A stretch of DNA of 64,000 nucleotides from assembly GCA_900199595.1 (NCBI GenBank), contig FZRB01000021.1, positions 17,668-81,667 of the forward strand, in the 5' to 3' direction. A model generated the notes under the pieces. That model made no database searches. It was not told where the DNA came from and was given only the letters and a program-made list of their open reading frames with translations. A program made the position numbers and the translations under genes. Below are positions 1 to 64,000 of the stretch, piece by piece (the first letter of the stretch is position 1; the number at the start of each line of letters is the position of its first letter). The stretch comes from Lachnospiraceae bacterium. Its GTDB lineage: Bacteria; Bacillota; Clostridia; Lachnospirales; Lachnospiraceae.

Positions 1-1
1 A

Positions 2-910
2 GTCGGACAGCTTGTAAATGAAGCGAGAGCTCAGATAGAAGAGAAAATGAATGAGAAGAGAGATGCAATAAGAAGAGAGCTTCTCACTCAGAAGATGGCA
101 AGAGAGACCATCGACGTAACTCTTCCGGGCAAGAAGATGATAAGAGGTCATAAGCACCCTAATCAGATAGCACTTGAGGATCTGGAGAGAGTATTTATCG
201 GAATGGGCTATGAAGTTGTAGATGGTCCTGAAGTAGAGTATGACCGTATGAACTTTAAGCTCTTAAATATTCCTGAGAATCATCCTGCAAAGGACGAGCA
301 GGATACATTTTATATAGCAAGAGGCGAGACTACTGAGCAGGATATCCTTCTCAGAACCCAGACCTCTTCAGTTCAGGCAAGAATCATGCTTGCTGCAGGA
401 AAGCTTAAGGAAACCTCAAAGGGCTTCCCTGAGAGAGACCTCCCGATTAAGATCATATCACCGGGTCGTGTATTCAGATCCGACGAAGTAGATGCAACTC
501 ATTCACCATCCTTCCATCAGGTAGAGGGACTTGTAATAGGTAAAAATGTAACCATGGCTGACCTAAAGGGAACCCTGGATCAGTTCGCTACTAACTTCTT
601 CGGACCGAAGACGAAAACAAAGCTTCGTCCACATCATTTCCCATTCACAGAGCCATCTGCAGAGGTAGATGTTACCTGCTTCAAATGCGGCGGCAAGGGC
701 TGTGGTGTATGCAAGGGTTCAGGTTGGATAGAAATACTCGGCTGTGGAATGGTACATCCTCATGTGCTTGAGATGTGCGGTATCGACCCAGAGGTATACA
801 GTGGTTTCGCATTTGGTATCGGACTTGAAAGAGTCGCACTGTTAAAATACGAGATCGCGGACATGCGTCTGATGTACGAGAATGATATCAGATTCTTAGA
901 GCAGTTCTAG
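2..910 (+). CDS. pheS: Phenylalanine--tRNA ligase alpha subunit (5' partial)
   Basis: Charges tRNA-Phe as the catalytic half of the alpha2beta2 synthetase in the cytoplasm. The reading frame is open from base 2 and already reads as the N-terminal coiled-coil arm ([12 protein letters not shown]), so the true start lies upstream of the window. The first in-window Met at 47 is internal; the family is about 340 residues and about 300 are present. Class II core motifs are visible: the [15 protein letters not shown] entry to the catalytic domain, [22 protein letters not shown] (motif 2 region) and the C-terminal [12 protein letters not shown] (motif 3). The Cys-rich insert ([17 protein letters not shown]) is usual in clostridial PheS. 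pheT follows 18 nt downstream behind a strong GGAGG site, so the two form one operon. Confidence 0.97.
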
Positions 911-928
911 TTAGGAGGAGAAAAGATT

Positions 929-3361
929 ATGAACACACCTATATCATGGATAAAAGCATATGTTCCTGACCTGAATGTATCACCTCAGGAATTCGTAGAT
1001 AAAATAACCCTTTCAGGTTCTCATGTGGAGAATTACAATCAGTACAATAAGAATCTGGAGAAGATAGTAGTAGGAAAGGTTCTTTCCATAGAAAAGCATC
1101 CGGATGCAGATAAGCTGGTTATCTGTCAGGTGGATGTGGGAGAGTCAGAGCCGATTCAGATAGTAACCGGTGCATCAAATGTTGTTGTGGGAGCTCTTGT
1201 TCCTACAGTTCTTGATGGCGGTAAGGTTGCTGGCGGACATGACGGTGGAGAGCTTCCTCCTGATGGTATCCGTATCAAGGCAGGAAAGCTGAGAGGAATC
1301 CCTTCAGCAGGTATGATGTGCGCTATAGAGGAACTGGGTTCATCCAGAGACCTTTACCCTGAAGCACCTGAAGACGGCATCTACATTTTCCCTGACAAAG
1401 CAGGTGTAAAGCCGGGAGACGATGCAGTAAAGGCACTGGGACTTGATGATACAAATGTAGAGTACGAGATCACTTCAAACAGAGTAGACTGCTTCTCCAT
1501 CATAGGTATGGCAAGAGAAGCTGCAGCTACCTTTGATCTTGATTTCAAGCCTCCTGTAGTTGAAGTACAGGAAAAATCAAAGGAAGAAACAAAGGACTAT
1601 ATATCAGTTGATATACAGGACACAAAGCTTTGTAAGAGATATATTGCAAGAGTAGTAAAAAATGTAAAAATAGGACCTTCACCTAAGTGGATGCAGGACA
1701 GACTCCGCAGCCAGGGTATCAGATCCATTAATAACATCGTTGATATAACCAACTATGTAATGGAAGAAATGGGACAGCCTATGCACGCATTTGACCTGTC
1801 CACTATTGCAGGTAATAAGATTGTTGTAAAATGCGCTTCAGACGGCGATAAGTTCACAACTCTTGATGGAATCGAGAGAGAGCTTTCAAAGGATGTACTT
1901 ATGATCTGTGATGGCGAGAAGGAAGTTGCCATAGCCGGAATCATGGGTGGTGAGAATTCGATGGTTACAGAGACCATGGATACACTTCTTTTCGAGGCTG
2001 CCTGCTTCGATGGAACAAATATCCGTCTGTCAGAGAGAAGACTTGGACTTAGAACTGATTCAGCCGGCAAGTTCGAGAAGGGACTTGACCCGAATCTTGC
2101 AGAGGAAGCCATAAACCGTGCCTGCCAGCTTGTTGAAGAAATGGGCTGCGGTGAAGTACTTAAGGGCGCTGTTGATGTATATCCTGAGCCGGTTATGCCA
2201 TGGACACTTCCATTTGAGCCGGACAAGATGAATGCTCTGCTTGGACTTAATATCCCTGTAGATACACAGCTTCATATATATGACAGACTCGGTCTTACCT
2301 ATAATGAGGCAGACCAGACACTTACAATACCTACCTTCAGACAGGACCTTCTCTGCATGGCAGATCTTGCTGAGGAGATAGCTCGTATATATGGTTATGA
2401 TAAGATTCCATCAACACTTCCTACAACAAATGCCGGTATAGGAGGCATCTCCTATGAAGAAGGAATCAACAGAATAGCAAGAAGCGTTTCAGAGGATAAC
2501 GGTTTCTCACAGGCTATGTTCTACAGCTTTGAGAGTCCGAAGGTTTATGATAAGCTGCTCATTCCTGCTGACAGTTCAGTGAGACAGGCGGTTAAGATCA
2601 TGAATCCTCTGGGAGAGGACTTCAGTATAATGAGAACTCTGCCACTTAACGGACTTCTTACTTCACTTTCTATCAACTTTAATAGAAGAAACAAGAATGT
2701 ACGTCTCTATGAGCTGGGTAAGGTATATCTTCCGAAGGAGCTTCCTCTTAAGGAACTTCCTGAAGAAAAGGAGAGACTTGCTCTCGGAATGTATGGAGAC
2801 GGAGACTTCTTCACACTTAAGGGTGTAGTTGAAGAGCTTCTTACAAAGCTTGGCTTCGGTAAGGACTGTGATTTTGTTCCTACAAAGGATTATCCATATC
2901 TTCATCCGGGCAGACAGGCAAATATCCAGAAGGGTAAGATGCATGTCGGTTATATCGGACAGCTTCATCCTGAAGCAGCTCTTAACTACGATATGAAGAC
3001 AGAGGTTTATGTTGCAGTTATCAACATGGACGTAGCTTCCATGCTTGCTAAGTTTGATGTTAAATATACAGGTATCGCTAAGTTCCCTGCTACAACAAGA
3101 GATCTTGCGCTTGTATGCAGTAAGGATACATATGTAGGCGATATAGAGAAGATAATCCGTAAGAATGCAGGACAGTATCTCGAGAGCCTGGAGCTCTTCG
3201 ATGTATACGAAGGTGAGCAGGTCGGAGAAGGAAAGAAGAGCGTGGCATTTGCCCTTGCTTTCAGAAGTGCTGACCATACACTTAAGGATGATGAAGTTAA
3301 TCCTGCTATCGACAAGATCCTCGGCGCACTTTCCGCTGAAGGGATCGAAATCAGAGCATAA
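929..3361 (+). CDS. pheT: Phenylalanine--tRNA ligase beta subunit
   Basis: Beta subunit of PheRS, carrying tRNA-binding, editing and anticodon-contact domains. At 810 residues it has the normal bacterial length. The order is an N-terminal OB-fold tRNA-binding domain (about 40-155, with KHPDADKLVICQVDVG), B3/B4 editing domain (about 210-380), B5 domain (about 400-475), catalytic-like core, and C-terminal FDX-ACB anticodon domain (about 715-810, with FPATTRDLALV). The start is set by GGAGGAG 8-14 nt upstream. It is co-transcribed with pheS and followed by a hairpin at 3380-3414. Confidence 0.97.
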   Translation: MNTPISWIKAYVPDLNVSPQEFVDKITLSGSHVENYNQYNKNLEKIVVGKVLSIEKHPDADKLVICQVDVGESEPIQIVTGASNVVVGALVPTVLDGGKVAGGHDGGELPPDGIRIKAGKLRGIPSAGMMCAIEELGSSRDLYPEAPEDGIYIFPDKAGVKPGDDAVKALGLDDTNVEYEITSNRVDCFSIIGMAREAAATFDLDFKPPVVEVQEKSKEETKDYISVDIQDTKLCKRYIARVVKNVKIGPSPKWMQDRLRSQGIRSINNIVDITNYVMEEMGQPMHAFDLSTIAGNKIVVKCASDGDKFTTLDGIERELSKDVLMICDGEKEVAIAGIMGGENSMVTETMDTLLFEAACFDGTNIRLSERRLGLRTDSAGKFEKGLDPNLAEEAINRACQLVEEMGCGEVLKGAVDVYPEPVMPWTLPFEPDKMNALLGLNIPVDTQLHIYDRLGLTYNEADQTLTIPTFRQDLLCMADLAEEIARIYGYDKIPSTLPTTNAGIGGISYEEGINRIARSVSEDNGFSQAMFYSFESPKVYDKLLIPADSSVRQAVKIMNPLGEDFSIMRTLPLNGLLTSLSINFNRRNKNVRLYELGKVYLPKELPLKELPEEKERLALGMYGDGDFFTLKGVVEELLTKLGFGKDCDFVPTKDYPYLHPGRQANIQKGKMHVGYIGQLHPEAALNYDMKTEVYVAVINMDVASMLAKFDVKYTGIAKFPATTRDLALVCSKDTYVGDIEKIIRKNAGQYLESLELFDVYEGEQVGEGKKSVAFALAFRSADHTLKDDEVNPAIDKILGALSAEGIEIRA

Positions 3362-3379
3362 TACTGGTTAACATAAAAT

Positions 3380-3414
3380 GATGACAATTTTTCATCTGAT
3401 GAAAAATTGTCATC
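3380..3414. terminator. Hairpin terminator after pheT
   Basis: A perfect 14-bp inverted repeat (3380-3393 with 3401-3414, 7-nt loop) carries the TGACA/TGTCA core seen in other terminators of this window. It is preceded by GGTTAACATAAAA, the same prefix found before the hairpin at 10974. It separates pheST from queA. Confidence 0.8.
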
Positions 3415-3433
3415 TTATTGGAGTTGAGAATAT

Positions 3434-4564
3434 ATGGACGTTAAGGATTTTTATTACGATCTGCCCCAGGAGCTTATAGCTCAGGATCCGCTGGAGAAAC
3501 GAGACAACTCGAGACTCATGGTGATTCACAGGGATACCGGGGAGATAGAGCATAAGCATTTTCATGATATAACTGAATATCTAAATCCCGGAGACTGCCT
3601 TGTTATCAATGATACCAAGGTTATTCCTGCCCGTCTTCTGGGCGAGAAGGAAGGAACGGGAGCGGCTATCGAGGTTCTGCTGCTTAAGAACAAAGGTGAT
3701 AATGTATGGGAATGTCTTGTGAAACCCGGTAAGAAGATGAAACCCGGTGCAAGGGTGCTTTTCGGGGTTGAGACAGAGAATAAAGGTACGGCAGAAGAGG
3801 GAAATGATGAAAACTCTGACGGATTCAAGAAAGCAATTCTCACAGGTGAGGTCCTGGACGTTGTCGAAGAAGGAAACCGCCTTATTAAATTCACCTATGA
3901 AGGTATATGGGAGGAAGTGCTGGACAGTCTGGGAGAGATGCCCCTTCCGCCATATATAACTCATAAACTTGAAGATAAGAACCGTTATCAGACTGTTTAT
4001 GCAAAGAATACGGGAAGTGCTGCGGCACCTACCGCAGGACTGCATTTTACTGAGGAACTTCTTAAACAGATAGAGGATATGGGAGTAAAGATAGCCAGAT
4101 TGACTCTTCATGTGGGACTGGGAACCTTCAGACCTGTCAAAGTCGAGAAGATAGAGGACCATCACATGCATACCGAGTATTACGAGCTGTCTCAGGAAGC
4201 GGCTGATATAATAAATGAAACCAGAAGAAAAGGCGGCCGGGTAATCTCTGTCGGTACCACAAGCACCAGGACAATGGAAACTGTGGGAACTGCGCAAGGT
4301 TTACATAAAGTTGCTTCCGGCGAGTCTTATGATGAAAGTAATGAATTAAAGCCTGCCAGCGGCTGGACCAGTATTTTTATATATCCAGGCTATGAATTCA
4401 AGGTGGTGGACAGTCTCATCACGAACTTCCACCTGCCCGAATCGACGCTGATCATGCTGGTATCAGCTTTCTACGAAAGAGAGGGCGTAATGAAAGCCTA
4501 TGAGGAGGCTGTAAAGGAGCGCTACAGATTTTTCTCCTTTGGAGATGCTATGATTTTGTTATGA
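3434..4564 (+). CDS. queA: S-adenosylmethionine:tRNA ribosyltransferase-isomerase
   Basis: Transfers and isomerises the ribosyl group of SAM onto 7-deazaguanine-modified tRNA, making epoxyqueuosine. Family signatures: start [17 protein letters not shown], then [45 protein letters not shown] and [19 protein letters not shown]. At 376 residues it is longer than the usual ~340, mainly because of an acidic insert near residues 115-130 and a second loop near 290-310. The ATG sits behind GGAGTTGAG. The stop codon overlaps the next start (ATGA at 4561-4564), indicating translational coupling. Queuosine genes are often scattered, so the neighbour need not be related. Confidence 0.95.
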
Positions 4565-6381
4565 AAAATATACGTGACAGTATAAAGTTATTCAGATTTA
4601 ATATTGTTAATACGCTGTTGTTTGAAATATTCATCACAACAGTTTCTTTTGCTGTCCTGATTCCGCTTTATTACGCATTTATCAACCTTGCTATTAACCT
4701 GTCAGGTATAAGCTACATGACAAAGGAAAATGTCGGAAAGTTCTTTAAAGCTCCGTCGACCTACGCATTAATCATAATTATGATGCTTTTTATATCCATG
4801 TATATAATGATAAATGTATCCGCAATAAGCTATTCATATTATAGGGCTGACCGGTTAAAGAAGACCGGGCCGGTCAGAATGGCGCTGGTGGGAATAAGGT
4901 CTGCACTGAGGATGCTTCGTCCCAAAAACTATCCAATGATTTTCCTTCTTCTATGTTACCTTCCCGTAATAGGAAATGTAATTCTTACCATAAGGCTTCT
5001 GAACATTAAAGCCCCCTACGTAATAGACATATTATCCTTTAATATGTATGTAACAATTTCAGTTCTGGCGGTTTATGCATTGATCGTTATTCTTTCGCTT
5101 AGACACGTTTATGTTATACATATATATAATGTAGATAAAGTTGATTATTTTGAGGCGGCGCGTCTTTCAAAAGAAACTTTGAAGGGTAAGAAATTCAGGA
5201 CTCTTCTTGATCTTTTTGGTTGGCTTATTATTACCATTGGAATTCCGGGTGCTTTGCTATATATCTATAATGGCCCTGTGCTGGATTCGGTTATCAAATC
5301 TGCGCTTGCAATTCGTGTGACGGGAATGATATACGAAACTGTTCGTATAGTTTTTGCAGGTATCTATGTTCTGTTCGGACTTCCATTCATCTATTCATAT
5401 ATCTGTAATTCTTACTATAATCATGTTCTTCGTGATGAAGAATTACCGAGTATCGATGATCTGGAAGAATACGATGCAAAGAAGACGGGAAAAATTGAAA
5501 GAAGAATATTTGCGGTTATTCTGATTGTTGCTATTATTCTGGACGGAGGCTTTTATCTTCTTAAAAGATATAATGTTATTTCCGTAAATGCAGACTATAT
5601 GAATAAAGTAAAGGTTACAGCTCATAGAGGTGATTCGAAGAAGGCGCCGGAAAATACGCTGGCTGCCTTTGAAAAGGCAATTGAAAACGGAGCCGACGTG
5701 ATAGAGCTGGATGTGAGGCAGACCAAGGACGGTGAGATAGTCATAATGCATGATGAAAATCTGAAACGTACCTGCGGGGTTGATGCCAAGGTTGGAGACC
5801 TTACTTACGCAGAACTGCAGCGCTGCAGTGCCGGTGTCACATTTAAAGGAAAGAATAAGGATATATACAGAAACGAAAAAATTCCGACTCTGAGAGACGC
5901 ATTTGACCTGATAGGTGACAGGGCTGAGGTTAATATCGAGCTTAAGCCTGCCAAAACAGATACTGATCTGGAAAAAAGAGTGGCAGAGATAATTAATGAA
6001 TACGATTATTACGATAATTGTGTGGTTGCCTCCCTTGTTTACAAATCCATCAAAAAAACCAAGAAGGCAGACCCCAAAATAAAAACTATCTATGTCATGG
6101 CTATGGCTATGGGTGATTTTTATAATCTTGAATATGCAGACGGCTTCAGTATAAAACACCGCTTTATCAACAGAGAGGTTATAAAGAATTCTCATAAGGT
6201 GGGAAAAGAAGTATATGCCTGGACCATAGACGACAAGGAAGTGCTGGAGAATATGATGCTTCTTGATGTGGACTCCATCATAACCAATAATCCGGGCTAT
6301 ATAAGAAGAGCTATGTACGAGAACTATTATGGAGATACACTTATAAAAAGAATAAATGCTTTTCTGGACAGTCAGCTTTGA
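4561..6381 (+). CDS. Membrane-anchored glycerophosphodiester phosphodiesterase
   Basis: Predicted to hydrolyse glycerophosphodiesters to glycerol-3-phosphate and an alcohol. Residues 1-340 hold about seven to eight hydrophobic segments (GDPD membrane-domain type). Residues 355-606 form a GDPD/UgpQ TIM barrel: [13 protein letters not shown] (catalytic His-Arg and Glu), [17 protein letters not shown] (metal Glu/Asp and second His), VNIELKP and a late AWTIDD. The two-part layout is known in Firmicutes, where the enzyme may act on lipoteichoic acid or phospholipid head groups; the substrate here is inferred. The start overlaps the queA stop by 4 nt. A promoter for the next gene overlaps this gene's stop codon. 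Confidence 0.9.
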
Positions 6382-6415
6382 CAGCGCTGACGTATTGTAA
6401 TATACTGTGACGTAT
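6378..6415 (+). promoter_or_regulatory. Sigma-A-type promoter with two TGACGTAT repeats
   Basis: TTGACA (6378-6383), 17-nt spacer, TATACT (6401-6406). The -35 overlaps the stop codon of the upstream gene. The octamer TGACGTAT occurs at 6388-6395 inside the spacer and again at 6408-6415 near the transcription start, exactly 20 bp apart (about two helical turns). This suggests a repressor or modulator site for the gene at 6471. Confidence 0.6.
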
Positions 6416-6470
6416 GTCGTAAAAATGTCATATCATCCTACGCAAAACAAAGGATTTATAGGAGAATAAA

Positions 6471-6962
6471 ATGATTCACTATTTAATAGTATTTTTTATA
6501 TCAATGGTACCACTTATTGAGCTTAGACTTGCCATACCTTATGCAGTAGGGCATGGACTTAACATGCCTCTTTCATATCTTGTGGCAATAGTTGGAAATA
6601 TGATTCCTGTGCCGATTATCTTCTTTTTTGCAAGAAGAGTTCTGGAGTGGGGAACAAAGTTTAACTGGCCTAAGGGATTTGGCTGGATAGGTAAATTCTT
6701 CCACTTCTGTCTTGAAAAAGGAGAAAAGGGTGGAAAAAAACTGACTGAAAAATCAGAAAGAAGCACTTATGTGGCTTTACTTTTATTTGTAGGTATACCG
6801 CTTCCGGGAACAGGAGCCTGGACAGGTACCCTTGCAGCCAGCATACTTGACCTGGATTTTAAGAAGAGTGTTATTGCTGTATTGGGTGGTATAGTACTAG
6901 CCGGAGTGATAATGGGACTGGGAAGTCTGGGACTTTTCAGCGCCATTCGTGCCCTATTTTAA
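6471..6962 (+). CDS. Small multidrug-export-family membrane protein (COG2426 type)
   Basis: A 163-residue integral membrane protein resembling the Sm_multidrug_ex family (COG2426). The opening HYLIVFFISMVPLIELRLAIPYAVGHGL, the central VGIPLPGTGAWTGTLAASILDL and hydrophobic segments at both ends fit that family, whose transport role was proposed long ago but is poorly tested. It has its own promoter at 6378 and a GGAG site before the ATG. It is followed by a repeat that supplies the next gene's ribosome binding site. Confidence 0.8.
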   Translation: MIHYLIVFFISMVPLIELRLAIPYAVGHGLNMPLSYLVAIVGNMIPVPIIFFFARRVLEWGTKFNWPKGFGWIGKFFHFCLEKGEKGGKKLTEKSERSTYVALLLFVGIPLPGTGAWTGTLAASILDLDFKKSVIAVLGGIVLAGVIMGLGSLGLFSAIRALF

Positions 6963-6971
6963 AACCTTTTG

Positions 6972-7013
6972 AGAGGAAGCTGTCAGCTGCTCCTTCAGCT
7001 GACGGATGAGGTG
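6972..7013 (+). repeat. Leader repeat ending in GGATGAGGTG (copy a)
   Basis: Hairpin (6982-6989 pairing with 6996-7003) followed by GGATGAGGTG. The last bases serve as the Shine-Dalgarno for the lipoprotein starting at 7023. It belongs to the GGAAGnTG...GGATGAGG family; degenerate or partial relatives occur at 14093, 19464, 24155, 33982 and 50434. Confidence 0.7.
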
Positions 7014-7022
7014 TATATATAA

Positions 7023-8081
7023 ATGACAGGATTATTAAATAAAAAAAGAATATCTGCCATCCTGATCTTATGCGTTATTCTCTCCCTTGCCGGCTGTGGT
7101 AAAAAGAAAGAAGAGCCGACTACAGAGACTACAGAATCAGCTGAGCTGGGACTTACAGACTCGGATGGTTTTGTGACTGTTAAGGATTATGTTGCGACTC
7201 TGCAGGATAATGTAAGGATACGTAGAGAAGCTAAAGAGGATGCGGATGTATATATAACACTTGATAAGGGCGTAAATCTCACGCGTACCGGAATCAAGGA
7301 CGAGTGGACCAGAGTTCTTCTCAATGGAAGCAGCTTCTATGTACAGTCAAAGTATGTGGAGGAGACTAACATTAAATGGGCTACGGAAACCGAGGTAGAA
7401 AGAACCAGCCATATTGTTTATATCGATCCTGCCAAGCAGATCAGCGAGGATATGACATTTGAACCTGTCAGTCCGGATATAGAAGCTCCATCCGGAGCGA
7501 CAAAAGCTACATTTACAGATGCACTTGGAATGAAGCGCAAGATGACTTCATCTGCAGTGGGGGTGGATTCCGGAGTTTTTGAGTATGATATAACAATGAA
7601 AATAGCCGAATACCTGAATGCTGAGCTTGTGAAAAGGGGTTATACGGTATACATGTCAAGAACGACAAATAATGTTGACCTCAGCAATGCCAAAAGAACT
7701 CAGATGTCAAATGCCTGCGGTGCGGAAATATATATAAAGCTTCAGACTCCTGCGGTAAATGACCCATCAGCGTCAGGAGTTCTCGGATTTATCACCACCT
7801 CTACCAATTCGCATACTGCCTCCAGGTATCAGAATAATTATGAACTTTGCTACGATATCCTGAAGGAAGCCTGTGAGAATACTGATGCCAGAAGAATGGG
7901 AATATATGAAACAGATGATATGACTTCACTGAATTATTCAGATGTTCCTGCAACTGTAATCAATATGGGATTCTTATCAAACGAGCTGGACGACGTATAT
8001 CTTAATGATGATGGTTATAGAAAAAAGATGGCTCAGGGAATAGCAAACGGAATAGATCTGTATTTTAATGAAACAAAATAG
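7023..8081 (+). CDS. SH3 / N-acetylmuramoyl-L-alanine amidase-like lipoprotein, probably catalytically dead
   Basis: Exported lipoprotein of 352 residues. The signal peptide ends in the lipobox LAGC (Cys about 25), followed by a short Thr/Glu linker, a bacterial SH3 domain (about 50-115; DNVRIRREAKEDADV) and an Amidase_3 fold (about 125-350). The fold is clear (GVFEYDITMKIAEYL, GYTVYMSRTTNNVDLSNAKR, PATVINMGFLSNELDD). However, the family's zinc site is gone: the first His motif (DPGH) reads DPAKQ, the second (SIHAN) reads YIKLQ, and the catalytic Glu before the GFLSN motif is Asn. Only the middle Glu (FEYD) remains. I infer a peptidoglycan-binding or regulatory pseudoenzyme at the cell surface. 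Confidence 0.85.
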   Translation: MTGLLNKKRISAILILCVILSLAGCGKKKEEPTTETTESAELGLTDSDGFVTVKDYVATLQDNVRIRREAKEDADVYITLDKGVNLTRTGIKDEWTRVLLNGSSFYVQSKYVEETNIKWATETEVERTSHIVYIDPAKQISEDMTFEPVSPDIEAPSGATKATFTDALGMKRKMTSSAVGVDSGVFEYDITMKIAEYLNAELVKRGYTVYMSRTTNNVDLSNAKRTQMSNACGAEIYIKLQTPAVNDPSASGVLGFITTSTNSHTASRYQNNYELCYDILKEACENTDARRMGIYETDDMTSLNYSDVPATVINMGFLSNELDDVYLNDDGYRKKMAQGIANGIDLYFNETK

Positions 8082-8160
8082 ATCATTAATCAGAAATAAT
8101 AAATAGTACTTTAATATAGTAACAATAAATAGCGAAATATATCAAAAATATTAAAAAGCC

Positions 8161-8189
8161 TTGACATATATATTACGAAGTGTTAACAT
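8161..8189 (+). promoter_or_regulatory. Candidate distal promoter for the wall hydrolase at 8329
   Basis: TTGACA (8161-8166), 17-nt spacer, TAACAT (8184-8189). It lies within the 247-bp AT-rich gap before the SleB-type hydrolase. A second promoter candidate lies closer to the gene at 8237-8264; which one is used cannot be told from sequence. Confidence 0.5.
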
Positions 8190-8194
8190 GACCT

Positions 8195-8262
8195 TGTAAT
8201 AAATATGTAACAATTGAGAGAAAAATGTAACATTTGTTTACATAATATCGCATTTTTGTAAT
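8195..8262 (+). promoter_or_regulatory. WalR-like operator array and proximal promoter
   Basis: TGTAAT-N5-TGTAAC at 8195-8211 matches the WalR (YycF) box consensus TGTWAH-N5-TGTWAH exactly. Further TGTAAC (8226-8231) and TGTAAT (8257-8262) half-sites follow; start-to-start distances of 11, 20 and 31 bp put all four on one helix face. A proximal promoter TTTACA (8237-8242)-N16-TAATAT (8259-8264) overlaps the last half-site. WalRK classically controls wall hydrolases, and the gene downstream is one. Confidence 0.65.
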
Positions 8263-8328
8263 ATTTTGTTAAAAAATAATAGTTTTTACACTATATTTTG
8301 TGGTTTTTAACAAAAGAGGCTGATTAAT

Positions 8329-9564
8329 ATGAAACGAAGAACAGAGATAAAACTTGAAAGTGCAAAGCTATTCTCGAAGAAGTATATTTTCTCCGGAAGG
8401 TTTATAGTAAGAAACACACTTTGTGTGATTGTTCTTGCTGCTATGACAGGTTCCGCAGTTCTTGCTGCTGATGTAGTAGGTGACAGCAAAAGCATGAAAG
8501 CTGCTACAGCAAAGATATCAGAAGTTGCTGAAGTATCTAAGGTTGTTGCTGCTGAGGAAACTGCTCCGGAAGATCTTGGATATGTTGTTAAGCTTGAGAA
8601 TACAGAGATGATGGATACATCTTCTATAGATAATCTTTATGCAAGATTTGAAGAAGACGGCGTTGTACTTGCAAAGGCAAATAAAGCAGAATATCTCACA
8701 CAGTCTGAAACAGACATGACTGACAAATACATAGTAGTTACTGAAGGCCTTAATCTTCGTGCTGAGGCATCTGAGGATGGAAATGTAATCTCAGTCCTTA
8801 ATACCGGTGATTCCGGTAAGGTTGTTGGAACAGATGGCGACTGGACAATGGTTGTTGATGGTTCCGCAGAGGGATATGTTAAGTCCGAGTTCATCGTAGT
8901 TGGTGATGCAGCTACAGAAATAGCTAAGAGAGCTGCAGATGAAAAGAGGACACTCAGAGAAGTCATCGGTGTTGATGAAGTAGAAGTAGCAGAGACTGAC
9001 GAAGAGGAAGAGACTGAAGAAGTAGTTGAAGTTGCTGAAGCTGAAGCTGAGGAAGAGGAAGTAGTTGAGGAAGTTACTGAAGAGGTTGCAGAGGCTGAGG
9101 AAGAAGTAACAGAGGCTCCTGTAGAGGAAACAACAGAGGTTGCTGAAGAAACAACAGAGGCTCCGGCAGAGACAACAGTTGAAGAAACAAAAGAAGCTCC
9201 TGTAAAAGCATCTGCTGATGATCTTTACCTTCTCGCAGCTATAGTATATGGAGAAGCTGGTAACCAGTCTTATGAAGGACAGCTTGCAGTTGCAAGTGTA
9301 GTAATGAACAGACTTCGCAGCGGACTCTGGGGCAGCTCACTTTCAGATGTTATCTATGCACCATATCAGTTTGAGGCTACAGGAACAAGTTATTTCCTTG
9401 AAGCACTTAGTACAGGTGGTACAGAGACATCACTTAAGGCAGCACAGGATGCACTTAACGGTGCAAACAACGTAGGAAGCTACATGTACTTCCTGCCTAC
9501 CTGGAATGTAGATACATCTACACTTTCAAGCTACATGCAGATAGGTGATCACATTTTCTTTTAA
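8329..9564 (+). CDS. Exported SH3-domain cell wall hydrolase, SleB/CwlJ type
   Basis: Secreted peptidoglycan hydrolase of 411 residues. An N-terminal export segment (about 20-47, ending in VLAA) is followed by an SH3 domain (about 125-190; GLNLRAEASEDGNVISVLNTGD), a very acidic Glu/Val/Ala/Thr-rich linker (about 215-295) and a C-terminal Hydrolase_2 domain (about 303-411). YGEAGNQSYEGQLAVASVVMNR contains the catalytic Glu, and APYQFEA is also conserved. SleB/CwlJ enzymes are known from spore cortex lysis, but this domain is also common in vegetative wall enzymes of Lachnospiraceae, so sporulation should not be inferred. WalR-like sites lie upstream. It has a paralogous catalytic domain in the gene at 24203. 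Confidence 0.87.
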   Translation: MKRRTEIKLESAKLFSKKYIFSGRFIVRNTLCVIVLAAMTGSAVLAADVVGDSKSMKAATAKISEVAEVSKVVAAEETAPEDLGYVVKLENTEMMDTSSIDNLYARFEEDGVVLAKANKAEYLTQSETDMTDKYIVVTEGLNLRAEASEDGNVISVLNTGDSGKVVGTDGDWTMVVDGSAEGYVKSEFIVVGDAATEIAKRAADEKRTLREVIGVDEVEVAETDEEEETEEVVEVAEAEAEEEEVVEEVTEEVAEAEEEVTEAPVEETTEVAEETTEAPAETTVEETKEAPVKASADDLYLLAAIVYGEAGNQSYEGQLAVASVVMNRLRSGLWGSSLSDVIYAPYQFEATGTSYFLEALSTGGTETSLKAAQDALNGANNVGSYMYFLPTWNVDTSTLSSYMQIGDHIFF

Positions 9565-9592
9565 AACTTATTTCACAAAGAAACTCTTATAT

Positions 9593-9627
9593 AGGTGGCA
9601 GTTGAGTATATACTTCAACTGTCACCT
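9593..9627. terminator. Hairpin terminator after the wall hydrolase
   Basis: A 13-bp stem with one G-U pair (9593-9605 with 9615-9627), followed by TCTTTGTT. Its core GGCAGTTGA/TCAACTGTC is a variant of the recurring TGACAGTT...AACTGTCA hairpin. Confidence 0.75.
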
Positions 9628-9671
9628 TCTTTGTTAATTCTAATTAAATACCTCAGCGCTAGAAATATTGC

Positions 9672-9700
9672 TTGATTATAAAAATGATTTGTTCTATTAT
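9672..9700 (+). promoter_or_regulatory. Candidate argG promoter
   Basis: TTGATT (9672-9677), 17-nt spacer, TATTAT (9695-9700), placing the start of transcription near 9707 and the argG ATG at 9732. No convincing ARG box could be identified by eye. Confidence 0.5.
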
Positions 9701-9731
9701 TATGTAAGTGTTTTTTCAGGAGGATAAAAAT

Positions 9732-10949
9732 ATGTCAAAAGAAAAAGTAGTACTGGCTTATTCAGGTGGACTTGATACAACTGCTATCATCCCATGGCTG
9801 AAGGAAACCTATGATTATGAAGTTATCTGTGCCTGCATCGATGTAGGTCAGGAATCCGAACTGGACGGACTTGAGGAAAGAGCAAAGCACTCAGGTGCTG
9901 AGAAATGCTACATAATCGATGTAGTAGATGAATTTTGCGATAATTACATCATGCCTACAGTTAAGGCTGATGCAGTATATGAGAACAAGTACCTTCTCGG
10001 TACTTCATTTGCAAGACCTCTCATTGGTAAGGTTCTTGTAGATATAGCGCGTAAGGAAGGCGCAACAGCTATCTGCCACGGAGCTACAGGTAAGGGAAAT
10101 GACCAGCTTCGTTTTGAGCTTGCCATTAAAGCGCTTGCACCTGATATAAGAATCATCGCTTGCTGGAGAGATCCTAACTGGCAGTTTGATTCACGTGAGT
10201 CAGAGTATGAATATTGTAAAGAAAAGGGAATCGAGCTTACATTTGACGTTTCTCAGAGCTACAGCCGTGACAGAAATATCTGGCATATCTCTCATGAGGG
10301 ACTTGAGCTTGAGGATCCTGCAAATGAACCTAACTATGATCATCTCCTTGTACTGGGAGTATCACCTGAGAAGGCTCCTGATGAGGGTGAATATGTAGAA
10401 CTTACATTTGAGGCAGGTGTTCCAACATCTGTTAATGGTGTTAAGATGAAGGTTTCTGATGTTATCCGTGAGCTGAACCGTCTTGGCGGAAAGCACGGAA
10501 TCGGAATCATAGATATAGTTGAGAACCGTGTAGTAGGAATGAAGAGCCGTGGTGTATATGAGACACCTGGTGGAACAATCCTTATGGAGGCTCATAAGCA
10601 GCTTGAGGAGCTGATTCTCGACCGTGACACACTTGATTTCAAGCGTCATATCGGTATCAAGTTTGCAGACCTCGTATATGAAGGAAAGTGGTTCTGCCCG
10701 CTTCGTGAATCACTTCAGGCATTTATCGAGAAGAGTGATGAGCGTGTAACAGGTACAGTTAAGTTCAAGCTTTATAAAGGTAATATAATCAAAGCCGGAA
10801 CAACTTCACCATTTACACTTTATTCAGAATCACTTGCCAGCTTCACAACCGGTGATCTCTATGATCATAAGGATGCGAGCGGTTTCATCAACCTCTTCGG
10901 TCTTCCTATGAAGGTCAGAGCTATGCTTGACCAGCAGAGAGACCAGTAA
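9732..10949 (+). CDS. argG: Argininosuccinate synthase
   Basis: Joins citrulline and aspartate with ATP in the penultimate step of arginine synthesis. The protein is 405 residues, normal for the family. The N-terminal P-loop of the N-type ATP pyrophosphatase fold is VVLAYSGGLDTTAIIPWL. Other signatures are CACIDVGQE, GATGKGNDQLRFEL and the C-terminal SLASFTTGDLYDHKDASGFINLFGL. An upstream in-frame Met (9708) lies at the predicted transcription start and lacks an SD; AGGAGG at 9719-9724 fixes the start at 9732. argH is not in this window. argJ and argB follow 0.8-2.3 kb downstream. Confidence 0.96.
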   Translation: MSKEKVVLAYSGGLDTTAIIPWLKETYDYEVICACIDVGQESELDGLEERAKHSGAEKCYIIDVVDEFCDNYIMPTVKADAVYENKYLLGTSFARPLIGKVLVDIARKEGATAICHGATGKGNDQLRFELAIKALAPDIRIIACWRDPNWQFDSRESEYEYCKEKGIELTFDVSQSYSRDRNIWHISHEGLELEDPANEPNYDHLLVLGVSPEKAPDEGEYVELTFEAGVPTSVNGVKMKVSDVIRELNRLGGKHGIGIIDIVENRVVGMKSRGVYETPGGTILMEAHKQLEELILDRDTLDFKRHIGIKFADLVYEGKWFCPLRESLQAFIEKSDERVTGTVKFKLYKGNIIKAGTTSPFTLYSESLASFTTGDLYDHKDASGFINLFGLPMKVRAMLDQQRDQ

Positions 10950-10973
10950 GATTATTGATAATTGGTTAACATA

Positions 10974-11016
10974 AAAAAGATGACAGTTTGAACCTGGTTC
11001 AAACTGTCATCTTTTT
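10974..11016. terminator. Long hairpin terminator after argG
   Basis: Near-perfect inverted repeat of about 20 bp (10974-10994 with 10996-11016) ending in a T run, with a matching A run on the left, so it could act in both directions. It shares the prefix GGTTAACATAAAA with the hairpin after pheT and the TGACAGTTTGAACC arm with the one after iorB. Confidence 0.85.
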
Positions 11017-11046
11017 AACCCTGGATATGTATATGGAGAATAATTA

Positions 11047-11598
11047 ATGTTATATATAATTCGACACGGAAAAACTGACTGGAACAATCTGCATAAGATT
11101 CAGGGCAGGACTGATGTTCCTTTAAATGAAGAGGGAAAGGCTATGGCTGAGGAGGCCGCAGAGGAATATAAGGATGTACATTTTGATATATGCTACTGTT
11201 CACCGTTGATCCGTGCTATGGAAACAGCTGAAATCCTGCTGAAGGACAGAGATGTTCCGATTATCACCGATGACAGGCTTATGGAAATGTGCTTCGGTGT
11301 ATATGAAGGAGTAGAAGAATGCTTTAAGATTCCTGACTGTCCCCTGGTTCCATTTTTCAAGGAACCTCAGAACTATACTGTTCCTGTGGAAGGAGCTGAA
11401 AGTATAGATGACCTTTTTGAGAGAACCGGAGAATTTCTTGAGGACAAGGTGTATCCCGAGCTGGAAAAAGGAAAAGACATTCTTATCGTGGGACATGGGG
11501 CCATGAATTCCAGTATAGTCAGCCGTATCAGAGGTTATGAACGAAAGGATTTCTGGAGTGCCGGAATAGAAAACTGCAAGCTTATGAAGCTGATTTAG
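11047..11598 (+). CDS. Histidine phosphatase family protein (phosphoglycerate mutase-like)
   Basis: A 183-residue cytosolic phosphatase of the branch-2 histidine phosphatase superfamily. It opens with the phosphohistidine motif IIRHGKTDWN (His about 7). It continues with the second Arg (SPLIRAMETAEILL), the acid segment (LMEMCFGVYEGVEE) and the second catalytic His (VGHGAMNSSI). Such proteins are often labelled alpha-ribazole or sugar phosphatases; the substrate cannot be read from sequence. It lies alone between the argG terminator and argJ, with GGAG before the ATG. Confidence 0.88.
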   Translation: MLYIIRHGKTDWNNLHKIQGRTDVPLNEEGKAMAEEAAEEYKDVHFDICYCSPLIRAMETAEILLKDRDVPIITDDRLMEMCFGVYEGVEECFKIPDCPLVPFFKEPQNYTVPVEGAESIDDLFERTGEFLEDKVYPELEKGKDILIVGHGAMNSSIVSRIRGYERKDFWSAGIENCKLMKLI

Positions 11599-11737
11599 AG
11601 TTTTAAGAATCCATCGGAAAAAAGTAGCAGTTGTAAATTTTTCCAGGATGGAGTATCTTATACTTGTTTCATGAGTCAATATTAACTGTTCATTTTGGCT
11701 CATTTTGTAAAAAGGTTAAAAGAAGGAGACTAACTAT

Positions 11738-13129
11738 ATGGTCAAGAAAGTAGAGGGTGGCATCCTTGCCGCAAAGGGTTATAGCGTAGCAAGTAAGAGA
11801 ATAGGTATCAAACCATCGGGAGAGAACAGAGATCTTACGTTGATTATGAGTGATGTTCCTGCTACTGTGGCCGGTACATTTACCAGAAATATAGTTAAGG
11901 CTGCTCCTGTACAATGGGATATGATGGTTGTTGCAGGCGGAGTAGCAAGCGCAGCTGTTATTAATACAGGAATCGCAAATGCGGCTACAGGCCGTGAGGG
12001 TCTTAAAAACTGCGAGCGCGAGGCCGCAAGAGTTGCGGAGTGTCTGGGAGTTGAAAAGAATCATGTTCTAACCATGTCCACTGGTGTAATCGGTCCTCAG
12101 ATTCCTATAGAGAAGATAGAAGAAGGTATCGGAGATCTGTCGAAACATATGGCAGGCGTACCTTATACCAATACTGCAGTTTTAAGACAGTATTTTGATG
12201 GTAATAAGGCAAATGCGTTTATGGAAGCAAATGAGGCTGCCAAGGCGATTATGACTACAGATACTATACCAAAGGAAGTAGCTGTTGAATTTGAAATGAG
12301 TGGCAAGACTTGTCATATTGGTGCCATGTGTAAGGGCTCCGGTATGATTCATCCCAATATGGGGACTATGCTTGGCTTTGCCATGTCAGACATTTCTATA
12401 GAAAAAAATCTGGCTCAGAAGATGCTCAGATCAGTTGTTGAGCGAACCTTCAACATGGTTTCAGTGGATGGAGATACATCAACCAATGATACATTTGTCT
12501 GGCTGTCAAATGGACTTGCTCAGAATGAAACTCTTTCAGCTGAGTCGCTTGGAATAGAACTGAGTGCCATAGATGAAACAGGAACAGAGGATATCAGAGA
12601 ACTTGCTGAAAGACTTGTTGAATACGCTGGTTCTGCAGAAAAGCTGATGGCTGCAAATGATTTTCGTGAACTGACAGAAGCACTATTCACAGTTATGGAA
12701 TATCTGGCAAGAATGATGGCTTCGGATGGAGAGGGTGCAACCCGTCTCTTTACTGCACGTGTGGTAGGTGCGCCGGATTATAAGACTGCCAAAACACTTG
12801 CTAAATCAATCATAACCTCAAGCCTTACCAAGGCTGCTATATACGGAAGAGATGCAAACTGCGGAAGAATCTTTTGTGCAATGGGCTACTCGGGTGCAAA
12901 GTTTGATCCGAATAAAACAGATATAACGATGATGAGCCGGGAAGGTTCTATAAAGCTTATAGAAAAAGGAACCATGCCTGAATTCTCAGAGGAGGAGGCC
13001 CTCAGGATACTTTCTCCGGATGAGATAACGGCTGTCTGCGATATTCATGACGGAGAGTATGAAGCTACAGCATGGGGTTGTGACCTTACTCATGAATATG
13101 TTACAATAAACGCCGATTACAGGTCATAA
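11738..13129 (+). CDS. argJ: Bifunctional ornithine acetyltransferase / N-acetylglutamate synthase
   Basis: Transfers acetyl from N-acetylornithine to glutamate, closing the acetyl cycle of arginine synthesis. It is 463 residues, longer than the common ~405, with insertions in the middle and near the C-terminus. The autoprocessing site is KGSGMIHPNMGTMLGF; the usual Ala-Thr bond is Gly-Thr here, with the Thr nucleophile kept. SVDGDTSTNDT, DGEGATRL and GRDANCGRI are family signatures. The N-terminal GGILAAKGYSVA is typical. AAGGAGA precedes the ATG. argB is 70 nt downstream. Whether it also makes acetylglutamate from acetyl-CoA cannot be judged from sequence. Confidence 0.93.
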   Translation: MVKKVEGGILAAKGYSVASKRIGIKPSGENRDLTLIMSDVPATVAGTFTRNIVKAAPVQWDMMVVAGGVASAAVINTGIANAATGREGLKNCEREAARVAECLGVEKNHVLTMSTGVIGPQIPIEKIEEGIGDLSKHMAGVPYTNTAVLRQYFDGNKANAFMEANEAAKAIMTTDTIPKEVAVEFEMSGKTCHIGAMCKGSGMIHPNMGTMLGFAMSDISIEKNLAQKMLRSVVERTFNMVSVDGDTSTNDTFVWLSNGLAQNETLSAESLGIELSAIDETGTEDIRELAERLVEYAGSAEKLMAANDFRELTEALFTVMEYLARMMASDGEGATRLFTARVVGAPDYKTAKTLAKSIITSSLTKAAIYGRDANCGRIFCAMGYSGAKFDPNKTDITMMSREGSIKLIEKGTMPEFSEEEALRILSPDEITAVCDIHDGEYEATAWGCDLTHEYVTINADYRS

Positions 13130-13157
13130 GTATGTCATTATGAGCATAATATAAAAT

Positions 13158-13183
13158 GTTATTCTGAATGAAGCGAAGAATCT
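13158..13183 (+). repeat. Dispersed repeat, TTCTGA...GCGAAGAATCT type (copy 1), argB leader
   Basis: A copy of the widespread bacterial repeat with consensus GTCATTCTGAGCGAAGCGAAGAATC. It ends 17 nt before the argB start, with a GGAG ribosome binding site between. Three further copies (31911, 51207, 60988) sit at the same distance from other starts. Confidence 0.75.
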
Positions 13184-13199
13184 AATATGAGGAGAAATT

Positions 13200-14087
13200 A
13201 TGATGAAAAAGAACGATGATATAGAAGAGGTAATGAAAAAAGCCCAAACCCTGATAGAAGCTCTTCCATATATCAAGAAGTTTAATGGAAAAAAAATAGT
13301 AGTTAAATACGGCGGTTCTGCCATGCTTGATGAGAATCTTAAGTACAATGTTATCCAGGACGTTGCACTGCTGAAGCTGGTAGGTTTCAAGCCCATCATA
13401 GTTCATGGCGGCGGTAAGGAAATAAGCAAATGGATAGATAAGCTTGGCATGGAAACACATTTCCAGAATGGCCTCAGAGTTACAGATGAATCAACCCTTG
13501 AGGTTGCTGAGATGGTGCTGAATAATGTAAACAGAAGCCTGGTAGGTCTCATGTCAAAGGTGGGGCTGAAGGCAGTCGGAATCAGTGGTAAGGATGCAGG
13601 CCTTCTTAAGGTTCAGAAGAAGCTTTCTGACGGAAAGGATATAGGTTACGTTGGCGAGGTTGTTGAGACTGACAGCTCTGTTATTGATTCACTTCTGGAG
13701 GCAGATTTTATTCCTGTTGTAGCTCCTATTGGAATGGGAATAGATGATGATCACGATTACAACATAAATGCTGATGACTGTGCATGTGCAGTTGCCACAG
13801 CGATCCAGGCTGAAAAACTGGTTTTCCTTACTGATATAGAAGGTGTTTTCACAGACCCCACAGATAAGAAGACGCTTATATCGGAAATGTATATAGATGA
13901 GGCTCAGGCACTTATTGATGAAGGTGTTGTAGGTGGTGGAATGCTTCCTAAGCTCCAGAACTGCATAGATGCCATGAAGAATGGTGTATCCCGTGTCCAT
14001 ATCCTTGACGGACGTCTTGAACATTGTCTTTTACTTGAGTTCTACACCGATACAGGAATCGGAACAGCCATCAGGAAAGAAGATTAA
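13200..14087 (+). CDS. argB: Acetylglutamate kinase
   Basis: Phosphorylates N-acetylglutamate, often the feedback-controlled step of arginine synthesis. It is 295 residues, of the amino acid kinase fold: [11 protein letters not shown] (ATP loop, Lys), [12 protein letters not shown] (substrate loop), [35 protein letters not shown] and [28 protein letters not shown]. The N-terminal helix (about 1-20) is of the kind that permits arginine-sensitive hexamers. An alternative ATG lies one codon in at 13203. It follows argJ and is preceded by a dispersed repeat. Confidence 0.96.
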
Positions 14088-14092
14088 AAATT

Positions 14093-14110
14093 CTTCCCCT
14101 TGAGGGGAAG
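14093..14110. repeat. CTTCCCCT-TG-AGGGGAAG hairpin repeat (copy b)
   Basis: An 8-bp perfect hairpin with a 2-nt centre, followed by GTGTGA. It is the core of the GGAAGnTG leader repeat family, truncated before the GGATGAGG part. It lies between argB and the ComEA-like gene. Confidence 0.6.
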
Positions 14111-14163
14111 GTGTGATAAAATCAAATTACGTATTTCTGCAGATTATCCTGAGAGGAGGATAT

Positions 14164-14940
14164 ATGCAGAAAATAAAACTAAATATAATATATAGAAGCC
14201 TGAAATCGGCTGGTCTTTTGATGCGATTTGTAATTATAATATTACTGATCATGATGACTTCCTGTGGACAGGAGGACATCACTATCGATACCATCAGGGA
14301 TGATACCACTGCAGTTGCTGATGAAATCTCCGATGAGACGAAATTATCTGATGTGGCTGATACACCCAATGCATATGAAACAGATAAGTCATCTGAAACA
14401 GATACTTCTTCAGAACAGGCTTTACATGAGGATAATCTGTCAGCTCCGGAAAAAGTATTTGTATATATATGCGGGGCAGTTAGTAATGAGGGGGTATATG
14501 AATTGCCCTGTGATTCACGGATAGCTGATGCAGTAGAAATGGCAGGCGGTATGACTGAGGATGCATGCTCAGGCTATGTGAACCTTGCAGAGAAGCTGAC
14601 TGATGGTGAGAAGATATATATTCCTACAGTTGATGAAGTTGAGTCAAATGATATAAAAATAGGGATAAATGAATTCTCCGGCATCACGTCATCCGGTTCA
14701 GCGGGTTTGTCTGATTTCCCGGCTTCAAATGATTCTTCATCTGATGGCAGGATAAATATCAACCTTGCCACAAAGGAAGAACTAATGACTCTTTCGGGAA
14801 TCGGCGAGAGAAAGGCTGATGATATAATAGCATATAGAGAAGCAAATGGTGGCTTTGGTGCAATAGAAGAGATCACAAATGTAAGCGGAATCGGAAATAC
14901 TACATTTGAAAAACTGAAAGATAAGATAAAGACAGATTAG
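14164..14940 (+). CDS. ComEA-like DNA-binding lipoprotein (SLBB + helix-hairpin-helix)
   Basis: A 258-residue surface protein resembling ComEA, the DNA receptor of natural competence. A hydrophobic N-terminus ends in a lipobox-like MTSC and is followed by a Ser/Thr/Asp-rich linker. An SLBB domain comes next (about 100-160; VFVYICGAVSNEGVYEL, then NLAEKLTDGEKIYIP). A C-terminal tandem helix-hairpin-helix (about 195-258) includes ININLATKEELMTLSGIGERKADDIIAYR. The start is fixed by GAGAGGAGG at 14152-14160; an upstream in-frame GTG (14113) has no ribosome site. ComEB/ComEC are not in the window. The response regulator follows 14 nt after the stop. Confidence 0.85.
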   Translation: MQKIKLNIIYRSLKSAGLLMRFVIIILLIMMTSCGQEDITIDTIRDDTTAVADEISDETKLSDVADTPNAYETDKSSETDTSSEQALHEDNLSAPEKVFVYICGAVSNEGVYELPCDSRIADAVEMAGGMTEDACSGYVNLAEKLTDGEKIYIPTVDEVESNDIKIGINEFSGITSSGSAGLSDFPASNDSSSDGRININLATKEELMTLSGIGERKADDIIAYREANGGFGAIEEITNVSGIGNTTFEKLKDKIKTD

Positions 14941-14954
14941 GAAAGGAATGACAT

Positions 14955-15644
14955 ATGAAAAGAGTTCTGGTTGTAGACGATGAGAAGTTGATTGTTAAGG
15001 GACTTAAGTTTTCTCTTGAACAGGAAGATATGGAAGTAGATACCGCATTTGACGGTGAAGAGGCAGTTGAGAAGGCCAGGGCAAACAGCTACGATATAAT
15101 GCTTCTTGATATAATGCTTCCGAAGCTTTCGGGACTTGAAGTATGCCAGATGGTAAGAGAATTTTCAGACGTTCCAATTATTATGCTTACAGCCAAGGGC
15201 GAAGACATGGACAAGATCATGGGTCTTGAATATGGCGCAGATGATTATGTTACAAAGCCTTTCAATATTCTTGAAGTAAAGGCCCGTATAAAGGCAATAC
15301 TCAGAAGAAACAATAAGGGTGACGATCTTAAGATAAGCACCGCAAATATCATAGAGAAGAAGGGACTTAAGATAGAGATAGATTCAAGAAGAGTCTTTAT
15401 CAAGGGTCACGAAGTAAGCCTTACAGCAAAAGAGTTCGATCTCGTAATGCTTCTTGTTTCAAATCCTAACAGGGTTTATTCAAGAGACGAGCTGCTGAAT
15501 GAGATATGGGGCTCAACCTATCCCGGAGATGCCAGAACAGTTGATGTTCATGTAAGACGTCTCAGAGAGAAGATAGAGGTTCGTCCGGCAGATCCCGAGT
15601 ACATCCATACCAAATGGGGTGTCGGCTACTTCTTCCAAGACTAA
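14955..15644 (+). CDS. Orphan OmpR-family response regulator (WalR/PhoB-like)
   Basis: DNA-binding regulator of 229 residues. The receiver domain (1-120) has acidic pocket DDEK, phosphoacceptor Asp in IMLLDIMLP (about 53), Thr in MLTAKG and Lys in VTKPF. The OmpR-type winged helix (about 130-228) has VSLTAKEFDLVMLL, DELLNEIWG and RTVDVHVRRLREKIE. The overall pattern resembles WalR/YycF, but no kinase is adjacent, so its partner is elsewhere. A WalR-type box precedes the wall hydrolase at 8329, an attractive but unproven target. It may be co-transcribed with the ComEA-like gene. A terminator follows. Confidence 0.88.
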   Translation: MKRVLVVDDEKLIVKGLKFSLEQEDMEVDTAFDGEEAVEKARANSYDIMLLDIMLPKLSGLEVCQMVREFSDVPIIMLTAKGEDMDKIMGLEYGADDYVTKPFNILEVKARIKAILRRNNKGDDLKISTANIIEKKGLKIEIDSRRVFIKGHEVSLTAKEFDLVMLLVSNPNRVYSRDELLNEIWGSTYPGDARTVDVHVRRLREKIEVRPADPEYIHTKWGVGYFFQD

Positions 15645-15675
15645 AATAATAAATAAGCTAATTATAACTCATAAT

Positions 15676-15710
15676 AATGTGGCAATTGCGATTGACGTGA
15701 TTGTCACATT
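15676..15710. terminator. Hairpin terminator after the orphan response regulator
   Basis: An 11-bp stem with one G-U pair (15676-15686 with 15700-15710) followed by TTTTTTG. It belongs to the TGGCA/TGTCA hairpin family. Confidence 0.8.
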
Positions 15711-15808
15711 TTTTGTTGTAAATTTTTATGAAATGAAGTAAAATCTTCTCTATGTATTAAAAGCGTAAATAACAAACGATAAATAAGTTAAAGAAGGAGT
15801 TTGGAAAA

Positions 15809-17599
15809 TTGGAAAAGAAGATTATGCTTGGAAATGAAGCCATAGCCAGAGGCGCCTGGGAGGCGGGAGTAAAGGTTTCATCTGCTTATCCTGGAACACC
15901 AAGTACCGAGATGAGCGAAAATCTTGTTAAGTACGAAGGAGTGTATGCTGAGTGGGCACCTAATGAAAAGGTTGCAGCAGAGGTTGCAATGGGTGCATCT
16001 ATAGCAGGTGTAAGAGCTATGTGCGCTATGAAGTGCGTAGGTCTCAATGTTGCGTCTGACCCGCTTTACACAGCTTCCTACATCGGAGCAAAGGGCGGTC
16101 TCGTATATCTTGTTGCAGATGATCCGGGACTTTACAGCTCACAGAATGAGCAGGATACCAGACGTATCGGTATCTCCTCACATGTACCTGTAATTGAGCC
16201 TTCTGATTCAGAAGAAGCAAGATTTTTCACAAAGAGAGCATTTGAAATATCAGAAGAGTATGACACACCTGTAATCCTCAGAACAACAACACGTATAGCT
16301 CATTCCCAGGGCGTTGTAAATCTCGAGGACAGAGTGGAAGTAGCAGATAAAGAATATGTAAGAGATCCTGCAAAGAACGTTATGGTTCCCGCAAATGCAG
16401 CTAAGCGTCATAAGTTCGTTATAGAGCGTGACAGAAAGCTTGCAGAGGACGGCTCAACAGAGAAGTTTGCAGATATCAATAAAGTAGTGTATACAGATAA
16501 GACTTATCCGGTGCTTGTTAACGGTGCCATAGAGGAGAAGAAGGTCGGCTTCATCACAAGTGGTATTCCTTATCAGTATGTAAAGGAAGTATTTCCTGAA
16601 GCAAGCGTTCTGAAGCTAGGTATGGTTTCACCGCTTCCTAAGAAGCTTATCGAGGAGTTTGCTTCTAAGGTAGAAGTTCTTTATATCATTGAGGAGCTTG
16701 AGCCTGTTATCGAAGAGCAGGTTCGCTCATGGGGAATTGACTGTGTTGGTAAGGACGTATTTCCTCTTGATGGTGAGTACAGTGCAAATATGCTTCGTGA
16801 GAAGGTGCTTGGTCTTGATCTTGATTTATCAGATCCAGCAAATGTTCCTGTACGTCCACCTATTCTTTGTCCGGGATGTCCGCACAGAGCAACCTACAGC
16901 GTGCTGAAGAAGCTTAAGATACATGCAAGCGGAGATATCGGATGCTACACCTTAGGTGTTGCAGCTCCACTTTCAGTAGTAGATACAACCCTTTGTATGG
17001 GTGGTTCCATCTCTATGCTCCATGGTATGGAGAAGGGTAAAGGTAAGGACTACGTAAAGAACTGGGTGGCAGTTATCGGAGATTCAACCTTCCTTCATAC
17101 AGGTGTTAATTCACTTATGAACATGGTATATAACCAGGCTACAGGAACAGTTATCATCCTTGATAACTCAACCACAGGTATGACAGGCCATCAGAACCAT
17201 CCAGCAACAGGCAAGATGCTGAACGGTGAGGAGACATTTGCCATTGATCTTGTAAAGCTCTGCGAAGGTATGGGCATCAAGCATGTAAAGGTAGTTGACG
17301 CATTTGACCTTAAATTACTTGAAGAAACTATTAAAGAAGAAGTTGCAAGAGATGAGCTTTCAGTCATCATTTCCCAGTCACCTTGCGCGCTCCTTAAGAC
17401 ATACGTTCCAAAAGGCAAGTGCTTCGTTGATACAGAGAAATGCATGAAGTGTGGTATGTGCCTCTCACCCGGATGTCCTGCGATCAAGAAAGATAAAGAA
17501 ACAGGATTCTCAGTAATAGATGAAACAATGTGTAACGGATGTGGACTTTGCAGTCAGCTCTGTCCGTTTGATGCTATTCAGACCAAGGTTACGAAGTAA
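15809..17599 (+). CDS. iorA: Indolepyruvate ferredoxin oxidoreductase, alpha subunit
   Basis: Oxidatively decarboxylates arylpyruvates (from Trp, Phe, Tyr) to arylacetyl-CoA with ferredoxin as electron acceptor. It is 596 residues with pyrimidine-binding (about 1-170), transketolase C-like (about 250-330) and TPP-binding parts (CPGCPHRATYSVLKKL, then GDIGCYTLGV and AVIGDSTFLHTG). The C-terminus carries two [4Fe-4S] motifs: CMKCGMC...GCP and the full CNGCGLCSQLCP. The start codon is TTG, nine bases after AAGGAG (15794-15799). iorB follows 69 nt later, with a dispersed repeat in between. Confidence 0.95.
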   Translation: MEKKIMLGNEAIARGAWEAGVKVSSAYPGTPSTEMSENLVKYEGVYAEWAPNEKVAAEVAMGASIAGVRAMCAMKCVGLNVASDPLYTASYIGAKGGLVYLVADDPGLYSSQNEQDTRRIGISSHVPVIEPSDSEEARFFTKRAFEISEEYDTPVILRTTTRIAHSQGVVNLEDRVEVADKEYVRDPAKNVMVPANAAKRHKFVIERDRKLAEDGSTEKFADINKVVYTDKTYPVLVNGAIEEKKVGFITSGIPYQYVKEVFPEASVLKLGMVSPLPKKLIEEFASKVEVLYIIEELEPVIEEQVRSWGIDCVGKDVFPLDGEYSANMLREKVLGLDLDLSDPANVPVRPPILCPGCPHRATYSVLKKLKIHASGDIGCYTLGVAAPLSVVDTTLCMGGSISMLHGMEKGKGKDYVKNWVAVIGDSTFLHTGVNSLMNMVYNQATGTVIILDNSTTGMTGHQNHPATGKMLNGEETFAIDLVKLCEGMGIKHVKVVDAFDLKLLEETIKEEVARDELSVIISQSPCALLKTYVPKGKCFVDTEKCMKCGMCLSPGCPAIKKDKETGFSVIDETMCNGCGLCSQLCPFDAIQTKVTK

Positions 17600-17626
17600 C
17601 CTTGTGGAGCGAAGCGACCTAGCAAG
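17600..17626. repeat. GGAGCGAAGCGACCTAGCAAG-type palindromic repeat
   Basis: CTTGTGGAGCGAAGCGACC...GCAAG lies just after the iorA stop. Its outer bases pair (CTTG/CAAG), and the gene end itself forms a small hairpin AAGGTTAC..GTAACCTT at 17585-17603. I recognise the sequence type as a dispersed clostridial repeat from general knowledge; no other full copy is seen in this window. Confidence 0.5.
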
Positions 17627-17668
17627 CCGCAGCTTATATAATTTGATAGGAAAAAGAGGAAAATAAAA

Positions 17669-18247
17669 ATGGCAGTTACAAATATTATGATAGTAGGTGT
17701 AGGTGGTCAGGGAACACTCCTCACAAGCCGCATACTGGGAGGACTTGCTGAAACAGCAGGCTATGACGTTAAGCTTTCAGAGGTTCACGGTATGGCACAG
17801 CGTGGAGGTTCAGTTGTTACCTACGTAAGATATGCAACAGAAGGAGAGGCAGTTACAGAGCCTATAGTAGAAGAAGGATGTGCAGATGTTCTCATAGCAT
17901 TTGAGAGACTTGAGGCACTCAGATATGCACATTTCCTTAAGAAAAACGGAGCACTCATCGTAAATGATCAGCGTATCGATCCAATGCCTGTAATCACAGG
18001 AGCAGCTGAATACCCTGAGAACATCCTTGAGGGACTTCGTGAGAAGTATAAGGTATATTCCATCGATGCAATGGCAAAGGCAGAAGAACTGGGCAATACA
18101 AGAGTATTCAACACAGTAGTACTTGGAATGGCTGCCCGCCACATGAATTATACAAAGGAACAGTGGATTGAAGTTATAAAGTCCAAGGTTCCGCCTAAGA
18201 CAATAGACATAAACCTTGCAGGCTTCGAAGCAGGCTACGCAAACTAA
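17669..18247 (+). CDS. iorB: Indolepyruvate ferredoxin oxidoreductase, beta subunit
   Basis: Gamma-domain subunit that pairs with IorA in arylpyruvate oxidation. It is 192 residues, normal for the family. Signatures: IMIVGVGGQGTLLTSRILGGLAE near the N-terminus, EVHGMAQRGGSVVTYVRY, ADVLIAFERLEALR, and NTVVLGMAARHM. The ATG follows AAAAAGAGGAAAATAAAA. It lies directly after iorA and is followed by a strong terminator. Confidence 0.94.
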   Translation: MAVTNIMIVGVGGQGTLLTSRILGGLAETAGYDVKLSEVHGMAQRGGSVVTYVRYATEGEAVTEPIVEEGCADVLIAFERLEALRYAHFLKKNGALIVNDQRIDPMPVITGAAEYPENILEGLREKYKVYSIDAMAKAEELGNTRVFNTVVLGMAARHMNYTKEQWIEVIKSKVPPKTIDINLAGFEAGYAN

Positions 18248-18259
18248 ATAAATATTCCC

Positions 18260-18299
18260 AAAAGGTGACAGTTGAATCAGGTTCAAACTGTCACCTTTT
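18260..18299. terminator. Hairpin terminator after iorB
   Basis: A perfect 14-bp stem (18260-18273 with 18286-18299), AAAAGGTGACAGTT/AACTGTCACCTTTT, followed by TTG. A weaker AGGTGA...TTACCT with T run follows at about 18307-18330, looking like a decayed second terminator. Confidence 0.85.
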
Positions 18300-18385
18300 T
18301 GCTATCAGGTGAAAAATTGTTACCTTTTTGTTGATTTATGAGTAATTAAGGAAGCGTTAAGGTTAAAAGATTAATTCTGAAAGAA

Positions 18386-18486
18386 TTGACTGTTATTATA
18401 TACACATAAAGTTGATACGGCACCGAGATAAAGAAATAAAAGCAGGGGTGCTTATAAGATATAAAGTTCTATAACAGTCAAGGAGG
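18386..18486 (+). promoter_or_regulatory. Leader with long-range inverted repeat touching the DUF975 ribosome site
   Basis: An 11-bp perfect inverted repeat, TTGACTGTTAT (18386-18396) and ATAACAGTCAA (18471-18481), encloses about 75 nt that include a smaller GCACC/GGTGC pair (18420-18424 with 18447-18451). The right arm runs into the AGGAGG ribosome site (18481-18486). If transcribed as one leader it would form a closed outer stem beside the start of the gene at 18495. Confidence 0.4.
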
Positions 18487-18494
18487 TTAAGGTT

Positions 18495-19385
18495 ATGTGG
18501 ACAAGGAAAGAACTTAAAGAAAAAGGAAAGCTTTGCTTTAAAAGGAATTATTGGAAATGTGTTCTGGTAGCGTTGATCATATCCTTCATAGCAGGAGGAA
18601 GCGGAGGCTTCTCCGGAGGAACCGGTTCAAGTTCATTTACGAGCCTTGGAAACAGATTCAGTAAAAATTCAAAAGTAGAATCTATTGAAGGTGATAAGGA
18701 TGAAACAGGTCTCATTGGCGAAGTAGAAGGTGAAACAGCTTCTGATAAAGGTTCAGATGAATCCGAAGGAATTGAATTTAGTGTAGATGCAGACAGCCCT
18801 GAAGAACTTGCTGATCAGATAAATGAGAAGCTTGACAACATGGAGCCTTCAGATAAGACAGCAATGATCGTATCTATGGTAGTAGTATTCATAGTAGTAT
18901 TCTTAGTAGTTTTTGTATTCGTATTTGCATTCAGTGCATTTATCATTAACCCGATAATGGTTGGCTGCGACAGATTCTTCTTCAAGAATCTTGACGAACC
19001 GGCAAACTTCTCAAATATAGTTCATGCATTTGATCATAACTATATGAATACAGTTAAGACAATGTTCTGCAAAGATATCTTCACAGTACTCTGGTCAATG
19101 CTGTTCATCATTCCTGGTATCATCAAGAGCTATGAATACAGAATGATTCCATATATTCTTGCTGATAATCCTGATATGGACAGAAAAGCAGTATTCGCAC
19201 TTAGCAAAGAGCTTATGACAGGAAATAAGTGGAAAGCATTCGTACTTGACCTTTCATTCATAGGTTGGGAGTTACTTTCAATCCTTACATGTGGTATACT
19301 GTCAGTGTTCTATGTAAATCCATATATCTTCTCAACAAATGCAGCACTTTATGAGAAGCTTAGATATGGAAATGCAGCACAGTAA
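18495..19385 (+). CDS. DUF975 family membrane protein
   Basis: A 296-residue integral membrane protein of unknown role. The start MWTRKELKEKGKLCFKRNYWKCVLVALI is the hallmark of DUF975. A hydrophilic acidic loop (about 50-120) is inserted after the first membrane segment. Three or more membrane helices follow (about 125-155, 200-215, 255-285), with the family pattern IIPGIIKSYEYRMIPYILADNP. It is preceded by a ~250-nt gap with a possible structured leader and is not obviously linked in function to iorAB or the two-component pair downstream. Confidence 0.85.
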   Translation: MWTRKELKEKGKLCFKRNYWKCVLVALIISFIAGGSGGFSGGTGSSSFTSLGNRFSKNSKVESIEGDKDETGLIGEVEGETASDKGSDESEGIEFSVDADSPEELADQINEKLDNMEPSDKTAMIVSMVVVFIVVFLVVFVFVFAFSAFIINPIMVGCDRFFFKNLDEPANFSNIVHAFDHNYMNTVKTMFCKDIFTVLWSMLFIIPGIIKSYEYRMIPYILADNPDMDRKAVFALSKELMTGNKWKAFVLDLSFIGWELLSILTCGILSVFYVNPYIFSTNAALYEKLRYGNAAQ

Positions 19386-19397
19386 ATAATAAGACAT

Positions 19398-19491
19398 CAG
19401 TCTTCCTGGAATATAAAGAAAGCAATAAATAAATGAAGGACAGCCTTCCTGGAAAAAGATAACGAGCCTTCCCCTTTTGGGGAAGGTGTCG
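19398..19491. repeat. Two CAGYCTTCCTGGAA repeats and CCTTCCCC hairpin (copy c)
   Basis: CAGTCTTCCTGGAA and CAGCCTTCCTGGAA begin near 19399 and 19441, and are followed by GAGCCTTCCCCTTTTGGGGAAGGTGTCG (19464-19491). The last is the hairpin core of the GGAAGnTG leader family. It fills most of the 142-nt gap before the response regulator at 19528. Confidence 0.6.
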
Positions 19492-19527
19492 TTTGCTTTT
19501 CAAAATATATTAATTAAGGGGAAAAAC

Positions 19528-20211
19528 ATGAACTACAAAATCTTAGTAGCAGATGATGAGGATGAGATAAGAAGTCTTCTTAAGCTTTATCTGGAAAATG
19601 AAGGTTACACAGTAATCGAAGCAAAGGATGGTGCAGAAGCAGTATTATTTCTTAAGGAGAAGAAACCGGATCTCTGTATACTTGATATAATGATGCCGAA
19701 ACTGGATGGATATCAGGTGCTCAGAAAGCTGAGAGAGGACAGTAATATACCTGTTATTATACTTTCAGCTAAAAGTGCTGATTCGGAAAAAATACTTGGT
19801 CTTAATCTCGGGGCAGATGATTATCTGGCTAAACCATTTAATCCTCTGGAGGCAGTTGCCAGAGTTAATTCAAATATTAGAAGATTTTACAGCCTTGGTG
19901 CCAGCGAAGTAAAGAGGGAAACCTTGAAGGTAAGAGACCTGGTACTTGATCCGGAGTCCTGTACACTAACAAAGGGAGGAGAAGTCATCGAACTTACCTC
20001 TGTCGAGTATAAGATAATGGAGCTTTTCATGACTTATCCCGGAAAGGTTTTCACCAAGCAGCAGATTTATGAATATGGCTGGGGAGAGGATTACATTATA
20101 GCTGATAACAACATAATGGTTTGTATCAGCAAGCTTCGTTCGAAGCTGTCAGATGACCAGTCAGAATACATCAAGACCATGAGAGGTCTGGGCTACCGCC
20201 TGGAGAAATAA
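19528..20211 (+). CDS. OmpR/VanR-family response regulator
   Basis: A 227-residue transcription regulator with receiver (1-115; DDEDE, CILDIMMPKLDG with Asp about 52, ILSAKS, LAKPF) and OmpR winged helix (about 130-225; VIELTSVEYKIMELFM, QIYEYGWG, NNIMVCISKLRSKL). GGGG before the ATG at 19528 fixes the start; an upstream in-frame start (19477) runs through the repeat and lacks a ribosome site. The cognate kinase begins 7 nt after the stop. The nearby targets are unknown. Confidence 0.9.
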   Translation: MNYKILVADDEDEIRSLLKLYLENEGYTVIEAKDGAEAVLFLKEKKPDLCILDIMMPKLDGYQVLRKLREDSNIPVIILSAKSADSEKILGLNLGADDYLAKPFNPLEAVARVNSNIRRFYSLGASEVKRETLKVRDLVLDPESCTLTKGGEVIELTSVEYKIMELFMTYPGKVFTKQQIYEYGWGEDYIIADNNIMVCISKLRSKLSDDQSEYIKTMRGLGYRLEK

Positions 20212-20218
20212 TAATTAT

Positions 20219-21409
20219 ATGAATGAATATAAAAATCTTCGAGCTTTCTTAATAAAAAGATTCCTGCTTACCATCGCATTTGTGGGCATCAACGAATATG
20301 CCGTTCTGTACATTGTGAACAGAACGTTTATCCCTGTTGTCATGAGTCTGTTTTTTCATGGAGAAAGTGTTGAAGAGGTTGGTATAGCCGGAATTATATT
20401 TGCAATTATTTCAATTCTTGTGACTCTTATTCTGGAACTGGTCAAGTTTCTGGTTCCTGATGGCATGAAGCTTACGGTGAACACGCTCATAAATGCGCTG
20501 AAAAGCAGCGTAGGAACTAAGATTCTCGGAAGTCCTAAAGAATTTGCAAAGCTAAATGCGTCGCAGGAGGTTCTGCTTTCTGTATTTTTTATAGCAATCC
20601 TTATTATTATCCTGATTCCCTATGCAATAGGAGCGTATTATTTTGCCAGAAAGATTATTGTTGAAGTAAAGAAAATTGAGGAAGAGGATCTGGCTAAGCA
20701 GAAGGAATATGAGAAAAGCAGGAATCTTATGCTTTCTGATATAGCCCATGATCTGAGAACTCCGATTACGACCGTGTCCGGTTATGCCAAGGCTCTGGAA
20801 GACGGCATGGTTTCTGATGACAAGAAGCCGGAGTATCTTGCGGCCATACAGCGGAAGTCTGCAAGGCTTACCGATCTTATCAATCTGCTCTTTGATTATG
20901 TGCGCCTCGACAGTGAAGGCTTTACGCTGACTAAAGAGGATTTTGATATCTGCGAGCTCTGCAGGGAAACAGCTGCATTTATGTATCAGGATATCGAGGA
21001 TGCCGGTATGGAGCTTGAGGTGGATATCCCTGAAAAGATAAAAAAGATCAATGGGGATAAGCTTCAGGTTTCCCGTGTCATAACCAATCTTCTGACAAAT
21101 GCGATCCGCCATAACAAGACCGGTACAAGTATCGGACTCTTCCTCATTATAGAGGATGATGAAACCATAAGGATCATGGTGGCTGATAATGGTGAAAAGA
21201 TAGATGAGGAGTATGCCAAAACCATATTTGAGCCCTTCGTGGTCGGAGATGAGTCCAGAAGCACAAAAGGCGGAACGGGTCTTGGTCTTTCCATCGTTAA
21301 GAAGGTTCTTGATATGCATGAGTGGAAGATCCGTCTCGTGCAGCAGCCCCACACCCGGAAGTATCCTGTTGCAGCAGAGTACAGCAAGATGTTTATGATT
21401 ACTATATAA
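20219..21409 (+). CDS. VanS-like sensor histidine kinase
   Basis: Sensor partner of the preceding regulator, 396 residues. It has two membrane helices (about 14-36 and 115-142) flanking an extracytoplasmic loop of roughly 80 residues. A linker helix and HisKA follow (LSDIAHDLRTPITT, phosphoaccepting His177), then HATPase_c with N box (VITNLLTNAIRHN), DNGEKIDEEYAKTIFEPF and GGTGLGLSIVKK. The ligand is unknown. The gene is co-transcribed with the regulator. A tandem duplication and terminator follow. Confidence 0.9.
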   Translation: MNEYKNLRAFLIKRFLLTIAFVGINEYAVLYIVNRTFIPVVMSLFFHGESVEEVGIAGIIFAIISILVTLILELVKFLVPDGMKLTVNTLINALKSSVGTKILGSPKEFAKLNASQEVLLSVFFIAILIIILIPYAIGAYYFARKIIVEVKKIEEEDLAKQKEYEKSRNLMLSDIAHDLRTPITTVSGYAKALEDGMVSDDKKPEYLAAIQRKSARLTDLINLLFDYVRLDSEGFTLTKEDFDICELCRETAAFMYQDIEDAGMELEVDIPEKIKKINGDKLQVSRVITNLLTNAIRHNKTGTSIGLFLIIEDDETIRIMVADNGEKIDEEYAKTIFEPFVVGDESRSTKGGTGLGLSIVKKVLDMHEWKIRLVQQPHTRKYPVAAEYSKMFMITI

Positions 21410-21440
21410 CAACCTCATCAGGTTATTATTTAATATTGAT

Positions 21441-21484
21441 AATAGATTTCTTTACTGCATTAAATAGATTTCTTTACTGCATTA
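21441..21484. repeat. 22-bp tandem duplication
   Basis: AATAGATTTCTTTACTGCAT plus TA occurs twice head to tail (21441-21462, 21463-21484) in the non-coding gap after the kinase gene. It looks like a recent slippage or duplication event. Confidence 0.8.
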
Positions 21485-21529
21485 AAGCGTTGACGCAACA
21501 TCTTTTTTGAGTTAAACTACAAAAAGTGG

Positions 21530-21573
21530 CCTTGTATAGCATGTATCATACAATCGCTATACAAGGTTTTTTT
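21530..21573. terminator. Rho-independent terminator
   Basis: An 11-bp perfect stem, CCTTGTATAGC (21530-21540) with GCTATACAAGG (21556-21566), followed by a run of seven T. It ends the two-component operon. Confidence 0.9.
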
Positions 21574-21626
21574 CGAAAGAAAATTAAAGTACGATAAATA
21601 AAAATACATTTTTGGAGGATTTAAAA

Positions 21627-23270
21627 ATGCCAATAACACAATTATTAGAAAGAAATGCCCGCGAGTACGCAAATGACGTTGCTCTCGTGGAAGTAAATCC
21701 TGCTATCACAGAGGTAAGAAGAGTGACCTGGAGAGAGTATGAACTGATGGAGCCAAATCCAAAGGCACCTTACAGAAGAGAGATAACCTGGTCAGTTTTT
21801 AATGAAAAAGCAAACCGTTTTGCAAATGTGCTCCTCAGCAGAGGTATCAAGAAGAATGATAAGGTCGGAATCCTGCTGATGAACTGCCTTGAGTGGCTGC
21901 CTATTTATTTTGGTATCCTGAAGACAGGTGCCCTGGCAGTGCCTCTTAACTTCAGATATGATGCTGACGAGATAGAGTACTGTGTAGATCTTGCAGATGT
22001 GGATATCCTGGTGTTTGGTCCTGAATTCATCGGACGTGTTGAAGAAATAGCTGAGAAGATATCAAAGAACAGACTCCTTTTCTATGTAGGTGAGAACTGT
22101 CCTTCATTTGCTGAGGATTATAATGAGATGGTTGCCAACTCAAGCTCCATCACACCTGATATAGAGATAACAGATGAGGATTACGGCGCAATTTATTTTT
22201 CTTCAGGAACTACAGGCTTTCCGAAGGCTATCCTTCATAAGCATCAGTCCCTGATGCACAGTGCTAAGGTTGAACAGGCACACCACGGACAGACAAAGGA
22301 TGACGTATTCCTTTGTATCCCGCCGCTTTACCACACAGGAGCTAAGATGCACTGGTTCGGTTCACTTATTTCCGGAGGAAAGGCTGTTCTTCTCAAAGGA
22401 ACAAAGCCTGAATATATATTAGATACAGTCAGCAGAGAAAAATGTACCATAGTCTGGCTGCTTGTTCCGTGGGCACAGGATCTTCTGATCTCCCTTGAGG
22501 ACGGCAAGCTGAACAAAGCAGATTATGAACTGGATCAGTGGAGACTTATGCATATAGGCGCTCAGCCTGTACCGGCAAGTCTTATCACCAGATGGAAGGA
22601 AGTATTTCCGAATCATGATTATGATACCAATTATGGTCTTTCAGAATCCATCGGTCCTGGCTGCGTGCATCTCGGCGTAGAAAATATCGACCATGTTGGA
22701 GCTATCGGAGTACCGGGATACGGCTGGGAGTGCAAGATAGTAACTGAAGAGGGTGCAGTAGTTGACAAGACAGACTCTGATTCAGTAGGTGAACTCTGTG
22801 TTAAGGGTCCGGGTGTCATGACCTGCTACTATAAAAATGAAGAGGCTACAAATGAATGTCTGAAGGATGGCTGGCTTTATACAGGAGATATGGCTAAGTA
22901 TGATGAGGACGGATTTATCTGGCTTGTTGACCGTAAGAAGGACGTTATAATAAGTGGTGGTGAGAATATCTATCCGGTTCAGATAGAAAGCTTCATTATG
23001 AAAAACAGAAAGGTTCAGGATGTTGCCGTAATAGGAACACCTGACGCTAGACTGGGTGAGATATCAACAGCGATCATCCAGCTTAAGGATGGAGAAGAGG
23101 CAACAGAGGAAGAGATGAACAGCTTCTGTCTTGAGCTTCCACGTTATAAGCGTCCAAGACAGATTATATTTGCAGAGGTTCCTCGAAATGCAACAGGCAA
23201 GATCGAGAAGCCTGCTTTAAGAGAAAAGTATGGCGCAGCCAATCTCGTAGATAGAGAAAACCGCAGATAA
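21627..23270 (+). CDS. AMP-forming acyl-CoA synthetase (class I adenylate-forming enzyme)
   Basis: Activates a carboxylic acid as acyl-AMP and then acyl-CoA. It is 547 residues. ANL-superfamily motifs: IYFSSGTTGFPKAILHKH (P-loop), NYGLSES (A5), LYTGDMAKYDEDGFIWLVDRKKD (A7/A8), ISGGENIYPVQIE, and the C-terminal NATGKIEKPALR with the adenylation Lys. The overall type suggests a medium/long-chain or aryl acid substrate; a link to arylacetate metabolism by IorAB 3 kb upstream is only a guess. The start at 21627 follows GGAGG (21614-21618); a TTG 15 bases earlier overlaps that site. Confidence 0.9.
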   Translation: MPITQLLERNAREYANDVALVEVNPAITEVRRVTWREYELMEPNPKAPYRREITWSVFNEKANRFANVLLSRGIKKNDKVGILLMNCLEWLPIYFGILKTGALAVPLNFRYDADEIEYCVDLADVDILVFGPEFIGRVEEIAEKISKNRLLFYVGENCPSFAEDYNEMVANSSSITPDIEITDEDYGAIYFSSGTTGFPKAILHKHQSLMHSAKVEQAHHGQTKDDVFLCIPPLYHTGAKMHWFGSLISGGKAVLLKGTKPEYILDTVSREKCTIVWLLVPWAQDLLISLEDGKLNKADYELDQWRLMHIGAQPVPASLITRWKEVFPNHDYDTNYGLSESIGPGCVHLGVENIDHVGAIGVPGYGWECKIVTEEGAVVDKTDSDSVGELCVKGPGVMTCYYKNEEATNECLKDGWLYTGDMAKYDEDGFIWLVDRKKDVIISGGENIYPVQIESFIMKNRKVQDVAVIGTPDARLGEISTAIIQLKDGEEATEEEMNSFCLELPRYKRPRQIIFAEVPRNATGKIEKPALREKYGAANLVDRENRR

Positions 23271-23305
23271 AAATATGACAGCACTGGTTCACTAGTGTCA
23301 TATTT
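23271..23305. terminator. Imperfect hairpin after the acyl-CoA synthetase
   Basis: AAATATGA...TCATATTT (23271-23278 with 23298-23305) plus inner CACT/AGTG, with a 3-nt bulge. The T run is short. It has the TGACA...TGTCA core of the recurring family. Confidence 0.55.
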
Positions 23306-23330
23306 GGGTTAAAAGTTGAGGGTTTCGGAT

Positions 23331-24143
23331 ATGAGAAAAATATATAAAAGAATATCAGCCGGCGTTCTGGTGGGGATTCTTTGCTTAAGCCTGTGCGGCT
23401 GTGGCGGCACCTCCGGAATTAAGGGTGACAGTTCTGCAAGTGGTAAAGATGAGACTTCGGCAGGTGCAACTTCAGCATCTGAAGCAGTAGATATATCTTC
23501 AGATGTTGCAACTACGACCATGCTTGGAGAATCTCCGGAATGGATAACCAAGCTTCCTGAGGCTGAAACGGCCAGCCAGCTGTTTGTTGTAGCTAATTAT
23601 GAAGGGACAACTGCGTGGGTTTCTCTGAATGAAAAAGATTCAAACGGAAAATGGCAGATGATCATGAGCACTCCGGGCTTCATAGGTAAGGCCGGGCTGG
23701 GAAAGACCAAGGAAGGTGATGCAATGACGCCTGTTGGTACATTTGGCTTTAATGCAGCCTTTGGTATAGCTCCGGATCCGGGCTGTGCGATTCCGTATAC
23801 ACAGGTGGATGACGATATCTATTGGTCGGGTGATCAGAAGGATGGCATGAAATATAATGAAATGGTAAGTATTAAGGATTACCCTGATCTTGATACCGAA
23901 AACAGTGAACATATCATCGAATATACAAGACAGTATCAATACTGCCTGAACATTGATTACAACAAAGAAGGAACTCCGGGTCTCGGTTCGGCTATATTCC
24001 TTCACTGTTTCGGACCATACAAGCCCTACACCGGGGGCTGTGTGGCCATCCCCGAAAATCAGATGGTTGTAGTTATGAAAAATGTAAAGAAAGACTGCGT
24101 CGTAGTGATTGACACACTTGATAACCTCGGCGGAAGCTTCTAA
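23331..24143 (+). CDS. L,D-transpeptidase-like lipoprotein (YkuD fold)
   Basis: A 270-residue exported protein. The signal ends in LSLCGC (lipobox), followed by a Ser/Ala-rich linker and a YkuD-type catalytic domain (about 85-265). The catalytic segment SAIFLHCFGPYKPYTGGCVAIPE carries His and the nucleophile Cys in TGGCVAIP. GDAMTPVGTFGF is also typical. Such enzymes make 3-3 peptidoglycan cross-links or attach proteins; this COG3786-like branch is little studied. The start at 23331 has TGAGGG upstream; the in-frame TTG at 23316 overlaps that site. It likely forms an operon with the hydrolase and sensor kinase that follow. Confidence 0.83.
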   Translation: MRKIYKRISAGVLVGILCLSLCGCGGTSGIKGDSSASGKDETSAGATSASEAVDISSDVATTTMLGESPEWITKLPEAETASQLFVVANYEGTTAWVSLNEKDSNGKWQMIMSTPGFIGKAGLGKTKEGDAMTPVGTFGFNAAFGIAPDPGCAIPYTQVDDDIYWSGDQKDGMKYNEMVSIKDYPDLDTENSEHIIEYTRQYQYCLNIDYNKEGTPGLGSAIFLHCFGPYKPYTGGCVAIPENQMVVVMKNVKKDCVVVIDTLDNLGGSF

Positions 24144-24154
24144 TAGATTAATAA

Positions 24155-24196
24155 GCCTTCCTCCTCCGGGGGATGTGCCTGAATGGCGTAAGAGGG
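24155..24196 (+). repeat. Degenerate leader repeat (copy d)
   Basis: GCCTTCCTCCTCCGGGGGATG...AGAGGGG is a diverged copy of the CCTTCCCC/GGAAGG leader family. Its end AGAGGGG is the ribosome site for the TTG start at 24203. Confidence 0.45.
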
Positions 24197-24202
24197 GCAT
24201 AA

Positions 24203-25360
24203 TTGAGACATAGAAAGATAAAAAGAATACTTCTATCAGCGGGCATGTCAGCGTGTCTCTTATTATCATGCCTCGCAGGCTCTTCAATTAAGCCTGACGC
24301 CGAAGGAACAGGAGATACCAGGAAGGAATATGAAGACGAGAAGAATACTGCGAAAGCTTACGAACGTACTGCGGAACTTCTTTCGGACCAGATAAGAGAT
24401 ATTAACAGAAAGATAGCTGAGACGACTCTGGAGATTGAGGACTTAAATGGCGAGATAAATGTGCTGGATCTGGAGATAGAGGATGCAGAGAAGCTGTATT
24501 TCGAATACGCCGATGGCATGATCGTTGAAAAGGAAAAAATCAACAAAGTTGTAAAGCTTCTGTATGAGAATTCAGTCAGCGAGGATGAGATAGCTACCAT
24601 ACTCCAGTCGGAAGATATTAGCATGGTTCTGAATCGTGAAGAGTATCTGAATGGAATCAGCAATTATTATAACGAAGCGGTTTCCGAATACAATGATATG
24701 CTGGTTGAAGCTCAGGAAAAAGAGAGTGAACTTAACAATCTTAGACTTGATCGAGAGGCCGAGATAATAGAACTTGAGAAGAAACAGCAGGAAATGAGTG
24801 CTGACATAAAAGAGCTTGGCGAGGTTATGGCAGAAGCGAAGAAGAAGTCTGAGGATGCTCAGGAGCTTGCAAATGCGCTTGCAAAAAAGGTTGCCGAAAT
24901 CGAGGCGCAGGAAAGAGCGGCCCTTTCATCCAGAAAATATGATGGTTCCATGAGTAAGGTTGACTATAGCGGAGATGGGACAAGCTATTATTACGAGGAA
25001 CCTTATCCTTATACTTCAGATGAGCTGCTTCTCATGGCCGGAATCATAGAGGCTGAAGCAGGAAGCGTGAGCTATCCGGGTATGGTGGCGGTAGGAAGTG
25101 TGGTTATGAACAGGGTCAAAAGTCCTGATTTTGGGAATACCATAGCTGGTGTGGTCTATGCACCGTATCAGTTTGAACCGGCAGAAACGGGAAGACTTGC
25201 AATGATTCTTGCTGAAGGTCCTGTGGATTCCTGTATGTCAGTTGCCAAGGAGGTTCTGGAGGGGAAGAGAAATGTGCCGAATCTCTATTTCAAGGCAGCA
25301 TGGTACGCTGAGGAGAATGGTATATCCGGCGTAAATATCGGGGGAAATGTTTTTCATTAG
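24203..25360 (+). CDS. Exported coiled-coil cell wall hydrolase, SleB/CwlJ type
   Basis: A 385-residue exported protein. The N-terminal signal has a possible lipobox LLSC. A long coiled coil follows (about 35-250, heptads rich in Glu/Lys/Leu, like the EnvC/PcsB class), then a Tyr/Ser/Gly linker and a C-terminal Hydrolase_2 domain (about 275-385). The catalytic Glu lies in GIIEAEAGSVSYPGMVAVGSVVMNR, and YAPYQFEP is conserved. The start codon is TTG behind AGAGGGG; the next in-frame Met would cut into the signal. It stands 15 nt before a sensor kinase in the same run of genes, so it could remodel peptidoglycan for the secretion apparatus; that role is inferred. Confidence 0.85.
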   Translation: MRHRKIKRILLSAGMSACLLLSCLAGSSIKPDAEGTGDTRKEYEDEKNTAKAYERTAELLSDQIRDINRKIAETTLEIEDLNGEINVLDLEIEDAEKLYFEYADGMIVEKEKINKVVKLLYENSVSEDEIATILQSEDISMVLNREEYLNGISNYYNEAVSEYNDMLVEAQEKESELNNLRLDREAEIIELEKKQQEMSADIKELGEVMAEAKKKSEDAQELANALAKKVAEIEAQERAALSSRKYDGSMSKVDYSGDGTSYYYEEPYPYTSDELLLMAGIIEAEAGSVSYPGMVAVGSVVMNRVKSPDFGNTIAGVVYAPYQFEPAETGRLAMILAEGPVDSCMSVAKEVLEGKRNVPNLYFKAAWYAEENGISGVNIGGNVFH

Positions 25361-25375
25361 TGGAGTTTTTTAAGT

Positions 25376-26725
25376 ATGAATGAATATGAACCTTATTATT
25401 TAATTTATTTTGCGGTGTTTTTGCAGCTGATAGGACTTACATTTGCTGCATTTGTCGATCCGTACATAAGTAAGAGACATAAGACGGTTATTCTTATAAA
25501 CTGTCTTCTGACCTTTGTTCTTATCGTGCAGAATTATATGGAGTGCAGCTTCAGCCTTCAGCCTACGATGTTTTTTCAGCGTAAGGTGACAGGAATTATC
25601 GGGTATTCCATAAGACCGGTCATTCTGGTGATGTGGCTTTATCTTATCTGCAAAAATCAGAGGCTGATATTTGCCTGGGCACTGGTTATAATAAATGCTC
25701 TGGTCCATCTGACAGCACTTTTTTCAGGGGTATGCTTTACGATCACTCCGGAAAATGTATTTGAGAGAGGTCCGCTTGGTTATACCTGCCATATGATCAG
25801 TGCTGTGCTTCTTGTCTATCTTTTCTGGCTGTCGGCCGATATGTATGTAGAATCGGTTGACAGGAAAATTACAAGCAAGGGAAATGTACAGATAAATGAC
25901 ATATCCCAAGGGCTTTCTTCGGATCAGATGAAACAGGAAATCATGAAATACGGCTATGGTATAGAGGGACTTCTTCCTGTAGCCTGCGTTCTTATCATCA
26001 TAATTTCCGTAATACTGGATTCAAAAATCGTTTTTGATTATGAACCTATAGTTTTTCTGACGATTGCCATTGTAAGCAGTAACCTTTTCTACTATATATG
26101 GCTTCACCTGGGCTTTGTCAAAGAACATGAGCATGACTTACAGGCGCAGCAGAGAATACAGATAATGAAGTCGCAGATACAGCCACATTTTCTGTATAAT
26201 ACTTTATCTACTATACAGGCGCTGTGTCTTACCGATCCCGATAAAGCAGCAGATACAGCAGAAAGATTTGGCACATATCTCAGACAGAATCTGAATTCGC
26301 TGGATCAGTCAGAGCTTATTCCGTTTGAGAAAGAAATGGAGCATACCAGAGTTTATGCGGAAATAGAGCAGATACGTTTTCCGTCTATAGAAGTGACCTA
26401 TGATGTGAAGGAAGTTGAAGATAGTGACCTTGACATTCCTGCACTTACCGTTCAGCCGCTGGTGGAAAATGCAATCCGCCACGGAGTCCGTTCGAAGACT
26501 CAGGGAATAATCCACGTGAGTGCCAGCAAAAAGGAAAGCTTTTACGTGATAACCGTTGAGGATAACGGCCGGGGTTTTGATACAGAAGTACTTAAGAATC
26601 AGGATAATGAACATATAGGTATACAAAATGTAAAGGAACGTCTGGAAAGTCTTTGTAATGGAAAGCTCACTGTAAACAGCAGACCGGGCGAGGGAACAAT
26701 GGTTACCATTCGTATACCGGTTTAG
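25376..26725 (+). CDS. LytS-type sensor histidine kinase
   Basis: A 449-residue sensor. About six to seven membrane helices fill residues 5-245. The His_kinase (PF06580-type) domain follows, with QIQPHFLYNT (His271), and then HATPase_c: PALTVQPLVENAIRHG (N box), VEDNGRGFD and GIQNVKERLESLC. This architecture usually pairs with response regulators encoded next door; here a SARP-like regulator begins 28 nt downstream. The signal is unknown. The gene starts 15 nt after a wall hydrolase, suggesting shared transcription. Confidence 0.9.
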   Translation: MNEYEPYYLIYFAVFLQLIGLTFAAFVDPYISKRHKTVILINCLLTFVLIVQNYMECSFSLQPTMFFQRKVTGIIGYSIRPVILVMWLYLICKNQRLIFAWALVIINALVHLTALFSGVCFTITPENVFERGPLGYTCHMISAVLLVYLFWLSADMYVESVDRKITSKGNVQINDISQGLSSDQMKQEIMKYGYGIEGLLPVACVLIIIISVILDSKIVFDYEPIVFLTIAIVSSNLFYYIWLHLGFVKEHEHDLQAQQRIQIMKSQIQPHFLYNTLSTIQALCLTDPDKAADTAERFGTYLRQNLNSLDQSELIPFEKEMEHTRVYAEIEQIRFPSIEVTYDVKEVEDSDLDIPALTVQPLVENAIRHGVRSKTQGIIHVSASKKESFYVITVEDNGRGFDTEVLKNQDNEHIGIQNVKERLESLCNGKLTVNSRPGEGTMVTIRIPV

Positions 26726-26753
26726 TCTGATTATCTACATGGAAGGAATAAGC

Positions 26754-27557
26754 ATGAGAGCAATTTGCGTTGATGATGAACAGCTGATTCTGAATATGAT
26801 AGTCACCATGTGCCGGGACCTTCCACAGCTTACTGAGGTTCAGGGCTTTTCAGATGTGAATGAGGCTCTTCGCTGGATAGAAAATAACCCCATAGATATA
26901 GCGTTTCTTGATATAGATATGCCTGAGATGAACGGGATTAATCTGGCTATGAATATAAAGAATATCAGTCCTGAGACAGCGATTGTATTTCTTACCGGTT
27001 ATTCTGATTATGCCGTAGAAGCCTTCAAGGTTCATGCCTCGGGATATCTTCTTAAACCTGTCAACAGAGAAAAACTTGAAAATGAAGTGGAGTATGCGCT
27101 CTCACGAAAAAAGTCTGATTCCAGGGAGTTTTCACATATTACCGTAGTAACCTTTGGTGAGTTCGATATATATGTGGATGGAAAGGTCATGAATTTTAAG
27201 AGAGCAAAATCCAAAGAACTCCTTGCTTATCTTATAGACAGAAGAGGCGGAGGAGTATCGAGAGCTACTGCATTTTCTATTCTCTGGGAGGACGAAATCT
27301 ATGACAGGAGCAGGCAGAAGCATGTGGATGTTATTGTAAGAAGTCTCAGAGATACGCTTAAGGAGTATGGGATAGGAGAGATACTGAGTATAGATAAGGG
27401 ACTGATGCGAGTGCTTCCCGAGAAGATAGACTGTGATCTCTATCGATTTATGGATGGTGACATCGAGATAATAAACCGCTATCGCGGAGAATATATGAAT
27501 CAGTACTCATGGGCAGGAACAACAGAGGGCTTCATAACTGCCAGGATGAGTGAATAA
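26754..27557 (+). CDS. SARP-like response regulator 1 (REC + winged helix + truncated BTAD)
   Basis: A 267-residue regulator. The receiver (1-120) has the DD pocket at 7-8, phospho-Asp53 in AFLDIDMP and Lys in LLKPVN. A SARP/AfsR-type winged helix follows (about 135-235; FGEFDIYVDGKVMNFKRAKSKELLAYLID). A short tail (about 240-267) ends in YRGEYMNQYSWAG, like the first helices of a BTAD domain, which otherwise is missing; COG3947-type proteins usually carry a full BTAD. GGAAGGA at 26741-26747 fixes the start at 26754 rather than 26739. It is clearly paralogous to the next two regulators and is the likely partner of the kinase at 25376. Confidence 0.85.
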   Translation: MRAICVDDEQLILNMIVTMCRDLPQLTEVQGFSDVNEALRWIENNPIDIAFLDIDMPEMNGINLAMNIKNISPETAIVFLTGYSDYAVEAFKVHASGYLLKPVNREKLENEVEYALSRKKSDSREFSHITVVTFGEFDIYVDGKVMNFKRAKSKELLAYLIDRRGGGVSRATAFSILWEDEIYDRSRQKHVDVIVRSLRDTLKEYGIGEILSIDKGLMRVLPEKIDCDLYRFMDGDIEIINRYRGEYMNQYSWAGTTEGFITARMSE

Positions 27558-27561
27558 TTTT

Positions 27562-27595
27562 TGTTGGACATCTGTTGGACAGTCTTCATTATAAT
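27562..27595 (+). promoter_or_regulatory. SARP-type promoter, class B, before regulator 2
   Basis: TGTTGGAC (27562-27569), ATC, TGTTGGAC (27573-27580), 9 nt, TATAAT (27590-27595). The repeats have an 11-bp period and no -35 hexamer stands 17 nt before the -10, the pattern of an activator-dependent SARP promoter. It is identical in geometry to 31832-31865. Confidence 0.75.
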
Positions 27596-27628
27596 TCCCT
27601 ACGAAGAATAACATTCCAGGGAGTTGTA

Positions 27629-28399
27629 ATGAAGGCTGTTTTAGTTGATGACGAAAAACTGGGTCTGGATTATCTCGAAACCCTTTGTAGTAACATACCT
27701 GTTCTGAACGATATCAAAAGTTTCACCCGTTCTAAAAATGCGTATAAATGGTGTGAGGATAATCCTGTAGATATAATTATACTTGATATTAATATGCCTG
27801 ATATTAATGGAATAACTCTCGTAACTAAGTTAAGAGAGATAAAACCTGATATCAGGGTTATTTTTGTTACTGCTTATGAGAAGTATGCTCTGGATGCATT
27901 TGGAGTTCATGCAGACGGTTATCTCCTTAAACCGGTTAATCAGGAGAATTTGACGAAAGAAGTAGAGTATGCTCTGTCAGACGTTAATGTAAATGCTCCC
28001 AATCATATAGTGGTGAAGACCTTTGGTGACTTTGAGGTTCTGGTGGATGGTGAACCGGTTACATTTTCAAGATCAAAATCCAAGGAGCTTTTTGCCTACC
28101 TTATAGACAGACAGGGCAGAGCAGTAAACAGAGCCAATATATTTTCAATACTGTGGGAAGACGGTGTGTATGACAGATCCAAGCAGAAACAGCTGGATGT
28201 TATAATAAGAAGTCTTAAGTCCACACTTCAGAAATGTGGTATAAGTGAGATACTGGAAATGCATAGCGGTTCTATAAGGGTACGAACGGAACTTATTAAC
28301 TGCGATATGTATAAATATCTGGAAGGTGACAAGGAAGCACAGAACAGTTATCAGGGGACATATATGACCCCATACAGCTGGGCAAGCTTCTCAGGTTAA
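27629..28399 (+). CDS. SARP-like response regulator 2
   Basis: A 256-residue paralogue of regulator 1 with the same order: receiver (DD at 7-8, Asp53 in IILDINMP, Lys in LLKPVN), winged helix (FGDFEVLVDGEPVTFSRSKSKELFAYLID) and short tail with YQGTYMTPYSWAS. An upstream in-frame Met at 27575 lies before the predicted -10 (27590-27595), so the start is 27629, behind AGGGAG. Its own promoter carries the TGTTGGAC repeats, so it may be autoregulated or controlled by a sibling. Confidence 0.86.
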   Translation: MKAVLVDDEKLGLDYLETLCSNIPVLNDIKSFTRSKNAYKWCEDNPVDIIILDINMPDINGITLVTKLREIKPDIRVIFVTAYEKYALDAFGVHADGYLLKPVNQENLTKEVEYALSDVNVNAPNHIVVKTFGDFEVLVDGEPVTFSRSKSKELFAYLIDRQGRAVNRANIFSILWEDGVYDRSKQKQLDVIIRSLKSTLQKCGISEILEMHSGSIRVRTELINCDMYKYLEGDKEAQNSYQGTYMTPYSWASFSG

Positions 28400-28414
28400 A
28401 AAGGAGGGTTACAT

Positions 28415-29209
28415 ATGGTTACAATTTCAGTAGATGATCAGCCGAAGGTATCTGAGGAAATCATAAAGATTATGTCAGAGATAGACCCGGGCGGAACACA
28501 CACAGGCTATTCTGACATAAACCAGGCACTTGCTTACGTAAAAGAGAATAAGCCGGAAGTGGCATGGCTTGATATAGAAATGCCGGTTATGTCGGGACTT
28601 GAGCTGGCCATGGAGGTTAAGAAAGTCTCTCCTATGACCAATATCGTTTTTGTCACAGGTCATGAGAAGTTTGCATACCAGTCCTTTCAGCTTCATGCCA
28701 GCGGTTTCGTATTAAAGCCTGTAACAAAAGAAGCTATCGAAAGAGAACTGGGTAATCTCAGAAATCCTGTGGAGATAAAAAAGAATGGTCTTATAAGGAT
28801 TCAGTGCTTCGGTAACTTCGAGGTATTTGATAAGGACGGTAATCCTCTTAAATTCAGAAGAAGCAGGAGTAAGGAAATACTTGCTTATATGATAGACAGG
28901 CGTGGAGCTCTCTGTACCATAGGTGAACTCTGTGGAATTCTCTTTGAGGACAGAGAAGAGGACAGAGGACTTAAGAAGCAGATCAGAGTATTTATAGCAG
29001 GATTAAGAGATGCTCTCGGAAGTGTTGGAGCAGAGTCAATCCTTGTAAAGGGGTGGGATTCCTGTGGTATAGACACCTCTTTGGTAGACTGCGATTATTA
29101 TGATTATTTAAAGGGTGACAGTGTTGCTGTCAATTCCTTTATGGGTGAATATATGACACAGTACTCATGGTCAGAGATGACACTGGGTGAGTTAATAATG
29201 AAACCATAG
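28415..29209 (+). CDS. SARP-like response regulator 3
   Basis: A 264-residue, more diverged member of the trio. The receiver has SVDDQ (7-8), Asp53 in AWLDIEMP and Lys in VLKPVT. The winged helix has FGNFEVFDKDGNPLKFRRSRSKEILAYMID, and the tail ends in GEYMTQYSWSE. It begins 15 nt after regulator 2 with AAAGGAGGG, so they share a transcript. Like its siblings it keeps only the start of a BTAD domain. Confidence 0.85.
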   Translation: MVTISVDDQPKVSEEIIKIMSEIDPGGTHTGYSDINQALAYVKENKPEVAWLDIEMPVMSGLELAMEVKKVSPMTNIVFVTGHEKFAYQSFQLHASGFVLKPVTKEAIERELGNLRNPVEIKKNGLIRIQCFGNFEVFDKDGNPLKFRRSRSKEILAYMIDRRGALCTIGELCGILFEDREEDRGLKKQIRVFIAGLRDALGSVGAESILVKGWDSCGIDTSLVDCDYYDYLKGDSVAVNSFMGEYMTQYSWSEMTLGELIMKP

Positions 29210-29243
29210 TTGCTTCAAATAGTAACATATCCAAGGTGTTAAT

Positions 29244-29933
29244 ATGAAAGACAATATCGATCTAAAAGTTCTCCGGGCCCTTCCATACGCCGTTTTCACC
29301 ATGTTTATTTCTATCATGTTTAGTATGGCCGGCCTGATTGTCAGGATAATAACCTCCGGCAGCGTGTCGGACTCCGCTCTGTATCAGATGGACAGTAATA
29401 TCTATATGATATGCTATTTTATCATGTATGTTGCTGTTGTTCTTATCATGTCCTTTCTTTACGAAATGTCCAATATATCCAAGTGGTTTGGCTATGCATG
29501 CACTACAACGTTGGTATTTATTCTCTCGGAGACAGTAGATTTTGTTGTCAGGTGGGCTGTTAGATATATTGATAACTATATGATCAAGATGGCATTGGTT
29601 GTTATATCAGAAATCATTCCGTCGCTCTGTATAGTTTTCCTTGTTATATTTATTCTGCATGGGATGATCGAACTGTACATGTTAATGGATAAAGAGAAGA
29701 AGGCTTTAAAATGTAAACGTTTCAGGGTGTACTGCATTATAGCCTTTGCTCTTCAGATACTTCTCAGCGCCCTTGCTTCTGCAAGTAATCAGAATAACAG
29801 GATTTTTATATTCTTTATAGTAACCGCGGGAGCTATCTACATATTTAATTTGATCATTATTTATTTCTTATATGGCAGGATAAAAACATTCTGCTATGAT
29901 TTTTATCTATATTCATACAACAGCGGGAGGTAG
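29244..29933 (+). CDS. Multi-pass membrane protein of the regulatory block
   Basis: I do not recognise a family. The 229-residue protein has about six hydrophobic helices (roughly 12-38, 53-72, 80-100, 112-145, 160-180, 190-212) and short charged ends, with no catalytic motif. It starts 34 nt after regulator 3 and stops 4 nt before a LytS-type kinase, so it is probably translated with that kinase and may be its membrane sensor or modulator. It resembles the membrane half of LytS-type kinases in layout but is a separate, intact frame. Confidence 0.7.
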   Translation: MKDNIDLKVLRALPYAVFTMFISIMFSMAGLIVRIITSGSVSDSALYQMDSNIYMICYFIMYVAVVLIMSFLYEMSNISKWFGYACTTTLVFILSETVDFVVRWAVRYIDNYMIKMALVVISEIIPSLCIVFLVIFILHGMIELYMLMDKEKKALKCKRFRVYCIIAFALQILLSALASASNQNNRIFIFFIVTAGAIYIFNLIIIYFLYGRIKTFCYDFYLYSYNSGR

Positions 29934-29937
29934 AGGC

Positions 29938-31143
29938 TTGAGAAGTATTTTCAGTTCGGCTTTTCTGATCGAAATGACTAACAAAATATTCATACTCGTT
30001 TCTATTCTTCTGGCGACAGTTGTTCTTATAGTGGCCTATAATATGAAGAACCATAACAGAAGGATGAGATATTTCCTTGGAAGTATAGCATTTGCCCTTG
30101 GAGGACTGATGCTTCAGATAGGCGGTTATACCAAGTATGCTTATGCCATGTATTCGCTGGCGGCGCCTGTTTTTACTCTTTACTTTATAGAGACAGAGCG
30201 CGACGACGAAGGAAATAGCTGGGACGGTTTTTTTTGGATGTCCCTCCAGTGTCTGGCGGCTGTGCTTTCTGTAATAATGGTTATTTTTACCGGCCGTGGT
30301 AATCTTGCGTTTCTCATTCAATTCTTAATAGTAATAATCATGCTCCTCTTCTCCTCGAAGGACCTGAAGTCTTCAATTGGCTTCCTTATAGGGAGTATAT
30401 TTCCCGTATCAGCCTGCCTTGCAGGTCTTCTGAATAAGGATCTGAGGCTGATGGGCTTTGGTATTATTATGCTTCAGCTGATAGTTTTCTTCAGTTACCA
30501 GTACGATCTCGAGCGTGAGCTTATGAAAAATCAGGTCGAACTGTCCGAAAATAAAGTGGCGCTGCTTATGGAGCAGATGCACCCGCATTTCATATATAAT
30601 GCTCTACAGCAGATAGCTCTTCTCTGTGATGAGGACCCTTCGGCGGTGAAACCGTCTATCTTCAGCTTCTCAGCATACCTTAGGAAGAATCTTGAGGCTC
30701 TTACAAATGAGAAGATGATTCCTTTCCTTACAGAAATGGAGCATGTTGATGCGTATGTTGAGTTGTCACAGATACTTCCGTCCAGGAAATTTGAACTCGT
30801 TAAAGATTTTCAGATAACAGATTTCTATATTCCGGCCCTTACAGTGCAGCCTTTAGTGGAAAATGCTATCTATTATGGCATAGGTATGAGCGAGGAAGGA
30901 AATGTAATCCGTCTTGAAACTAAGCTCGAGGACGGTTATGTGATAGTCCGTGTTTCTGATGACGGGCACGGAAAAAGGACCAGTCTGCCGACGCAGAAAA
31001 AGCATAATAGTGTGGGTACAAAGAACGTAATTACCCGTCTGAAGATACTTTGTGACGGAGAATTTATACTGAATAAGTCGGATAATGGTTCCGAGGCAAT
31101 TATAAAAATCCCCGAATTTAGGGCGGTTGCGGGCGATAAATAA
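29938..31143 (+). CDS. LytS-type sensor histidine kinase 2
   Basis: A 401-residue kinase. About six membrane helices occupy residues 1-190, followed by the His_kinase domain with EQMHPHFIYNAL (His217) and HATPase_c (PALTVQPLVENAIYYG, VSDDGHG, GTKNVITRLKILC). The start is TTG at 29938, six bases after GGGAGGT; the longer in-frame ATG (29896) overlaps the preceding gene and has no ribosome site. With two kinases and three SARP-like regulators in 6 kb, cross-talk among them is likely. Confidence 0.88.
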   Translation: MRSIFSSAFLIEMTNKIFILVSILLATVVLIVAYNMKNHNRRMRYFLGSIAFALGGLMLQIGGYTKYAYAMYSLAAPVFTLYFIETERDDEGNSWDGFFWMSLQCLAAVLSVIMVIFTGRGNLAFLIQFLIVIIMLLFSSKDLKSSIGFLIGSIFPVSACLAGLLNKDLRLMGFGIIMLQLIVFFSYQYDLERELMKNQVELSENKVALLMEQMHPHFIYNALQQIALLCDEDPSAVKPSIFSFSAYLRKNLEALTNEKMIPFLTEMEHVDAYVELSQILPSRKFELVKDFQITDFYIPALTVQPLVENAIYYGIGMSEEGNVIRLETKLEDGYVIVRVSDDGHGKRTSLPTQKKHNSVGTKNVITRLKILCDGEFILNKSDNGSEAIIKIPEFRAVAGDK

Positions 31144-31178
31144 TATTTTTAAAAAAAAATAAAAAATATTTTTATCCG

Positions 31179-31212
31179 TGTTGCACTTTTGTTGCGCCCT
31201 TAGTGATATAGT
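31179..31212 (+). promoter_or_regulatory. SARP-type promoter, class A, before the pilin gene
   Basis: TGTTGCAC (31179-31186), TTT, TGTTGCGC (31190-31197), 9 nt, TATAGT (31207-31212). The same layout and base identity recur at 43455 and 62017. It drives the VirB2-like gene at 31284. Confidence 0.75.
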
Positions 31213-31283
31213 TGTCTCATAAAATAAAAAACACGCCGGAAAGGCAAACAAAAAAATCAGTTTAATCCAAGGAGGATGGGAGA

Positions 31284-31742
31284 ATGAGAAACAAAGTTAT
31301 GAAAATGGTAAAGGGATTTACATCTAATCCAAAGGCTGTTATGGCAGCTAAGATCGTAGCAACAGCTATCGTGGCAGCAATCGGAGCGATCGCATACAGC
31401 ACAGGCGCTTTTGCAGCAGGTGAGGTTGGAGCAGACTTCTCAGGAGTTACAAGCCCAATCGTAGGACTTATCAATTCACTTGTTAATCCGTTACTTGCAA
31501 TCGTAGGAGCAGGCGGAACTATCTTCTGCATATTCCTCGGTGTTAAGTTCGCTACAGCTGAAGAGCCACAGGAGAAGGAAAAGAGAAAGCAGGCACTTAA
31601 GACAGCCATCATCGGTTTCTTCCTTATATTCGTACTTATGGCAGCACTTAAGCTTTCAATCAAGCCTATGACTGACTGGTATCAGGCAGCTACAGTTAGC
31701 ACAAACAGCACACAGGCTCCTACAGAAGCTGAAACGAAGTAA
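31284..31742 (+). CDS. VirB2/TrbC-like pilin subunit
   Basis: A 152-residue small membrane protein. A long leader of about 45 residues ends in a signal-peptidase-like site (STGAFA before AGEVGADF). Two hydrophobic helices follow (about 58-88, with GLINSLVNPLLAIVGAGG, and about 103-122), separated by a charged cytoplasmic loop EEPQEKEKRKQALK. The tail is Thr/Ala-rich. This is the layout of VirB2-type and Maff2/Mbov_0395-like T4SS pilins of Gram-positive elements. AGGAGG precedes the ATG. It is monocistronic between a SARP-type promoter and a terminator, consistent with high, separate expression of a structural subunit. Confidence 0.8.
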   Translation: MRNKVMKMVKGFTSNPKAVMAAKIVATAIVAAIGAIAYSTGAFAAGEVGADFSGVTSPIVGLINSLVNPLLAIVGAGGTIFCIFLGVKFATAEEPQEKEKRKQALKTAIIGFFLIFVLMAALKLSIKPMTDWYQAATVSTNSTQAPTEAETK

Positions 31743-31769
31743 TACTTAATTAACCGATCGGATAATATG

Positions 31770-31809
31770 AAAATGTGACAGCAGAGCTATAACTCTCTGT
31801 CACATTTTT
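31770..31809. terminator. Hairpin terminator after the pilin gene
   Basis: AAAATGTGACAG (31770-31781) pairs with CTGTCACATTTT (31797-31808), with a further inner AGAG/CTCT stem, followed by T. It shares the TGACA/TGTCA core of the other terminators here. Confidence 0.8.
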
Positions 31810-31831
31810 ACTTAAAAATATAAATACTGTT

Positions 31832-31865
31832 TGTTGGACATTTGTTGGACTGGGTTTACTATAAT
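31832..31865 (+). promoter_or_regulatory. SARP-type promoter, class B, before the T4SS core operon
   Basis: TGTTGGAC (31832-31839), ATT, TGTTGGAC (31843-31850), 9 nt, TATAAT (31860-31865). It matches the promoter of regulator 2 in sequence and spacing. It should transcribe the VirD4, surface protein, VirB6, VirB3-VirB4 and STAS genes. Confidence 0.78.
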
Positions 31866-31910
31866 AATAATTTGAGGTATTATGTAACCCAGTGGTATAA
31901 TAAACAATAT

Positions 31911-31937
31911 GTCATTCTGAGCTTAAGCGAAGAATCT
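31911..31937 (+). repeat. Dispersed repeat GTCATTCTGAG...GCGAAGAATCT (copy 2)
   Basis: A near-consensus copy with a 1-2 base difference in the middle, ending 17 nt before the VirD4 start, with GAAGGA between. It lies within the transcript started at the TGTTGGAC promoter. Confidence 0.75.
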
Positions 31938-31953
31938 AAAGAAGGAATCTTAT

Positions 31954-33981
31954 ATGAATACAAGAACAAAAGTCATACTATATATCTTTGTATTATTGCT
32001 TGTTTCTGCTTTATCAGGTTTTCTTATGCGATCAATCGGATCGATGATAACCGATACTCTGAGCGGAGAGGGCTACAAGGTTGATCTGAGCCTGTTTCTT
32101 CAGTGGAAGACATGGGCCTTAGGTGCAGTTGGTGCGTTCTTTGTATTTCTCATATGGGTTCTGTCCGGAAGCAATCTGGATTCGCTGCTTATGGAAAAAA
32201 GCGGAGGTATGCTGGGAACCAAGAAGGGTAAGCCGGACGTAGTTACCGGATCTCTTGAAAACAGCCGTTTTCTTACAGAAAAGGAAAGAGATAAGTACTT
32301 CCCTGAACATGTATACAGCGCACTCAATGGTGTTAAGAAGGATGGTATTCCGGTAAGAGCCGTACTTGATAAAAAGAATACACTTCAGGTTAATTTCTAT
32401 CCCGGTGCGCATTCACTTATCATCGGTGCTACCGGTTCCGGTAAAACAACCACATTCATCAATCCTATGATCCAGCTTCTGGGTGCTACTTCAGCCGGAA
32501 GTTCCATGATAATGACGGACCCTAAAGGAGAGCTTTTTGATCTTCATTCAAAGTTTCTGGTATCCAGAGGCTACAAGGTTCTTCTGCTGGATCTCCGTGA
32601 TACATATTCGTCATCCAGATGGAATCCTCTTGAGGGTATCTGGGATATGTATCAGGAATATGTTGATGCTGGTAAGGGTATCAAGTTCCACAAGGACAGC
32701 ATATCTGATTATCCGGATCTTAAGAAAATGGATGGAGACGGTGAACCCGGAAAGCCATGGGCTGAGTGGAGAGGAAATGCTTATGCAGATCTGACTCACT
32801 GCCAGGATGATGTATCTGTTACAAGACAGAGATTCTACGATGAGATGTATGAGGACTTAAACGACCTCATATCCGTTATATGTCCAATAGAAAATGAAAA
32901 GGATCCTGTATGGGAGAAGGGTGCCCGTTCAATCATAATGGCTACCTGTCTTGCCATGTTGGAGGATTCGGAAGATGAACGACTTGGAATGACCAAGGAT
33001 AAGTTCAACTTCTTCAATATAAGTAAAGCGCTTACGAACTCAGAAGAAGAGTTCCGTGCGTTAAAAGAATATTTCGAGGGAAGAAGTAAGCTGTCTCAGG
33101 CCTATACACTTTCACGTCAGGTTCTTTCAGCTGCAGATACAACACTTTCCTCATACATGTCAATTACATTTGATAAGCTGAATATGTTTAACGACCGTGG
33201 ACTCTGCGGTCTGACCTCAGCAACAGATGTGCAGGCTGAGAAGTTTGCTGATCAGCCTACAGCACTATTCATGAAGATACCTGATGAGAAGGATACACGT
33301 CATGGACTGGCGGCCGTATTTATTCTCTGTATGTATAAAGCACTTATCAAGGTGGCTTCAGCGAGAGAAGATCTGTCGCTTCCTAGAAATGTTTATTTCA
33401 TCCTTGATGAGTTTGGTAATATGCCGAAGATAGAGAAGTTCGACAAGATGATCACAGTTGGACGTTCCAGAAAGATATGGTTTAACATGGTTGTTCAGTC
33501 TTATTCACAGCTGAATAACGTTTATGGAGAGAAGGTTGCAGATATAGTTAAATCTAACTGTGGTATGAAGATGTTCATCGGTTCCAATGATATTGGAACC
33601 TGTGAAGAATTCTCGAAGCTCTGCGGTAATATGACAGTTCGTACTACTTCGACATCATCAAATGTAGGCTCCAAGGCGGGCGAGATGAATGTCTCCTCAC
33701 AGACCCAGGTAAGACCTCTTATCTATCCGAGTGAGCTACAGATGCTTAACAACAAGGAAAGTACAGGAAATGCGATTATCGTTACCTTCGGTAACTACCC
33801 GCTCAGAACCAAATATACACCGAGTTATCTGTGCCCGTATTATAAGATGGGCAGAATGAACATGGACGAGCTTCGTTCACATATGTTCAGAGCTGACGAA
33901 GTGTATTACGATCTGGATGAGAGAAACGAAATCGTTCTCGGTAAGTCCGAAGACGAAGGTGATATGGATCAAAGTGCATAG
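31954..33981 (+). CDS. VirD4/TraG-type coupling ATPase
   Basis: Inner-membrane ATPase that docks substrates at a T4SS. It is 675 residues with two N-terminal membrane helices (about 5-27 and 50-72) and a nucleotide-binding domain with Walker A GATGSGKT (158-165) and Walker B FILDEFGNM (Asp485). It includes the typical MIMTDPKGELFDLHS and KIWFNMVVQSYSQLNNVYG blocks and an all-alpha insertion. VirD4/TraG proteins select conjugative relaxosomes or effector proteins; no relaxase is encoded nearby, so protein export is a fair hypothesis. It is first in the T4SS core operon. Confidence 0.93.
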   Translation: MNTRTKVILYIFVLLLVSALSGFLMRSIGSMITDTLSGEGYKVDLSLFLQWKTWALGAVGAFFVFLIWVLSGSNLDSLLMEKSGGMLGTKKGKPDVVTGSLENSRFLTEKERDKYFPEHVYSALNGVKKDGIPVRAVLDKKNTLQVNFYPGAHSLIIGATGSGKTTTFINPMIQLLGATSAGSSMIMTDPKGELFDLHSKFLVSRGYKVLLLDLRDTYSSSRWNPLEGIWDMYQEYVDAGKGIKFHKDSISDYPDLKKMDGDGEPGKPWAEWRGNAYADLTHCQDDVSVTRQRFYDEMYEDLNDLISVICPIENEKDPVWEKGARSIIMATCLAMLEDSEDERLGMTKDKFNFFNISKALTNSEEEFRALKEYFEGRSKLSQAYTLSRQVLSAADTTLSSYMSITFDKLNMFNDRGLCGLTSATDVQAEKFADQPTALFMKIPDEKDTRHGLAAVFILCMYKALIKVASAREDLSLPRNVYFILDEFGNMPKIEKFDKMITVGRSRKIWFNMVVQSYSQLNNVYGEKVADIVKSNCGMKMFIGSNDIGTCEEFSKLCGNMTVRTTSTSSNVGSKAGEMNVSSQTQVRPLIYPSELQMLNNKESTGNAIIVTFGNYPLRTKYTPSYLCPYYKMGRMNMDELRSHMFRADEVYYDLDERNEIVLGKSEDEGDMDQSA

Positions 33982-34012
33982 GCTTCTATTTAGAGAAGCT
34001 GACTGATGAGGT
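33982..34012 (+). repeat. Leader repeat ending GATGAGGT (copy e)
   Basis: GCTTCT...AGAAGC hairpin (33982-33987 with 33994-33999) then GACTGATGAGGT, directly after the VirD4 stop. It is a diverged copy of the GGATGAGGTG leader family and provides a GAGGT 13 nt before the next ATG. Confidence 0.5.
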
Positions 34013-34025
34013 ATATAAGCAAAAC

Positions 34026-35135
34026 ATGAGTCGATTAAAAACATACAATATGATAACCCGTAAAATCAGCCAAATAACACTGGCTTTCTTAGTTGCACTC
34101 ATTTTTACCATTGCTTTTTCATCAGAAAACAGCTCTTTGATAATAGATTCATTCGTTCCTGCAGTTCATGCTGCCGGTGAGGATGAAGAAGAAAACACAA
34201 GCTTTAAGGTGCAGGAAGACAGCACTGAGAGCTCAAAGTATAAGCCTGACGAGACAGGATTTGTTGATTATTCAGGTGATGTTGATATCTATACCGGTAA
34301 ACCGGTAGATGATAATGATGATAATACCAGGAATTCATACTATATAGCTATTAAGGATGGATCCACATATGATGCTGAGCACAGCATGTTTATATATACT
34401 CTGGAGAATGGTACATTTAGCTGCTCAGTATGTGACGGAATGGTTGTTACAAACCCCGTTTTACTCGAAAAAGAAGGAGAGTACAATGTTGCTCTTTATC
34501 GTAACGGTGTTAAGGTTGACGGGATTCCTGCCACAGTTACAGATCCGGGTTCATATGTAGTTATTACCTGGGACAATGAAAGTGAAAACCAGCTGATGTC
34601 CTTCCAGATAGTTGAAAAAGAAACCGGAAGGATCAATCAGTATATAATCCCTCAGGGCTTTACCATTAAAACAGTTTATCTTGATGGTGAACTTCAGAAG
34701 AACAGCTTCGGTTCTGTTGATATGACCAAGGAAGGCTATTACGAGATCTGTTACAGATGTTCTGCAACAGGAATAGATTATTATCTGAATGTAACTACGG
34801 ATCATACCCCTCCTGATGTTACATTTGAGGGAATTGACAGTAATTCAAAGGCAAAGGGTCCTGTTACTTTAAAGGGACTTCAGGAAGGAGATACAGTATA
34901 TATCCTTCTTAATAGTGACGAAACAGGAAAAATGAATTACCAGAACCAGATAACCAAGGAAGGTGAATATCACGTAACGGTTATGGATAAGGCCGGTAAT
35001 TCAATAAGCAGAGATTTTATAATTATGTTTTATCTGAACGTGAAGGGTGTATTTTTCCTTTCACTGATTGTAGTACTTATAATTGGAGTTTTGATAGCAC
35101 TTTATATTTCAAGAAAGAGATTGAGAGTAAGATAG
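34026..35135 (+). CDS. Membrane-anchored surface protein of the T4SS operon
   Basis: A 369-residue protein I cannot assign to a family. It has an N-terminal export segment (about 14-48, ending in VHAAG), an acidic linker and an extracellular part with beta-rich, bacterial Ig-like segments (DHTPPDVTFEGI, GPVTLKGLQEGDTVYILLNSDETG, GEYHVTVMDKAGNSISRDF). A single C-terminal membrane helix (about 338-362) is followed by RKRLRVR. The topology puts most of it outside the cell. One base separates its stop from the next ATG, so it is tightly coupled to the VirB6-like protein and probably part of the machine's outer structure. Confidence 0.75.
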   Translation: MSRLKTYNMITRKISQITLAFLVALIFTIAFSSENSSLIIDSFVPAVHAAGEDEEENTSFKVQEDSTESSKYKPDETGFVDYSGDVDIYTGKPVDDNDDNTRNSYYIAIKDGSTYDAEHSMFIYTLENGTFSCSVCDGMVVTNPVLLEKEGEYNVALYRNGVKVDGIPATVTDPGSYVVITWDNESENQLMSFQIVEKETGRINQYIIPQGFTIKTVYLDGELQKNSFGSVDMTKEGYYEICYRCSATGIDYYLNVTTDHTPPDVTFEGIDSNSKAKGPVTLKGLQEGDTVYILLNSDETGKMNYQNQITKEGEYHVTVMDKAGNSISRDFIIMFYLNVKGVFFLSLIVVLIIGVLIALYISRKRLRVR

Positions 35136-35136
35136 T

Positions 35137-38100
35137 ATGTTTGATGGCTTAATAGATACAGTGAAAGGCTGGATAGCCTCGTTTATAGAGTTCACTCTTT
35201 GGAGAATCTTCTGGTTCGTAGAGATAATGGTTGTCAAATTCGTTGGCTTTGTGGAAAGTATCATGGAGATATTTACTGGCGAAAGGACTGTTAAGTACAA
35301 TGATTCTGACAAGACACTTATTAATATATTCTTTGAACATGAATCTGTAAGAGGAATATATGGTGGAATGGCGTTAATAGGAATCGTATTCTGTTTTGTA
35401 TTCGCCATTATCTCGGTTATTAGAAGAGCGCTTGATCTGAGAGATAAGCAGCAGGGAGTAACAATGGGAATGATTCTTACGAATCTTCTTAAGAGTATTC
35501 TCATCATATCTAGTATGAATCTTATCATGCTTGTCGCTATAGAAACCACTAACAAGCTTGTTCAGCAGGTAAGCTGGACTATTCAGAATGGTGGTAACCT
35601 AGCGGTTGGTGGTGATACGATTACATTTACAAATGAACAATACGCTGCCATGGGCAGGATAATTAATACATTAGGTAACTATTCTTTGAATCCGTCATAT
35701 AAGTCCAGGTACAATCTGAACGCCTGCTATAATGATATCAGAGTGGATCTTAAGTATCTGGGTGACCAGGGAGTGTTTAATTTCCATTATCTTGAAGAGG
35801 ATCCGAAAACCGGAAAAACTATTCAATCCTGGCAGAGCCTGATGGAAAAGCTGGCGACGGCTTATGATTACAGCTCAGAAGTTCCTCTGGATTCCTACAA
35901 TGATGGTGTCATAAATGCTGTCACAGACTGTATGGAAATACTAAAAAAGAACCCGACAATGAAGGTTCATAAGAAATATAACAGAAAAGAAGAGGCATTT
36001 TCTCGGAAGAAAAAGGTTCCTATGGACAGAATTCTTTTCCTTGTAGGAACTATGGGGATAGACTCTAATAATGCGGCTGCAAGAAATAAGGAATACAACA
36101 AGAATCCAAGTTTCTTTGATAATGCGAGACTTCCGTTCTATTACGGAGAACAAGGATCGGATATATACAGTTATGATGATGTCAGAAAAGTATTTGATCC
36201 GAGCCCGTTTTATACAAATTATGTATTGGTATGGTTTTCAGGTCTTGCAATACTGAAGGAAATGCTGGTACTTATAGTAACCTGTTCAGTTAGAATATTT
36301 AACCTGCTTGCTCTTTATATAGCAGCGCCTCTGGCAATAGCAACTATGCCGATGGATGACGGTGGTAAATTCAAGCAGTGGACAACGGCGTTTATAGTAC
36401 AGCTTCTTACTATAGTAGGTATGGTTATAGCCATGAGACTTTTCCTGATGTTCATACCTATCATATGGAGTCCTGCGCTTAAAACATCTGATAATCCGCT
36501 ATTGGACTGTATAATAAAGATGGTAATTCAGTATGGTGCGGTGCTTTCGGTTAACAAGGTAAATGGTATCTTCACCGGAATCCTTGCTGATAATGCCGGA
36601 TTCCAGGCTATAACAGCCGGTGATGTAAGACAGAATGTTGAAAACGGTGCTGCTGGAAAGATGCTTTCAGGCATGGGCGCCGGTGCTATGGCAGAGAAAG
36701 CTTTTGGTAAGGGAAGGGCCGCGCTTGGCAAACAGATAGGAAAGCACAGTTCAAAGGCTGCATATCTTACTGATGCGATTGGTCTTACAGAGGGCGCCTA
36801 CGAGGGCAGTAAAGACAGGCAGAACAAAGAAGATGATAAGAAAGCCGGTAAGGCTCGTAAGAATATGAGAGATGCTAATAAGCTTGAACAGGATCTTGAT
36901 TCCATGAAGAAACATGGTCAGCATCTTGATGGTACTAAACCAAAGAACGAGAAAGATAAGAAGAACCAGATTAAGAAGATGGAAAACACTCTCAAGTACA
37001 TGAAGGCCGGTAATGGTCAGACGAGTCTTAAGGATGCCAAGAGAATGGCTGAGCGTGACATGAAAGAGGATAAGATGGATCAGCAGCAACAGGGCGAAAT
37101 CGAAGCTATGAAGCTCAAGAATCCACCTCCAAAGAGACAGCCGGGAGCTACTAAGAAAAATGATGAAGTCAGCAAACCAGGCAGCAGACCAGGATCAGGA
37201 GGCGGACCAGGAAGTGGACCGGCACCTACACCAGGATATGGACCAGGACCGGCACCAGGACCAGCGCCAGGACCTATACCAGATGGTTCCGAAGGTGAAC
37301 AAGATCTTCCAAACAGACAGGAAGTGGAAAGTGGCGGAACAGGAGAAAATAACAATACTAATACTCCTGGTGGTGAAGGTACGAATATCAACACTAATCA
37401 GCCTGAAGATCTGAATCAGACTAATCAGGGAACTCAGGTAGGTGATGCACCACCTGGAGTTGATAATAATGCTACACCAGGAACTGATCAGAACAATACC
37501 ACCAATACCAATACCAATACCGGTACTCAGCAGCCTCCGTTTGGAACACCTAATCAGAATAGTGGACCACACATAGGCGGTGGAGACGATGATGACGATG
37601 ATGATGAAGTACCATTCAATCAGTCAAATCAGAATACACAGGTAGGTGGTAATCCGACAAATTTTAACCAGACGTCGACTGGAATGATGAACGATCAGAA
37701 TAATACAGCTCAGTCGACGAATTATACCCAGACGAATCCGACGGCTAATACTCAGGGTGGCCCTCAGCCTAATCTGAATCAGCCGAATCAGTTCCAGCAG
37801 GTGGGTGGAACTCCGCAGATGAACACAAACAATCCGCAGATGAATACAAACAATCCGCAGATGAACACAAACAATCCGCAGATGAACACAAACAATCCGC
37901 AGATGAACACAAACAATCAGCAGATGAACACAAACAATCCGCAGATGAACATGAACAACCCGCAGATGAACATGAACAACCCGCAGATGAACGTGAATAA
38001 TCCGCAGATGAACATGAACAACCCGCAGATGAACACTAACAATATAAACATTAATAACACAAATACATCGACGGGAAACGTAAATTATGATCCTATGGGT

Positions 38101-38157
38101 GGAAATCAGTATAATCCAATGGGAAATAATAACCCTACGGGAACAAACACCCCCTAA
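35137..38157 (+). CDS. TrbL/VirB6-like channel protein with Asn/Gln-rich repeat tail
   Basis: A 1006-residue protein. The N-terminal ~500 residues contain about six membrane helices (about 15-40, 72-98, 110-140, 370-410, 420-450, 465-490), with charged loops, as in polytopic VirB6/TrbL/PrgH-like proteins. Residues ~500-660 form a basic, helical cytoplasmic stretch (NMRDANKLEQDLDSMKKHG). Residues 670-1006 are disordered: a Pro/Gly run, an Asp6 tract, and Asn/Gln/Thr-rich sequence with eleven PQMNxNN heptads. The tail is much longer than in known VirB6 proteins. The function of the tail is unknown; condensate or protein-binding roles are speculation. Confidence 0.82.
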   Translation: MFDGLIDTVKGWIASFIEFTLWRIFWFVEIMVVKFVGFVESIMEIFTGERTVKYNDSDKTLINIFFEHESVRGIYGGMALIGIVFCFVFAIISVIRRALDLRDKQQGVTMGMILTNLLKSILIISSMNLIMLVAIETTNKLVQQVSWTIQNGGNLAVGGDTITFTNEQYAAMGRIINTLGNYSLNPSYKSRYNLNACYNDIRVDLKYLGDQGVFNFHYLEEDPKTGKTIQSWQSLMEKLATAYDYSSEVPLDSYNDGVINAVTDCMEILKKNPTMKVHKKYNRKEEAFSRKKKVPMDRILFLVGTMGIDSNNAAARNKEYNKNPSFFDNARLPFYYGEQGSDIYSYDDVRKVFDPSPFYTNYVLVWFSGLAILKEMLVLIVTCSVRIFNLLALYIAAPLAIATMPMDDGGKFKQWTTAFIVQLLTIVGMVIAMRLFLMFIPIIWSPALKTSDNPLLDCIIKMVIQYGAVLSVNKVNGIFTGILADNAGFQAITAGDVRQNVENGAAGKMLSGMGAGAMAEKAFGKGRAALGKQIGKHSSKAAYLTDAIGLTEGAYEGSKDRQNKEDDKKAGKARKNMRDANKLEQDLDSMKKHGQHLDGTKPKNEKDKKNQIKKMENTLKYMKAGNGQTSLKDAKRMAERDMKEDKMDQQQQGEIEAMKLKNPPPKRQPGATKKNDEVSKPGSRPGSGGGPGSGPAPTPGYGPGPAPGPAPGPIPDGSEGEQDLPNRQEVESGGTGENNNTNTPGGEGTNINTNQPEDLNQTNQGTQVGDAPPGVDNNATPGTDQNNTTNTNTNTGTQQPPFGTPNQNSGPHIGGGDDDDDDDEVPFNQSNQNTQVGGNPTNFNQTSTGMMNDQNNTAQSTNYTQTNPTANTQGGPQPNLNQPNQFQQVGGTPQMNTNNPQMNTNNPQMNTNNPQMNTNNPQMNTNNQQMNTNNPQMNMNNPQMNMNNPQMNVNNPQMNMNNPQMNTNNININNTNTSTGNVNYDPMGGNQYNPMGNNNPTGTNTP
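37813..38043 (+). repeat. 11 x 21-bp coding tandem repeat
   Basis: Eleven consecutive 21-bp units encode (P/Q)QMN(T/M/V)NN. The first six are almost identical at DNA level and the last five have diverged at the fifth codon. Copy number could vary by slippage without breaking the frame. Confidence 0.95.
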
Positions 38158-38192
38158 CAATAATGGTTAATTATTAAGGGTAACAAACTCGA

Positions 38193-38214
38193 GCAGGAGC
38201 GGACGCGCTCCTGC
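38193..38214. promoter_or_regulatory. GC-rich hairpin between virB6-like and virB4-like genes
   Basis: A perfect 9-bp stem GCAGGAGCG/CGCTCCTGC with a 4-nt loop in the 89-nt gap. No T run follows, so it is not a standard terminator; it may mark processing or partial attenuation within the operon. Confidence 0.5.
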
Positions 38215-38246
38215 CCGGGAAAATACATACGTAACAAGAGTTATAA

Positions 38247-41200
38247 ATGAGATTAATACCAGGAAAAACTAAAGTAAAGATTGAGGTATTCAAGCACATA
38301 ACATTAGCCGACATAATCGTCGGCCTTATTGGCTTAGTTGCTGTTACCTTATGCGCAGTTTCATCTCTGCCCGGACGCTGGATAATAGCCGGAATCGTGG
38401 CGGCTGTTTTTGCGTTACTCCTTTTCAGACTTGATGATGAACCGCTGTATGTCTTCATGTGGAATATGATGAAGTATTTTGCATATCCTAGAAGACTTGT
38501 TCGTGTATACGATGATAAGGCGATAAAGAATATATCCAAGGGAGACAGACAGGCAATCCTGGATGATTTCTTTGGCGAGGAGAATGGAGAAGGAGCAGAA
38601 AAGTCAGAGACTGCTGCTGAGACTTCAGCCCCAAAAGTTTCGCAGGTATCCGTAAATGAAGATGAGGATGTATCATTTAATGATATGTTTTCAGAAGAAT
38701 CAGAAGAAGGATCCGAGTCAGAGGAAGACTATGAGTCTGAGGGACCTGAGGCTGCTCCCGAATCAGAATATACGGAAGAAACAGAAACATCGGTAGAAGT
38801 AGAAAAAGCAGAAGAGTCAGAAGAGGCGGATTCATATATCGATGCTCTTGAAAAACAGGACAAAATAAATGAAGAGCTGAAAGAGATACAGAAGGATAAG
38901 AAGGCAGAAAAGAAACGTCTCAAACAGCTTATAAAGGAAGAAAATAAGATACTTAAGAGCAAGACTGCAACACCTGAAGAAAAGGATGCAGTCTGGCTTG
39001 CGAGGGCTGAAAGAAGCGCTGAAAAGAAAAAGGAAAAAGTTGAAAATAAGGAACAGGATGCTTCTTATGAGGAAATGAGTGACTTTATTCCTTTTACAGG
39101 AATAAGTGATAATTGTATCGACTATAACGGACAGTATTATGGTTCGGTTATTGAGATAGATCCAATAGCTTTCAGATTCTTCTCAGAGCATAGACGTAAC
39201 AACTCAATTGAGAGTTGTCTTGGAAAGATTCTCAGAGGTCTTACAGGAGACTATGGCGCAAATATCGTAAAGATACAGCGTCCGATCATGTATGATGCTC
39301 ATCTTGATGCAGAGTATGATAAGCTGGATGCACTTAAAAAATCCTACGAGAGTGGACTTCTTACAGAAGAAGAACTCCAGGCCAGAGTTGAGATACAGTA
39401 TGATCGTATAAATGAAGTACAGCTTCTTTGTAATGAAGACAGAGTTATAGATCCTTTCTATTATCTCGTACTTTTTGAGTCAGATAAGAGAAGACTGGAT
39501 ACATTTACCAGACAGGCTATCATGACTCTTGAGCAGGGCGAGATGATCGTAAGAAGACTTGATAACAAGGGGCTTGCGCTTTTCCTGAAGTACACAAATC
39601 ATCTTGATTTTGATGAAAGAGAAATAGATGACATAGCAGAAGATCAGTGGGTTAACTGGGCTATGCCTCAGAGCCTTAAGTTTAGTATGAGAACTGCAGT
39701 AGTAGATGGTATCATAACTCATAACATGAGAGTTATATCCTTCCCTACTGTTGTTGGAGATTCATGGCTTGCAGGAGTTATGTCCTTCCCAAGTACAAAG
39801 GTTGTAGTTAAAGCGACCCCTATGGACAGAACGAAGGCTATTAAGTCTATCGACCGTTCGCTTGCTGAACTACGAGGACAGTATATGTCCACCAGTATCG
39901 ATTCAAAGATGATCGAACTGCAGGAGCATATTACCACACTGTCATCGCTTCTGGTTACTCTTCAGCAGGACAACGAAGCACTGCTTTCAGTAAATATATA
40001 CATAACAGCCTATGATGCTATGATGACCGCCAATGATCCTGTTCTTTCTCAGGACTTCAACACCATGATGCCATACGTGGCAGACATGAAGAAGACTCTG
40101 AAGAGAAACTGGAGTGAAGAAGGCATGAAACTGTCCGGAATGGACTTCCTTCAGATACAGAGTTTTATAGGTTCACAGATTTCCGCATATGATCCTATGC
40201 TTAAGGATGCCAGGGGAATTCCATCGAACACAATTGCCGGAATGTTTCCTTGGATTTTTGCGCATACATCTGATGTTGGTGGTATACAGCTCGGTTCATC
40301 CGACAGCGTACCTGTATTTATAGATTTCTTCAAGAGAAATGAAGAACGTGTAAATTCCAATATGGTTATCGTAGGTAAGTCCGGTTCCGGTAAATCCTAC
40401 GCTACCAAGTCACTTCTTACAAACCTTGCTTCAGAGGATGCAAAGATATTTATTCTCGATCCTGAGAACGAGTATTCACAGCTTGCTCATACTCTTCATG
40501 GTAAGGTAATAAATGTAGGAAATGCAAAGTTTGGACGACTGAATCCGTTCCATATTATAACTGCTCTCGATGATGATGAGGCGGGAACAGAGGGCGGCGG
40601 CCCTGGTGGAAGCTTTGCTACACATCTTCAGTTCCTGGAAGAGTTCTTCAGACAGATACTTCCTGATATCGATAAGGAAGCTCTGGAGTACCTCAATTCA
40701 CTGGTTGAGAGAGTATATCTTAATTTCGGAATCACTCCGGACACGGATCTGTCAGGCTTTACAGCTGATGATTATCCTATATTTGATGATCTCTATGATG
40801 TAATCCTTGCAGAGTTTGAAAGAACAAACAACGAGTACCTGAGAAATCTTCTCAGATCTCTCGTTAACTATATATCCAAATTCTCAACAGGCGGTCGAAA
40901 TGCAAATATCTGGAACGGACCTTCTACAGTTACCACAGAAGAGAACTTCTCGGTATTTAACTTCCAGTCTATGCTTGCGAACAGAAACTCAACTATCGCA
41001 AATGCACAGATGCTGCTTGTACTGAAGTATGTGGATAACGAGATAATTAAGAATAGAGATTACAATACAAAGTATGGTCTTAACAGAAAGATCGTAGTTG
41101 TAATCGATGAGGCCCATGTATTTATCGATACCAAGTTCCCTATAGCCCTGGACTTTATGTTCCAGCTGGCTAAGCGTATCCGTAAGTATAACGGTATGCA

Positions 41201-43103
41201 GATAGTTATTACTCAGAATATCAAGGACTTCGTAGGTAGTGAGGATATAGCAAGAAAATCATCTGCAATCATAAATGCGTGCCAGTATAGCTTTGTATTC
41301 GGTCTTGCGCCAAATGATATGTCAGATCTTTGTAAGCTCTATGAGAAGGCCGGCGGTATAAATGAGACCGAGCAGGAGGATATCCTTCAGGCTAAGCGTG
41401 GTGAGGCATTTACCATCATGAGCCCGACATCAAGATCATCTTTCCTGATCGAGGTACCGGATTCTTTCGTAGACATGTTTGAGAATAATAACTTTACAAG
41501 TAATTATTTCTCCGGTTACGAGGGTGCTGAGGTCTGGGAGGACTTTGTAAGTGAAAGCAGAGAAGCTCACGACAGGAACTATGAAGATCGTATACAGCTC
41601 GAAAATGTAGAGAGTTCCAGAAGAGAGCTTAAGAGCTCATTTAACTTCAGTGAGATAAGTGAAGAAGAGGCCGAGGAAGCAGCTCAGGCACCACAGAGTG
41701 CTGTAGACAAGATGATAGCTGCCGAGGAATATGTAAATCAGAAGGAACTCGAGATACTAACCGGACGCTTCGGAAATATTACTCTTCAGGAATTAAGCGA
41801 AGAAGAAGCAGAGGCCGAGGAAGCAGAAGAAATAGCAGGCTCAACCGGTGGAGATTATTCAGAAGTTCAGCCTGAACCGGCGGAGGATCAGCAGGGTTAT
41901 ACAGAGTCAGATGATGACTTCGATATAGAATTAACAGAAGGAGCTCCTATCAACATAGAACCGGAGCCAGAAGAAGAACCTGAAGAAAAGCCGGCTCCTA
42001 AGCAGGAGAAGATTTACAGATTCTCACATAATGGAGAAGAAAGAACTGTTTCAGTACCTGAAGCAGCTGAACAGATACCAACACAGCCGGTATACATACC
42101 CGGAAATGCACCTCAGTATGGAGCGCCGGCGGCTTATGGAGCACCCGGAACAGCACCGGCTGCAGCAGGAACAGTACCTGCATATACAGCAGCGGGACAG
42201 CCGATATATGGTGGAGTACAGGTTGGAGCAGCAGGCTATGGAGTTCCCACCGGAGTACCTGCAGGTTATGGTACTGCAGCACCTGTATATAATACACCGG
42301 CAGGTGAAAAGGTATATACCCAGGCAGAGGTTGACCAGGTACTGGATTCCTTCAAAAAATCACTCAGAGAAGAACTTGAGAAAGATCTTGAAGATAAGTT
42401 GAAGTGGATTGCCCTCGGAGCAACAGCTGCAGGAGTTGGAGCTGGAACTGTGGGAGCAACAGCAGGAACTGGTGTTTCTGCAGGAACAGGAGTGGCTGCC
42501 ACATCAGTTACGGAAGCAGCGGCAGCTGCCACAGCAGCCGGAGTTGGAACAGAGGCTCATGTCAAGGTATCAGCCGAAGATATGGCGGCTGAGGAAGAAG
42601 AAAAGGTTGCATTAGGAATCACAGATGAAGAAGCAGAAGATGAATTCATCAGCGGTCTTGGAGAAACAGATAAAGACTATGATGAAACAGAAGACGAATT
42701 CGAAGGCTTTGCTTCCGATGAAGAAGAAGAGGATGAGGATGAATTCTTCTTCGATGAAAACGAAGAGGATGAGGGATACATCCCTGACGAAGACGATGAA
42801 GATGATGATATCTACGCTCCTGATGAACCTGATGATGATGATGAAGACTTATATGAGGATGAGGACGAAGATGAAGATTACTTCTCCGATGATGAAGATG
42901 AAGATGAAGACTTTGACTTTGACAGTGATTCAGAAGAGTATGAGCCTGCACCATTCCTGTTTGCAGAGCTCTTAGCAGAAGCTGCAGACGAATACGCAAG
43001 TATGGATCTGGAAGAAAGAATGGAAGAGATGAACGAGATGGTGCTCGAAGTAACCGTAGAAGAACTCAGCGAGTACATCAAGCAGCAGCGTAAGAAGAAA
43101 TAA
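38247..43103 (+). CDS. VirB3-VirB4 fusion ATPase with long acidic tail
   Basis: The T4SS energising ATPase, 1618 residues. Residues 1-95 resemble PrgI/VirB3 (two membrane helices about 18-58, then LYVFMWNMMKYFAYPRRL). Residues 110-270 are an acidic/charged linker. The VirB4/TraE core spans about 270-1130, with Walker A VGKSGSGKS (710-717) and Walker B VVVIDEAHVFID (Asp954-Glu955). The tail holds acidic helices, a Pro/Gly/Tyr-rich region (about 1270-1350), an Ala/Gly-rich helix near 1385-1435 and then ~180 residues dominated by Asp/Glu. VirB3-VirB4 fusions are known, but typical VirB4 proteins are 600-850 residues; the ~480-residue tail is unusual. It is followed 13 nt later by the STAS gene. 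Confidence 0.9.
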   Translation: MRLIPGKTKVKIEVFKHITLADIIVGLIGLVAVTLCAVSSLPGRWIIAGIVAAVFALLLFRLDDEPLYVFMWNMMKYFAYPRRLVRVYDDKAIKNISKGDRQAILDDFFGEENGEGAEKSETAAETSAPKVSQVSVNEDEDVSFNDMFSEESEEGSESEEDYESEGPEAAPESEYTEETETSVEVEKAEESEEADSYIDALEKQDKINEELKEIQKDKKAEKKRLKQLIKEENKILKSKTATPEEKDAVWLARAERSAEKKKEKVENKEQDASYEEMSDFIPFTGISDNCIDYNGQYYGSVIEIDPIAFRFFSEHRRNNSIESCLGKILRGLTGDYGANIVKIQRPIMYDAHLDAEYDKLDALKKSYESGLLTEEELQARVEIQYDRINEVQLLCNEDRVIDPFYYLVLFESDKRRLDTFTRQAIMTLEQGEMIVRRLDNKGLALFLKYTNHLDFDEREIDDIAEDQWVNWAMPQSLKFSMRTAVVDGIITHNMRVISFPTVVGDSWLAGVMSFPSTKVVVKATPMDRTKAIKSIDRSLAELRGQYMSTSIDSKMIELQEHITTLSSLLVTLQQDNEALLSVNIYITAYDAMMTANDPVLSQDFNTMMPYVADMKKTLKRNWSEEGMKLSGMDFLQIQSFIGSQISAYDPMLKDARGIPSNTIAGMFPWIFAHTSDVGGIQLGSSDSVPVFIDFFKRNEERVNSNMVIVGKSGSGKSYATKSLLTNLASEDAKIFILDPENEYSQLAHTLHGKVINVGNAKFGRLNPFHIITALDDDEAGTEGGGPGGSFATHLQFLEEFFRQILPDIDKEALEYLNSLVERVYLNFGITPDTDLSGFTADDYPIFDDLYDVILAEFERTNNEYLRNLLRSLVNYISKFSTGGRNANIWNGPSTVTTEENFSVFNFQSMLANRNSTIANAQMLLVLKYVDNEIIKNRDYNTKYGLNRKIVVVIDEAHVFIDTKFPIALDFMFQLAKRIRKYNGMQIVITQNIKDFVGSEDIARKSSAIINACQYSFVFGLAPNDMSDLCKLYEKAGGINETEQEDILQAKRGEAFTIMSPTSRSSFLIEVPDSFVDMFENNNFTSNYFSGYEGAEVWEDFVSESREAHDRNYEDRIQLENVESSRRELKSSFNFSEISEEEAEEAAQAPQSAVDKMIAAEEYVNQKELEILTGRFGNITLQELSEEEAEAEEAEEIAGSTGGDYSEVQPEPAEDQQGYTESDDDFDIELTEGAPINIEPEPEEEPEEKPAPKQEKIYRFSHNGEERTVSVPEAAEQIPTQPVYIPGNAPQYGAPAAYGAPGTAPAAAGTVPAYTAAGQPIYGGVQVGAAGYGVPTGVPAGYGTAAPVYNTPAGEKVYTQAEVDQVLDSFKKSLREELEKDLEDKLKWIALGATAAGVGAGTVGATAGTGVSAGTGVAATSVTEAAAAATAAGVGTEAHVKVSAEDMAAEEEEKVALGITDEEAEDEFISGLGETDKDYDETEDEFEGFASDEEEEDEDEFFFDENEEDEGYIPDEDDEDDDIYAPDEPDDDDEDLYEDEDEDEDYFSDDEDEDEDFDFDSDSEEYEPAPFLFAELLAEAADEYASMDLEERMEEMNEMVLEVTVEELSEYIKQQRKKK

Positions 43104-43116
43104 TAGGAGGAAAACT

Positions 43117-43419
43117 ATGGATATCAAATTAGTGGCAAGAGAAGATGAAGGCGAACTTATTATGTCAGGAGATCTTGATACAAGGACCTCAAAGGATGCG
43201 GATGCACTCTTCTCTCAGATGGCTGACAGATTTAAGAATATAGTACTTAACATGAAGGATCTGGAATATGTATCCAGTGCGGGACTTCGTGCGATTCGTA
43301 ATCTGTATATAAAAGTAAATCAGAACGGTGGCAAGCTGTCTCTTACTAATGTTAATGAAAATGTTATGGAGGTCTTTGAAATGACCGGACTTGCAGGCCT
43401 CCTGAATATTAGAGAATAA
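43117..43419 (+). CDS. STAS-domain anti-anti-sigma factor
   Basis: A 100-residue cytosolic STAS protein of the SpoIIAA/RsbV type. The phosphorylatable Ser lies in YVSSAGLRAI (Ser54 by alignment with known members). VLNMKDLEYV and GKLSLTNVNENVMEVFEMTGL are typical. In partner switching it binds and sequesters an anti-sigma kinase when unphosphorylated. An RsbW-like kinase is encoded at 51252. AGGAGG precedes the ATG, and it is the last gene of the T4SS core operon. No sigma factor or PP2C phosphatase is in the window, so the output is unknown. Confidence 0.9.
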   Translation: MDIKLVAREDEGELIMSGDLDTRTSKDADALFSQMADRFKNIVLNMKDLEYVSSAGLRAIRNLYIKVNQNGGKLSLTNVNENVMEVFEMTGLAGLLNIRE

Positions 43420-43454
43420 TCTGTCTGATTAGTAAAAAATTATTTTTTTCACAG

Positions 43455-43488
43455 TGTTGCGCTTTTGTTGTTATGTGGGGGATATAAT
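43455..43488 (+). promoter_or_regulatory. SARP-type promoter, class A, before the giant exported protein
   Basis: TGTTGCGC (43455-43462), TTT, TGTTGTTA (43466-43473), 9 nt, TATAAT (43483-43488). The second repeat matches only in TGTTG. The geometry equals that at 31179 and 62017. Confidence 0.72.
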
Positions 43489-43496
43489 GATAACAA

Positions 43497-43649
43497 GTTC
43501 AGAAAGTATTAAGCCTTTTGTGCTTGCACAAAAAGGATTAATACCTTACTGAACGCAAAAACATGAGGAAATAGCAAAATTACTTTACAGTAATTTTGCG
43601 GTTCCGAATGTTTTCAGGATTGCGAAAGTTCGATAGAACGAAGCAATCC
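43497..43649 (+). promoter_or_regulatory. Structured 5' leader with three stem-loops
   Basis: Beginning at the predicted transcription start are hairpin 1 (43497-43554; GTTCAG/CTGAAC base plus GTATTAA..CCTTTTGTGC/GCACAAAAAGG..TTAATAC), hairpin 2 (43574-43599; perfect 11-bp stem GCAAAATTACT/AGTAATTTTGC, TTAC loop) and hairpin 3 (43617-43649; GGATTGC/GCAATCC outer stem, GTTC/GAAC inner). None has a terminator T run. I cannot match it to a known riboswitch. Confidence 0.6.
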
Positions 43650-43695
43650 GTGGTTATCATTAAAATGAAAAATCTATTTAGAGGCATAAACAGAT

Positions 43696-46600
43696 ATGAA
43701 GTTACGAGAACAATCCAAAAGAATAATTGCACTTGTGCTTGTTGCACTTATGCTTTCCACATACCTTCCAAATATTTTCGGAGGGATACTTAGCGTTAAT
43801 GCAGCACCGGAGGATACTATGGTACCTGATGAACCGGATTCTGATGCTACAACAGAAGAAGACGATTCATATACAGGTTTATTCATAGATCCAAGTTCAC
43901 AGGAGGTTACAGGTAATCCTACCCCAAAGGATGATGCTTTATATGATCCTACTAATCCATTCGGAGCTACAAACACAGATGCTTCTGCAGCTCCCAGAAG
44001 TGAAATAAATAATGGTTCACTTGATGATGGTCTTTTATCAGCTACATCAACTGATGCTGAAGAAACTCCTGCATATCATATAACACAGGATAGTGCAAAG
44101 CCTGCGTTTGAAAAATACAAGAATCTTGCTGAGTGGACAGCAAGAAAAGCCTTCAAGGCACCTGAAAGAACATATTCATTTGAGGTATGTACCGCAGCTA
44201 AGGCCGGTGATACTGTACTTTATTTTGCTGTAAAATATAAGGATACGGAAGGTGTTTCAAGAACACATTTTCTGTTCCCACATCTGGATGGATTTGACAG
44301 AAGTAATGCTCTTCTTGAATACTATGCTGATGATAAGGCGAGCTATAATACTCCTTACGGTATGAAGCTGGCTGCAAATCTTAATTATGGTGTTCCGGGA
44401 AAAGAATATGCCGGGACAGATTATTCGATTAATGAAAATCAGGATTATATAGATGCAAATGGTAATGTAGTCAGTGGTTCAACCAGCACTAAAAAATCAT
44501 GGTCTGAAAAATATAATGATTTAAAAAATGGTATCAGCAATGTTATTAAGACTATGACTGGCCAAAATACAACTACCCAAAACGTAGATACAAGCATTAA
44601 GAGTAATCCAAATGTTCTCAGGGAATGGACTGTGCAGGATTTTGCATTTCAGACTGAGGCAGAGATTAAGACCGTAGAAGAAATAGATATATATCTGGCA
44701 GGTGGAACCTATAACTGTACAGGTATTTCCATATATAAAGTTGATGAATATAAGGGACTTGAGGAGTACGGAATGATCTCAGGTCAGCAGTTCTTTGATT
44801 TTAAGGGAACTCTTATAGCTGATACTGTAAAGAAGTCCAGTGCTGCACTTAATGGTGGCGGTATGGATACCGTTATCTTTATAGGTGGAATGTATGATTC
44901 AGGAAAGTTTACTCTGAATGACCGTTCTTCTGATGATAAGCAGATTGTAAAGAATTTCGTTGGCGAGGATTCCCTGTATTCCTTCAGAGTTGATCTGGCT
45001 GATACAGTGGATGGCGGAATAGAGTCCTTTATTAATGCAGATGCTACACCTATAAATGGTGATACCGGAATAGTTGAAGACATAGCCCTTGAGATTCAGT
45101 ACAAGGATATTCATGGATGGAACAGAAAAGTTGTTCTTCCATTTGTTTTGAATAGTTATGCTCAGGCAAGAAGTGCTTTGGTGGATAAGGTTATATTTGG
45201 TTATGCCCAAAGAGGAGACACCATAGCCTGTCAGGGCTTTTTCCCGGAACTTGCAACCTTTGTAAGTGATGTAAAGGTAATTGTAGGTGCGGAAGCAAGA
45301 AATGCAATTGTCAGTGCAGGTGGGCTTACTGAAAATGGTGCCACTTCAAAGATGAATAACTCTCTTTCCAATACAGTTTCAGATCATATCAGTATCTCTG
45401 GTATGTCACTCTATAAGGGCGGCTGTATGCCATATACTTTGGATGGAACAGATCCGGATGGTAACAGAGTAAGCGGAGCTACTATATATTATGCTTTTGA
45501 AAATGAAGGCAGCCCTATTTGGTATTATACGACCACAAAGGCAGACGGCAGAAAGATTATGTCGGGTGGAAATGATACCGTTAAGCTTTCTACCTATACA
45601 GGTGGTCCGCTGATAGCGGCCGGAACGGATACTGATCAGTTCCTTGTTACGGTTAAAACCAGTGATATCGAAGGTGCGGGATCTGATAGTGATATAAGTA
45701 TGAGATTCGGCTATAAGGATATCGAGGGTTCAAATAATAATACTGCTATTTATCGTATAAAGGAGGCTGCAAACCAGTACATGGGTAAGTGGCCTACCAT
45801 AGACAATGGTAATTTTGTTGATGCGTCGGGACTTGTTACCGGAGGTACTACTTCATTTCTGATAGAAGCAGAAGGACTTATGGACTTTACTGGACTTGAA
45901 GTAGATGTGGGTGATGACTCCTGGACAGTTCGTAATATAACTATAGCTTATCTGGAAAGCTATCAAAAGAGAGCAGCATTTTATACATTTGTCGAATCGG
46001 CAGGCGCAACCTCGAATTTCTGGTTACAGAGAGATAATATCTCAGTAGATATATTCAGTCTCAAGGGAACAGTATCTGTTATTACCGATGAAGAAGGTAA
46101 TAAAGTGGATAATACCGGCCAGAAGAAGAAGGAAATGCGATATAAGACTAATGAGAGAAACGAGATATTAGAAGACGAAAAAGGAAATCCTATATTAGAA
46201 GAAGTTCCTGAGGATGAGAGACAGGACAATGGCGTTGTTATCAATTCTGATATAACATTCAAACCTTCATCCTCTTACAGAATCAGCTTCGATACTGATA
46301 CTACTGATGTAGATGTAAGAACTACCAAGTATTCAGAAGTCAGATATTCCATGACCTGGGAGCAGACTCAGGTTAACTGGGGCTTCTTTAAGAAGAGAAA
46401 AACATATGACATTGCAGTAAAGGTTGCGGAGGATTCCGATCATGATACAGGTAACGGTGACTCCGGTTCAAGTAACCATTTCTACTTCCAGCTGATATTT
46501 AAGAATGGTAACAGTGCTTATGTTCTTGCAAATCAGCAGATAACAAGTGATGGCTTCAGAGCCGGTTACACAGAAAACTTTACTATATCAACGAATCAGA

Positions 46601-49600
46601 ATTACGGTGAGTTGAAGGGTGTCAGAATTATTCCGGAACAGAATTCCGATGATTCAGAGCCTTTTGATAAGCTGAATATAGAAAAGATAACTATTTCAGA
46701 AGAAAATAATGGTGGCTGCTATACATCATACATAGTTAATGATGTAGGTTGGATAGAAATTGATTACCATGATGAACTCGAATCTGTCAAGCCAGGTGGT
46801 CAGAAGGCCAGAACTGCAAATGAGTTATCAAAGATATACAAGATTGCTGATAAGCAGAAGAATGTCAAGCTTGTTTGTGAGATAGCTGCAGAACCATGGT
46901 CAGGTGATTATGATCAGTTTATAGGGTCTATGAAGGCAGAGATTCTTTATACAAAAGAGTCTACAGGATTGCAGGAACCTATTACAGTAGATGTGGTTCA
47001 GTGTATGGCTAACTACATGAAGACAAATGTAAAATCACTTGAGACGGATCCGGATCCTGATAAACAGATTATTAAGGAAGCAGGTCTTGGTACACTGTCT
47101 GATCAGAATTATATGTTCAGACCTAATCATACTGACCGTTTGCTCCTGCCGGCTATTCCGGACTTAAGATCAATAGACAGTATCACATTTACAGGACAGA
47201 ATCTCGGTAAATATGCCGGTGCATGGTGTGTTAAGAATATATCAGTACTTCAGGTTGTAGAGGATGGAGCTGTTCAGCTTACAACCAATGGTGAGCTATA
47301 CAGAAATATCAGCTACAGAAGAGTTTGTACGAGTACAAATGCTGAAACAGTTGAGAAACACTGGACTATTGGTGGAAAGAACAGCTTAGGACCTATTGAA
47401 TTTACATCAAACAGAATCATATGGAATGAGGAGGATGACTGGGCAACTCCGGTATCCAGACTTCCGGATTCAACTGATGATAAGATAAATATGTTTATTT
47501 ATCCGCAGGTTGGTTCTAAAAATGAAAATGGTGCATCTGTAAATGCAACACTTAAATATAATATTCCATTCTCACAGTATAAGACACTGTCACAGAAGGA
47601 TCTGACGCTTACTAAAGATGCGAGCGGAAGAGATATGTATATGGTTAAGGATCTTAATGCACCTGATTTCTTAAGTGCACTTGACTTTACAGTATACTGT
47701 AAGAGCTCGATGATATTTGACTATGCGATAATTCAGCATGTCCGAGAGGGAACTATAATCAGTAATTACTGCTATAACTTTATTGGTGCATCCGCGGAGC
47801 GAGGTGCAACCGGATTTGCAGAAACAACAGGAAAGTATCTGGATTCAACAGATGAGCACTTTGCTATAGGGCTTGGTGCCGGAACAAAGGAGAAAATACT
47901 TTCAGCTGAGAAGATAGATATGGCTGTATCCTTTGATTATAAGTCATCACTTGATGGTGCAACATATCAGTCGCCATATGTATATCTTACAGATCAGGGT
48001 TATACTAAAACTGAAGAGGGACTTTCAGCAGAACTTGACTTTGATGTTCCATTCGTAAAAGAGATAACTGCTTATCATATAGCAGGCTATGGATCACTGG
48101 AAGCAAATGTTTCCGGTGCAGCAGCTGTGACCTACGAAGTTCAGAAAGAGATGAATCAGGTTACAGCTCAGATGGAGGTCAAAGGAAGAAAGAGAAGAAG
48201 CTATGCTTCATTTAATGATGCGTTTGCTATTACTGATAAGGTGCAAAATCCTAAGAGAACTTCTGAATCGGCCTTCGGCGAAAACAGTGTGGCTGTATTT
48301 GAGATGAAGATTACCACATTGGAATCCACTGCAATGAAAGATACAGGAACCAAAGCATCTGTAAGGATGAAGTTCCATTATAATGACTATAAGGGAGTGG
48401 AAAAGCCTGATGTTGAGTATGAGGATATCACCCAGTATATTCAGGGTAGTGCAAAAGAATCCACAGAAAGCTCACAGGATCAGACAATTGAAGAAAGAGA
48501 GAAGAAGAATCGTTCAGCTAAACAGTTCTTCTCAGGTGAGACACAGTCAGTTAAGGTTTACCTTAATGATTTAAATGAAAATAAAATAATCAAGAGTCTG
48601 GATATTCTTCCATACAATAATAATATTGAAATAAAGGATGAGGATGCCCAGGTAGCCGATGATGTAGATGATAAGTCTACTGAGAAAACACTTGCAGAAG
48701 CTACAGGAGACGGAAAAGAGGCAGATACATCAACTAAGAAGAAGGATAATCTGGCAAATAAGATCATCGACAGCAGAAACGAATCCTGGACCATTAAGGA
48801 TTTCTATGGTTACTACATGGGTTACGATGAAGAGGTTGATGATATAATCAAGAAGCCTGGCGTAAATAAGACATTTGACGGACTTGATAATGGTGGCACA
48901 CTTACTCTTATGAACGTAACACTTCGTACAACCTTTAAGAAGAATAATGAGAGTGAACAGACAGTAAAAGATAATCTTGCTACTATATATGCTGAGAAGG
49001 GTGATAAGATCTCCGGATCGGTTATAGCAAGAGCAGGTAACAAGCCTTCAGACTTTGAAATAAAGGCATCCCTTATGATTGGTGATGCACCTAAGGATGT
49101 TACAAAAGAAACGATTAAGCTGTCGGATAAGTTCTACTTCACATTTACGACGCCTAGAAATACTTCTAATGATGTAGTGGTTTATAAGCTGGAGATAAGT
49201 GTTAAGGATGCACCGGAATATGTGGATACAATTCTTGTAAATGTTCCGAACTCTGATGCTATCAAGCTGACCACCACTATAGCAAAAAATGAAGAGCAGC
49301 CAATCAAGGTTGAATATGGTATGGAGCAGATCTGGGCTGATGAAGGAGATACTATTTTTGGTTCTGTAGTTATAGAATCAGAAAAGAAGCTTGGCTTTAC
49401 TGTAAATGCTTCTCTTGTAAGTGATAAGGAAACAGATGTTTCGAAGGATACCTTAAAGAAGACAGATGATTATCACTTTGAGTTTAAGGTGCCTAAGACG
49501 AGTGAAGGAAAGACCCGTACCTATAAGATAAAGGTTGCAGCAGTGGAAGATCCGGAACTTTACGACACTATAGTAGTCAGCATAACAGGTAAGGAAAAGG

Positions 49601-50421
49601 AAGTAGGTCTTACTGTTAATGTAGCAAAGAATTCTGAAGACTTTAATGAACTTACTAAAGATCTTACCAGAATGAGTGTAGCTGAAAAAGATACTATTAC
49701 CGGATATGTTTCAGTTAAGAATTCGGATAAGGGTTATAACGTAAATGTTACTCAGACTTATAAAGATAAATCGGGTTCTGGACAGACAAATGACTTATCA
49801 AGTTCAGTTTCGATAAGTGGTGAAAAGTTTACATTTAAGGTACCGGCATTGGGAGCTGATTATTCAGATGTTGAATATGAGGTTAAGATATCGGCTGTTG
49901 ATGATTCAAGTAAAACAAAAACCTTGATACTTATACCTGGTGAGATTAAAGCAGAAGCTGAGGCAGCGCCGACACCGACGCCAACACCTAAACCAGCTAC
50001 AATTAAAACAAGTATAGCGCTAAACAATGAAAAGGGTTCAAATGTATCAGATGGACTTATGACACTGTCAGCTGTAGTCGGAGATTCAATAAATGGATCT
50101 GTAATTGTTAAGAATTCAACAGCAGGCTATGATGTTAAAGCAGAAATGTCAATTAACATAAATACTAACAGTAGAGCGGCAGAAGCACTTGGAATAACCA
50201 ACGAGCCTGAGGATATATCAGCATATATCACTAAGTATAACGAATCCTTCGTAGTAACAATGCCACCATTCCAGGGAGTGGATGAGTTTACTACTGCACA
50301 GGTTAAAATAACGGTATCACCGGTAGATGATCCAAGTGTACAGGACATTATAATTGTACAGCTGTCACAGAATTCATCAGACTTTACCCCACAGACAGCC
50401 CCGATAGATAATCCCGGCTAA
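43696..50421 (+). CDS. Giant exported repeat-containing surface protein (2241 aa)
   Basis: The largest gene in the window; no family recognised. An N-terminal signal segment (about 9-37, ending in LSVNAA) is followed by an acidic Thr-rich linker. A very long beta-rich body repeats motifs such as YKDTEG, YKDIHGW and YKDIEG (modules near 150-250, 430-560, 660-760 and 1500-1600). The C-terminus has four tandem ~110-125-residue beta-sandwich-like repeats (about 1735-1852, 1857-1968, 1971-2085, 2102-2228), with a Pro/Thr stretch before the last. Each carries a pattern of the type GDxIxGSVxxxxx..GFxVxAS. There is no LPXTG or terminal membrane helix. It sits between T4SS genes under the same type of promoter, so a surface fibre, adhesin or outer machine component is inferred. 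Confidence 0.75.
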   Translation: MKLREQSKRIIALVLVALMLSTYLPNIFGGILSVNAAPEDTMVPDEPDSDATTEEDDSYTGLFIDPSSQEVTGNPTPKDDALYDPTNPFGATNTDASAAPRSEINNGSLDDGLLSATSTDAEETPAYHITQDSAKPAFEKYKNLAEWTARKAFKAPERTYSFEVCTAAKAGDTVLYFAVKYKDTEGVSRTHFLFPHLDGFDRSNALLEYYADDKASYNTPYGMKLAANLNYGVPGKEYAGTDYSINENQDYIDANGNVVSGSTSTKKSWSEKYNDLKNGISNVIKTMTGQNTTTQNVDTSIKSNPNVLREWTVQDFAFQTEAEIKTVEEIDIYLAGGTYNCTGISIYKVDEYKGLEEYGMISGQQFFDFKGTLIADTVKKSSAALNGGGMDTVIFIGGMYDSGKFTLNDRSSDDKQIVKNFVGEDSLYSFRVDLADTVDGGIESFINADATPINGDTGIVEDIALEIQYKDIHGWNRKVVLPFVLNSYAQARSALVDKVIFGYAQRGDTIACQGFFPELATFVSDVKVIVGAEARNAIVSAGGLTENGATSKMNNSLSNTVSDHISISGMSLYKGGCMPYTLDGTDPDGNRVSGATIYYAFENEGSPIWYYTTTKADGRKIMSGGNDTVKLSTYTGGPLIAAGTDTDQFLVTVKTSDIEGAGSDSDISMRFGYKDIEGSNNNTAIYRIKEAANQYMGKWPTIDNGNFVDASGLVTGGTTSFLIEAEGLMDFTGLEVDVGDDSWTVRNITIAYLESYQKRAAFYTFVESAGATSNFWLQRDNISVDIFSLKGTVSVITDEEGNKVDNTGQKKKEMRYKTNERNEILEDEKGNPILEEVPEDERQDNGVVINSDITFKPSSSYRISFDTDTTDVDVRTTKYSEVRYSMTWEQTQVNWGFFKKRKTYDIAVKVAEDSDHDTGNGDSGSSNHFYFQLIFKNGNSAYVLANQQITSDGFRAGYTENFTISTNQNYGELKGVRIIPEQNSDDSEPFDKLNIEKITISEENNGGCYTSYIVNDVGWIEIDYHDELESVKPGGQKARTANELSKIYKIADKQKNVKLVCEIAAEPWSGDYDQFIGSMKAEILYTKESTGLQEPITVDVVQCMANYMKTNVKSLETDPDPDKQIIKEAGLGTLSDQNYMFRPNHTDRLLLPAIPDLRSIDSITFTGQNLGKYAGAWCVKNISVLQVVEDGAVQLTTNGELYRNISYRRVCTSTNAETVEKHWTIGGKNSLGPIEFTSNRIIWNEEDDWATPVSRLPDSTDDKINMFIYPQVGSKNENGASVNATLKYNIPFSQYKTLSQKDLTLTKDASGRDMYMVKDLNAPDFLSALDFTVYCKSSMIFDYAIIQHVREGTIISNYCYNFIGASAERGATGFAETTGKYLDSTDEHFAIGLGAGTKEKILSAEKIDMAVSFDYKSSLDGATYQSPYVYLTDQGYTKTEEGLSAELDFDVPFVKEITAYHIAGYGSLEANVSGAAAVTYEVQKEMNQVTAQMEVKGRKRRSYASFNDAFAITDKVQNPKRTSESAFGENSVAVFEMKITTLESTAMKDTGTKASVRMKFHYNDYKGVEKPDVEYEDITQYIQGSAKESTESSQDQTIEEREKKNRSAKQFFSGETQSVKVYLNDLNENKIIKSLDILPYNNNIEIKDEDAQVADDVDDKSTEKTLAEATGDGKEADTSTKKKDNLANKIIDSRNESWTIKDFYGYYMGYDEEVDDIIKKPGVNKTFDGLDNGGTLTLMNVTLRTTFKKNNESEQTVKDNLATIYAEKGDKISGSVIARAGNKPSDFEIKASLMIGDAPKDVTKETIKLSDKFYFTFTTPRNTSNDVVVYKLEISVKDAPEYVDTILVNVPNSDAIKLTTTIAKNEEQPIKVEYGMEQIWADEGDTIFGSVVIESEKKLGFTVNASLVSDKETDVSKDTLKKTDDYHFEFKVPKTSEGKTRTYKIKVAAVEDPELYDTIVVSITGKEKEVGLTVNVAKNSEDFNELTKDLTRMSVAEKDTITGYVSVKNSDKGYNVNVTQTYKDKSGSGQTNDLSSSVSISGEKFTFKVPALGADYSDVEYEVKISAVDDSSKTKTLILIPGEIKAEAEAAPTPTPTPKPATIKTSIALNNEKGSNVSDGLMTLSAVVGDSINGSVIVKNSTAGYDVKAEMSININTNSRAAEALGITNEPEDISAYITKYNESFVVTMPPFQGVDEFTTAQVKITVSPVDDPSVQDIIIVQLSQNSSDFTPQTAPIDNPG

Positions 50422-50433
50422 ATAATTAATCAT

Positions 50434-50459
50434 GGCTCCGAAGGAGCCGGATGAGGTGG
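50434..50459 (+). repeat. Leader repeat GGCTCC-GAA-GGAGCCGGATGAGGTGG (copy f)
   Basis: A 6-bp perfect hairpin followed by GGATGAGGTGG. The repeat overlaps the first codons of the open frame at 50432, and its end makes a good ribosome site for the TTG at 50465. Confidence 0.6.
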
Positions 50460-50464
50460 ACGAT

Positions 50465-51181
50465 TTGCTAAGTAAAAAAAGCAAAAACAACCCAATACTT
50501 ATGGAGGCACGCAAGGTGCTTCTGAACAGAGTAACAATAAATGATAATGATCGTTTTGTTACCGTAGATGAATTTAGATTCCAGATGTGGGGCGCGGCCG
50601 ATGGAGAGGCCCCGCTCCGGTTCTGGGGTATAGCTCATAGAGAACGTTTATACGAATCAAAAATAGATCATAGAAAAGTCATTTACAGAGCTCAGAAAAG
50701 AATGAATACACTTGGACGTGGAATAGACTATAAGGTTGACCAGGAGGTGGCCGGATGTATAGTCCGAACCTATGTGTTCTATCCTGTAGTGCTTGCGTTC
50801 AGGGAAACGGAAGATAAAAAACTGCAGCTTGAAGCTTATACTCCGAGGTGGCTTACCTCAGGACTTGCCATAGCAATTGTTGCAAGAAAATTCGATAAAG
50901 TAATGGAAGATCTGATAACAAGATCTGAATCGGATAAAAAGGGACTGATTGAAAAGCTTCATGGTTTCATAGAGAATAAAAAAGCTGCTTTCAGAAAGAA
51001 AAAAGAAGAAAATAAAAAGAGGAAAAAAGAAAAAATAGATAAAAAATATGACGAGAAAAAGATACAGGAAGATATAGAAAGAGCAAAGAGAAAAGCCGCC
51101 GGTCTGGAGACAGACGGCTCAGACAACTATCAGGAATATGACGATGTTCTGAGTGTTGACTGGAGTTCTGATGATGAGTAA
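50465..51181 (+). CDS. Uncharacterised protein with basic coiled-coil tail
   Basis: No family recognised. With the TTG start the protein is 238 residues; the ATG at 50432 would add 11 residues (MAPKEPDEVDD) encoded by a dispersed repeat and lacks an SD, whereas GAGGTGG stands 5 nt before the TTG. Residues 15-135 look globular (DEFRFQMWG, APLRFWGIAHRERLY, YFYPVVLAFRE-like). About 145-215 is a highly basic/charged helix rich in Lys and Glu. The tail is acidic. No membrane segment. It sits 43 nt after the giant gene and before the RsbW-like gene, probably in one transcript. Confidence 0.65.
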   Translation: MLSKKSKNNPILMEARKVLLNRVTINDNDRFVTVDEFRFQMWGAADGEAPLRFWGIAHRERLYESKIDHRKVIYRAQKRMNTLGRGIDYKVDQEVAGCIVRTYVFYPVVLAFRETEDKKLQLEAYTPRWLTSGLAIAIVARKFDKVMEDLITRSESDKKGLIEKLHGFIENKKAAFRKKKEENKKRKKEKIDKKYDEKKIQEDIERAKRKAAGLETDGSDNYQEYDDVLSVDWSSDDE

Positions 51182-51206
51182 TTGTCATATATTTCTAAAT
51201 TAAGTT

Positions 51207-51231
51207 TTATTTTGAGTGAAGCGAAGAATCT
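51207..51231 (+). repeat. Dispersed repeat TTTTGAGTGAAGCGAAGAATCT (copy 3)
   Basis: A diverged copy ending 21 nt before the RsbW-like start, with AAGGAG between. Confidence 0.65.
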
Positions 51232-51251
51232 AATTAATAAGGAGAAGACAC

Positions 51252-51752
51252 ATGGCAGATATAGAAGAGATGCTCAGCCTGGGCAGTTTCGAATCAGAGC
51301 CGGCAGATGAGCCGGAATACTCCATAAGCGAAGATGGAAGTGCCATAACCATTGATGCAGTCGATGAAGCGATGGACATAGTGCAGGATTTTATTAGAGA
51401 CAGACTCATGTCCTATGGTTGTGAAAAGAAAGCTATTCTTCAGATTCGCCTTGCTGTTGAAGAAATCTTTATAAATATCATTTCCTATGCATATAGGCCT
51501 GAGATTGGAAAGGCAGAAGTTAAATGCGAAGTAACTGATGTTCCGATGACTGTAACTATACAGTTTATGGATTCAGGCAGACCATTTGATCCTCTTGCAA
51601 AGGAAGAGGCAGATACCTCCGGTGCCATGTTCCTTGAGAAACCGGGAGGATTTGGAATACATCTGGTGAAGAATACCATGGATGATGTGGAATATGAATA
51701 TAAAGATGGAAAGAATATCCTCAAAATAAAGAAGAGTTTGGATACTAAATAA
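51252..51752 (+). CDS. RsbW/SpoIIAB-like anti-sigma serine kinase
   Basis: A 166-residue GHKL ATPase of the HATPase_c_2 type. An acidic N-terminal extension (about 1-30) is followed by the N box LAVEEIFINIISYAY, the G1 region MDSGRPFDPL and the G2 segment KPGGFGIHLVKNTMDDVEYEY. Such kinases bind a sigma factor or other target and phosphorylate their STAS partner; the STAS protein at 43117 is the obvious candidate. The two genes flank the giant exported protein. In some bacteria partner switching controls secretion (for example the Bordetella Btr proteins), which offers a model. AAGGAG precedes the ATG, and a terminator follows. Confidence 0.88.
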   Translation: MADIEEMLSLGSFESEPADEPEYSISEDGSAITIDAVDEAMDIVQDFIRDRLMSYGCEKKAILQIRLAVEEIFINIISYAYRPEIGKAEVKCEVTDVPMTVTIQFMDSGRPFDPLAKEEADTSGAMFLEKPGGFGIHLVKNTMDDVEYEYKDGKNILKIKKSLDTK

Positions 51753-51782
51753 TTAAAGTCCAAATACTAAAGTCGAAAGTTC

Positions 51783-51826
51783 TGCCACCAATAGGCTGCA
51801 TTTGTGGCTGACGGGTGGCACTTTTT
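51783..51826. terminator. Hairpin terminator after the RsbW-like gene
   Basis: TGCCACC (51783-51789) pairs with GGTGGCA (51814-51820), followed by CTTTTTA. The inner loop can fold further. Confidence 0.7.
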
Positions 51827-51876
51827 ATACATGGAGAATTGTTGAAATTGCTAGAGGAAGGAAAGGGAGTTACATT

Positions 51877-53520
51877 ATGAAAGAGAATGATATAAACATT
51901 AATGTAAACAATCAGGAAAATGAAATAGACGATGATTTTATTATCGAAGGAGAGCCGATACTTGTCCAGGATAATAATGAGCTTAATTTAAATCAGAATC
52001 AGAATAATGCTGAGGCAGAAGCTGATGTGGATGACGTAGATATACAGTTTGATGGAGATTTTAGATTTGACGATCAGGACAATGAAAGAGCTCCAAGGGA
52101 AGAAGAGCTTTATTTTGATGACGCTGTCGTTCAGAACAATAACGTCGCTGAACAGGAAATAGATTTGGAAAATAATCTTAATATAGATAACATTCTAGAT
52201 CAGGATGAGCCTCACTTAGAGGGAGAGGACGAACTCTATCAGGGAATCATAGCCGAAGAAGAATATGAAGATCTGGAAAAGGAAGGTAGAGAGCTGCAGG
52301 CTAAGGATAATCAGATGAAGGCTGCTCTTGTTGAGGAAACTCGTAAGAAGAAAGAAGAGGAAGAAAAGAAAAAGGAAGAAGAGCGAAAGAAAGAAGAAGA
52401 GGAAAGGAAGGCAGAAGAAGCGAAAAAGGAAGAAGAGAGGAAAGCGAAGGAAGCAGCGGAAAAGCAGAAAAAGGAAGAGGCTGTTCCACAAAGATTCTTT
52501 GTTTCTGATTATGAGCAAGGTTCAGCTGAGTACAGGTCGGAGAAACGTGGTTATAAGGATCATGAATTTAAAGAGGGTGAAACTGCTAAAAATGCTAAAG
52601 AAACCCATGTAATGAAATATACAGCAAGAAATATATTTAATGAGTCCAAAGCCTTCAGATGGTCCGGGTCTAAGAGTCAGAAACAGCTTATGAATGACCT
52701 GGAGGCCTTTGACCAATTTATGAAGGAGATAGATGGACGCACAAACCTTACTCCTAGAGAAATGGAGGTCTATGATAAGCTTTCTCTTAAGTTATATAAG
52801 TCAGGTAAAGAATATCGTGAGCATCTTGTACAGAGACAGGAAAAGGAAAAAGAGGCTTATGATGAAAGGCATAAAAATGACAAATATAAAATGGAGTATT
52901 CGGGAACACAGATGGATAATGCCAAGCTGGAAGGTACCAACAAGCTTCTGGAAACTGTAGAACGTATGCGTAAACAACTTTTTGAAAAGGAAATGCAGGA
53001 AAAGGAGAAGGAACTGGCAGAAAAGTGTCAGAAGGAAGTTGAGAAAGCTGAAGCAGTCAGAGATCAGATGCTTACTGTAGCTGATACTCCGGAAAACAGA
53101 AAAGCTCTCCAGCATAATATGGAGGAATCTATTGCCAGATCACTTTACTACAATAATAGAATTGAACAGCTTAAGAAAAAGGGAGAAATTCAGGCTAAAC
53201 CGGATGAGACTTTATCAAAGGCAATGGAACGTCTGGATAAGGCCATCCAGCCTACGGTAGAGGAACTGGACGAGATAAAGAAGGGTGAGCTTTGTCAGAC
53301 ACTTGTTAAGAGGGGAAATGAAAAGCTTAAAGAAGGAGATGTTCTGTCGAATGAAGAAATAGCTCAGTCACAGAAGGATTATATCAAGGCTGAGGGCAGC
53401 AATATAGCGATGAAGAGATGGCGTGAGCAGAATACAAAGAAGCCGGAAATTCAGAAGCAGAACGAAGCTCAGAAGCAGGATGAGGTTCAGAAAAATAATC
53501 AGCCTTCAATGAATAAGTGA
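51877..53520 (+). CDS. Acidic/charged coiled-coil protein of unknown function
   Basis: No family recognised; 547 residues, no signal or membrane helix. Residues 1-165 are very acidic and Asn-rich. About 170-225 is an almost pure Lys/Glu/Arg/Ala run typical of a single alpha-helix (ER/K) rod. About 235-330 looks globular (YTARNIFNESKAFRWSGSK, LTPREMEVYDKLSLKLY). About 330-530 is coiled coil. The tail is Gln/Asn/Lys-rich. The start at 51877 follows AAAGGGAG; the longer frame from 51802 begins inside the terminator. It heads a run of five genes. A T4SS substrate or scaffold role is possible but unproven. Confidence 0.65.
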   Translation: MKENDININVNNQENEIDDDFIIEGEPILVQDNNELNLNQNQNNAEAEADVDDVDIQFDGDFRFDDQDNERAPREEELYFDDAVVQNNNVAEQEIDLENNLNIDNILDQDEPHLEGEDELYQGIIAEEEYEDLEKEGRELQAKDNQMKAALVEETRKKKEEEEKKKEEERKKEEEERKAEEAKKEEERKAKEAAEKQKKEEAVPQRFFVSDYEQGSAEYRSEKRGYKDHEFKEGETAKNAKETHVMKYTARNIFNESKAFRWSGSKSQKQLMNDLEAFDQFMKEIDGRTNLTPREMEVYDKLSLKLYKSGKEYREHLVQRQEKEKEAYDERHKNDKYKMEYSGTQMDNAKLEGTNKLLETVERMRKQLFEKEMQEKEKELAEKCQKEVEKAEAVRDQMLTVADTPENRKALQHNMEESIARSLYYNNRIEQLKKKGEIQAKPDETLSKAMERLDKAIQPTVEELDEIKKGELCQTLVKRGNEKLKEGDVLSNEEIAQSQKDYIKAEGSNIAMKRWREQNTKKPEIQKQNEAQKQDEVQKNNQPSMNK

Positions 53521-53572
53521 TAGAAATAATCAAACCTGAATCACAAAACAGGTGATAGGAAAGGACTCAGAT

Positions 53573-54949
53573 ATGTCCGATAAAATAGCATTTGATCACC
53601 TTCTTGAGAATACTACTGACGGATTCTTTGTCATCGGTTACGATGGAAGGATCCGTATGGAAAATGCCCTGGCAGCAGATATTCTTGATCTGGGTGACAA
53701 ACCATTATATGGAAAAACTCTTGTAGAACTCATCAGTGAAAGTAAGAACAATGATGAGTTCTTTGAGTGCATTATCAACGCTGTATTTAAAAAAGAAAAG
53801 CTGGGTATGATTGTTCCCTTTTATAAAAATGGAAATACCGCTAATCTCAGACTTGTTGTATCACCCTTAAGAGACAGGAAGGATGATATAGCAGCTATAG
53901 TCATGTTCAGTGATATAACAGAGGTTTCTGAGCTTGGAATCAAGAATGAGATATTAACCCGGAAGCTGGCTGATTTTATTGACAGATTTGTCAAGGTAAT
54001 GATAGGAGCAATTGATGAACGTACTCCTTATAATGCAAATCATACCAGAAATATGGTCTCTTATGCGGAGAAGTATCTGACCTATCTGGATACTCAGGGA
54101 AGAGGAGTCGAATCTGAGAAAAAAGGTCCGCTTTTTTCAAGTATCTGGATGCATGACGTGGGCAAGCTGATAATTCCGCTGGAAGTAATGGATAAGCCTA
54201 CAAGGCTTGGTGATAAAGAAAAAGAAATCAGACACAAGGTTGAAGTGGCTATTCTCGGCGAGAAGCTTAGGATTGCCGAGAGTAAGATAGGAGTAGCTTC
54301 TCTGATAGATGAAGCAATCAGTTCACCGGGTACTGAAATTACCATAAAGTCAGATGATATGACAGATGGTTTTGCTGGTATTGGAGAAAACAAAGTGCAG
54401 GCTGAGGAAAGAATAGCCCATCTGGAGGAAGCACTTAGCTTCATTCTGGATGTTAATAACAGAGGCTATGTAGATGATGAAACCCGGGAAAAAATCATGG
54501 GTTATGCAGATATTCCGTGTCTTACATTTGATGGACAGACAGTTCCACTGCTGGATGATTATGATAGAGAGGCTCTTACAGTTGAAAGAGGAACACTTAC
54601 AAATAGTGAAAGAAAACTGATGCAGTCTCATGTGTCCAAAACATATGAGATGTTAAAGGAAATGAATTTTGAAGGACCATATAAGGATGTTCCTGACTGG
54701 GCAGGAAAGCATCATGAGCTTCTGGATGGCAGTGGATATCCTAATAAAGTTAATGGTGAAGTGATCACCTGGGAGACGCGTCTATTAACTATACTGGATA
54801 TATATGATGCGCTTACTGCAGAGGACAGGCCATATAAGCCACCACTTTCGGCAGAGAAGGCATTTGAGATTCTCCGAGATATGGCGAATAACGGAAAAAT
54901 TGATCTCAATGTTCTCGAGGACTTTATCAAGAGTGAGGCATGGAAATGA
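53573..54949 (+). CDS. PAS / HD-GYP-type phosphodiesterase
   Basis: Predicted c-di-GMP phosphodiesterase, 458 residues. A PAS domain (about 8-125; DGFFVIGYDGRIRMENALAADIL) is followed by an HD-GYP domain. The domain keeps the metal-binding His/Asp residues: NHTRNM, WMHDVGKLIIP (HD), SHVSKT, and KHHELLDGSGYP in place of the GYP signature. About 120 residues are inserted between the HD motif region and the next conserved helix (LTNSERKLMQSHV). The start at 53573 lies behind AGGAAAGG; an in-frame GTG (53552) is rejected. It overlaps the acetyltransferase start. It suggests c-di-GMP input to this locus. Confidence 0.85.
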   Translation: MSDKIAFDHLLENTTDGFFVIGYDGRIRMENALAADILDLGDKPLYGKTLVELISESKNNDEFFECIINAVFKKEKLGMIVPFYKNGNTANLRLVVSPLRDRKDDIAAIVMFSDITEVSELGIKNEILTRKLADFIDRFVKVMIGAIDERTPYNANHTRNMVSYAEKYLTYLDTQGRGVESEKKGPLFSSIWMHDVGKLIIPLEVMDKPTRLGDKEKEIRHKVEVAILGEKLRIAESKIGVASLIDEAISSPGTEITIKSDDMTDGFAGIGENKVQAEERIAHLEEALSFILDVNNRGYVDDETREKIMGYADIPCLTFDGQTVPLLDDYDREALTVERGTLTNSERKLMQSHVSKTYEMLKEMNFEGPYKDVPDWAGKHHELLDGSGYPNKVNGEVITWETRLLTILDIYDALTAEDRPYKPPLSAEKAFEILRDMANNGKIDLNVLEDFIKSEAWK

Positions 54950-55497
54950 CAAAAGAATTCGAATCAAAACGCTTAATACTTAGAACTTCATATGCTATCA
55001 CTCCGGAGGAGCTGCTCCGTTACTACTCGGATAATCGTACATTTTTCGAGCAGCACGAGCCATTACAGGGAGATACCTACTATACACTGGATTATCAGAC
55101 AAAGGCACTTCAGTTTGAAGTAAACAATATGGATCGTTTGTTATCTGCATATTATTACTTTTTCCTTAAGGAAGAGCCGGATGTGATGATAGGATCCATG
55201 AGCTTTTGCAGGATTCGTAAGGAACCCTATGCCAGTACGATATTCGGCTACAATTTAGACGAGGGCTGTCAGGGACATGGATACTGTACAGAAGCCTGTA
55301 AGGCTGCTATGGAGCATCTTTTGTCCAATGTTCATATTCACAGGATAGAAGCAAGAGTCCTGACTGATAATGAGAAGTCTGTTCATGTATTAGAACGTCT
55401 TGGCTTCTTTCATGAGGGCTTTGAGAAGGCAAGCATACTTATAGGGGGAGAATTCAGAGATCATCTGAGGTATGCATATATAAATGAGAATTACTAA
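54946..55497 (+). CDS. GNAT-family N-acetyltransferase (RimJ/RimL type)
   Basis: A 183-residue acetyltransferase: FESKRLILRTSYAITPEELLRYY at the start, IFGYNLDEGCQGHGYCTEACKAAMEHLL (acetyl-CoA loop), and HRIEARVLTDNEKSVHVLERLGFFHEGFEKASILIGGEFRDHLRYAY, typical of Acetyltransf_3. The substrate, perhaps an N-terminal amine or a protein of this locus, cannot be told. ATG codons at 54940 and 54946 both overlap the preceding gene; GTGAGG seven bases before 54946 favours the latter. Confidence 0.85.
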   Translation: MTKEFESKRLILRTSYAITPEELLRYYSDNRTFFEQHEPLQGDTYYTLDYQTKALQFEVNNMDRLLSAYYYFFLKEEPDVMIGSMSFCRIRKEPYASTIFGYNLDEGCQGHGYCTEACKAAMEHLLSNVHIHRIEARVLTDNEKSVHVLERLGFFHEGFEKASILIGGEFRDHLRYAYINENY

Positions 55498-55511
55498 AAG
55501 GGGTGTAAGAT

Positions 55512-57338
55512 ATGGGAAGTCCATCTGAAGAAAAACTTAAGATCATCGAAGTGATGAATCAGACTTTGAATAATATTGACAAGAGACGCAGGGAGTTAAA
55601 TGCGAATCTTGACATGGAGGAGGATGAAAATCAGGTAGCTGAGATAAAGAAAGAGCTTGGACAGCTCGAATCTCAGGCGACTGCTGTTAAGGGCGCCCGT
55701 GACGAGTTCGAGCAGCAGTATGCGAAGCTTAAAACTGAAGAAGAGAAAAAGAAGTTTGAACATATAGTCAAGATGGCTATTATTGTTGGTATGACCAGCG
55801 AAAGCATCCGTATTGCCTGGGAGAAAGAGAAGCAGGTAGAGGCTGACAGGGAAGCTCAGCGTTTGGAGAAGGAGGCTCTTCGTAAGGAGCGTTATGAAAA
55901 GGCCATAGACAGGATATTTGAAACCATGACACTCAGGTATGTTACCCGTGAGATGATTGACGAAATAAAGGATAATAAGAAATTCAAGGAAATGGCTGAG
56001 GAGGATCCTGACCGTCTGAACAGAGAAGAGCTGGCAAGGAAGGATGAATACACCGCCATGATGGCCAGAACCTTCGTTCGTCATAGAATGTCTTTGACAG
56101 GTGACTTTAATAAGGATCAGGAGCAGCTCAAGGAGGCATATGAAAAAGAGACCGGATACGAGAAGGCTATTCCTCTGATGAAGAAGTTCATTGAGGGTGA
56201 TCTGGAAAAATACGGAACTGAAGAGGATAAGAAATTCATCAAAGACCTTTATAAGGATGTTGTTGAAATAAGTGCCATTACAAGAAAGCTGCGTAATGAA
56301 TTTATTGCAGGTGAAAGTGATTTCTTTAAGGGTAATGGTTTTACTAAGGAAATATATGAGAAAGAAAAAAGCATCTATGACAGACTATACATGTATAAAG
56401 AGAAGGTTAACGCACAGAACCTTGAGTTTGCCGAAAAAGGCGAAATGGATAAAATGGCTGACAGAATGAACATCTACAATCCAATAGTTGTTTTTGAAGG
56501 CAATATAAAAACTACTTATCTGGAAGATGAGGATCAGTATAAAGCCAATGAATTCCGTAAGGAAACTGAGATGTGGAAGGTATATCAGAAGCTTCCGGAT
56601 GGCAGTGCAGCACAAGTAAAGCATGTTACTGAAAAAGCAAATAATGAAATGAGAGCATGGTCGAAGATTCAGAGAATGACTAAGATGGCCATGATAGAAG
56701 GTAAAGGCAGCTTATCCAGCTGTATGTATGAATGGGCAAAAAATAAATCTCAGAATTCCCTGGAAAAAGTTGTTAATAAGAAAAAGCTTGAAACTAAGGA
56801 CAGAGATGAGCTTAAAGAGAATTTTGCGGCTATAGTATTTAATCAGTTGGTCTATAATGAGCAGAAGGGTACCGATCTGGATAAACCATTTTCTGAAATG
56901 GTTTTCCGTAAATATAATAAACCGGCGGAGCTGGATGAAATCGGTAGAAAGTTTGCGGCAACACCGACATTTGAAGCTGTATATAAAAAGTATATGAAGG
57001 GTGGAAACTATAAGGATAAATGTATCCGTTTCCTTGCTGAGGATGTTGAGAAACAGCTTGCCCTGGAGCTGGTAAGCAAAAAGGACGATCTGCTGGCAGA
57101 AATGCTTCAGGCAAATATGAATCTTTCAAGAAGTAAGAGTGTTGCGTTGAGAAGAAATGACACAATAAAAAAACCTGATAAATCAAAGAATAATACGAAG
57201 AACAAATCAAAAAACAATACAAAGAAAAATTCAAAGAATAACTCGAAAAATAATAATTCAAAAAAATCTGCATTAGAGAGACAGACTACGGTGGCTGAAA
57301 AGGAAAGGGTACGCTCACAGTCGATTATGCCATCATAA
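55512..57338 (+). CDS. Large charged cytosolic protein of unknown function (608 aa)
   Basis: No family recognised. No signal or membrane helix. Residues 1-130 are coiled coil (LNNIDKRRRELNANL...). About 135-540 is mixed helical with no motif I can name. The last ~60 residues are a basic Lys/Asn/Ser-rich disordered tail with repeated KNNTK/KNNSK units. AAAAGGGG precedes the ATG. It lies 14 nt after the acetyltransferase and 9 nt before the next large gene, so the three are co-transcribed. Basic, disordered C-termini occur in some T4SS substrates, so an exported effector is worth testing, but nothing in the sequence proves it. Confidence 0.65.
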   Translation: MGSPSEEKLKIIEVMNQTLNNIDKRRRELNANLDMEEDENQVAEIKKELGQLESQATAVKGARDEFEQQYAKLKTEEEKKKFEHIVKMAIIVGMTSESIRIAWEKEKQVEADREAQRLEKEALRKERYEKAIDRIFETMTLRYVTREMIDEIKDNKKFKEMAEEDPDRLNREELARKDEYTAMMARTFVRHRMSLTGDFNKDQEQLKEAYEKETGYEKAIPLMKKFIEGDLEKYGTEEDKKFIKDLYKDVVEISAITRKLRNEFIAGESDFFKGNGFTKEIYEKEKSIYDRLYMYKEKVNAQNLEFAEKGEMDKMADRMNIYNPIVVFEGNIKTTYLEDEDQYKANEFRKETEMWKVYQKLPDGSAAQVKHVTEKANNEMRAWSKIQRMTKMAMIEGKGSLSSCMYEWAKNKSQNSLEKVVNKKKLETKDRDELKENFAAIVFNQLVYNEQKGTDLDKPFSEMVFRKYNKPAELDEIGRKFAATPTFEAVYKKYMKGGNYKDKCIRFLAEDVEKQLALELVSKKDDLLAEMLQANMNLSRSKSVALRRNDTIKKPDKSKNNTKNKSKNNTKKNSKNNSKNNNSKKSALERQTTVAEKERVRSQSIMPS

Positions 57339-57347
57339 GGAGACAGA

Positions 57348-60047
57348 ATGCCAAAGGAATTATCTACAAAAGGGAAGATAAAAGCTTTAAAGAATACATT
57401 TAACAATCAGCTCAGCTTTGAGGATCGTTTACAGACTGTGCTTATGGCAAATGCGTACAGGAAGGCGTCCATTGAGCAGAGCAGTCTTAATGCATCTCAG
57501 GATAATAGTGTTGAGATGTTTCCAGAAGAGCTGAGTGATACCATAGATGAATTAAACGAACAGATCTTTAAGGAAATGTTCGGTGACGGCTCCATGAAGA
57601 GTATCAAGGAAGGATACAAGAAGTTCGGATATGTTTTTTCCGGAATCATCACCCAGCAGGGTAAAGATTATGAGAAGATACTCCAGGGTATTCCGGAGAC
57701 AGAAACTCAAAGGGAGAACAAGGCCGCGTTTCTTGCATATAAGCAGGACGGCGTCGGTAAGTACATGACCGGTGCTTATCAGGAAATGTTCGGCATATCT
57801 GGTTTTTCATCTTATCTTTTTAATACTCCGGAAGTAAATGATAAGATATGGCAGAACTTTAATTTCACAAATAATTCCACAGTCGAGGATTATTACAAGG
57901 GGCTGGGAAAAAACAATGATGAGATAGAACAGCTCTGCAAGGATAATCATTGCGAAAAGGGTTCAAATCTTATTGAATTCTTTACCAGAACTGAAAAAGA
58001 AAAGATACTTAATCAGAGAAAGGCGAATCAGAAGGAACAGGCTGATAAAGAAAAAAAGCCTATAGAAGAGATACCTATAGATCTTACTGAGCCGGAAATT
58101 ACAAAGGAAGATGCAATAAGTGCAATTAAAAGGGACTATGTACATGAGTTCCTGGATATATGTGACAGTAATTCACTGAATGTTTCTTATACAGAAGCAA
58201 TTAATGCAGTAAATCAGCTTCCAAAGGTGAACAGAGACCATTTTGCAAAGGGAAATTATGTATATGCGGGAACAAAGCCAACTGACGGCAATCCGGATCA
58301 CGAGATACATATCCTTAAGGGAAATAATAAAAAGCTCGCGAAGAATGCTGAGGAAGAGGAAAGAATCGGTAAAGAGATAGAAGAGTTCCAGAAATGGTCT
58401 AAAGAAAAGGGAGAATCTCAGGCTCTTCAGATGTCAAAAGACGGCGTGAATAAGATGATTCAGGGCTTTGAAGCTAAGATATTCAGCGGAAAGAATATGG
58501 GCTTCAGAGATGATAGCGCAAGAGCTGATCTATATAAAAATGAGATCAAGTCTTATGATGTATCCTTCCTGAATGGTGTTATACACGATCTTGAGGATTC
58601 GGCCAAGGGTAAAAGTCATAAGGATTCGAAGGAATTCACAAAAATGATGAAGACCTTGAGGGAATTCACATACCTTGTATCATCGGGAAGCGGAGGTTCT
58701 GCTCTGGAGAAGAGAGATAACCTCATTAAGGACTGTCTGATCTATATCAAGGATAAGATGGGCAGAGTCAGAACCAACGATTACGGCAAAAAGAGATTTG
58801 ATGATACACTGCTCGTTCTGTCTGAAATTATGCCTGAGAAGGATTTCAGAGCTCTTGTGGATACGATTAATCATAAGAGATCGGCGAAGCCGGGCAGTGA
58901 GAAGTACATCGATTATGATAAAACCTTCAGAGATAAATATGTTTTAGGCAGTGAAAGAAGCAGGATCCGTCTGGCAGAGAGAGCACGCGAGGACAAGGTT
59001 CAGCAGAAAACTCTGAAAAACCAGACTAAAATGCTGAATATGGATATATCCAGAATAGAAATAATTGATGCACTCTTTGGAAGAAAGCCGAAGGCTCCTG
59101 ATTTTATGATATCTGCATTGGGTGGATCAAAAGGTGCTAAGGAGGCTTTTTCTGATATAAAGGAAAGCTTTGTACCTATAGGACCTTACAGAAATGATTT
59201 TAATCTATCGAATAAGGACTTCGCTGCAATTGCATATGCGGCAACGCTTACACCGGAGGCAGCTGCACAGGATACCAGAGACTTGAATATGACACCTCAG
59301 CAGAAATTAAATAAATACGGTGCTGCCTATACTGCTGATTTTATGTTCGATGATGGAACCAAGGACTGTGGAAAGTGGTGTGCGGGACCGGTTCAGTTCG
59401 GGCGTGAATACGCTGCATCAGCTATGAGAGCTTATGCAGCAGGCCAGAAGGAGCCTCTTGCAAGAATACTGCAGGAAGGTATTAAAACCATGAATAATGA
59501 AGCCAGAAGGGCTACAGTGCTTTCGGATACATTTATAGCAAATAACGAAATGTTGAACAGAATGAAGGGGATGATGAATCGTGACCCTGAACTGATGAGA
59601 CTTATTCTGAAGGATAAAGGACTCACTCGTGAAGACTTTACGAATACGAGAGATACTGCTCTGGGAGCAAAGATCGTTACAGATTTTAAGGTTGCAGCTT
59701 TAAAACTGAAGAATCTGAAGGATGTAGACACAAAGGAGAAAAGAATGGATGTTGTTACGGATATCGTTCTTAAAACCGTTTATGATAAATATATGATCCA
59801 AAGTTCCGCTGAAAGACATAAGAAGACCGGTGCACTTGAGAATTTCAGAAATCCAAAAGCCCGGGAGATGCTCAGAAACAGTGTGAAGAAATATGTAAAG
59901 GATAATAAGCTTCAGGACATCAGTTATGCTGGTCTTAAGCTAAAGTTACGCTCAAGAGATATGGCGATAGAAACAAATAAACTGGCTCGTGATTTCATGA
60001 ATTCACAGCAGAGGACCGTAAGTCAGGTTAAACAGATGGGAAAATAG
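57348..60047 (+). CDS. Large cytosolic protein of unknown function (899 aa)
   Basis: No family recognised. It has no signal or membrane helix. It is predicted largely helical: an N-terminal region (KGKIKALKNTFNNQLSFEDRLQTVLMANAYRKAS), a charged middle (about 220-370), and a C-terminal part (about 560-899) with IDALFGRKPKAPDFMISALGG and DDGTKDCGKWCAGPVQFGREYAASAMRAYAAGQ. The latter is the only Cys-containing, possibly catalytic-looking segment, but I match it to nothing. TAAGGAGACAGA precedes the ATG. It ends the operon before the terminator at 60048. Candidate T4SS cargo or structural partner. Confidence 0.65.
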   Translation: MPKELSTKGKIKALKNTFNNQLSFEDRLQTVLMANAYRKASIEQSSLNASQDNSVEMFPEELSDTIDELNEQIFKEMFGDGSMKSIKEGYKKFGYVFSGIITQQGKDYEKILQGIPETETQRENKAAFLAYKQDGVGKYMTGAYQEMFGISGFSSYLFNTPEVNDKIWQNFNFTNNSTVEDYYKGLGKNNDEIEQLCKDNHCEKGSNLIEFFTRTEKEKILNQRKANQKEQADKEKKPIEEIPIDLTEPEITKEDAISAIKRDYVHEFLDICDSNSLNVSYTEAINAVNQLPKVNRDHFAKGNYVYAGTKPTDGNPDHEIHILKGNNKKLAKNAEEEERIGKEIEEFQKWSKEKGESQALQMSKDGVNKMIQGFEAKIFSGKNMGFRDDSARADLYKNEIKSYDVSFLNGVIHDLEDSAKGKSHKDSKEFTKMMKTLREFTYLVSSGSGGSALEKRDNLIKDCLIYIKDKMGRVRTNDYGKKRFDDTLLVLSEIMPEKDFRALVDTINHKRSAKPGSEKYIDYDKTFRDKYVLGSERSRIRLAERAREDKVQQKTLKNQTKMLNMDISRIEIIDALFGRKPKAPDFMISALGGSKGAKEAFSDIKESFVPIGPYRNDFNLSNKDFAAIAYAATLTPEAAAQDTRDLNMTPQQKLNKYGAAYTADFMFDDGTKDCGKWCAGPVQFGREYAASAMRAYAAGQKEPLARILQEGIKTMNNEARRATVLSDTFIANNEMLNRMKGMMNRDPELMRLILKDKGLTREDFTNTRDTALGAKIVTDFKVAALKLKNLKDVDTKEKRMDVVTDIVLKTVYDKYMIQSSAERHKKTGALENFRNPKAREMLRNSVKKYVKDNKLQDISYAGLKLKLRSRDMAIETNKLARDFMNSQQRTVSQVKQMGK

Positions 60048-60086
60048 GTCAAAATGCTTGCTTGGCAGGCAGAAACGCATTTTGAC
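60048..60086. terminator. Hairpin terminator overlapping a promoter
   Basis: GTCAAAATGC (60048-60057) pairs with GCATTTTGAC (60077-60086), followed by TTTT. The right arm contains the -35 of the next promoter. Confidence 0.75.
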
Positions 60087-60110
60087 TTTTGACATCTATG
60101 TCTTTATAAT
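60082..60110 (+). promoter_or_regulatory. Sigma-A-type promoter before the paired anchored proteins
   Basis: TTGACT (60082-60087), 17-nt spacer, TATAAT (60105-60110). Unlike the SARP-type promoters it has a proper -35, so these two genes may be constitutive. Confidence 0.7.
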
Positions 60111-60145
60111 AGATTCAGCCTCAAAAGGAAGGAATTTACACAATC

Positions 60146-60982
60146 ATGAAAAAGAAATTCTTCATAATAGCAATGATAGTTCTCGTCGGAATTCTGGCGA
60201 CACTTATAGTTATAGGAATAAAAAGCTCCAGGAAGAATGACGACATCTTAGCAACGTCGGATTACCCATTCAGCTATATGATGAAAAAGGGAAATATAGA
60301 ACTGAAGCTGGACGGTCACAGGACTCCAAAGCTTAAGTGGGAAACTCAGATCCAGACAGATGGAGTAGTACAGGTAGCTCAGAAGGGCAGTGAGAGACGT
60401 GGTAAGGCCAAATACATCATATCTCCGACAACTTCCGGAACTACGAGAGTTAACTTTGTAAGATCGCTGGATGTGGCAGGTACTAAGGTTGATGTAGCTA
60501 CTGTTACTTTACCTATTTATGTTACCGAAGCAAATGGAGTGCTCAACCTTACTTTTCTGGAGAATCCTTATCTGATAAAAGGACCGGATGTTATAGGAGA
60601 ATCATCTTCAAATCCTGCTGTCATAAATAATGCAGCAGCCGTCAGCTCAGTTAACACTGATAACAGCCAGGATGGTTCTGCTGAAAATGTAAGTTCAGAC
60701 ACTCTTCGTGGAGATATATTTTTCCCTAACGGCAAAGGAGACTGGACTCTTGAAAGCCCGGACGGAAATGCCGAGTTCACTTTTGCAAATGATGGCGGAA
60801 AGGATTATGCAACTGTAACTAAGAGTGGTGGTGATGATAATACTCAGAACCTTTCAGAGGGTGCGCTGGTAAAAACTACAGAGATAACTCTTTCCAGCAG
60901 TTCTCTTAAGATATCAGAGAAGCTGAAGGTTACATTTAATGACGACGGAACAGTAAAGCTTTCCAAGGTTACATCAGACTAA
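60146..60982 (+). CDS. Membrane-anchored extracytoplasmic protein A
   Basis: 278 residues. One N-terminal membrane helix (about 4-26) after a Lys-rich start, then an extracellular beta-rich region: DYPFSYMMKKGNIELKLDG, KGSERRGKAKYIISPTTSGTTRVNFVRS. An Asn/Ser linker and a second beta-rich domain (about 185-278) follow. The YIISP..SG.T.V.F pattern recalls bacterial Ig-like (BIG2-type) folds. It is the tandem paralogue of the next gene. Function unknown. Confidence 0.7.
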   Translation: MKKKFFIIAMIVLVGILATLIVIGIKSSRKNDDILATSDYPFSYMMKKGNIELKLDGHRTPKLKWETQIQTDGVVQVAQKGSERRGKAKYIISPTTSGTTRVNFVRSLDVAGTKVDVATVTLPIYVTEANGVLNLTFLENPYLIKGPDVIGESSSNPAVINNAAAVSSVNTDNSQDGSAENVSSDTLRGDIFFPNGKGDWTLESPDGNAEFTFANDGGKDYATVTKSGGDDNTQNLSEGALVKTTEITLSSSSLKISEKLKVTFNDDGTVKLSKVTSD

Positions 60983-60987
60983 GAAAT

Positions 60988-61013
60988 GTCATTCTGAGCG
61001 AAATGAAGAATCC
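60988..61013 (+). repeat. Dispersed repeat GTCATTCTGAGCG..GAAGAATCC (copy 4)
   Basis: Near-consensus copy between the two paralogous genes, ending 19 nt before the ATG at 61032, with GAGAGG between. Confidence 0.75.
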
Positions 61014-61031
61014 ATGGATTGAGAGGAATTT

Positions 61032-62012
61032 ATGAAGAAGAAAGTATTATTAATCATTATAATTGTTATAGCACTACTGGCGATTGCTGCAGGTGTGATC
61101 ATTTCAGTCCTGAATGCAAAGCAGTATACCAAGTTATTCCAGGATACGGATTATCCAGTATGCTATAAAATAAAGGATGGAAATATTATCCTGACAGTAA
61201 AGGATAATACAAAGAGGACTGAGGCATGGGAAGCTTCTGCTGAAGATCCGGACTATGTGACCATCACACCGAAGGGCAAGGTATCTGCTAAGAAGGCAAC
61301 CTATATCATATCTCCAGCTTCAGTCGGAGTTACTAATGTTATATTTTCAAAGTCCATTCAGGGTGGCAAACTTAAAGTGGACTATGTAAAACTTACCTTT
61401 GGTACCTATGTTTATGAGACTATGGAAGGTCTGAAGTGTACATTTATAGATACAGGATCGCTTGAATACGGTAAGGATATAATTGGGGCAGGCACGGATC
61501 ATCCGATAATTCTCAGCCCTGAGGCTGATCCAAGTTATGATTATATGATTGATGAAGTATCCTCTGCTACCAATGCCCGAAATGCGGCTGAGGAAGAAAA
61601 GCTCATGAAGGGACACATCGACTTTATAAATGGTCGTGGTGACTGGGAAGTAAAATCAGATACAGAATGTGTTGATGTTATTTATTCCGGTGATTCAGGC
61701 AGAGAATACATAAATCTTTCCTATATAGCGGGACATGAAGGAGGTTTGATAGAAGATTCTGTAACAGAAGAGGATGACAATGATCCGGAGAAAGCGCCTC
61801 TTGCTACTAATACAGAACCAAGCTGGGAAGGTGCAGCAATATTTGAAGATATGAATCAGGTGGTTGAAGTGAATACAGAGACAGATGCAAAAGAGATGAC
61901 GGGGGAAGCTGTTCTCACATTCACCAGCCAGAGTCTGGGAATCACCGAGCAGAGAAAGGTAACCTTCTACAAGGATGGACATGTGGATTTTTCAGCAGTG
62001 AATGAAAAATAA
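61032..62012 (+). CDS. Membrane-anchored extracytoplasmic protein B
   Basis: 326 residues, same plan as the preceding gene: Lys-rich start, membrane helix (about 4-26), then DYPVCYKIKDGNIILTVKD, KGKVSAKKATYIISPASVGVTNVIFSKS, a linker, and a second domain with GHIDFINGRGDWEVKSD matching GDIFFPNGKGDWTLESP in protein A. An acidic insert lies near 235-280. The pair clearly arose by duplication. Their place between the T4SS operons suggests surface components. Function unknown. Confidence 0.7.
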   Translation: MKKKVLLIIIIVIALLAIAAGVIISVLNAKQYTKLFQDTDYPVCYKIKDGNIILTVKDNTKRTEAWEASAEDPDYVTITPKGKVSAKKATYIISPASVGVTNVIFSKSIQGGKLKVDYVKLTFGTYVYETMEGLKCTFIDTGSLEYGKDIIGAGTDHPIILSPEADPSYDYMIDEVSSATNARNAAEEEKLMKGHIDFINGRGDWEVKSDTECVDVIYSGDSGREYINLSYIAGHEGGLIEDSVTEEDDNDPEKAPLATNTEPSWEGAAIFEDMNQVVEVNTETDAKEMTGEAVLTFTSQSLGITEQRKVTFYKDGHVDFSAVNEK

Positions 62013-62016
62013 TGTG

Positions 62017-62050
62017 TGTTGCGCTTTTGTTGTGCATATAGTGTTAGAAT
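62017..62050 (+). promoter_or_regulatory. SARP-type promoter, class A, before the last secreted protein
   Basis: TGTTGCGC (62017-62024), TTT, TGTTGTGC (62028-62035), 9 nt, TAGAAT (62045-62050). It begins 5 nt after the upstream stop codon. Confidence 0.74.
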
Positions 62051-62087
62051 GCGATTCAAATAGATATAAATACCCCGGAGGAAAACC

Positions 62088-63923
62088 ATGTACAAAAAAG
62101 GTTTAAAAAACTTTAAAAGGATAAAAGTTATAGTGGCGCTGCTCTTAGCAGGTTCACTTGCTTTTTCCGGTTCCTATAAATCATTTTCAACTCCGGCTTC
62201 GGTAGTATATGCTGATGGAGATACAACTGAAGCGGCCGGAACTGAAGGTTCAGGAGAGACGAAAACTGAGGATGAAGAAGATAATATACTTAAGGCAAAA
62301 ACGGGACGTATAGCCTATTGGGAGTGGAAGCAGGTTACTAGCGTAAAGGATACATTTGCAGATAATAAGTATCATCCGATTCTTTTTGCAAGCTGTAAAA
62401 CAGTTCCTTATTCAAATTATAATCATGCGTTTCTTTCTTCTTATTCAGATAGAGATCATGTAAGGCTTCCAACCAATACTGTTGAGGCTAATAATTTTAA
62501 GGATGAGTTCCCTTCTGTTGAAAATAATCCGGAAAAAGAAGTCGGATATTATGGCCACTATGGAAAATACTCTAATGAGGCCCATTCTCCATCCTATTAT
62601 TTTAATGCAACAAGAAGTGTTTATTATTTTAATACACAAACGGGAAAGACTGGTATATCCGATTCAGATTTTAAGTCAAACCGTTTCTTTACATATGGTG
62701 ATTCCATGGGAGTTCCCTGGGTCAGGGCAGCTTACTGGGGACCTGATGGAGGACGTACGATGATAAGCATCTGTTTCCCTAAAAAACAGCTTTCAAATGG
62801 TGAATGTGGTGTATGGCAGCCTGACAATAAGGATTTTTACCTCGATGTAAGAGCTTGGGGCGATGATAGTATTGGTAAAAATCGTGAACCAACTCTTTGT
62901 ATAACACATAATCAGACCAGAGATGATCATATTGAAGATATCTGGCATCTGGTTTTCAGCAATGATGCCTGGTACATTTTGTCTTATAATGATAGCTACA
63001 GAAATGAAGTATGCTATGATAATTTCGGAGCAAATATATTGAATGGTAACACAGATTATTCTGTTCTATCTCTTTTTGCCGGTTCCTATTATAGTATAAT
63101 ACCTCAGGGTTCCAAGTCCCCTTGTCTGTCTCGTGAGGATACATATTGTGGTTGGAAAATATTTGAAGGTTTTCCTCATCTTATGACATCACTTGAGTCC
63201 CAGACTGTAACAGCACCTGAAGTTATGCCTATAGATGCAGGAGTATTTATGGGGGCAGGAGATGATGAAGACGATAATGGAACTCCAGAGCTGTCTGATG
63301 GTATCGTTCTTCCAAAGGGACAGACACTTACCATAGATGGTGGAACTGTTTATGTAGCTACGAATTTTCTAAATAATGGAAAAATCAAGATTATTAATGG
63401 TGGAACCCTCATAGTCAAAAATGGTGGTTGTATATCTCCTTATACCAAGAACTGTGCAGGAGAGGGGACCATCGAGTGTGACGGTGGGAATATCATCGTT
63501 ATGGAGGGTGGAAAGATATATGGTTTCTGTACCGGAGTAAGTAAGACATCTAATCCGTATAATGAAAAGAATGCGCCAATCCGTATAGTAGGTGGTGGTA
63601 CAATGATCAATTACGGAACAGCTGTTTTCACCTATGGAGTAATCGGTAAGGGAAGTAAGATAGAAAACCGTAATAAAGGAGTTCTGAAATTCGGTTACAA
63701 CAGAATCGATCAGTTGGAATTTATGAACAGAAGTCCAAAGAACATGGGACTTTCGGATCCGGCCAATTATCCGGAAGGAAAAGTCACCATTGGTCTGTTT
63801 GGAATCGGAAGTGATAAAGCGACGGTATATAATGAGAAAGCTGCAACCTTTGAACATAAGGGTAAAAACAGTGCAGATGTTGCTCCATCTGACAGGGTTG
63901 ATATTATAGTACCGAATTATTAA
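62088..63923 (+). CDS. Secreted beta-helix-like surface protein
   Basis: A 611-residue exported protein with a signal segment (about 14-43, ending VVYADG). A Glu/Thr linker and a Tyr/Trp-rich N-terminal domain (about 60-370) follow, which I do not recognise. From about 405 the sequence reads as short parallel beta-strand turns (LTIDGGTVYVATNFLNNGKI, IINGGTLIVKNGG, IECDGGNIIVMEGGKIYG), typical of a right-handed beta-helix as in adhesins or polysaccharide-binding proteins. There is no sorting signal. GGAGG precedes the ATG, and the SARP-type promoter links it to the T4SS regulon. Confidence 0.75.
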   Translation: MYKKGLKNFKRIKVIVALLLAGSLAFSGSYKSFSTPASVVYADGDTTEAAGTEGSGETKTEDEEDNILKAKTGRIAYWEWKQVTSVKDTFADNKYHPILFASCKTVPYSNYNHAFLSSYSDRDHVRLPTNTVEANNFKDEFPSVENNPEKEVGYYGHYGKYSNEAHSPSYYFNATRSVYYFNTQTGKTGISDSDFKSNRFFTYGDSMGVPWVRAAYWGPDGGRTMISICFPKKQLSNGECGVWQPDNKDFYLDVRAWGDDSIGKNREPTLCITHNQTRDDHIEDIWHLVFSNDAWYILSYNDSYRNEVCYDNFGANILNGNTDYSVLSLFAGSYYSIIPQGSKSPCLSREDTYCGWKIFEGFPHLMTSLESQTVTAPEVMPIDAGVFMGAGDDEDDNGTPELSDGIVLPKGQTLTIDGGTVYVATNFLNNGKIKIINGGTLIVKNGGCISPYTKNCAGEGTIECDGGNIIVMEGGKIYGFCTGVSKTSNPYNEKNAPIRIVGGGTMINYGTAVFTYGVIGKGSKIENRNKGVLKFGYNRIDQLEFMNRSPKNMGLSDPANYPEGKVTIGLFGIGSDKATVYNEKAATFEHKGKNSADVAPSDRVDIIVPNY

Positions 63924-63937
63924 AATGTAACATTATG

Positions 63938-63983
63938 ATGTGACACTCTCTGCTTAAGTGAGTGTCACGTTTTGTTATTTTTT
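63938..63983. terminator. Hairpin terminator at the window end
   Basis: GTGACACTC (63940-63948) pairs with GAGTGTCAC (63960-63968), followed by GTTTTGTTATTTTTT. It is another member of the TGACA/TGTCA group. Confidence 0.82.
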
Positions 63984-63990
63984 CGTCCCC

Positions 63991-63995
63991 GGAGG
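63991..63995 (+). promoter_or_regulatory. Ribosome binding site of a gene beyond the window
   Basis: CCCCGGAGGTTTAT at the very end resembles the site CCCCGGAGGAAAACC before the gene at 62088, so the next gene probably starts just outside the window. Confidence 0.5.
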
Positions 63996-64000
63996 TTTAT

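What the first reader, a model, noticed from the sequence alone, without database searches (positions are those of the whole stretch)
27562..62050. Five promoters share an exact SARP-type operator: a T4SS regulon visible in the DNA
Promoters at 27562, 31179, 31832, 43455 and 62017 all have two direct TGTTG-based octamers with an 11-bp period, then 9 nt, then a TATAAT-like -10, and no -35 hexamer at 17 nt. They precede SARP-like regulator 2, the VirB2-like pilin, the T4SS core operon, the giant exported protein and the beta-helix protein. SARP activators are known to bind direct repeats of 11-bp period overlapping the -35, and three SARP-like regulators are encoded inside this block. The inference is a dedicated switch for the whole machine.
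Basis: partly seen in the sequence, partly recalled or inferred. Interest (0 to 1): 0.95.

Follow-up and report, generated by a model that had tools for sequence, protein, structure and literature searches.

The report
Operator barcode of a secretion regulon
A short repeated DNA sequence, predicted to be a gene switch, occurs about forty times in the genome of a relative of the rumen bacterium Eubacterium ruminantium, in front of type IV secretion genes and of some thirty giant proteins that the secretion machine would likely deliver into other cells.

Summary
The five sites are real: TGTTG-N6-TGTTG with a -10 hexamer at one fixed distance. They are the visible tip of a larger set. The whole genome holds 39 C-class sites (TGTTGCRCWTTTGTTRY-N11-TAnAAT, up to one mismatch) against 0 for the reversed pattern, and two G-class sites (TGTTGGAC repeats, up to one mismatch), both in the window. 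Of the 39, 32 precede ORFs of at least 580 aa, against 26 of 196 control genes. Thirty of these lack signal- or membrane-like stretches and have basic, hydrophilic C-termini, as many T4SS substrates do. In related genomes C sites track regulator R3 and G sites track R1/R2; a C site precedes the pilin in 29 of 30 loci. The regulators are not SARPs but OmpR/PhoB-type response regulators without a BTA domain. I infer a two-tier switch: R1 (G sites) turns on R2/R3 and, here, the VirD4 operon; R3 (C sites) turns on the pilin, surface proteins and about 30 candidate effectors. Binding, transcription starts and translocation are untested.

The parts
27562..27595 (+). G-class operator (TGTTGGAC x2) and -10 TATAAT, before R2
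   Evidence: such a site stands before R2 or R3 in relatives
31179..31212 (+). C-class operator and -10 TATAGT, before the pilin
   Evidence: a C site stands before the pilin in 29 of 30 R3 loci
31832..31865 (+). G-class operator and -10 TATAAT, before VirD4 (T4SS core operon)
   Evidence: a G site also precedes VirD4 in L247, but not in the other loci seen
43455..43488 (+). C-class operator and -10 TATAAT, before the giant exported protein
   Evidence: same place between STAS and giant in L188, L190, L195, L199, L205, i.e. 5 of 8 stretches that show STAS beside VirB4; absent in L196 and L201, stretch ends in L191
62017..62050 (+). C-class operator and -10 TAGAAT, before the exported protein at 62088
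   Evidence: same arrangement in L204, L249, L250
25376..26725 (+). HK1, LytS-type histidine kinase
   Evidence: PF06580 1.7e-22, HATPase
26739..27557 (+). R1, receiver + winged-helix response regulator; likely reader of G sites
   Evidence: PF00072 1.4e-25, Trans_reg_C 25.2 bits against a cut-off of 26.2; OmpR-family model match over residues 9-218
27626..28399 (+). R2, paralog of R1 (ATG 27626 chosen; the TTG at 27575 lies inside the operator)
   Evidence: (52% identical to R1)
28415..29209 (+). R3, response regulator; likely reader of C sites
   Evidence: PF00072 1.6e-17; orthologs at the T4SS locus; model resembles OmpR/PhoB regulators
29244..29933 (+). membrane protein (by eye) between R3 and HK2
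   Evidence: a relative in 28 of 35 R3 loci; no Pfam
29896..31143 (+). HK2, LytS-type histidine kinase
   Evidence: PF06580 6e-15
31284..31742 (+). T4SS pilin
   Evidence: PF18895 2.3e-12; NF045849 49.5 bits, cut-off 40
31954..33981 (+). VirD4-type coupling protein
   Evidence: PF02534 6e-52
34026..35135 (+). conserved T4SS-locus protein
   Evidence: syntenic; no Pfam
35137..38157 (+). conserved T4SS-locus protein
   Evidence: syntenic; no Pfam
38247..43103 (+). VirB4-type ATPase
   Evidence: PF19044 1.4e-16; NF045975 514.9 bits, under its cut-off of 590
43117..43419 (+). STAS anti-sigma antagonist-like protein
   Evidence: PF01740 1.1e-15
43696..50421 (+). giant exported protein, 2241 aa
   Evidence: signal-peptide-like N-terminus by eye; PLAT domain
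62088..63923 (+). exported protein, 611 aa
   Evidence: signal-peptide-like N-terminus by eye; no Pfam

Best explanation
The five sites belong to a genome-wide set of about 41 predicted activator operators, in two sequence classes, that likely place a chromosomal type IV secretion system and about 30 large effector-like proteins under OmpR/PhoB-type response regulators encoded beside it. Inferred mechanism: two regulator molecules sit side by side on two direct repeats one helical turn apart and stand in for the missing -35 element, so that the main-sigma polymerase can use the -10. Tier 1 (inferred): R1, activated by HK1, reads G sites (TGTTGGAC) before R2/R3 and, in this genome, the VirD4 operon. 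Tier 2 (inferred): R3, activated by HK2, reads C sites (TGTTGCRC) before the pilin, the exported giants and the effector-like genes scattered over the genome. Shown: the sites, their spacing, the genes behind them and the co-occurrence. Not shown: binding, phosphorylation, transcription starts, translocation.
For: Spacing: 31 of 70 genome-wide TGTTGC...TTTGTT pairs have a gap of 3, at most 5 any other gap. Motif with -10: 40 hits in G000 against 0 reversed; 377 in 37 genus genomes against 2, and 3 in 24 other genomes of the order against 1. Pilin: C site within one mismatch in 29 of 30 R3 loci that hold a pilin. R3 against C sites: 17 genomes with R3 have 5-42, 20 without have 0-10, one-sided p = 3e-7. 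R1/R2 against G sites: 6 of 8 genomes with, 0 of 29 without, p = 1.2e-5. R1 and R2 form one clade and R3 another (100/99 and 100/100), with different putative recognition helices. Of 34 G-site rows examined, mostly in relatives, 17 have R2 or R3 as the next ORF, 1 VirD4, 1 HK1. Targets: 32 of 39 at least 580 aa against 26 of 196 controls, p = 4e-17; outside C43 and the window 11 of 16, p = 2.6e-6. Shared modules among targets; C-terminal 30 aa net charge +4.0 against +0.06; 0 of 30 with an N-terminal hydrophobic stretch against 68 of 176. Afs boxes and PHO boxes have 11-bp direct repeats (PMC10936776 passages; PMC4415409 passages), in both cases over the -35 (PMC3348028 passages).
Against: No binding or expression data. 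G036 (97% complete) has 10 C-class hits but no R3 ortholog, VirB4 or VirD4 hit; G012 (9 hits) and G022 (6) likewise, at 70-73% completeness. G005 keeps R3, the pilin and 5 C sites but has no VirB4 or VirD4 hit. G017 has an R1 relative but no G site within two mismatches; G018 has two degenerate G-like sites and no R1/R2 hit. Of the 34 G-site rows, 13 lead to other genes or to no ORF of 80 aa within 450 nt, and two more to CwlJ-like and o29244-like genes, so the G tier is not confined to regulators and T4SS. The C site between STAS and the giant protein is missing in L196 and L201. Seven of 39 C-class targets are small (116-309 aa, the pilin among them). The genomes are related, so the p-values overstate independence; counts include some G-class sites (4 in G023, as listed). 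Of 23 large proteins scanned, 22 have no Pfam hit above the curated cut-off, and a modelled one matches no solved fold (best E 0.03), so the effector role rests on regulation, tail composition and lack of export signals.
Confidence: 0.68

Rival explanations
1. The operator regulon is real, but the giant proteins are not secreted: they are intracellular or surface-assembly partners of the T4SS, or remains of mobile-element proteins, that share its regulator.
For: No translocation evidence; almost no known domains; large multidomain 'polyvalent proteins' of phages and conjugative elements are described in PMC5512222 (only the start of the abstract seen).
Against: 0 of 30 have TM-like or signal-like stretches and the C-termini are strongly basic, as described for several T4SS substrates (PMC3297438 passages). 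Nineteen lie in one cluster (C43) but 11 on other contigs. One carries an ADP-ribosylglycohydrolase domain and three paralogs a weak Fam20C/PI-kinase-like segment.
Confidence: 0.25
2. One regulator, or another OmpR-family regulator outside the block, reads both classes; the G/C difference is only affinity tuning.
For: The two classes share TGTTG...TGTTG; the genome has 36 further, weaker matches to R2, mostly over its receiver part.
Against: Only three close members of this subfamily turn up in the genome, all in the block; in the 11 genomes with R3 but without R1/R2, C sites are present and no G site is found within one mismatch; the clades differ in the putative recognition helix.
Confidence: 0.2
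3. One reading: SARP activators and a switch confined to the T4SS block.
For: Direct repeats 11 bp apart with the 3' repeat 8 bp from the -10 are the SARP rule (PMC10936776); the regulators lie in the block.
Against: No BTAD hit, a receiver domain is present, and the matches over both domains are OmpR/PhoB regulators; 36 of 41 sites lie outside the window.
Confidence: 0.05
4. Chance or a dispersed repeat element copied in front of genes.
For: Many near-identical copies.
Against: Only the operator and -10 are conserved and the flanks carry little information; the reversed pattern gives 0 in G000; orthologous pilin promoters keep the site.
Confidence: 0.02

Closest known systems
PhoB/PhoP-type PHO box (OmpR-family response regulators)
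   Same: Two 11-nt direct repeats (PMC4415409 passages) over the -35 (PMC3348028 passages), read by a receiver + winged-helix regulator; R1 and R2 match this family over both domains, as does the R3 model.
   Different: Repeat sequence TGTTGSRC; paired with LytS-type kinases; a short C-terminal extension; the regulon is a secretion system with putative substrates.
SARP activators (AfsR and the afs box)
   Same: 11-bp repeats, first 8 bp contacted, upstream repeat over the -35, 3' repeat 8 bp from the -10 (PMC10936776 passages).
   Different: SARPs are winged helix + BTA domain; here there is a receiver domain and no BTA domain hit.
Legionella PmrA and CpxR effector regulons
   Same: A two-component regulator that directly controls effector genes scattered over the genome (PmrA 42 genes; CpxR 26 genes plus 4 icm/dot genes), and, for LelB, a regulatory-element search that finds candidate effectors (PMC12239595 passages).
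   Different: Here a Gram-positive T4SS, regulators encoded at the T4SS locus, two operator classes, and proteins that Pfam does not recognise.
Gram-positive and mycoplasma conjugative T4SS
   Same: Pilin meets NF045849 (Mbov_0395 family); VirB4 resembles NF045975 below its cut-off.
   Different: No relaxase among the 34 window proteins scanned; metabolic genes upstream; conserved with a regulator/kinase pair and often a giant exported protein.

Membership tests
SARP | OmpR-type winged-helix DNA-binding domain | tested here: inconclusive
   Trans_reg_C 25.2 and 25.8 bits for R1 and R2, just under the cut-off of 26.2; no hit for R3; R3 model aligns with OmpR/PhoB regulators over both domains, but at TM-scores of 0.3-0.4
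SARP | C-terminal BTA domain | tested here: not met
   No BTAD hit at E <= 0.001 in R1-R3; only about 40-55 residues follow the winged helix
SARP | 11-bp direct repeats, 3' repeat about 8 bp from the -10 | tested here: met
   9 nt after the octamer; rule from PMC10936776; PHO boxes share the repeats, so not diagnostic
OmpR/PhoB response regulator | receiver domain with phospho-acceptor Asp plus winged helix | tested here: met
   PF00072 in R1-R3; D7, D8, D53, K101 invariant in 30 R3 rows (their roles recalled); R1 and R2 match family models over both domains
OmpR/PhoB response regulator | tandem binding to the direct repeats | not testable with these tools
   needs a binding assay
Type IV secretion system | VirB4 ATPase, VirD4 coupling protein and pilin together | tested here: met
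   conserved order
Conjugation system | relaxase near the T4SS | tested here: inconclusive
   None among the 34 window proteins given to Pfam; not every ORF was scanned and the rest of the genome was not searched
T4SS effector | basic/hydrophilic C-terminal signal, no Sec signal | tested here: met
   30 proteins against 176 controls, by composition and hydropathy only; the signal itself was not assayed
T4SS effector | VirD4-dependent translocation | not testable with these tools
   experiment needed

The most novel reading that the evidence does not exclude
Rumen Firmicutes carry a Legionella-like, Gram-positive effector arsenal: a chromosomal T4SS with 30 to more than 40 giant mosaic effectors, some with kinase- or ADP-ribose-type chemistry, aimed at rumen protozoa or rival microbes and armed by a two-tier response-regulator cascade whose 19-bp operator is a barcode that lists the substrates across the genus.
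Probability: 0.4. Interest if true: 0.93.

Novelty: new variant of a known kind. Interest (0 to 1): 0.82.

Why it matters
If true, one DNA word lists the candidate substrates of a secretion system across a genus of rumen bacteria. The regulon gives about 30 candidates in this genome that domain libraries mostly do not recognise, and relatives with the same locus include named isolates (E. ruminantium FB3002, Lachnospiraceae NE2001 and others), so the idea can be tested. Protein delivery by Gram-positive T4SS is little explored (recalled). It also gives a clean case in which paralogous regulators appear to have split one operator into two.

Tried and rejected
SARP membership: rejected, no BTA domain hit. 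Dedicated alternative sigma factor: considered because STAS/HATPase pairs lie in the regulon; rejected because the -10 is TATAAT-like and the repeats end 9 nt from it, too close for a -35 (reasoning, not a test). Defence island: no PADLOC hit for the 9 large proteins tested at E <= 0.01. Known fold for one large protein (P0001, 6-row alignment, mean pLDDT 79): all-helical, best PDB E-value 0.03, no usable match. Wider family of that protein: 2 database hits for the whole protein, one of them 99% identical to it, and 6 (those 2 included) for its last 306 residues, none with a precomputed Pfam domain (one search scored only the 7992 candidates sharing most words). Spacing test on the fetched stretches (second part) was circular because the stretches had been chosen by the motif; replaced by the whole-genome test. 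Papers: 10 paper searches were answered (two found no paper); no title or abstract start among the listed rows names this operator or an effector set of this genus. That is all that stands behind 'not in print', in an open-licence library. Of PMC10936776, PMC4415409, PMC3348028, PMC12239595 and PMC3297438 I saw found passages only; of PMC5512222 the listing only.
Full report
CHECK. The five sites are present as described. The repeat pair (one mismatch allowed) has 4 matches in the window and none in 100 shuffles of it. Two details need correcting: the octamer is exact in both halves at three sites only, and the sites form two classes, TGTTGGAC (27562, 31832) and TGTTGCRC (31179, 43455, 62017).

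GENOME SCAN. The window lies at C9:17668-81667 of a 3.49-Mb draft genome. TGTTG-N6-TGTTG followed by a -10 gives 18 hits against 1 reversed control. Without a -10 requirement there are 23 repeat pairs against 2 controls; 18 are of type TGTTGC or TGTTGGAC, and 17 of those have TANNNT at exactly the same distance. A relaxed C-class pattern with at most one mismatch gives 40 hits against 0 controls in G000: 39 C-class sites plus the G-class site at 31832. With the gap between half-sites left free (0-25), 31 of 70 matches have a gap of 3 and no other gap has more than 5. The profile of the 39 sites adds information that was not asked for: A at the third-last and second-last positions of the -10 (72% each), T then G two and one bases before the base that precedes the -10 (49% and 51%), and only T or C after the second TGTTR.

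TARGETS. Of the 39 C-class sites, 32 precede an ORF of at least 580 aa; in control genes of the other fetched stretches (C43 and the window left out) the figure is 26 of 196 (Fisher p = 4e-17). Outside the C43 cluster and the window it is 11 of 16 (p = 2.6e-6). Two of the 32 are the exported proteins of the window; the other 30 are called effector-like here. C43:5-135 kb holds 34 ORFs of at least 580 aa, 19 with their own site; by the coordinates, 14 of the other 15 start within 200 bp of a same-strand gene and could be operon members (one of these 14 looks exported). The targets share modules in mosaic fashion. By simple hydropathy windows none of the 30 has a signal-like N-terminus or TM-like stretch (68 and 74 of 176 controls do), and the last 30 residues carry net charge +4.0 against +0.06. 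This fits the C-terminal, positively charged signals described for several T4SS (PMC3297438, passages). Of 23 large proteins scanned (two or more of them operon neighbours rather than direct targets), one has a Pfam hit above its cut-off, an ADP-ribosylglycohydrolase (2.8e-37); three paralogs show a weak Fam20C or PI3/PI4-kinase-like segment, each below the curated cut-off, in which GN.DR...N and IDN are invariant (the reading as kinase motifs is recalled). Sites of other kinds: a STAS-HATPase pair (C3:36459), a HAD-like protein (C2:104368, name recalled from its sequence), and a few small proteins.

RELATIVES. In 37 genomes of the genus the pattern gives 377 hits against 2 controls; in 24 other genomes of the order, 3 against 1. 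VirB4 is found in 15 of the 37, VirD4 in 15, R3 orthologs (67% identity or more) in 17. Genomes with R3 have 5 to 42 C hits; of the 20 without, 17 have 0-3 and three have 6, 9 and 10 (G022, G012, G036; the first two are 70-73% complete, G036 is 97%). G-class sites within one mismatch occur in 6 of 8 genomes with an R1/R2-class regulator (48% identity or more to R2) and in 0 of 29 without. Eleven genomes with R3 but no R1/R2 have C sites and no G-class site (the one hit at two mismatches, in G011, is C-like). G014 has R1, a G site, no R3 and no C site, but is 80% complete. G017 has an R1 relative and no G site; G018 two degenerate G-like sites and no R1/R2 hit.

Named loci: 35 R3 orthologs at 62-81% identity come from Lachnospiraceae and Eubacterium records, many of them rumen MAGs, among them Eubacterium ruminantium FB3002 and isolates NE2001, YSB2008, C6A11, AC2029 and AC2031 (37 rows, two distant ones, L278 and L279, left out). 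The order R3 - membrane protein - HK2 - [C site] - pilin - VirD4 - two conserved genes - VirB4 recurs with variations (the membrane protein is recognised in 28 of 35; HK2 precedes R3 in L272 and L274). A C site between STAS and the giant protein is seen in 5 of 8 stretches that show STAS beside VirB4 (absent in L196 and L201, stretch ends in L191). A C site within one mismatch precedes the pilin in 29 of 30 loci that contain it; the last has it at two mismatches; 5 loci hold no pilin.

Of 34 G-site rows (30 loci looked at, some of them the same genome twice; up to two mismatches), the next ORF is R2 in 10 rows (8 loci: L190, L204, L206, L247, L249, L250, L251, L276), R3 in 7 (L198, L201, L254, L258, L261, L270, L273), VirD4 in L247, HK1 in L210, a CwlJ-like gene in L252 and the membrane protein in L249; the other 13 rows lead to other genes (several exported proteins) or to no ORF of 80 aa within 450 nt.

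REGULATORS. R1-R3 are the only close members of their subfamily found in the genome (E 1e-48 or better; the next is 1e-16). They are receiver proteins with an OmpR-like winged helix; R1 and R2 match OmpR-family models over both domains, and the R3 model (mean pLDDT 79, pTM 0.53, residues 240-264 below 50) matches VanR, BaeR, PhoP, DrrB and KdpE over both domains, at TM-scores of 0.3-0.4, so the domain arrangement is uncertain. No SARP is named in the 50 rows listed. The tree separates R3 (37 rows, 100/100) from R1+R2 (20 rows, 100/99). The putative recognition helix is near YDR..QKQ.DVIIRSL in R1/R2 and near ALKKQLRVFLSSL in R3 (the helix was assigned by analogy). That split parallels TGTTGGAC against TGTTGCRC.

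MECHANISM. In AfsR two protomers bind two 11-bp repeats, the upstream one over the -35, touch the first 8 bp of each, and give sigma region 4 a substitute docking point (PMC10936776, passages). PHO boxes have the same repeat architecture (PMC4415409, passages) and PhoB sites overlap the -35 (PMC3348028, passages). The geometry here is the same, so activation by replacing the -35 is the natural inference for all 41 sites. G sites before R2, R3 and (here and in L247) the VirD4 operon, and C sites before pilin, surface proteins and effector-like genes, suggest a cascade: commit first, then arm.

LIMITS. All of this is sequence evidence. Target genes were assigned mechanically (longest same-strand ORF within 450 nt). 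The recipient of any delivered protein is unknown.

Noticed in passing
L001 (G000 C2:104368), L079, L091: Between the C site and the next gene L079 and L091 share a short leader ORF fragment (reading YAITAPFLRI in both), possibly a small RNA or peptide; L001 carries the same kind of site before a similar stretch.
   Followed up: no
window 43117-43419 and 51252-51752; L050 6569-7504; L049 8529-9286: STAS and HATPase_c_2-like proteins occur in the T4SS region (Pfam) and, by sequence resemblance, behind other C-class sites: perhaps a partner-switch module inside the regulon.
   Followed up: partly
L249 9778-9807: Three tandem TGTTGGAC repeats at 11-bp period before R2.
   Followed up: no
L206, L247, L249: R2 is cut short after the receiver domain while R1, R3 and a G site remain.
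   Followed up: partly
L049 3682-4336: Two small proteins with a near-identical leader ending DELDSVVGG just upstream of the C2 site, resembling double-glycine peptide precursors (recalled).
   Followed up: no
L206 (G005): A genome with R1, R3, HK2 and the pilin but no VirB4 or VirD4 hit and a degenerate G site: apparent decay of the system.
   Followed up: partly
L058 13307-13873: A stretch of N (masked) inside the cluster of giant genes.
   Followed up: no
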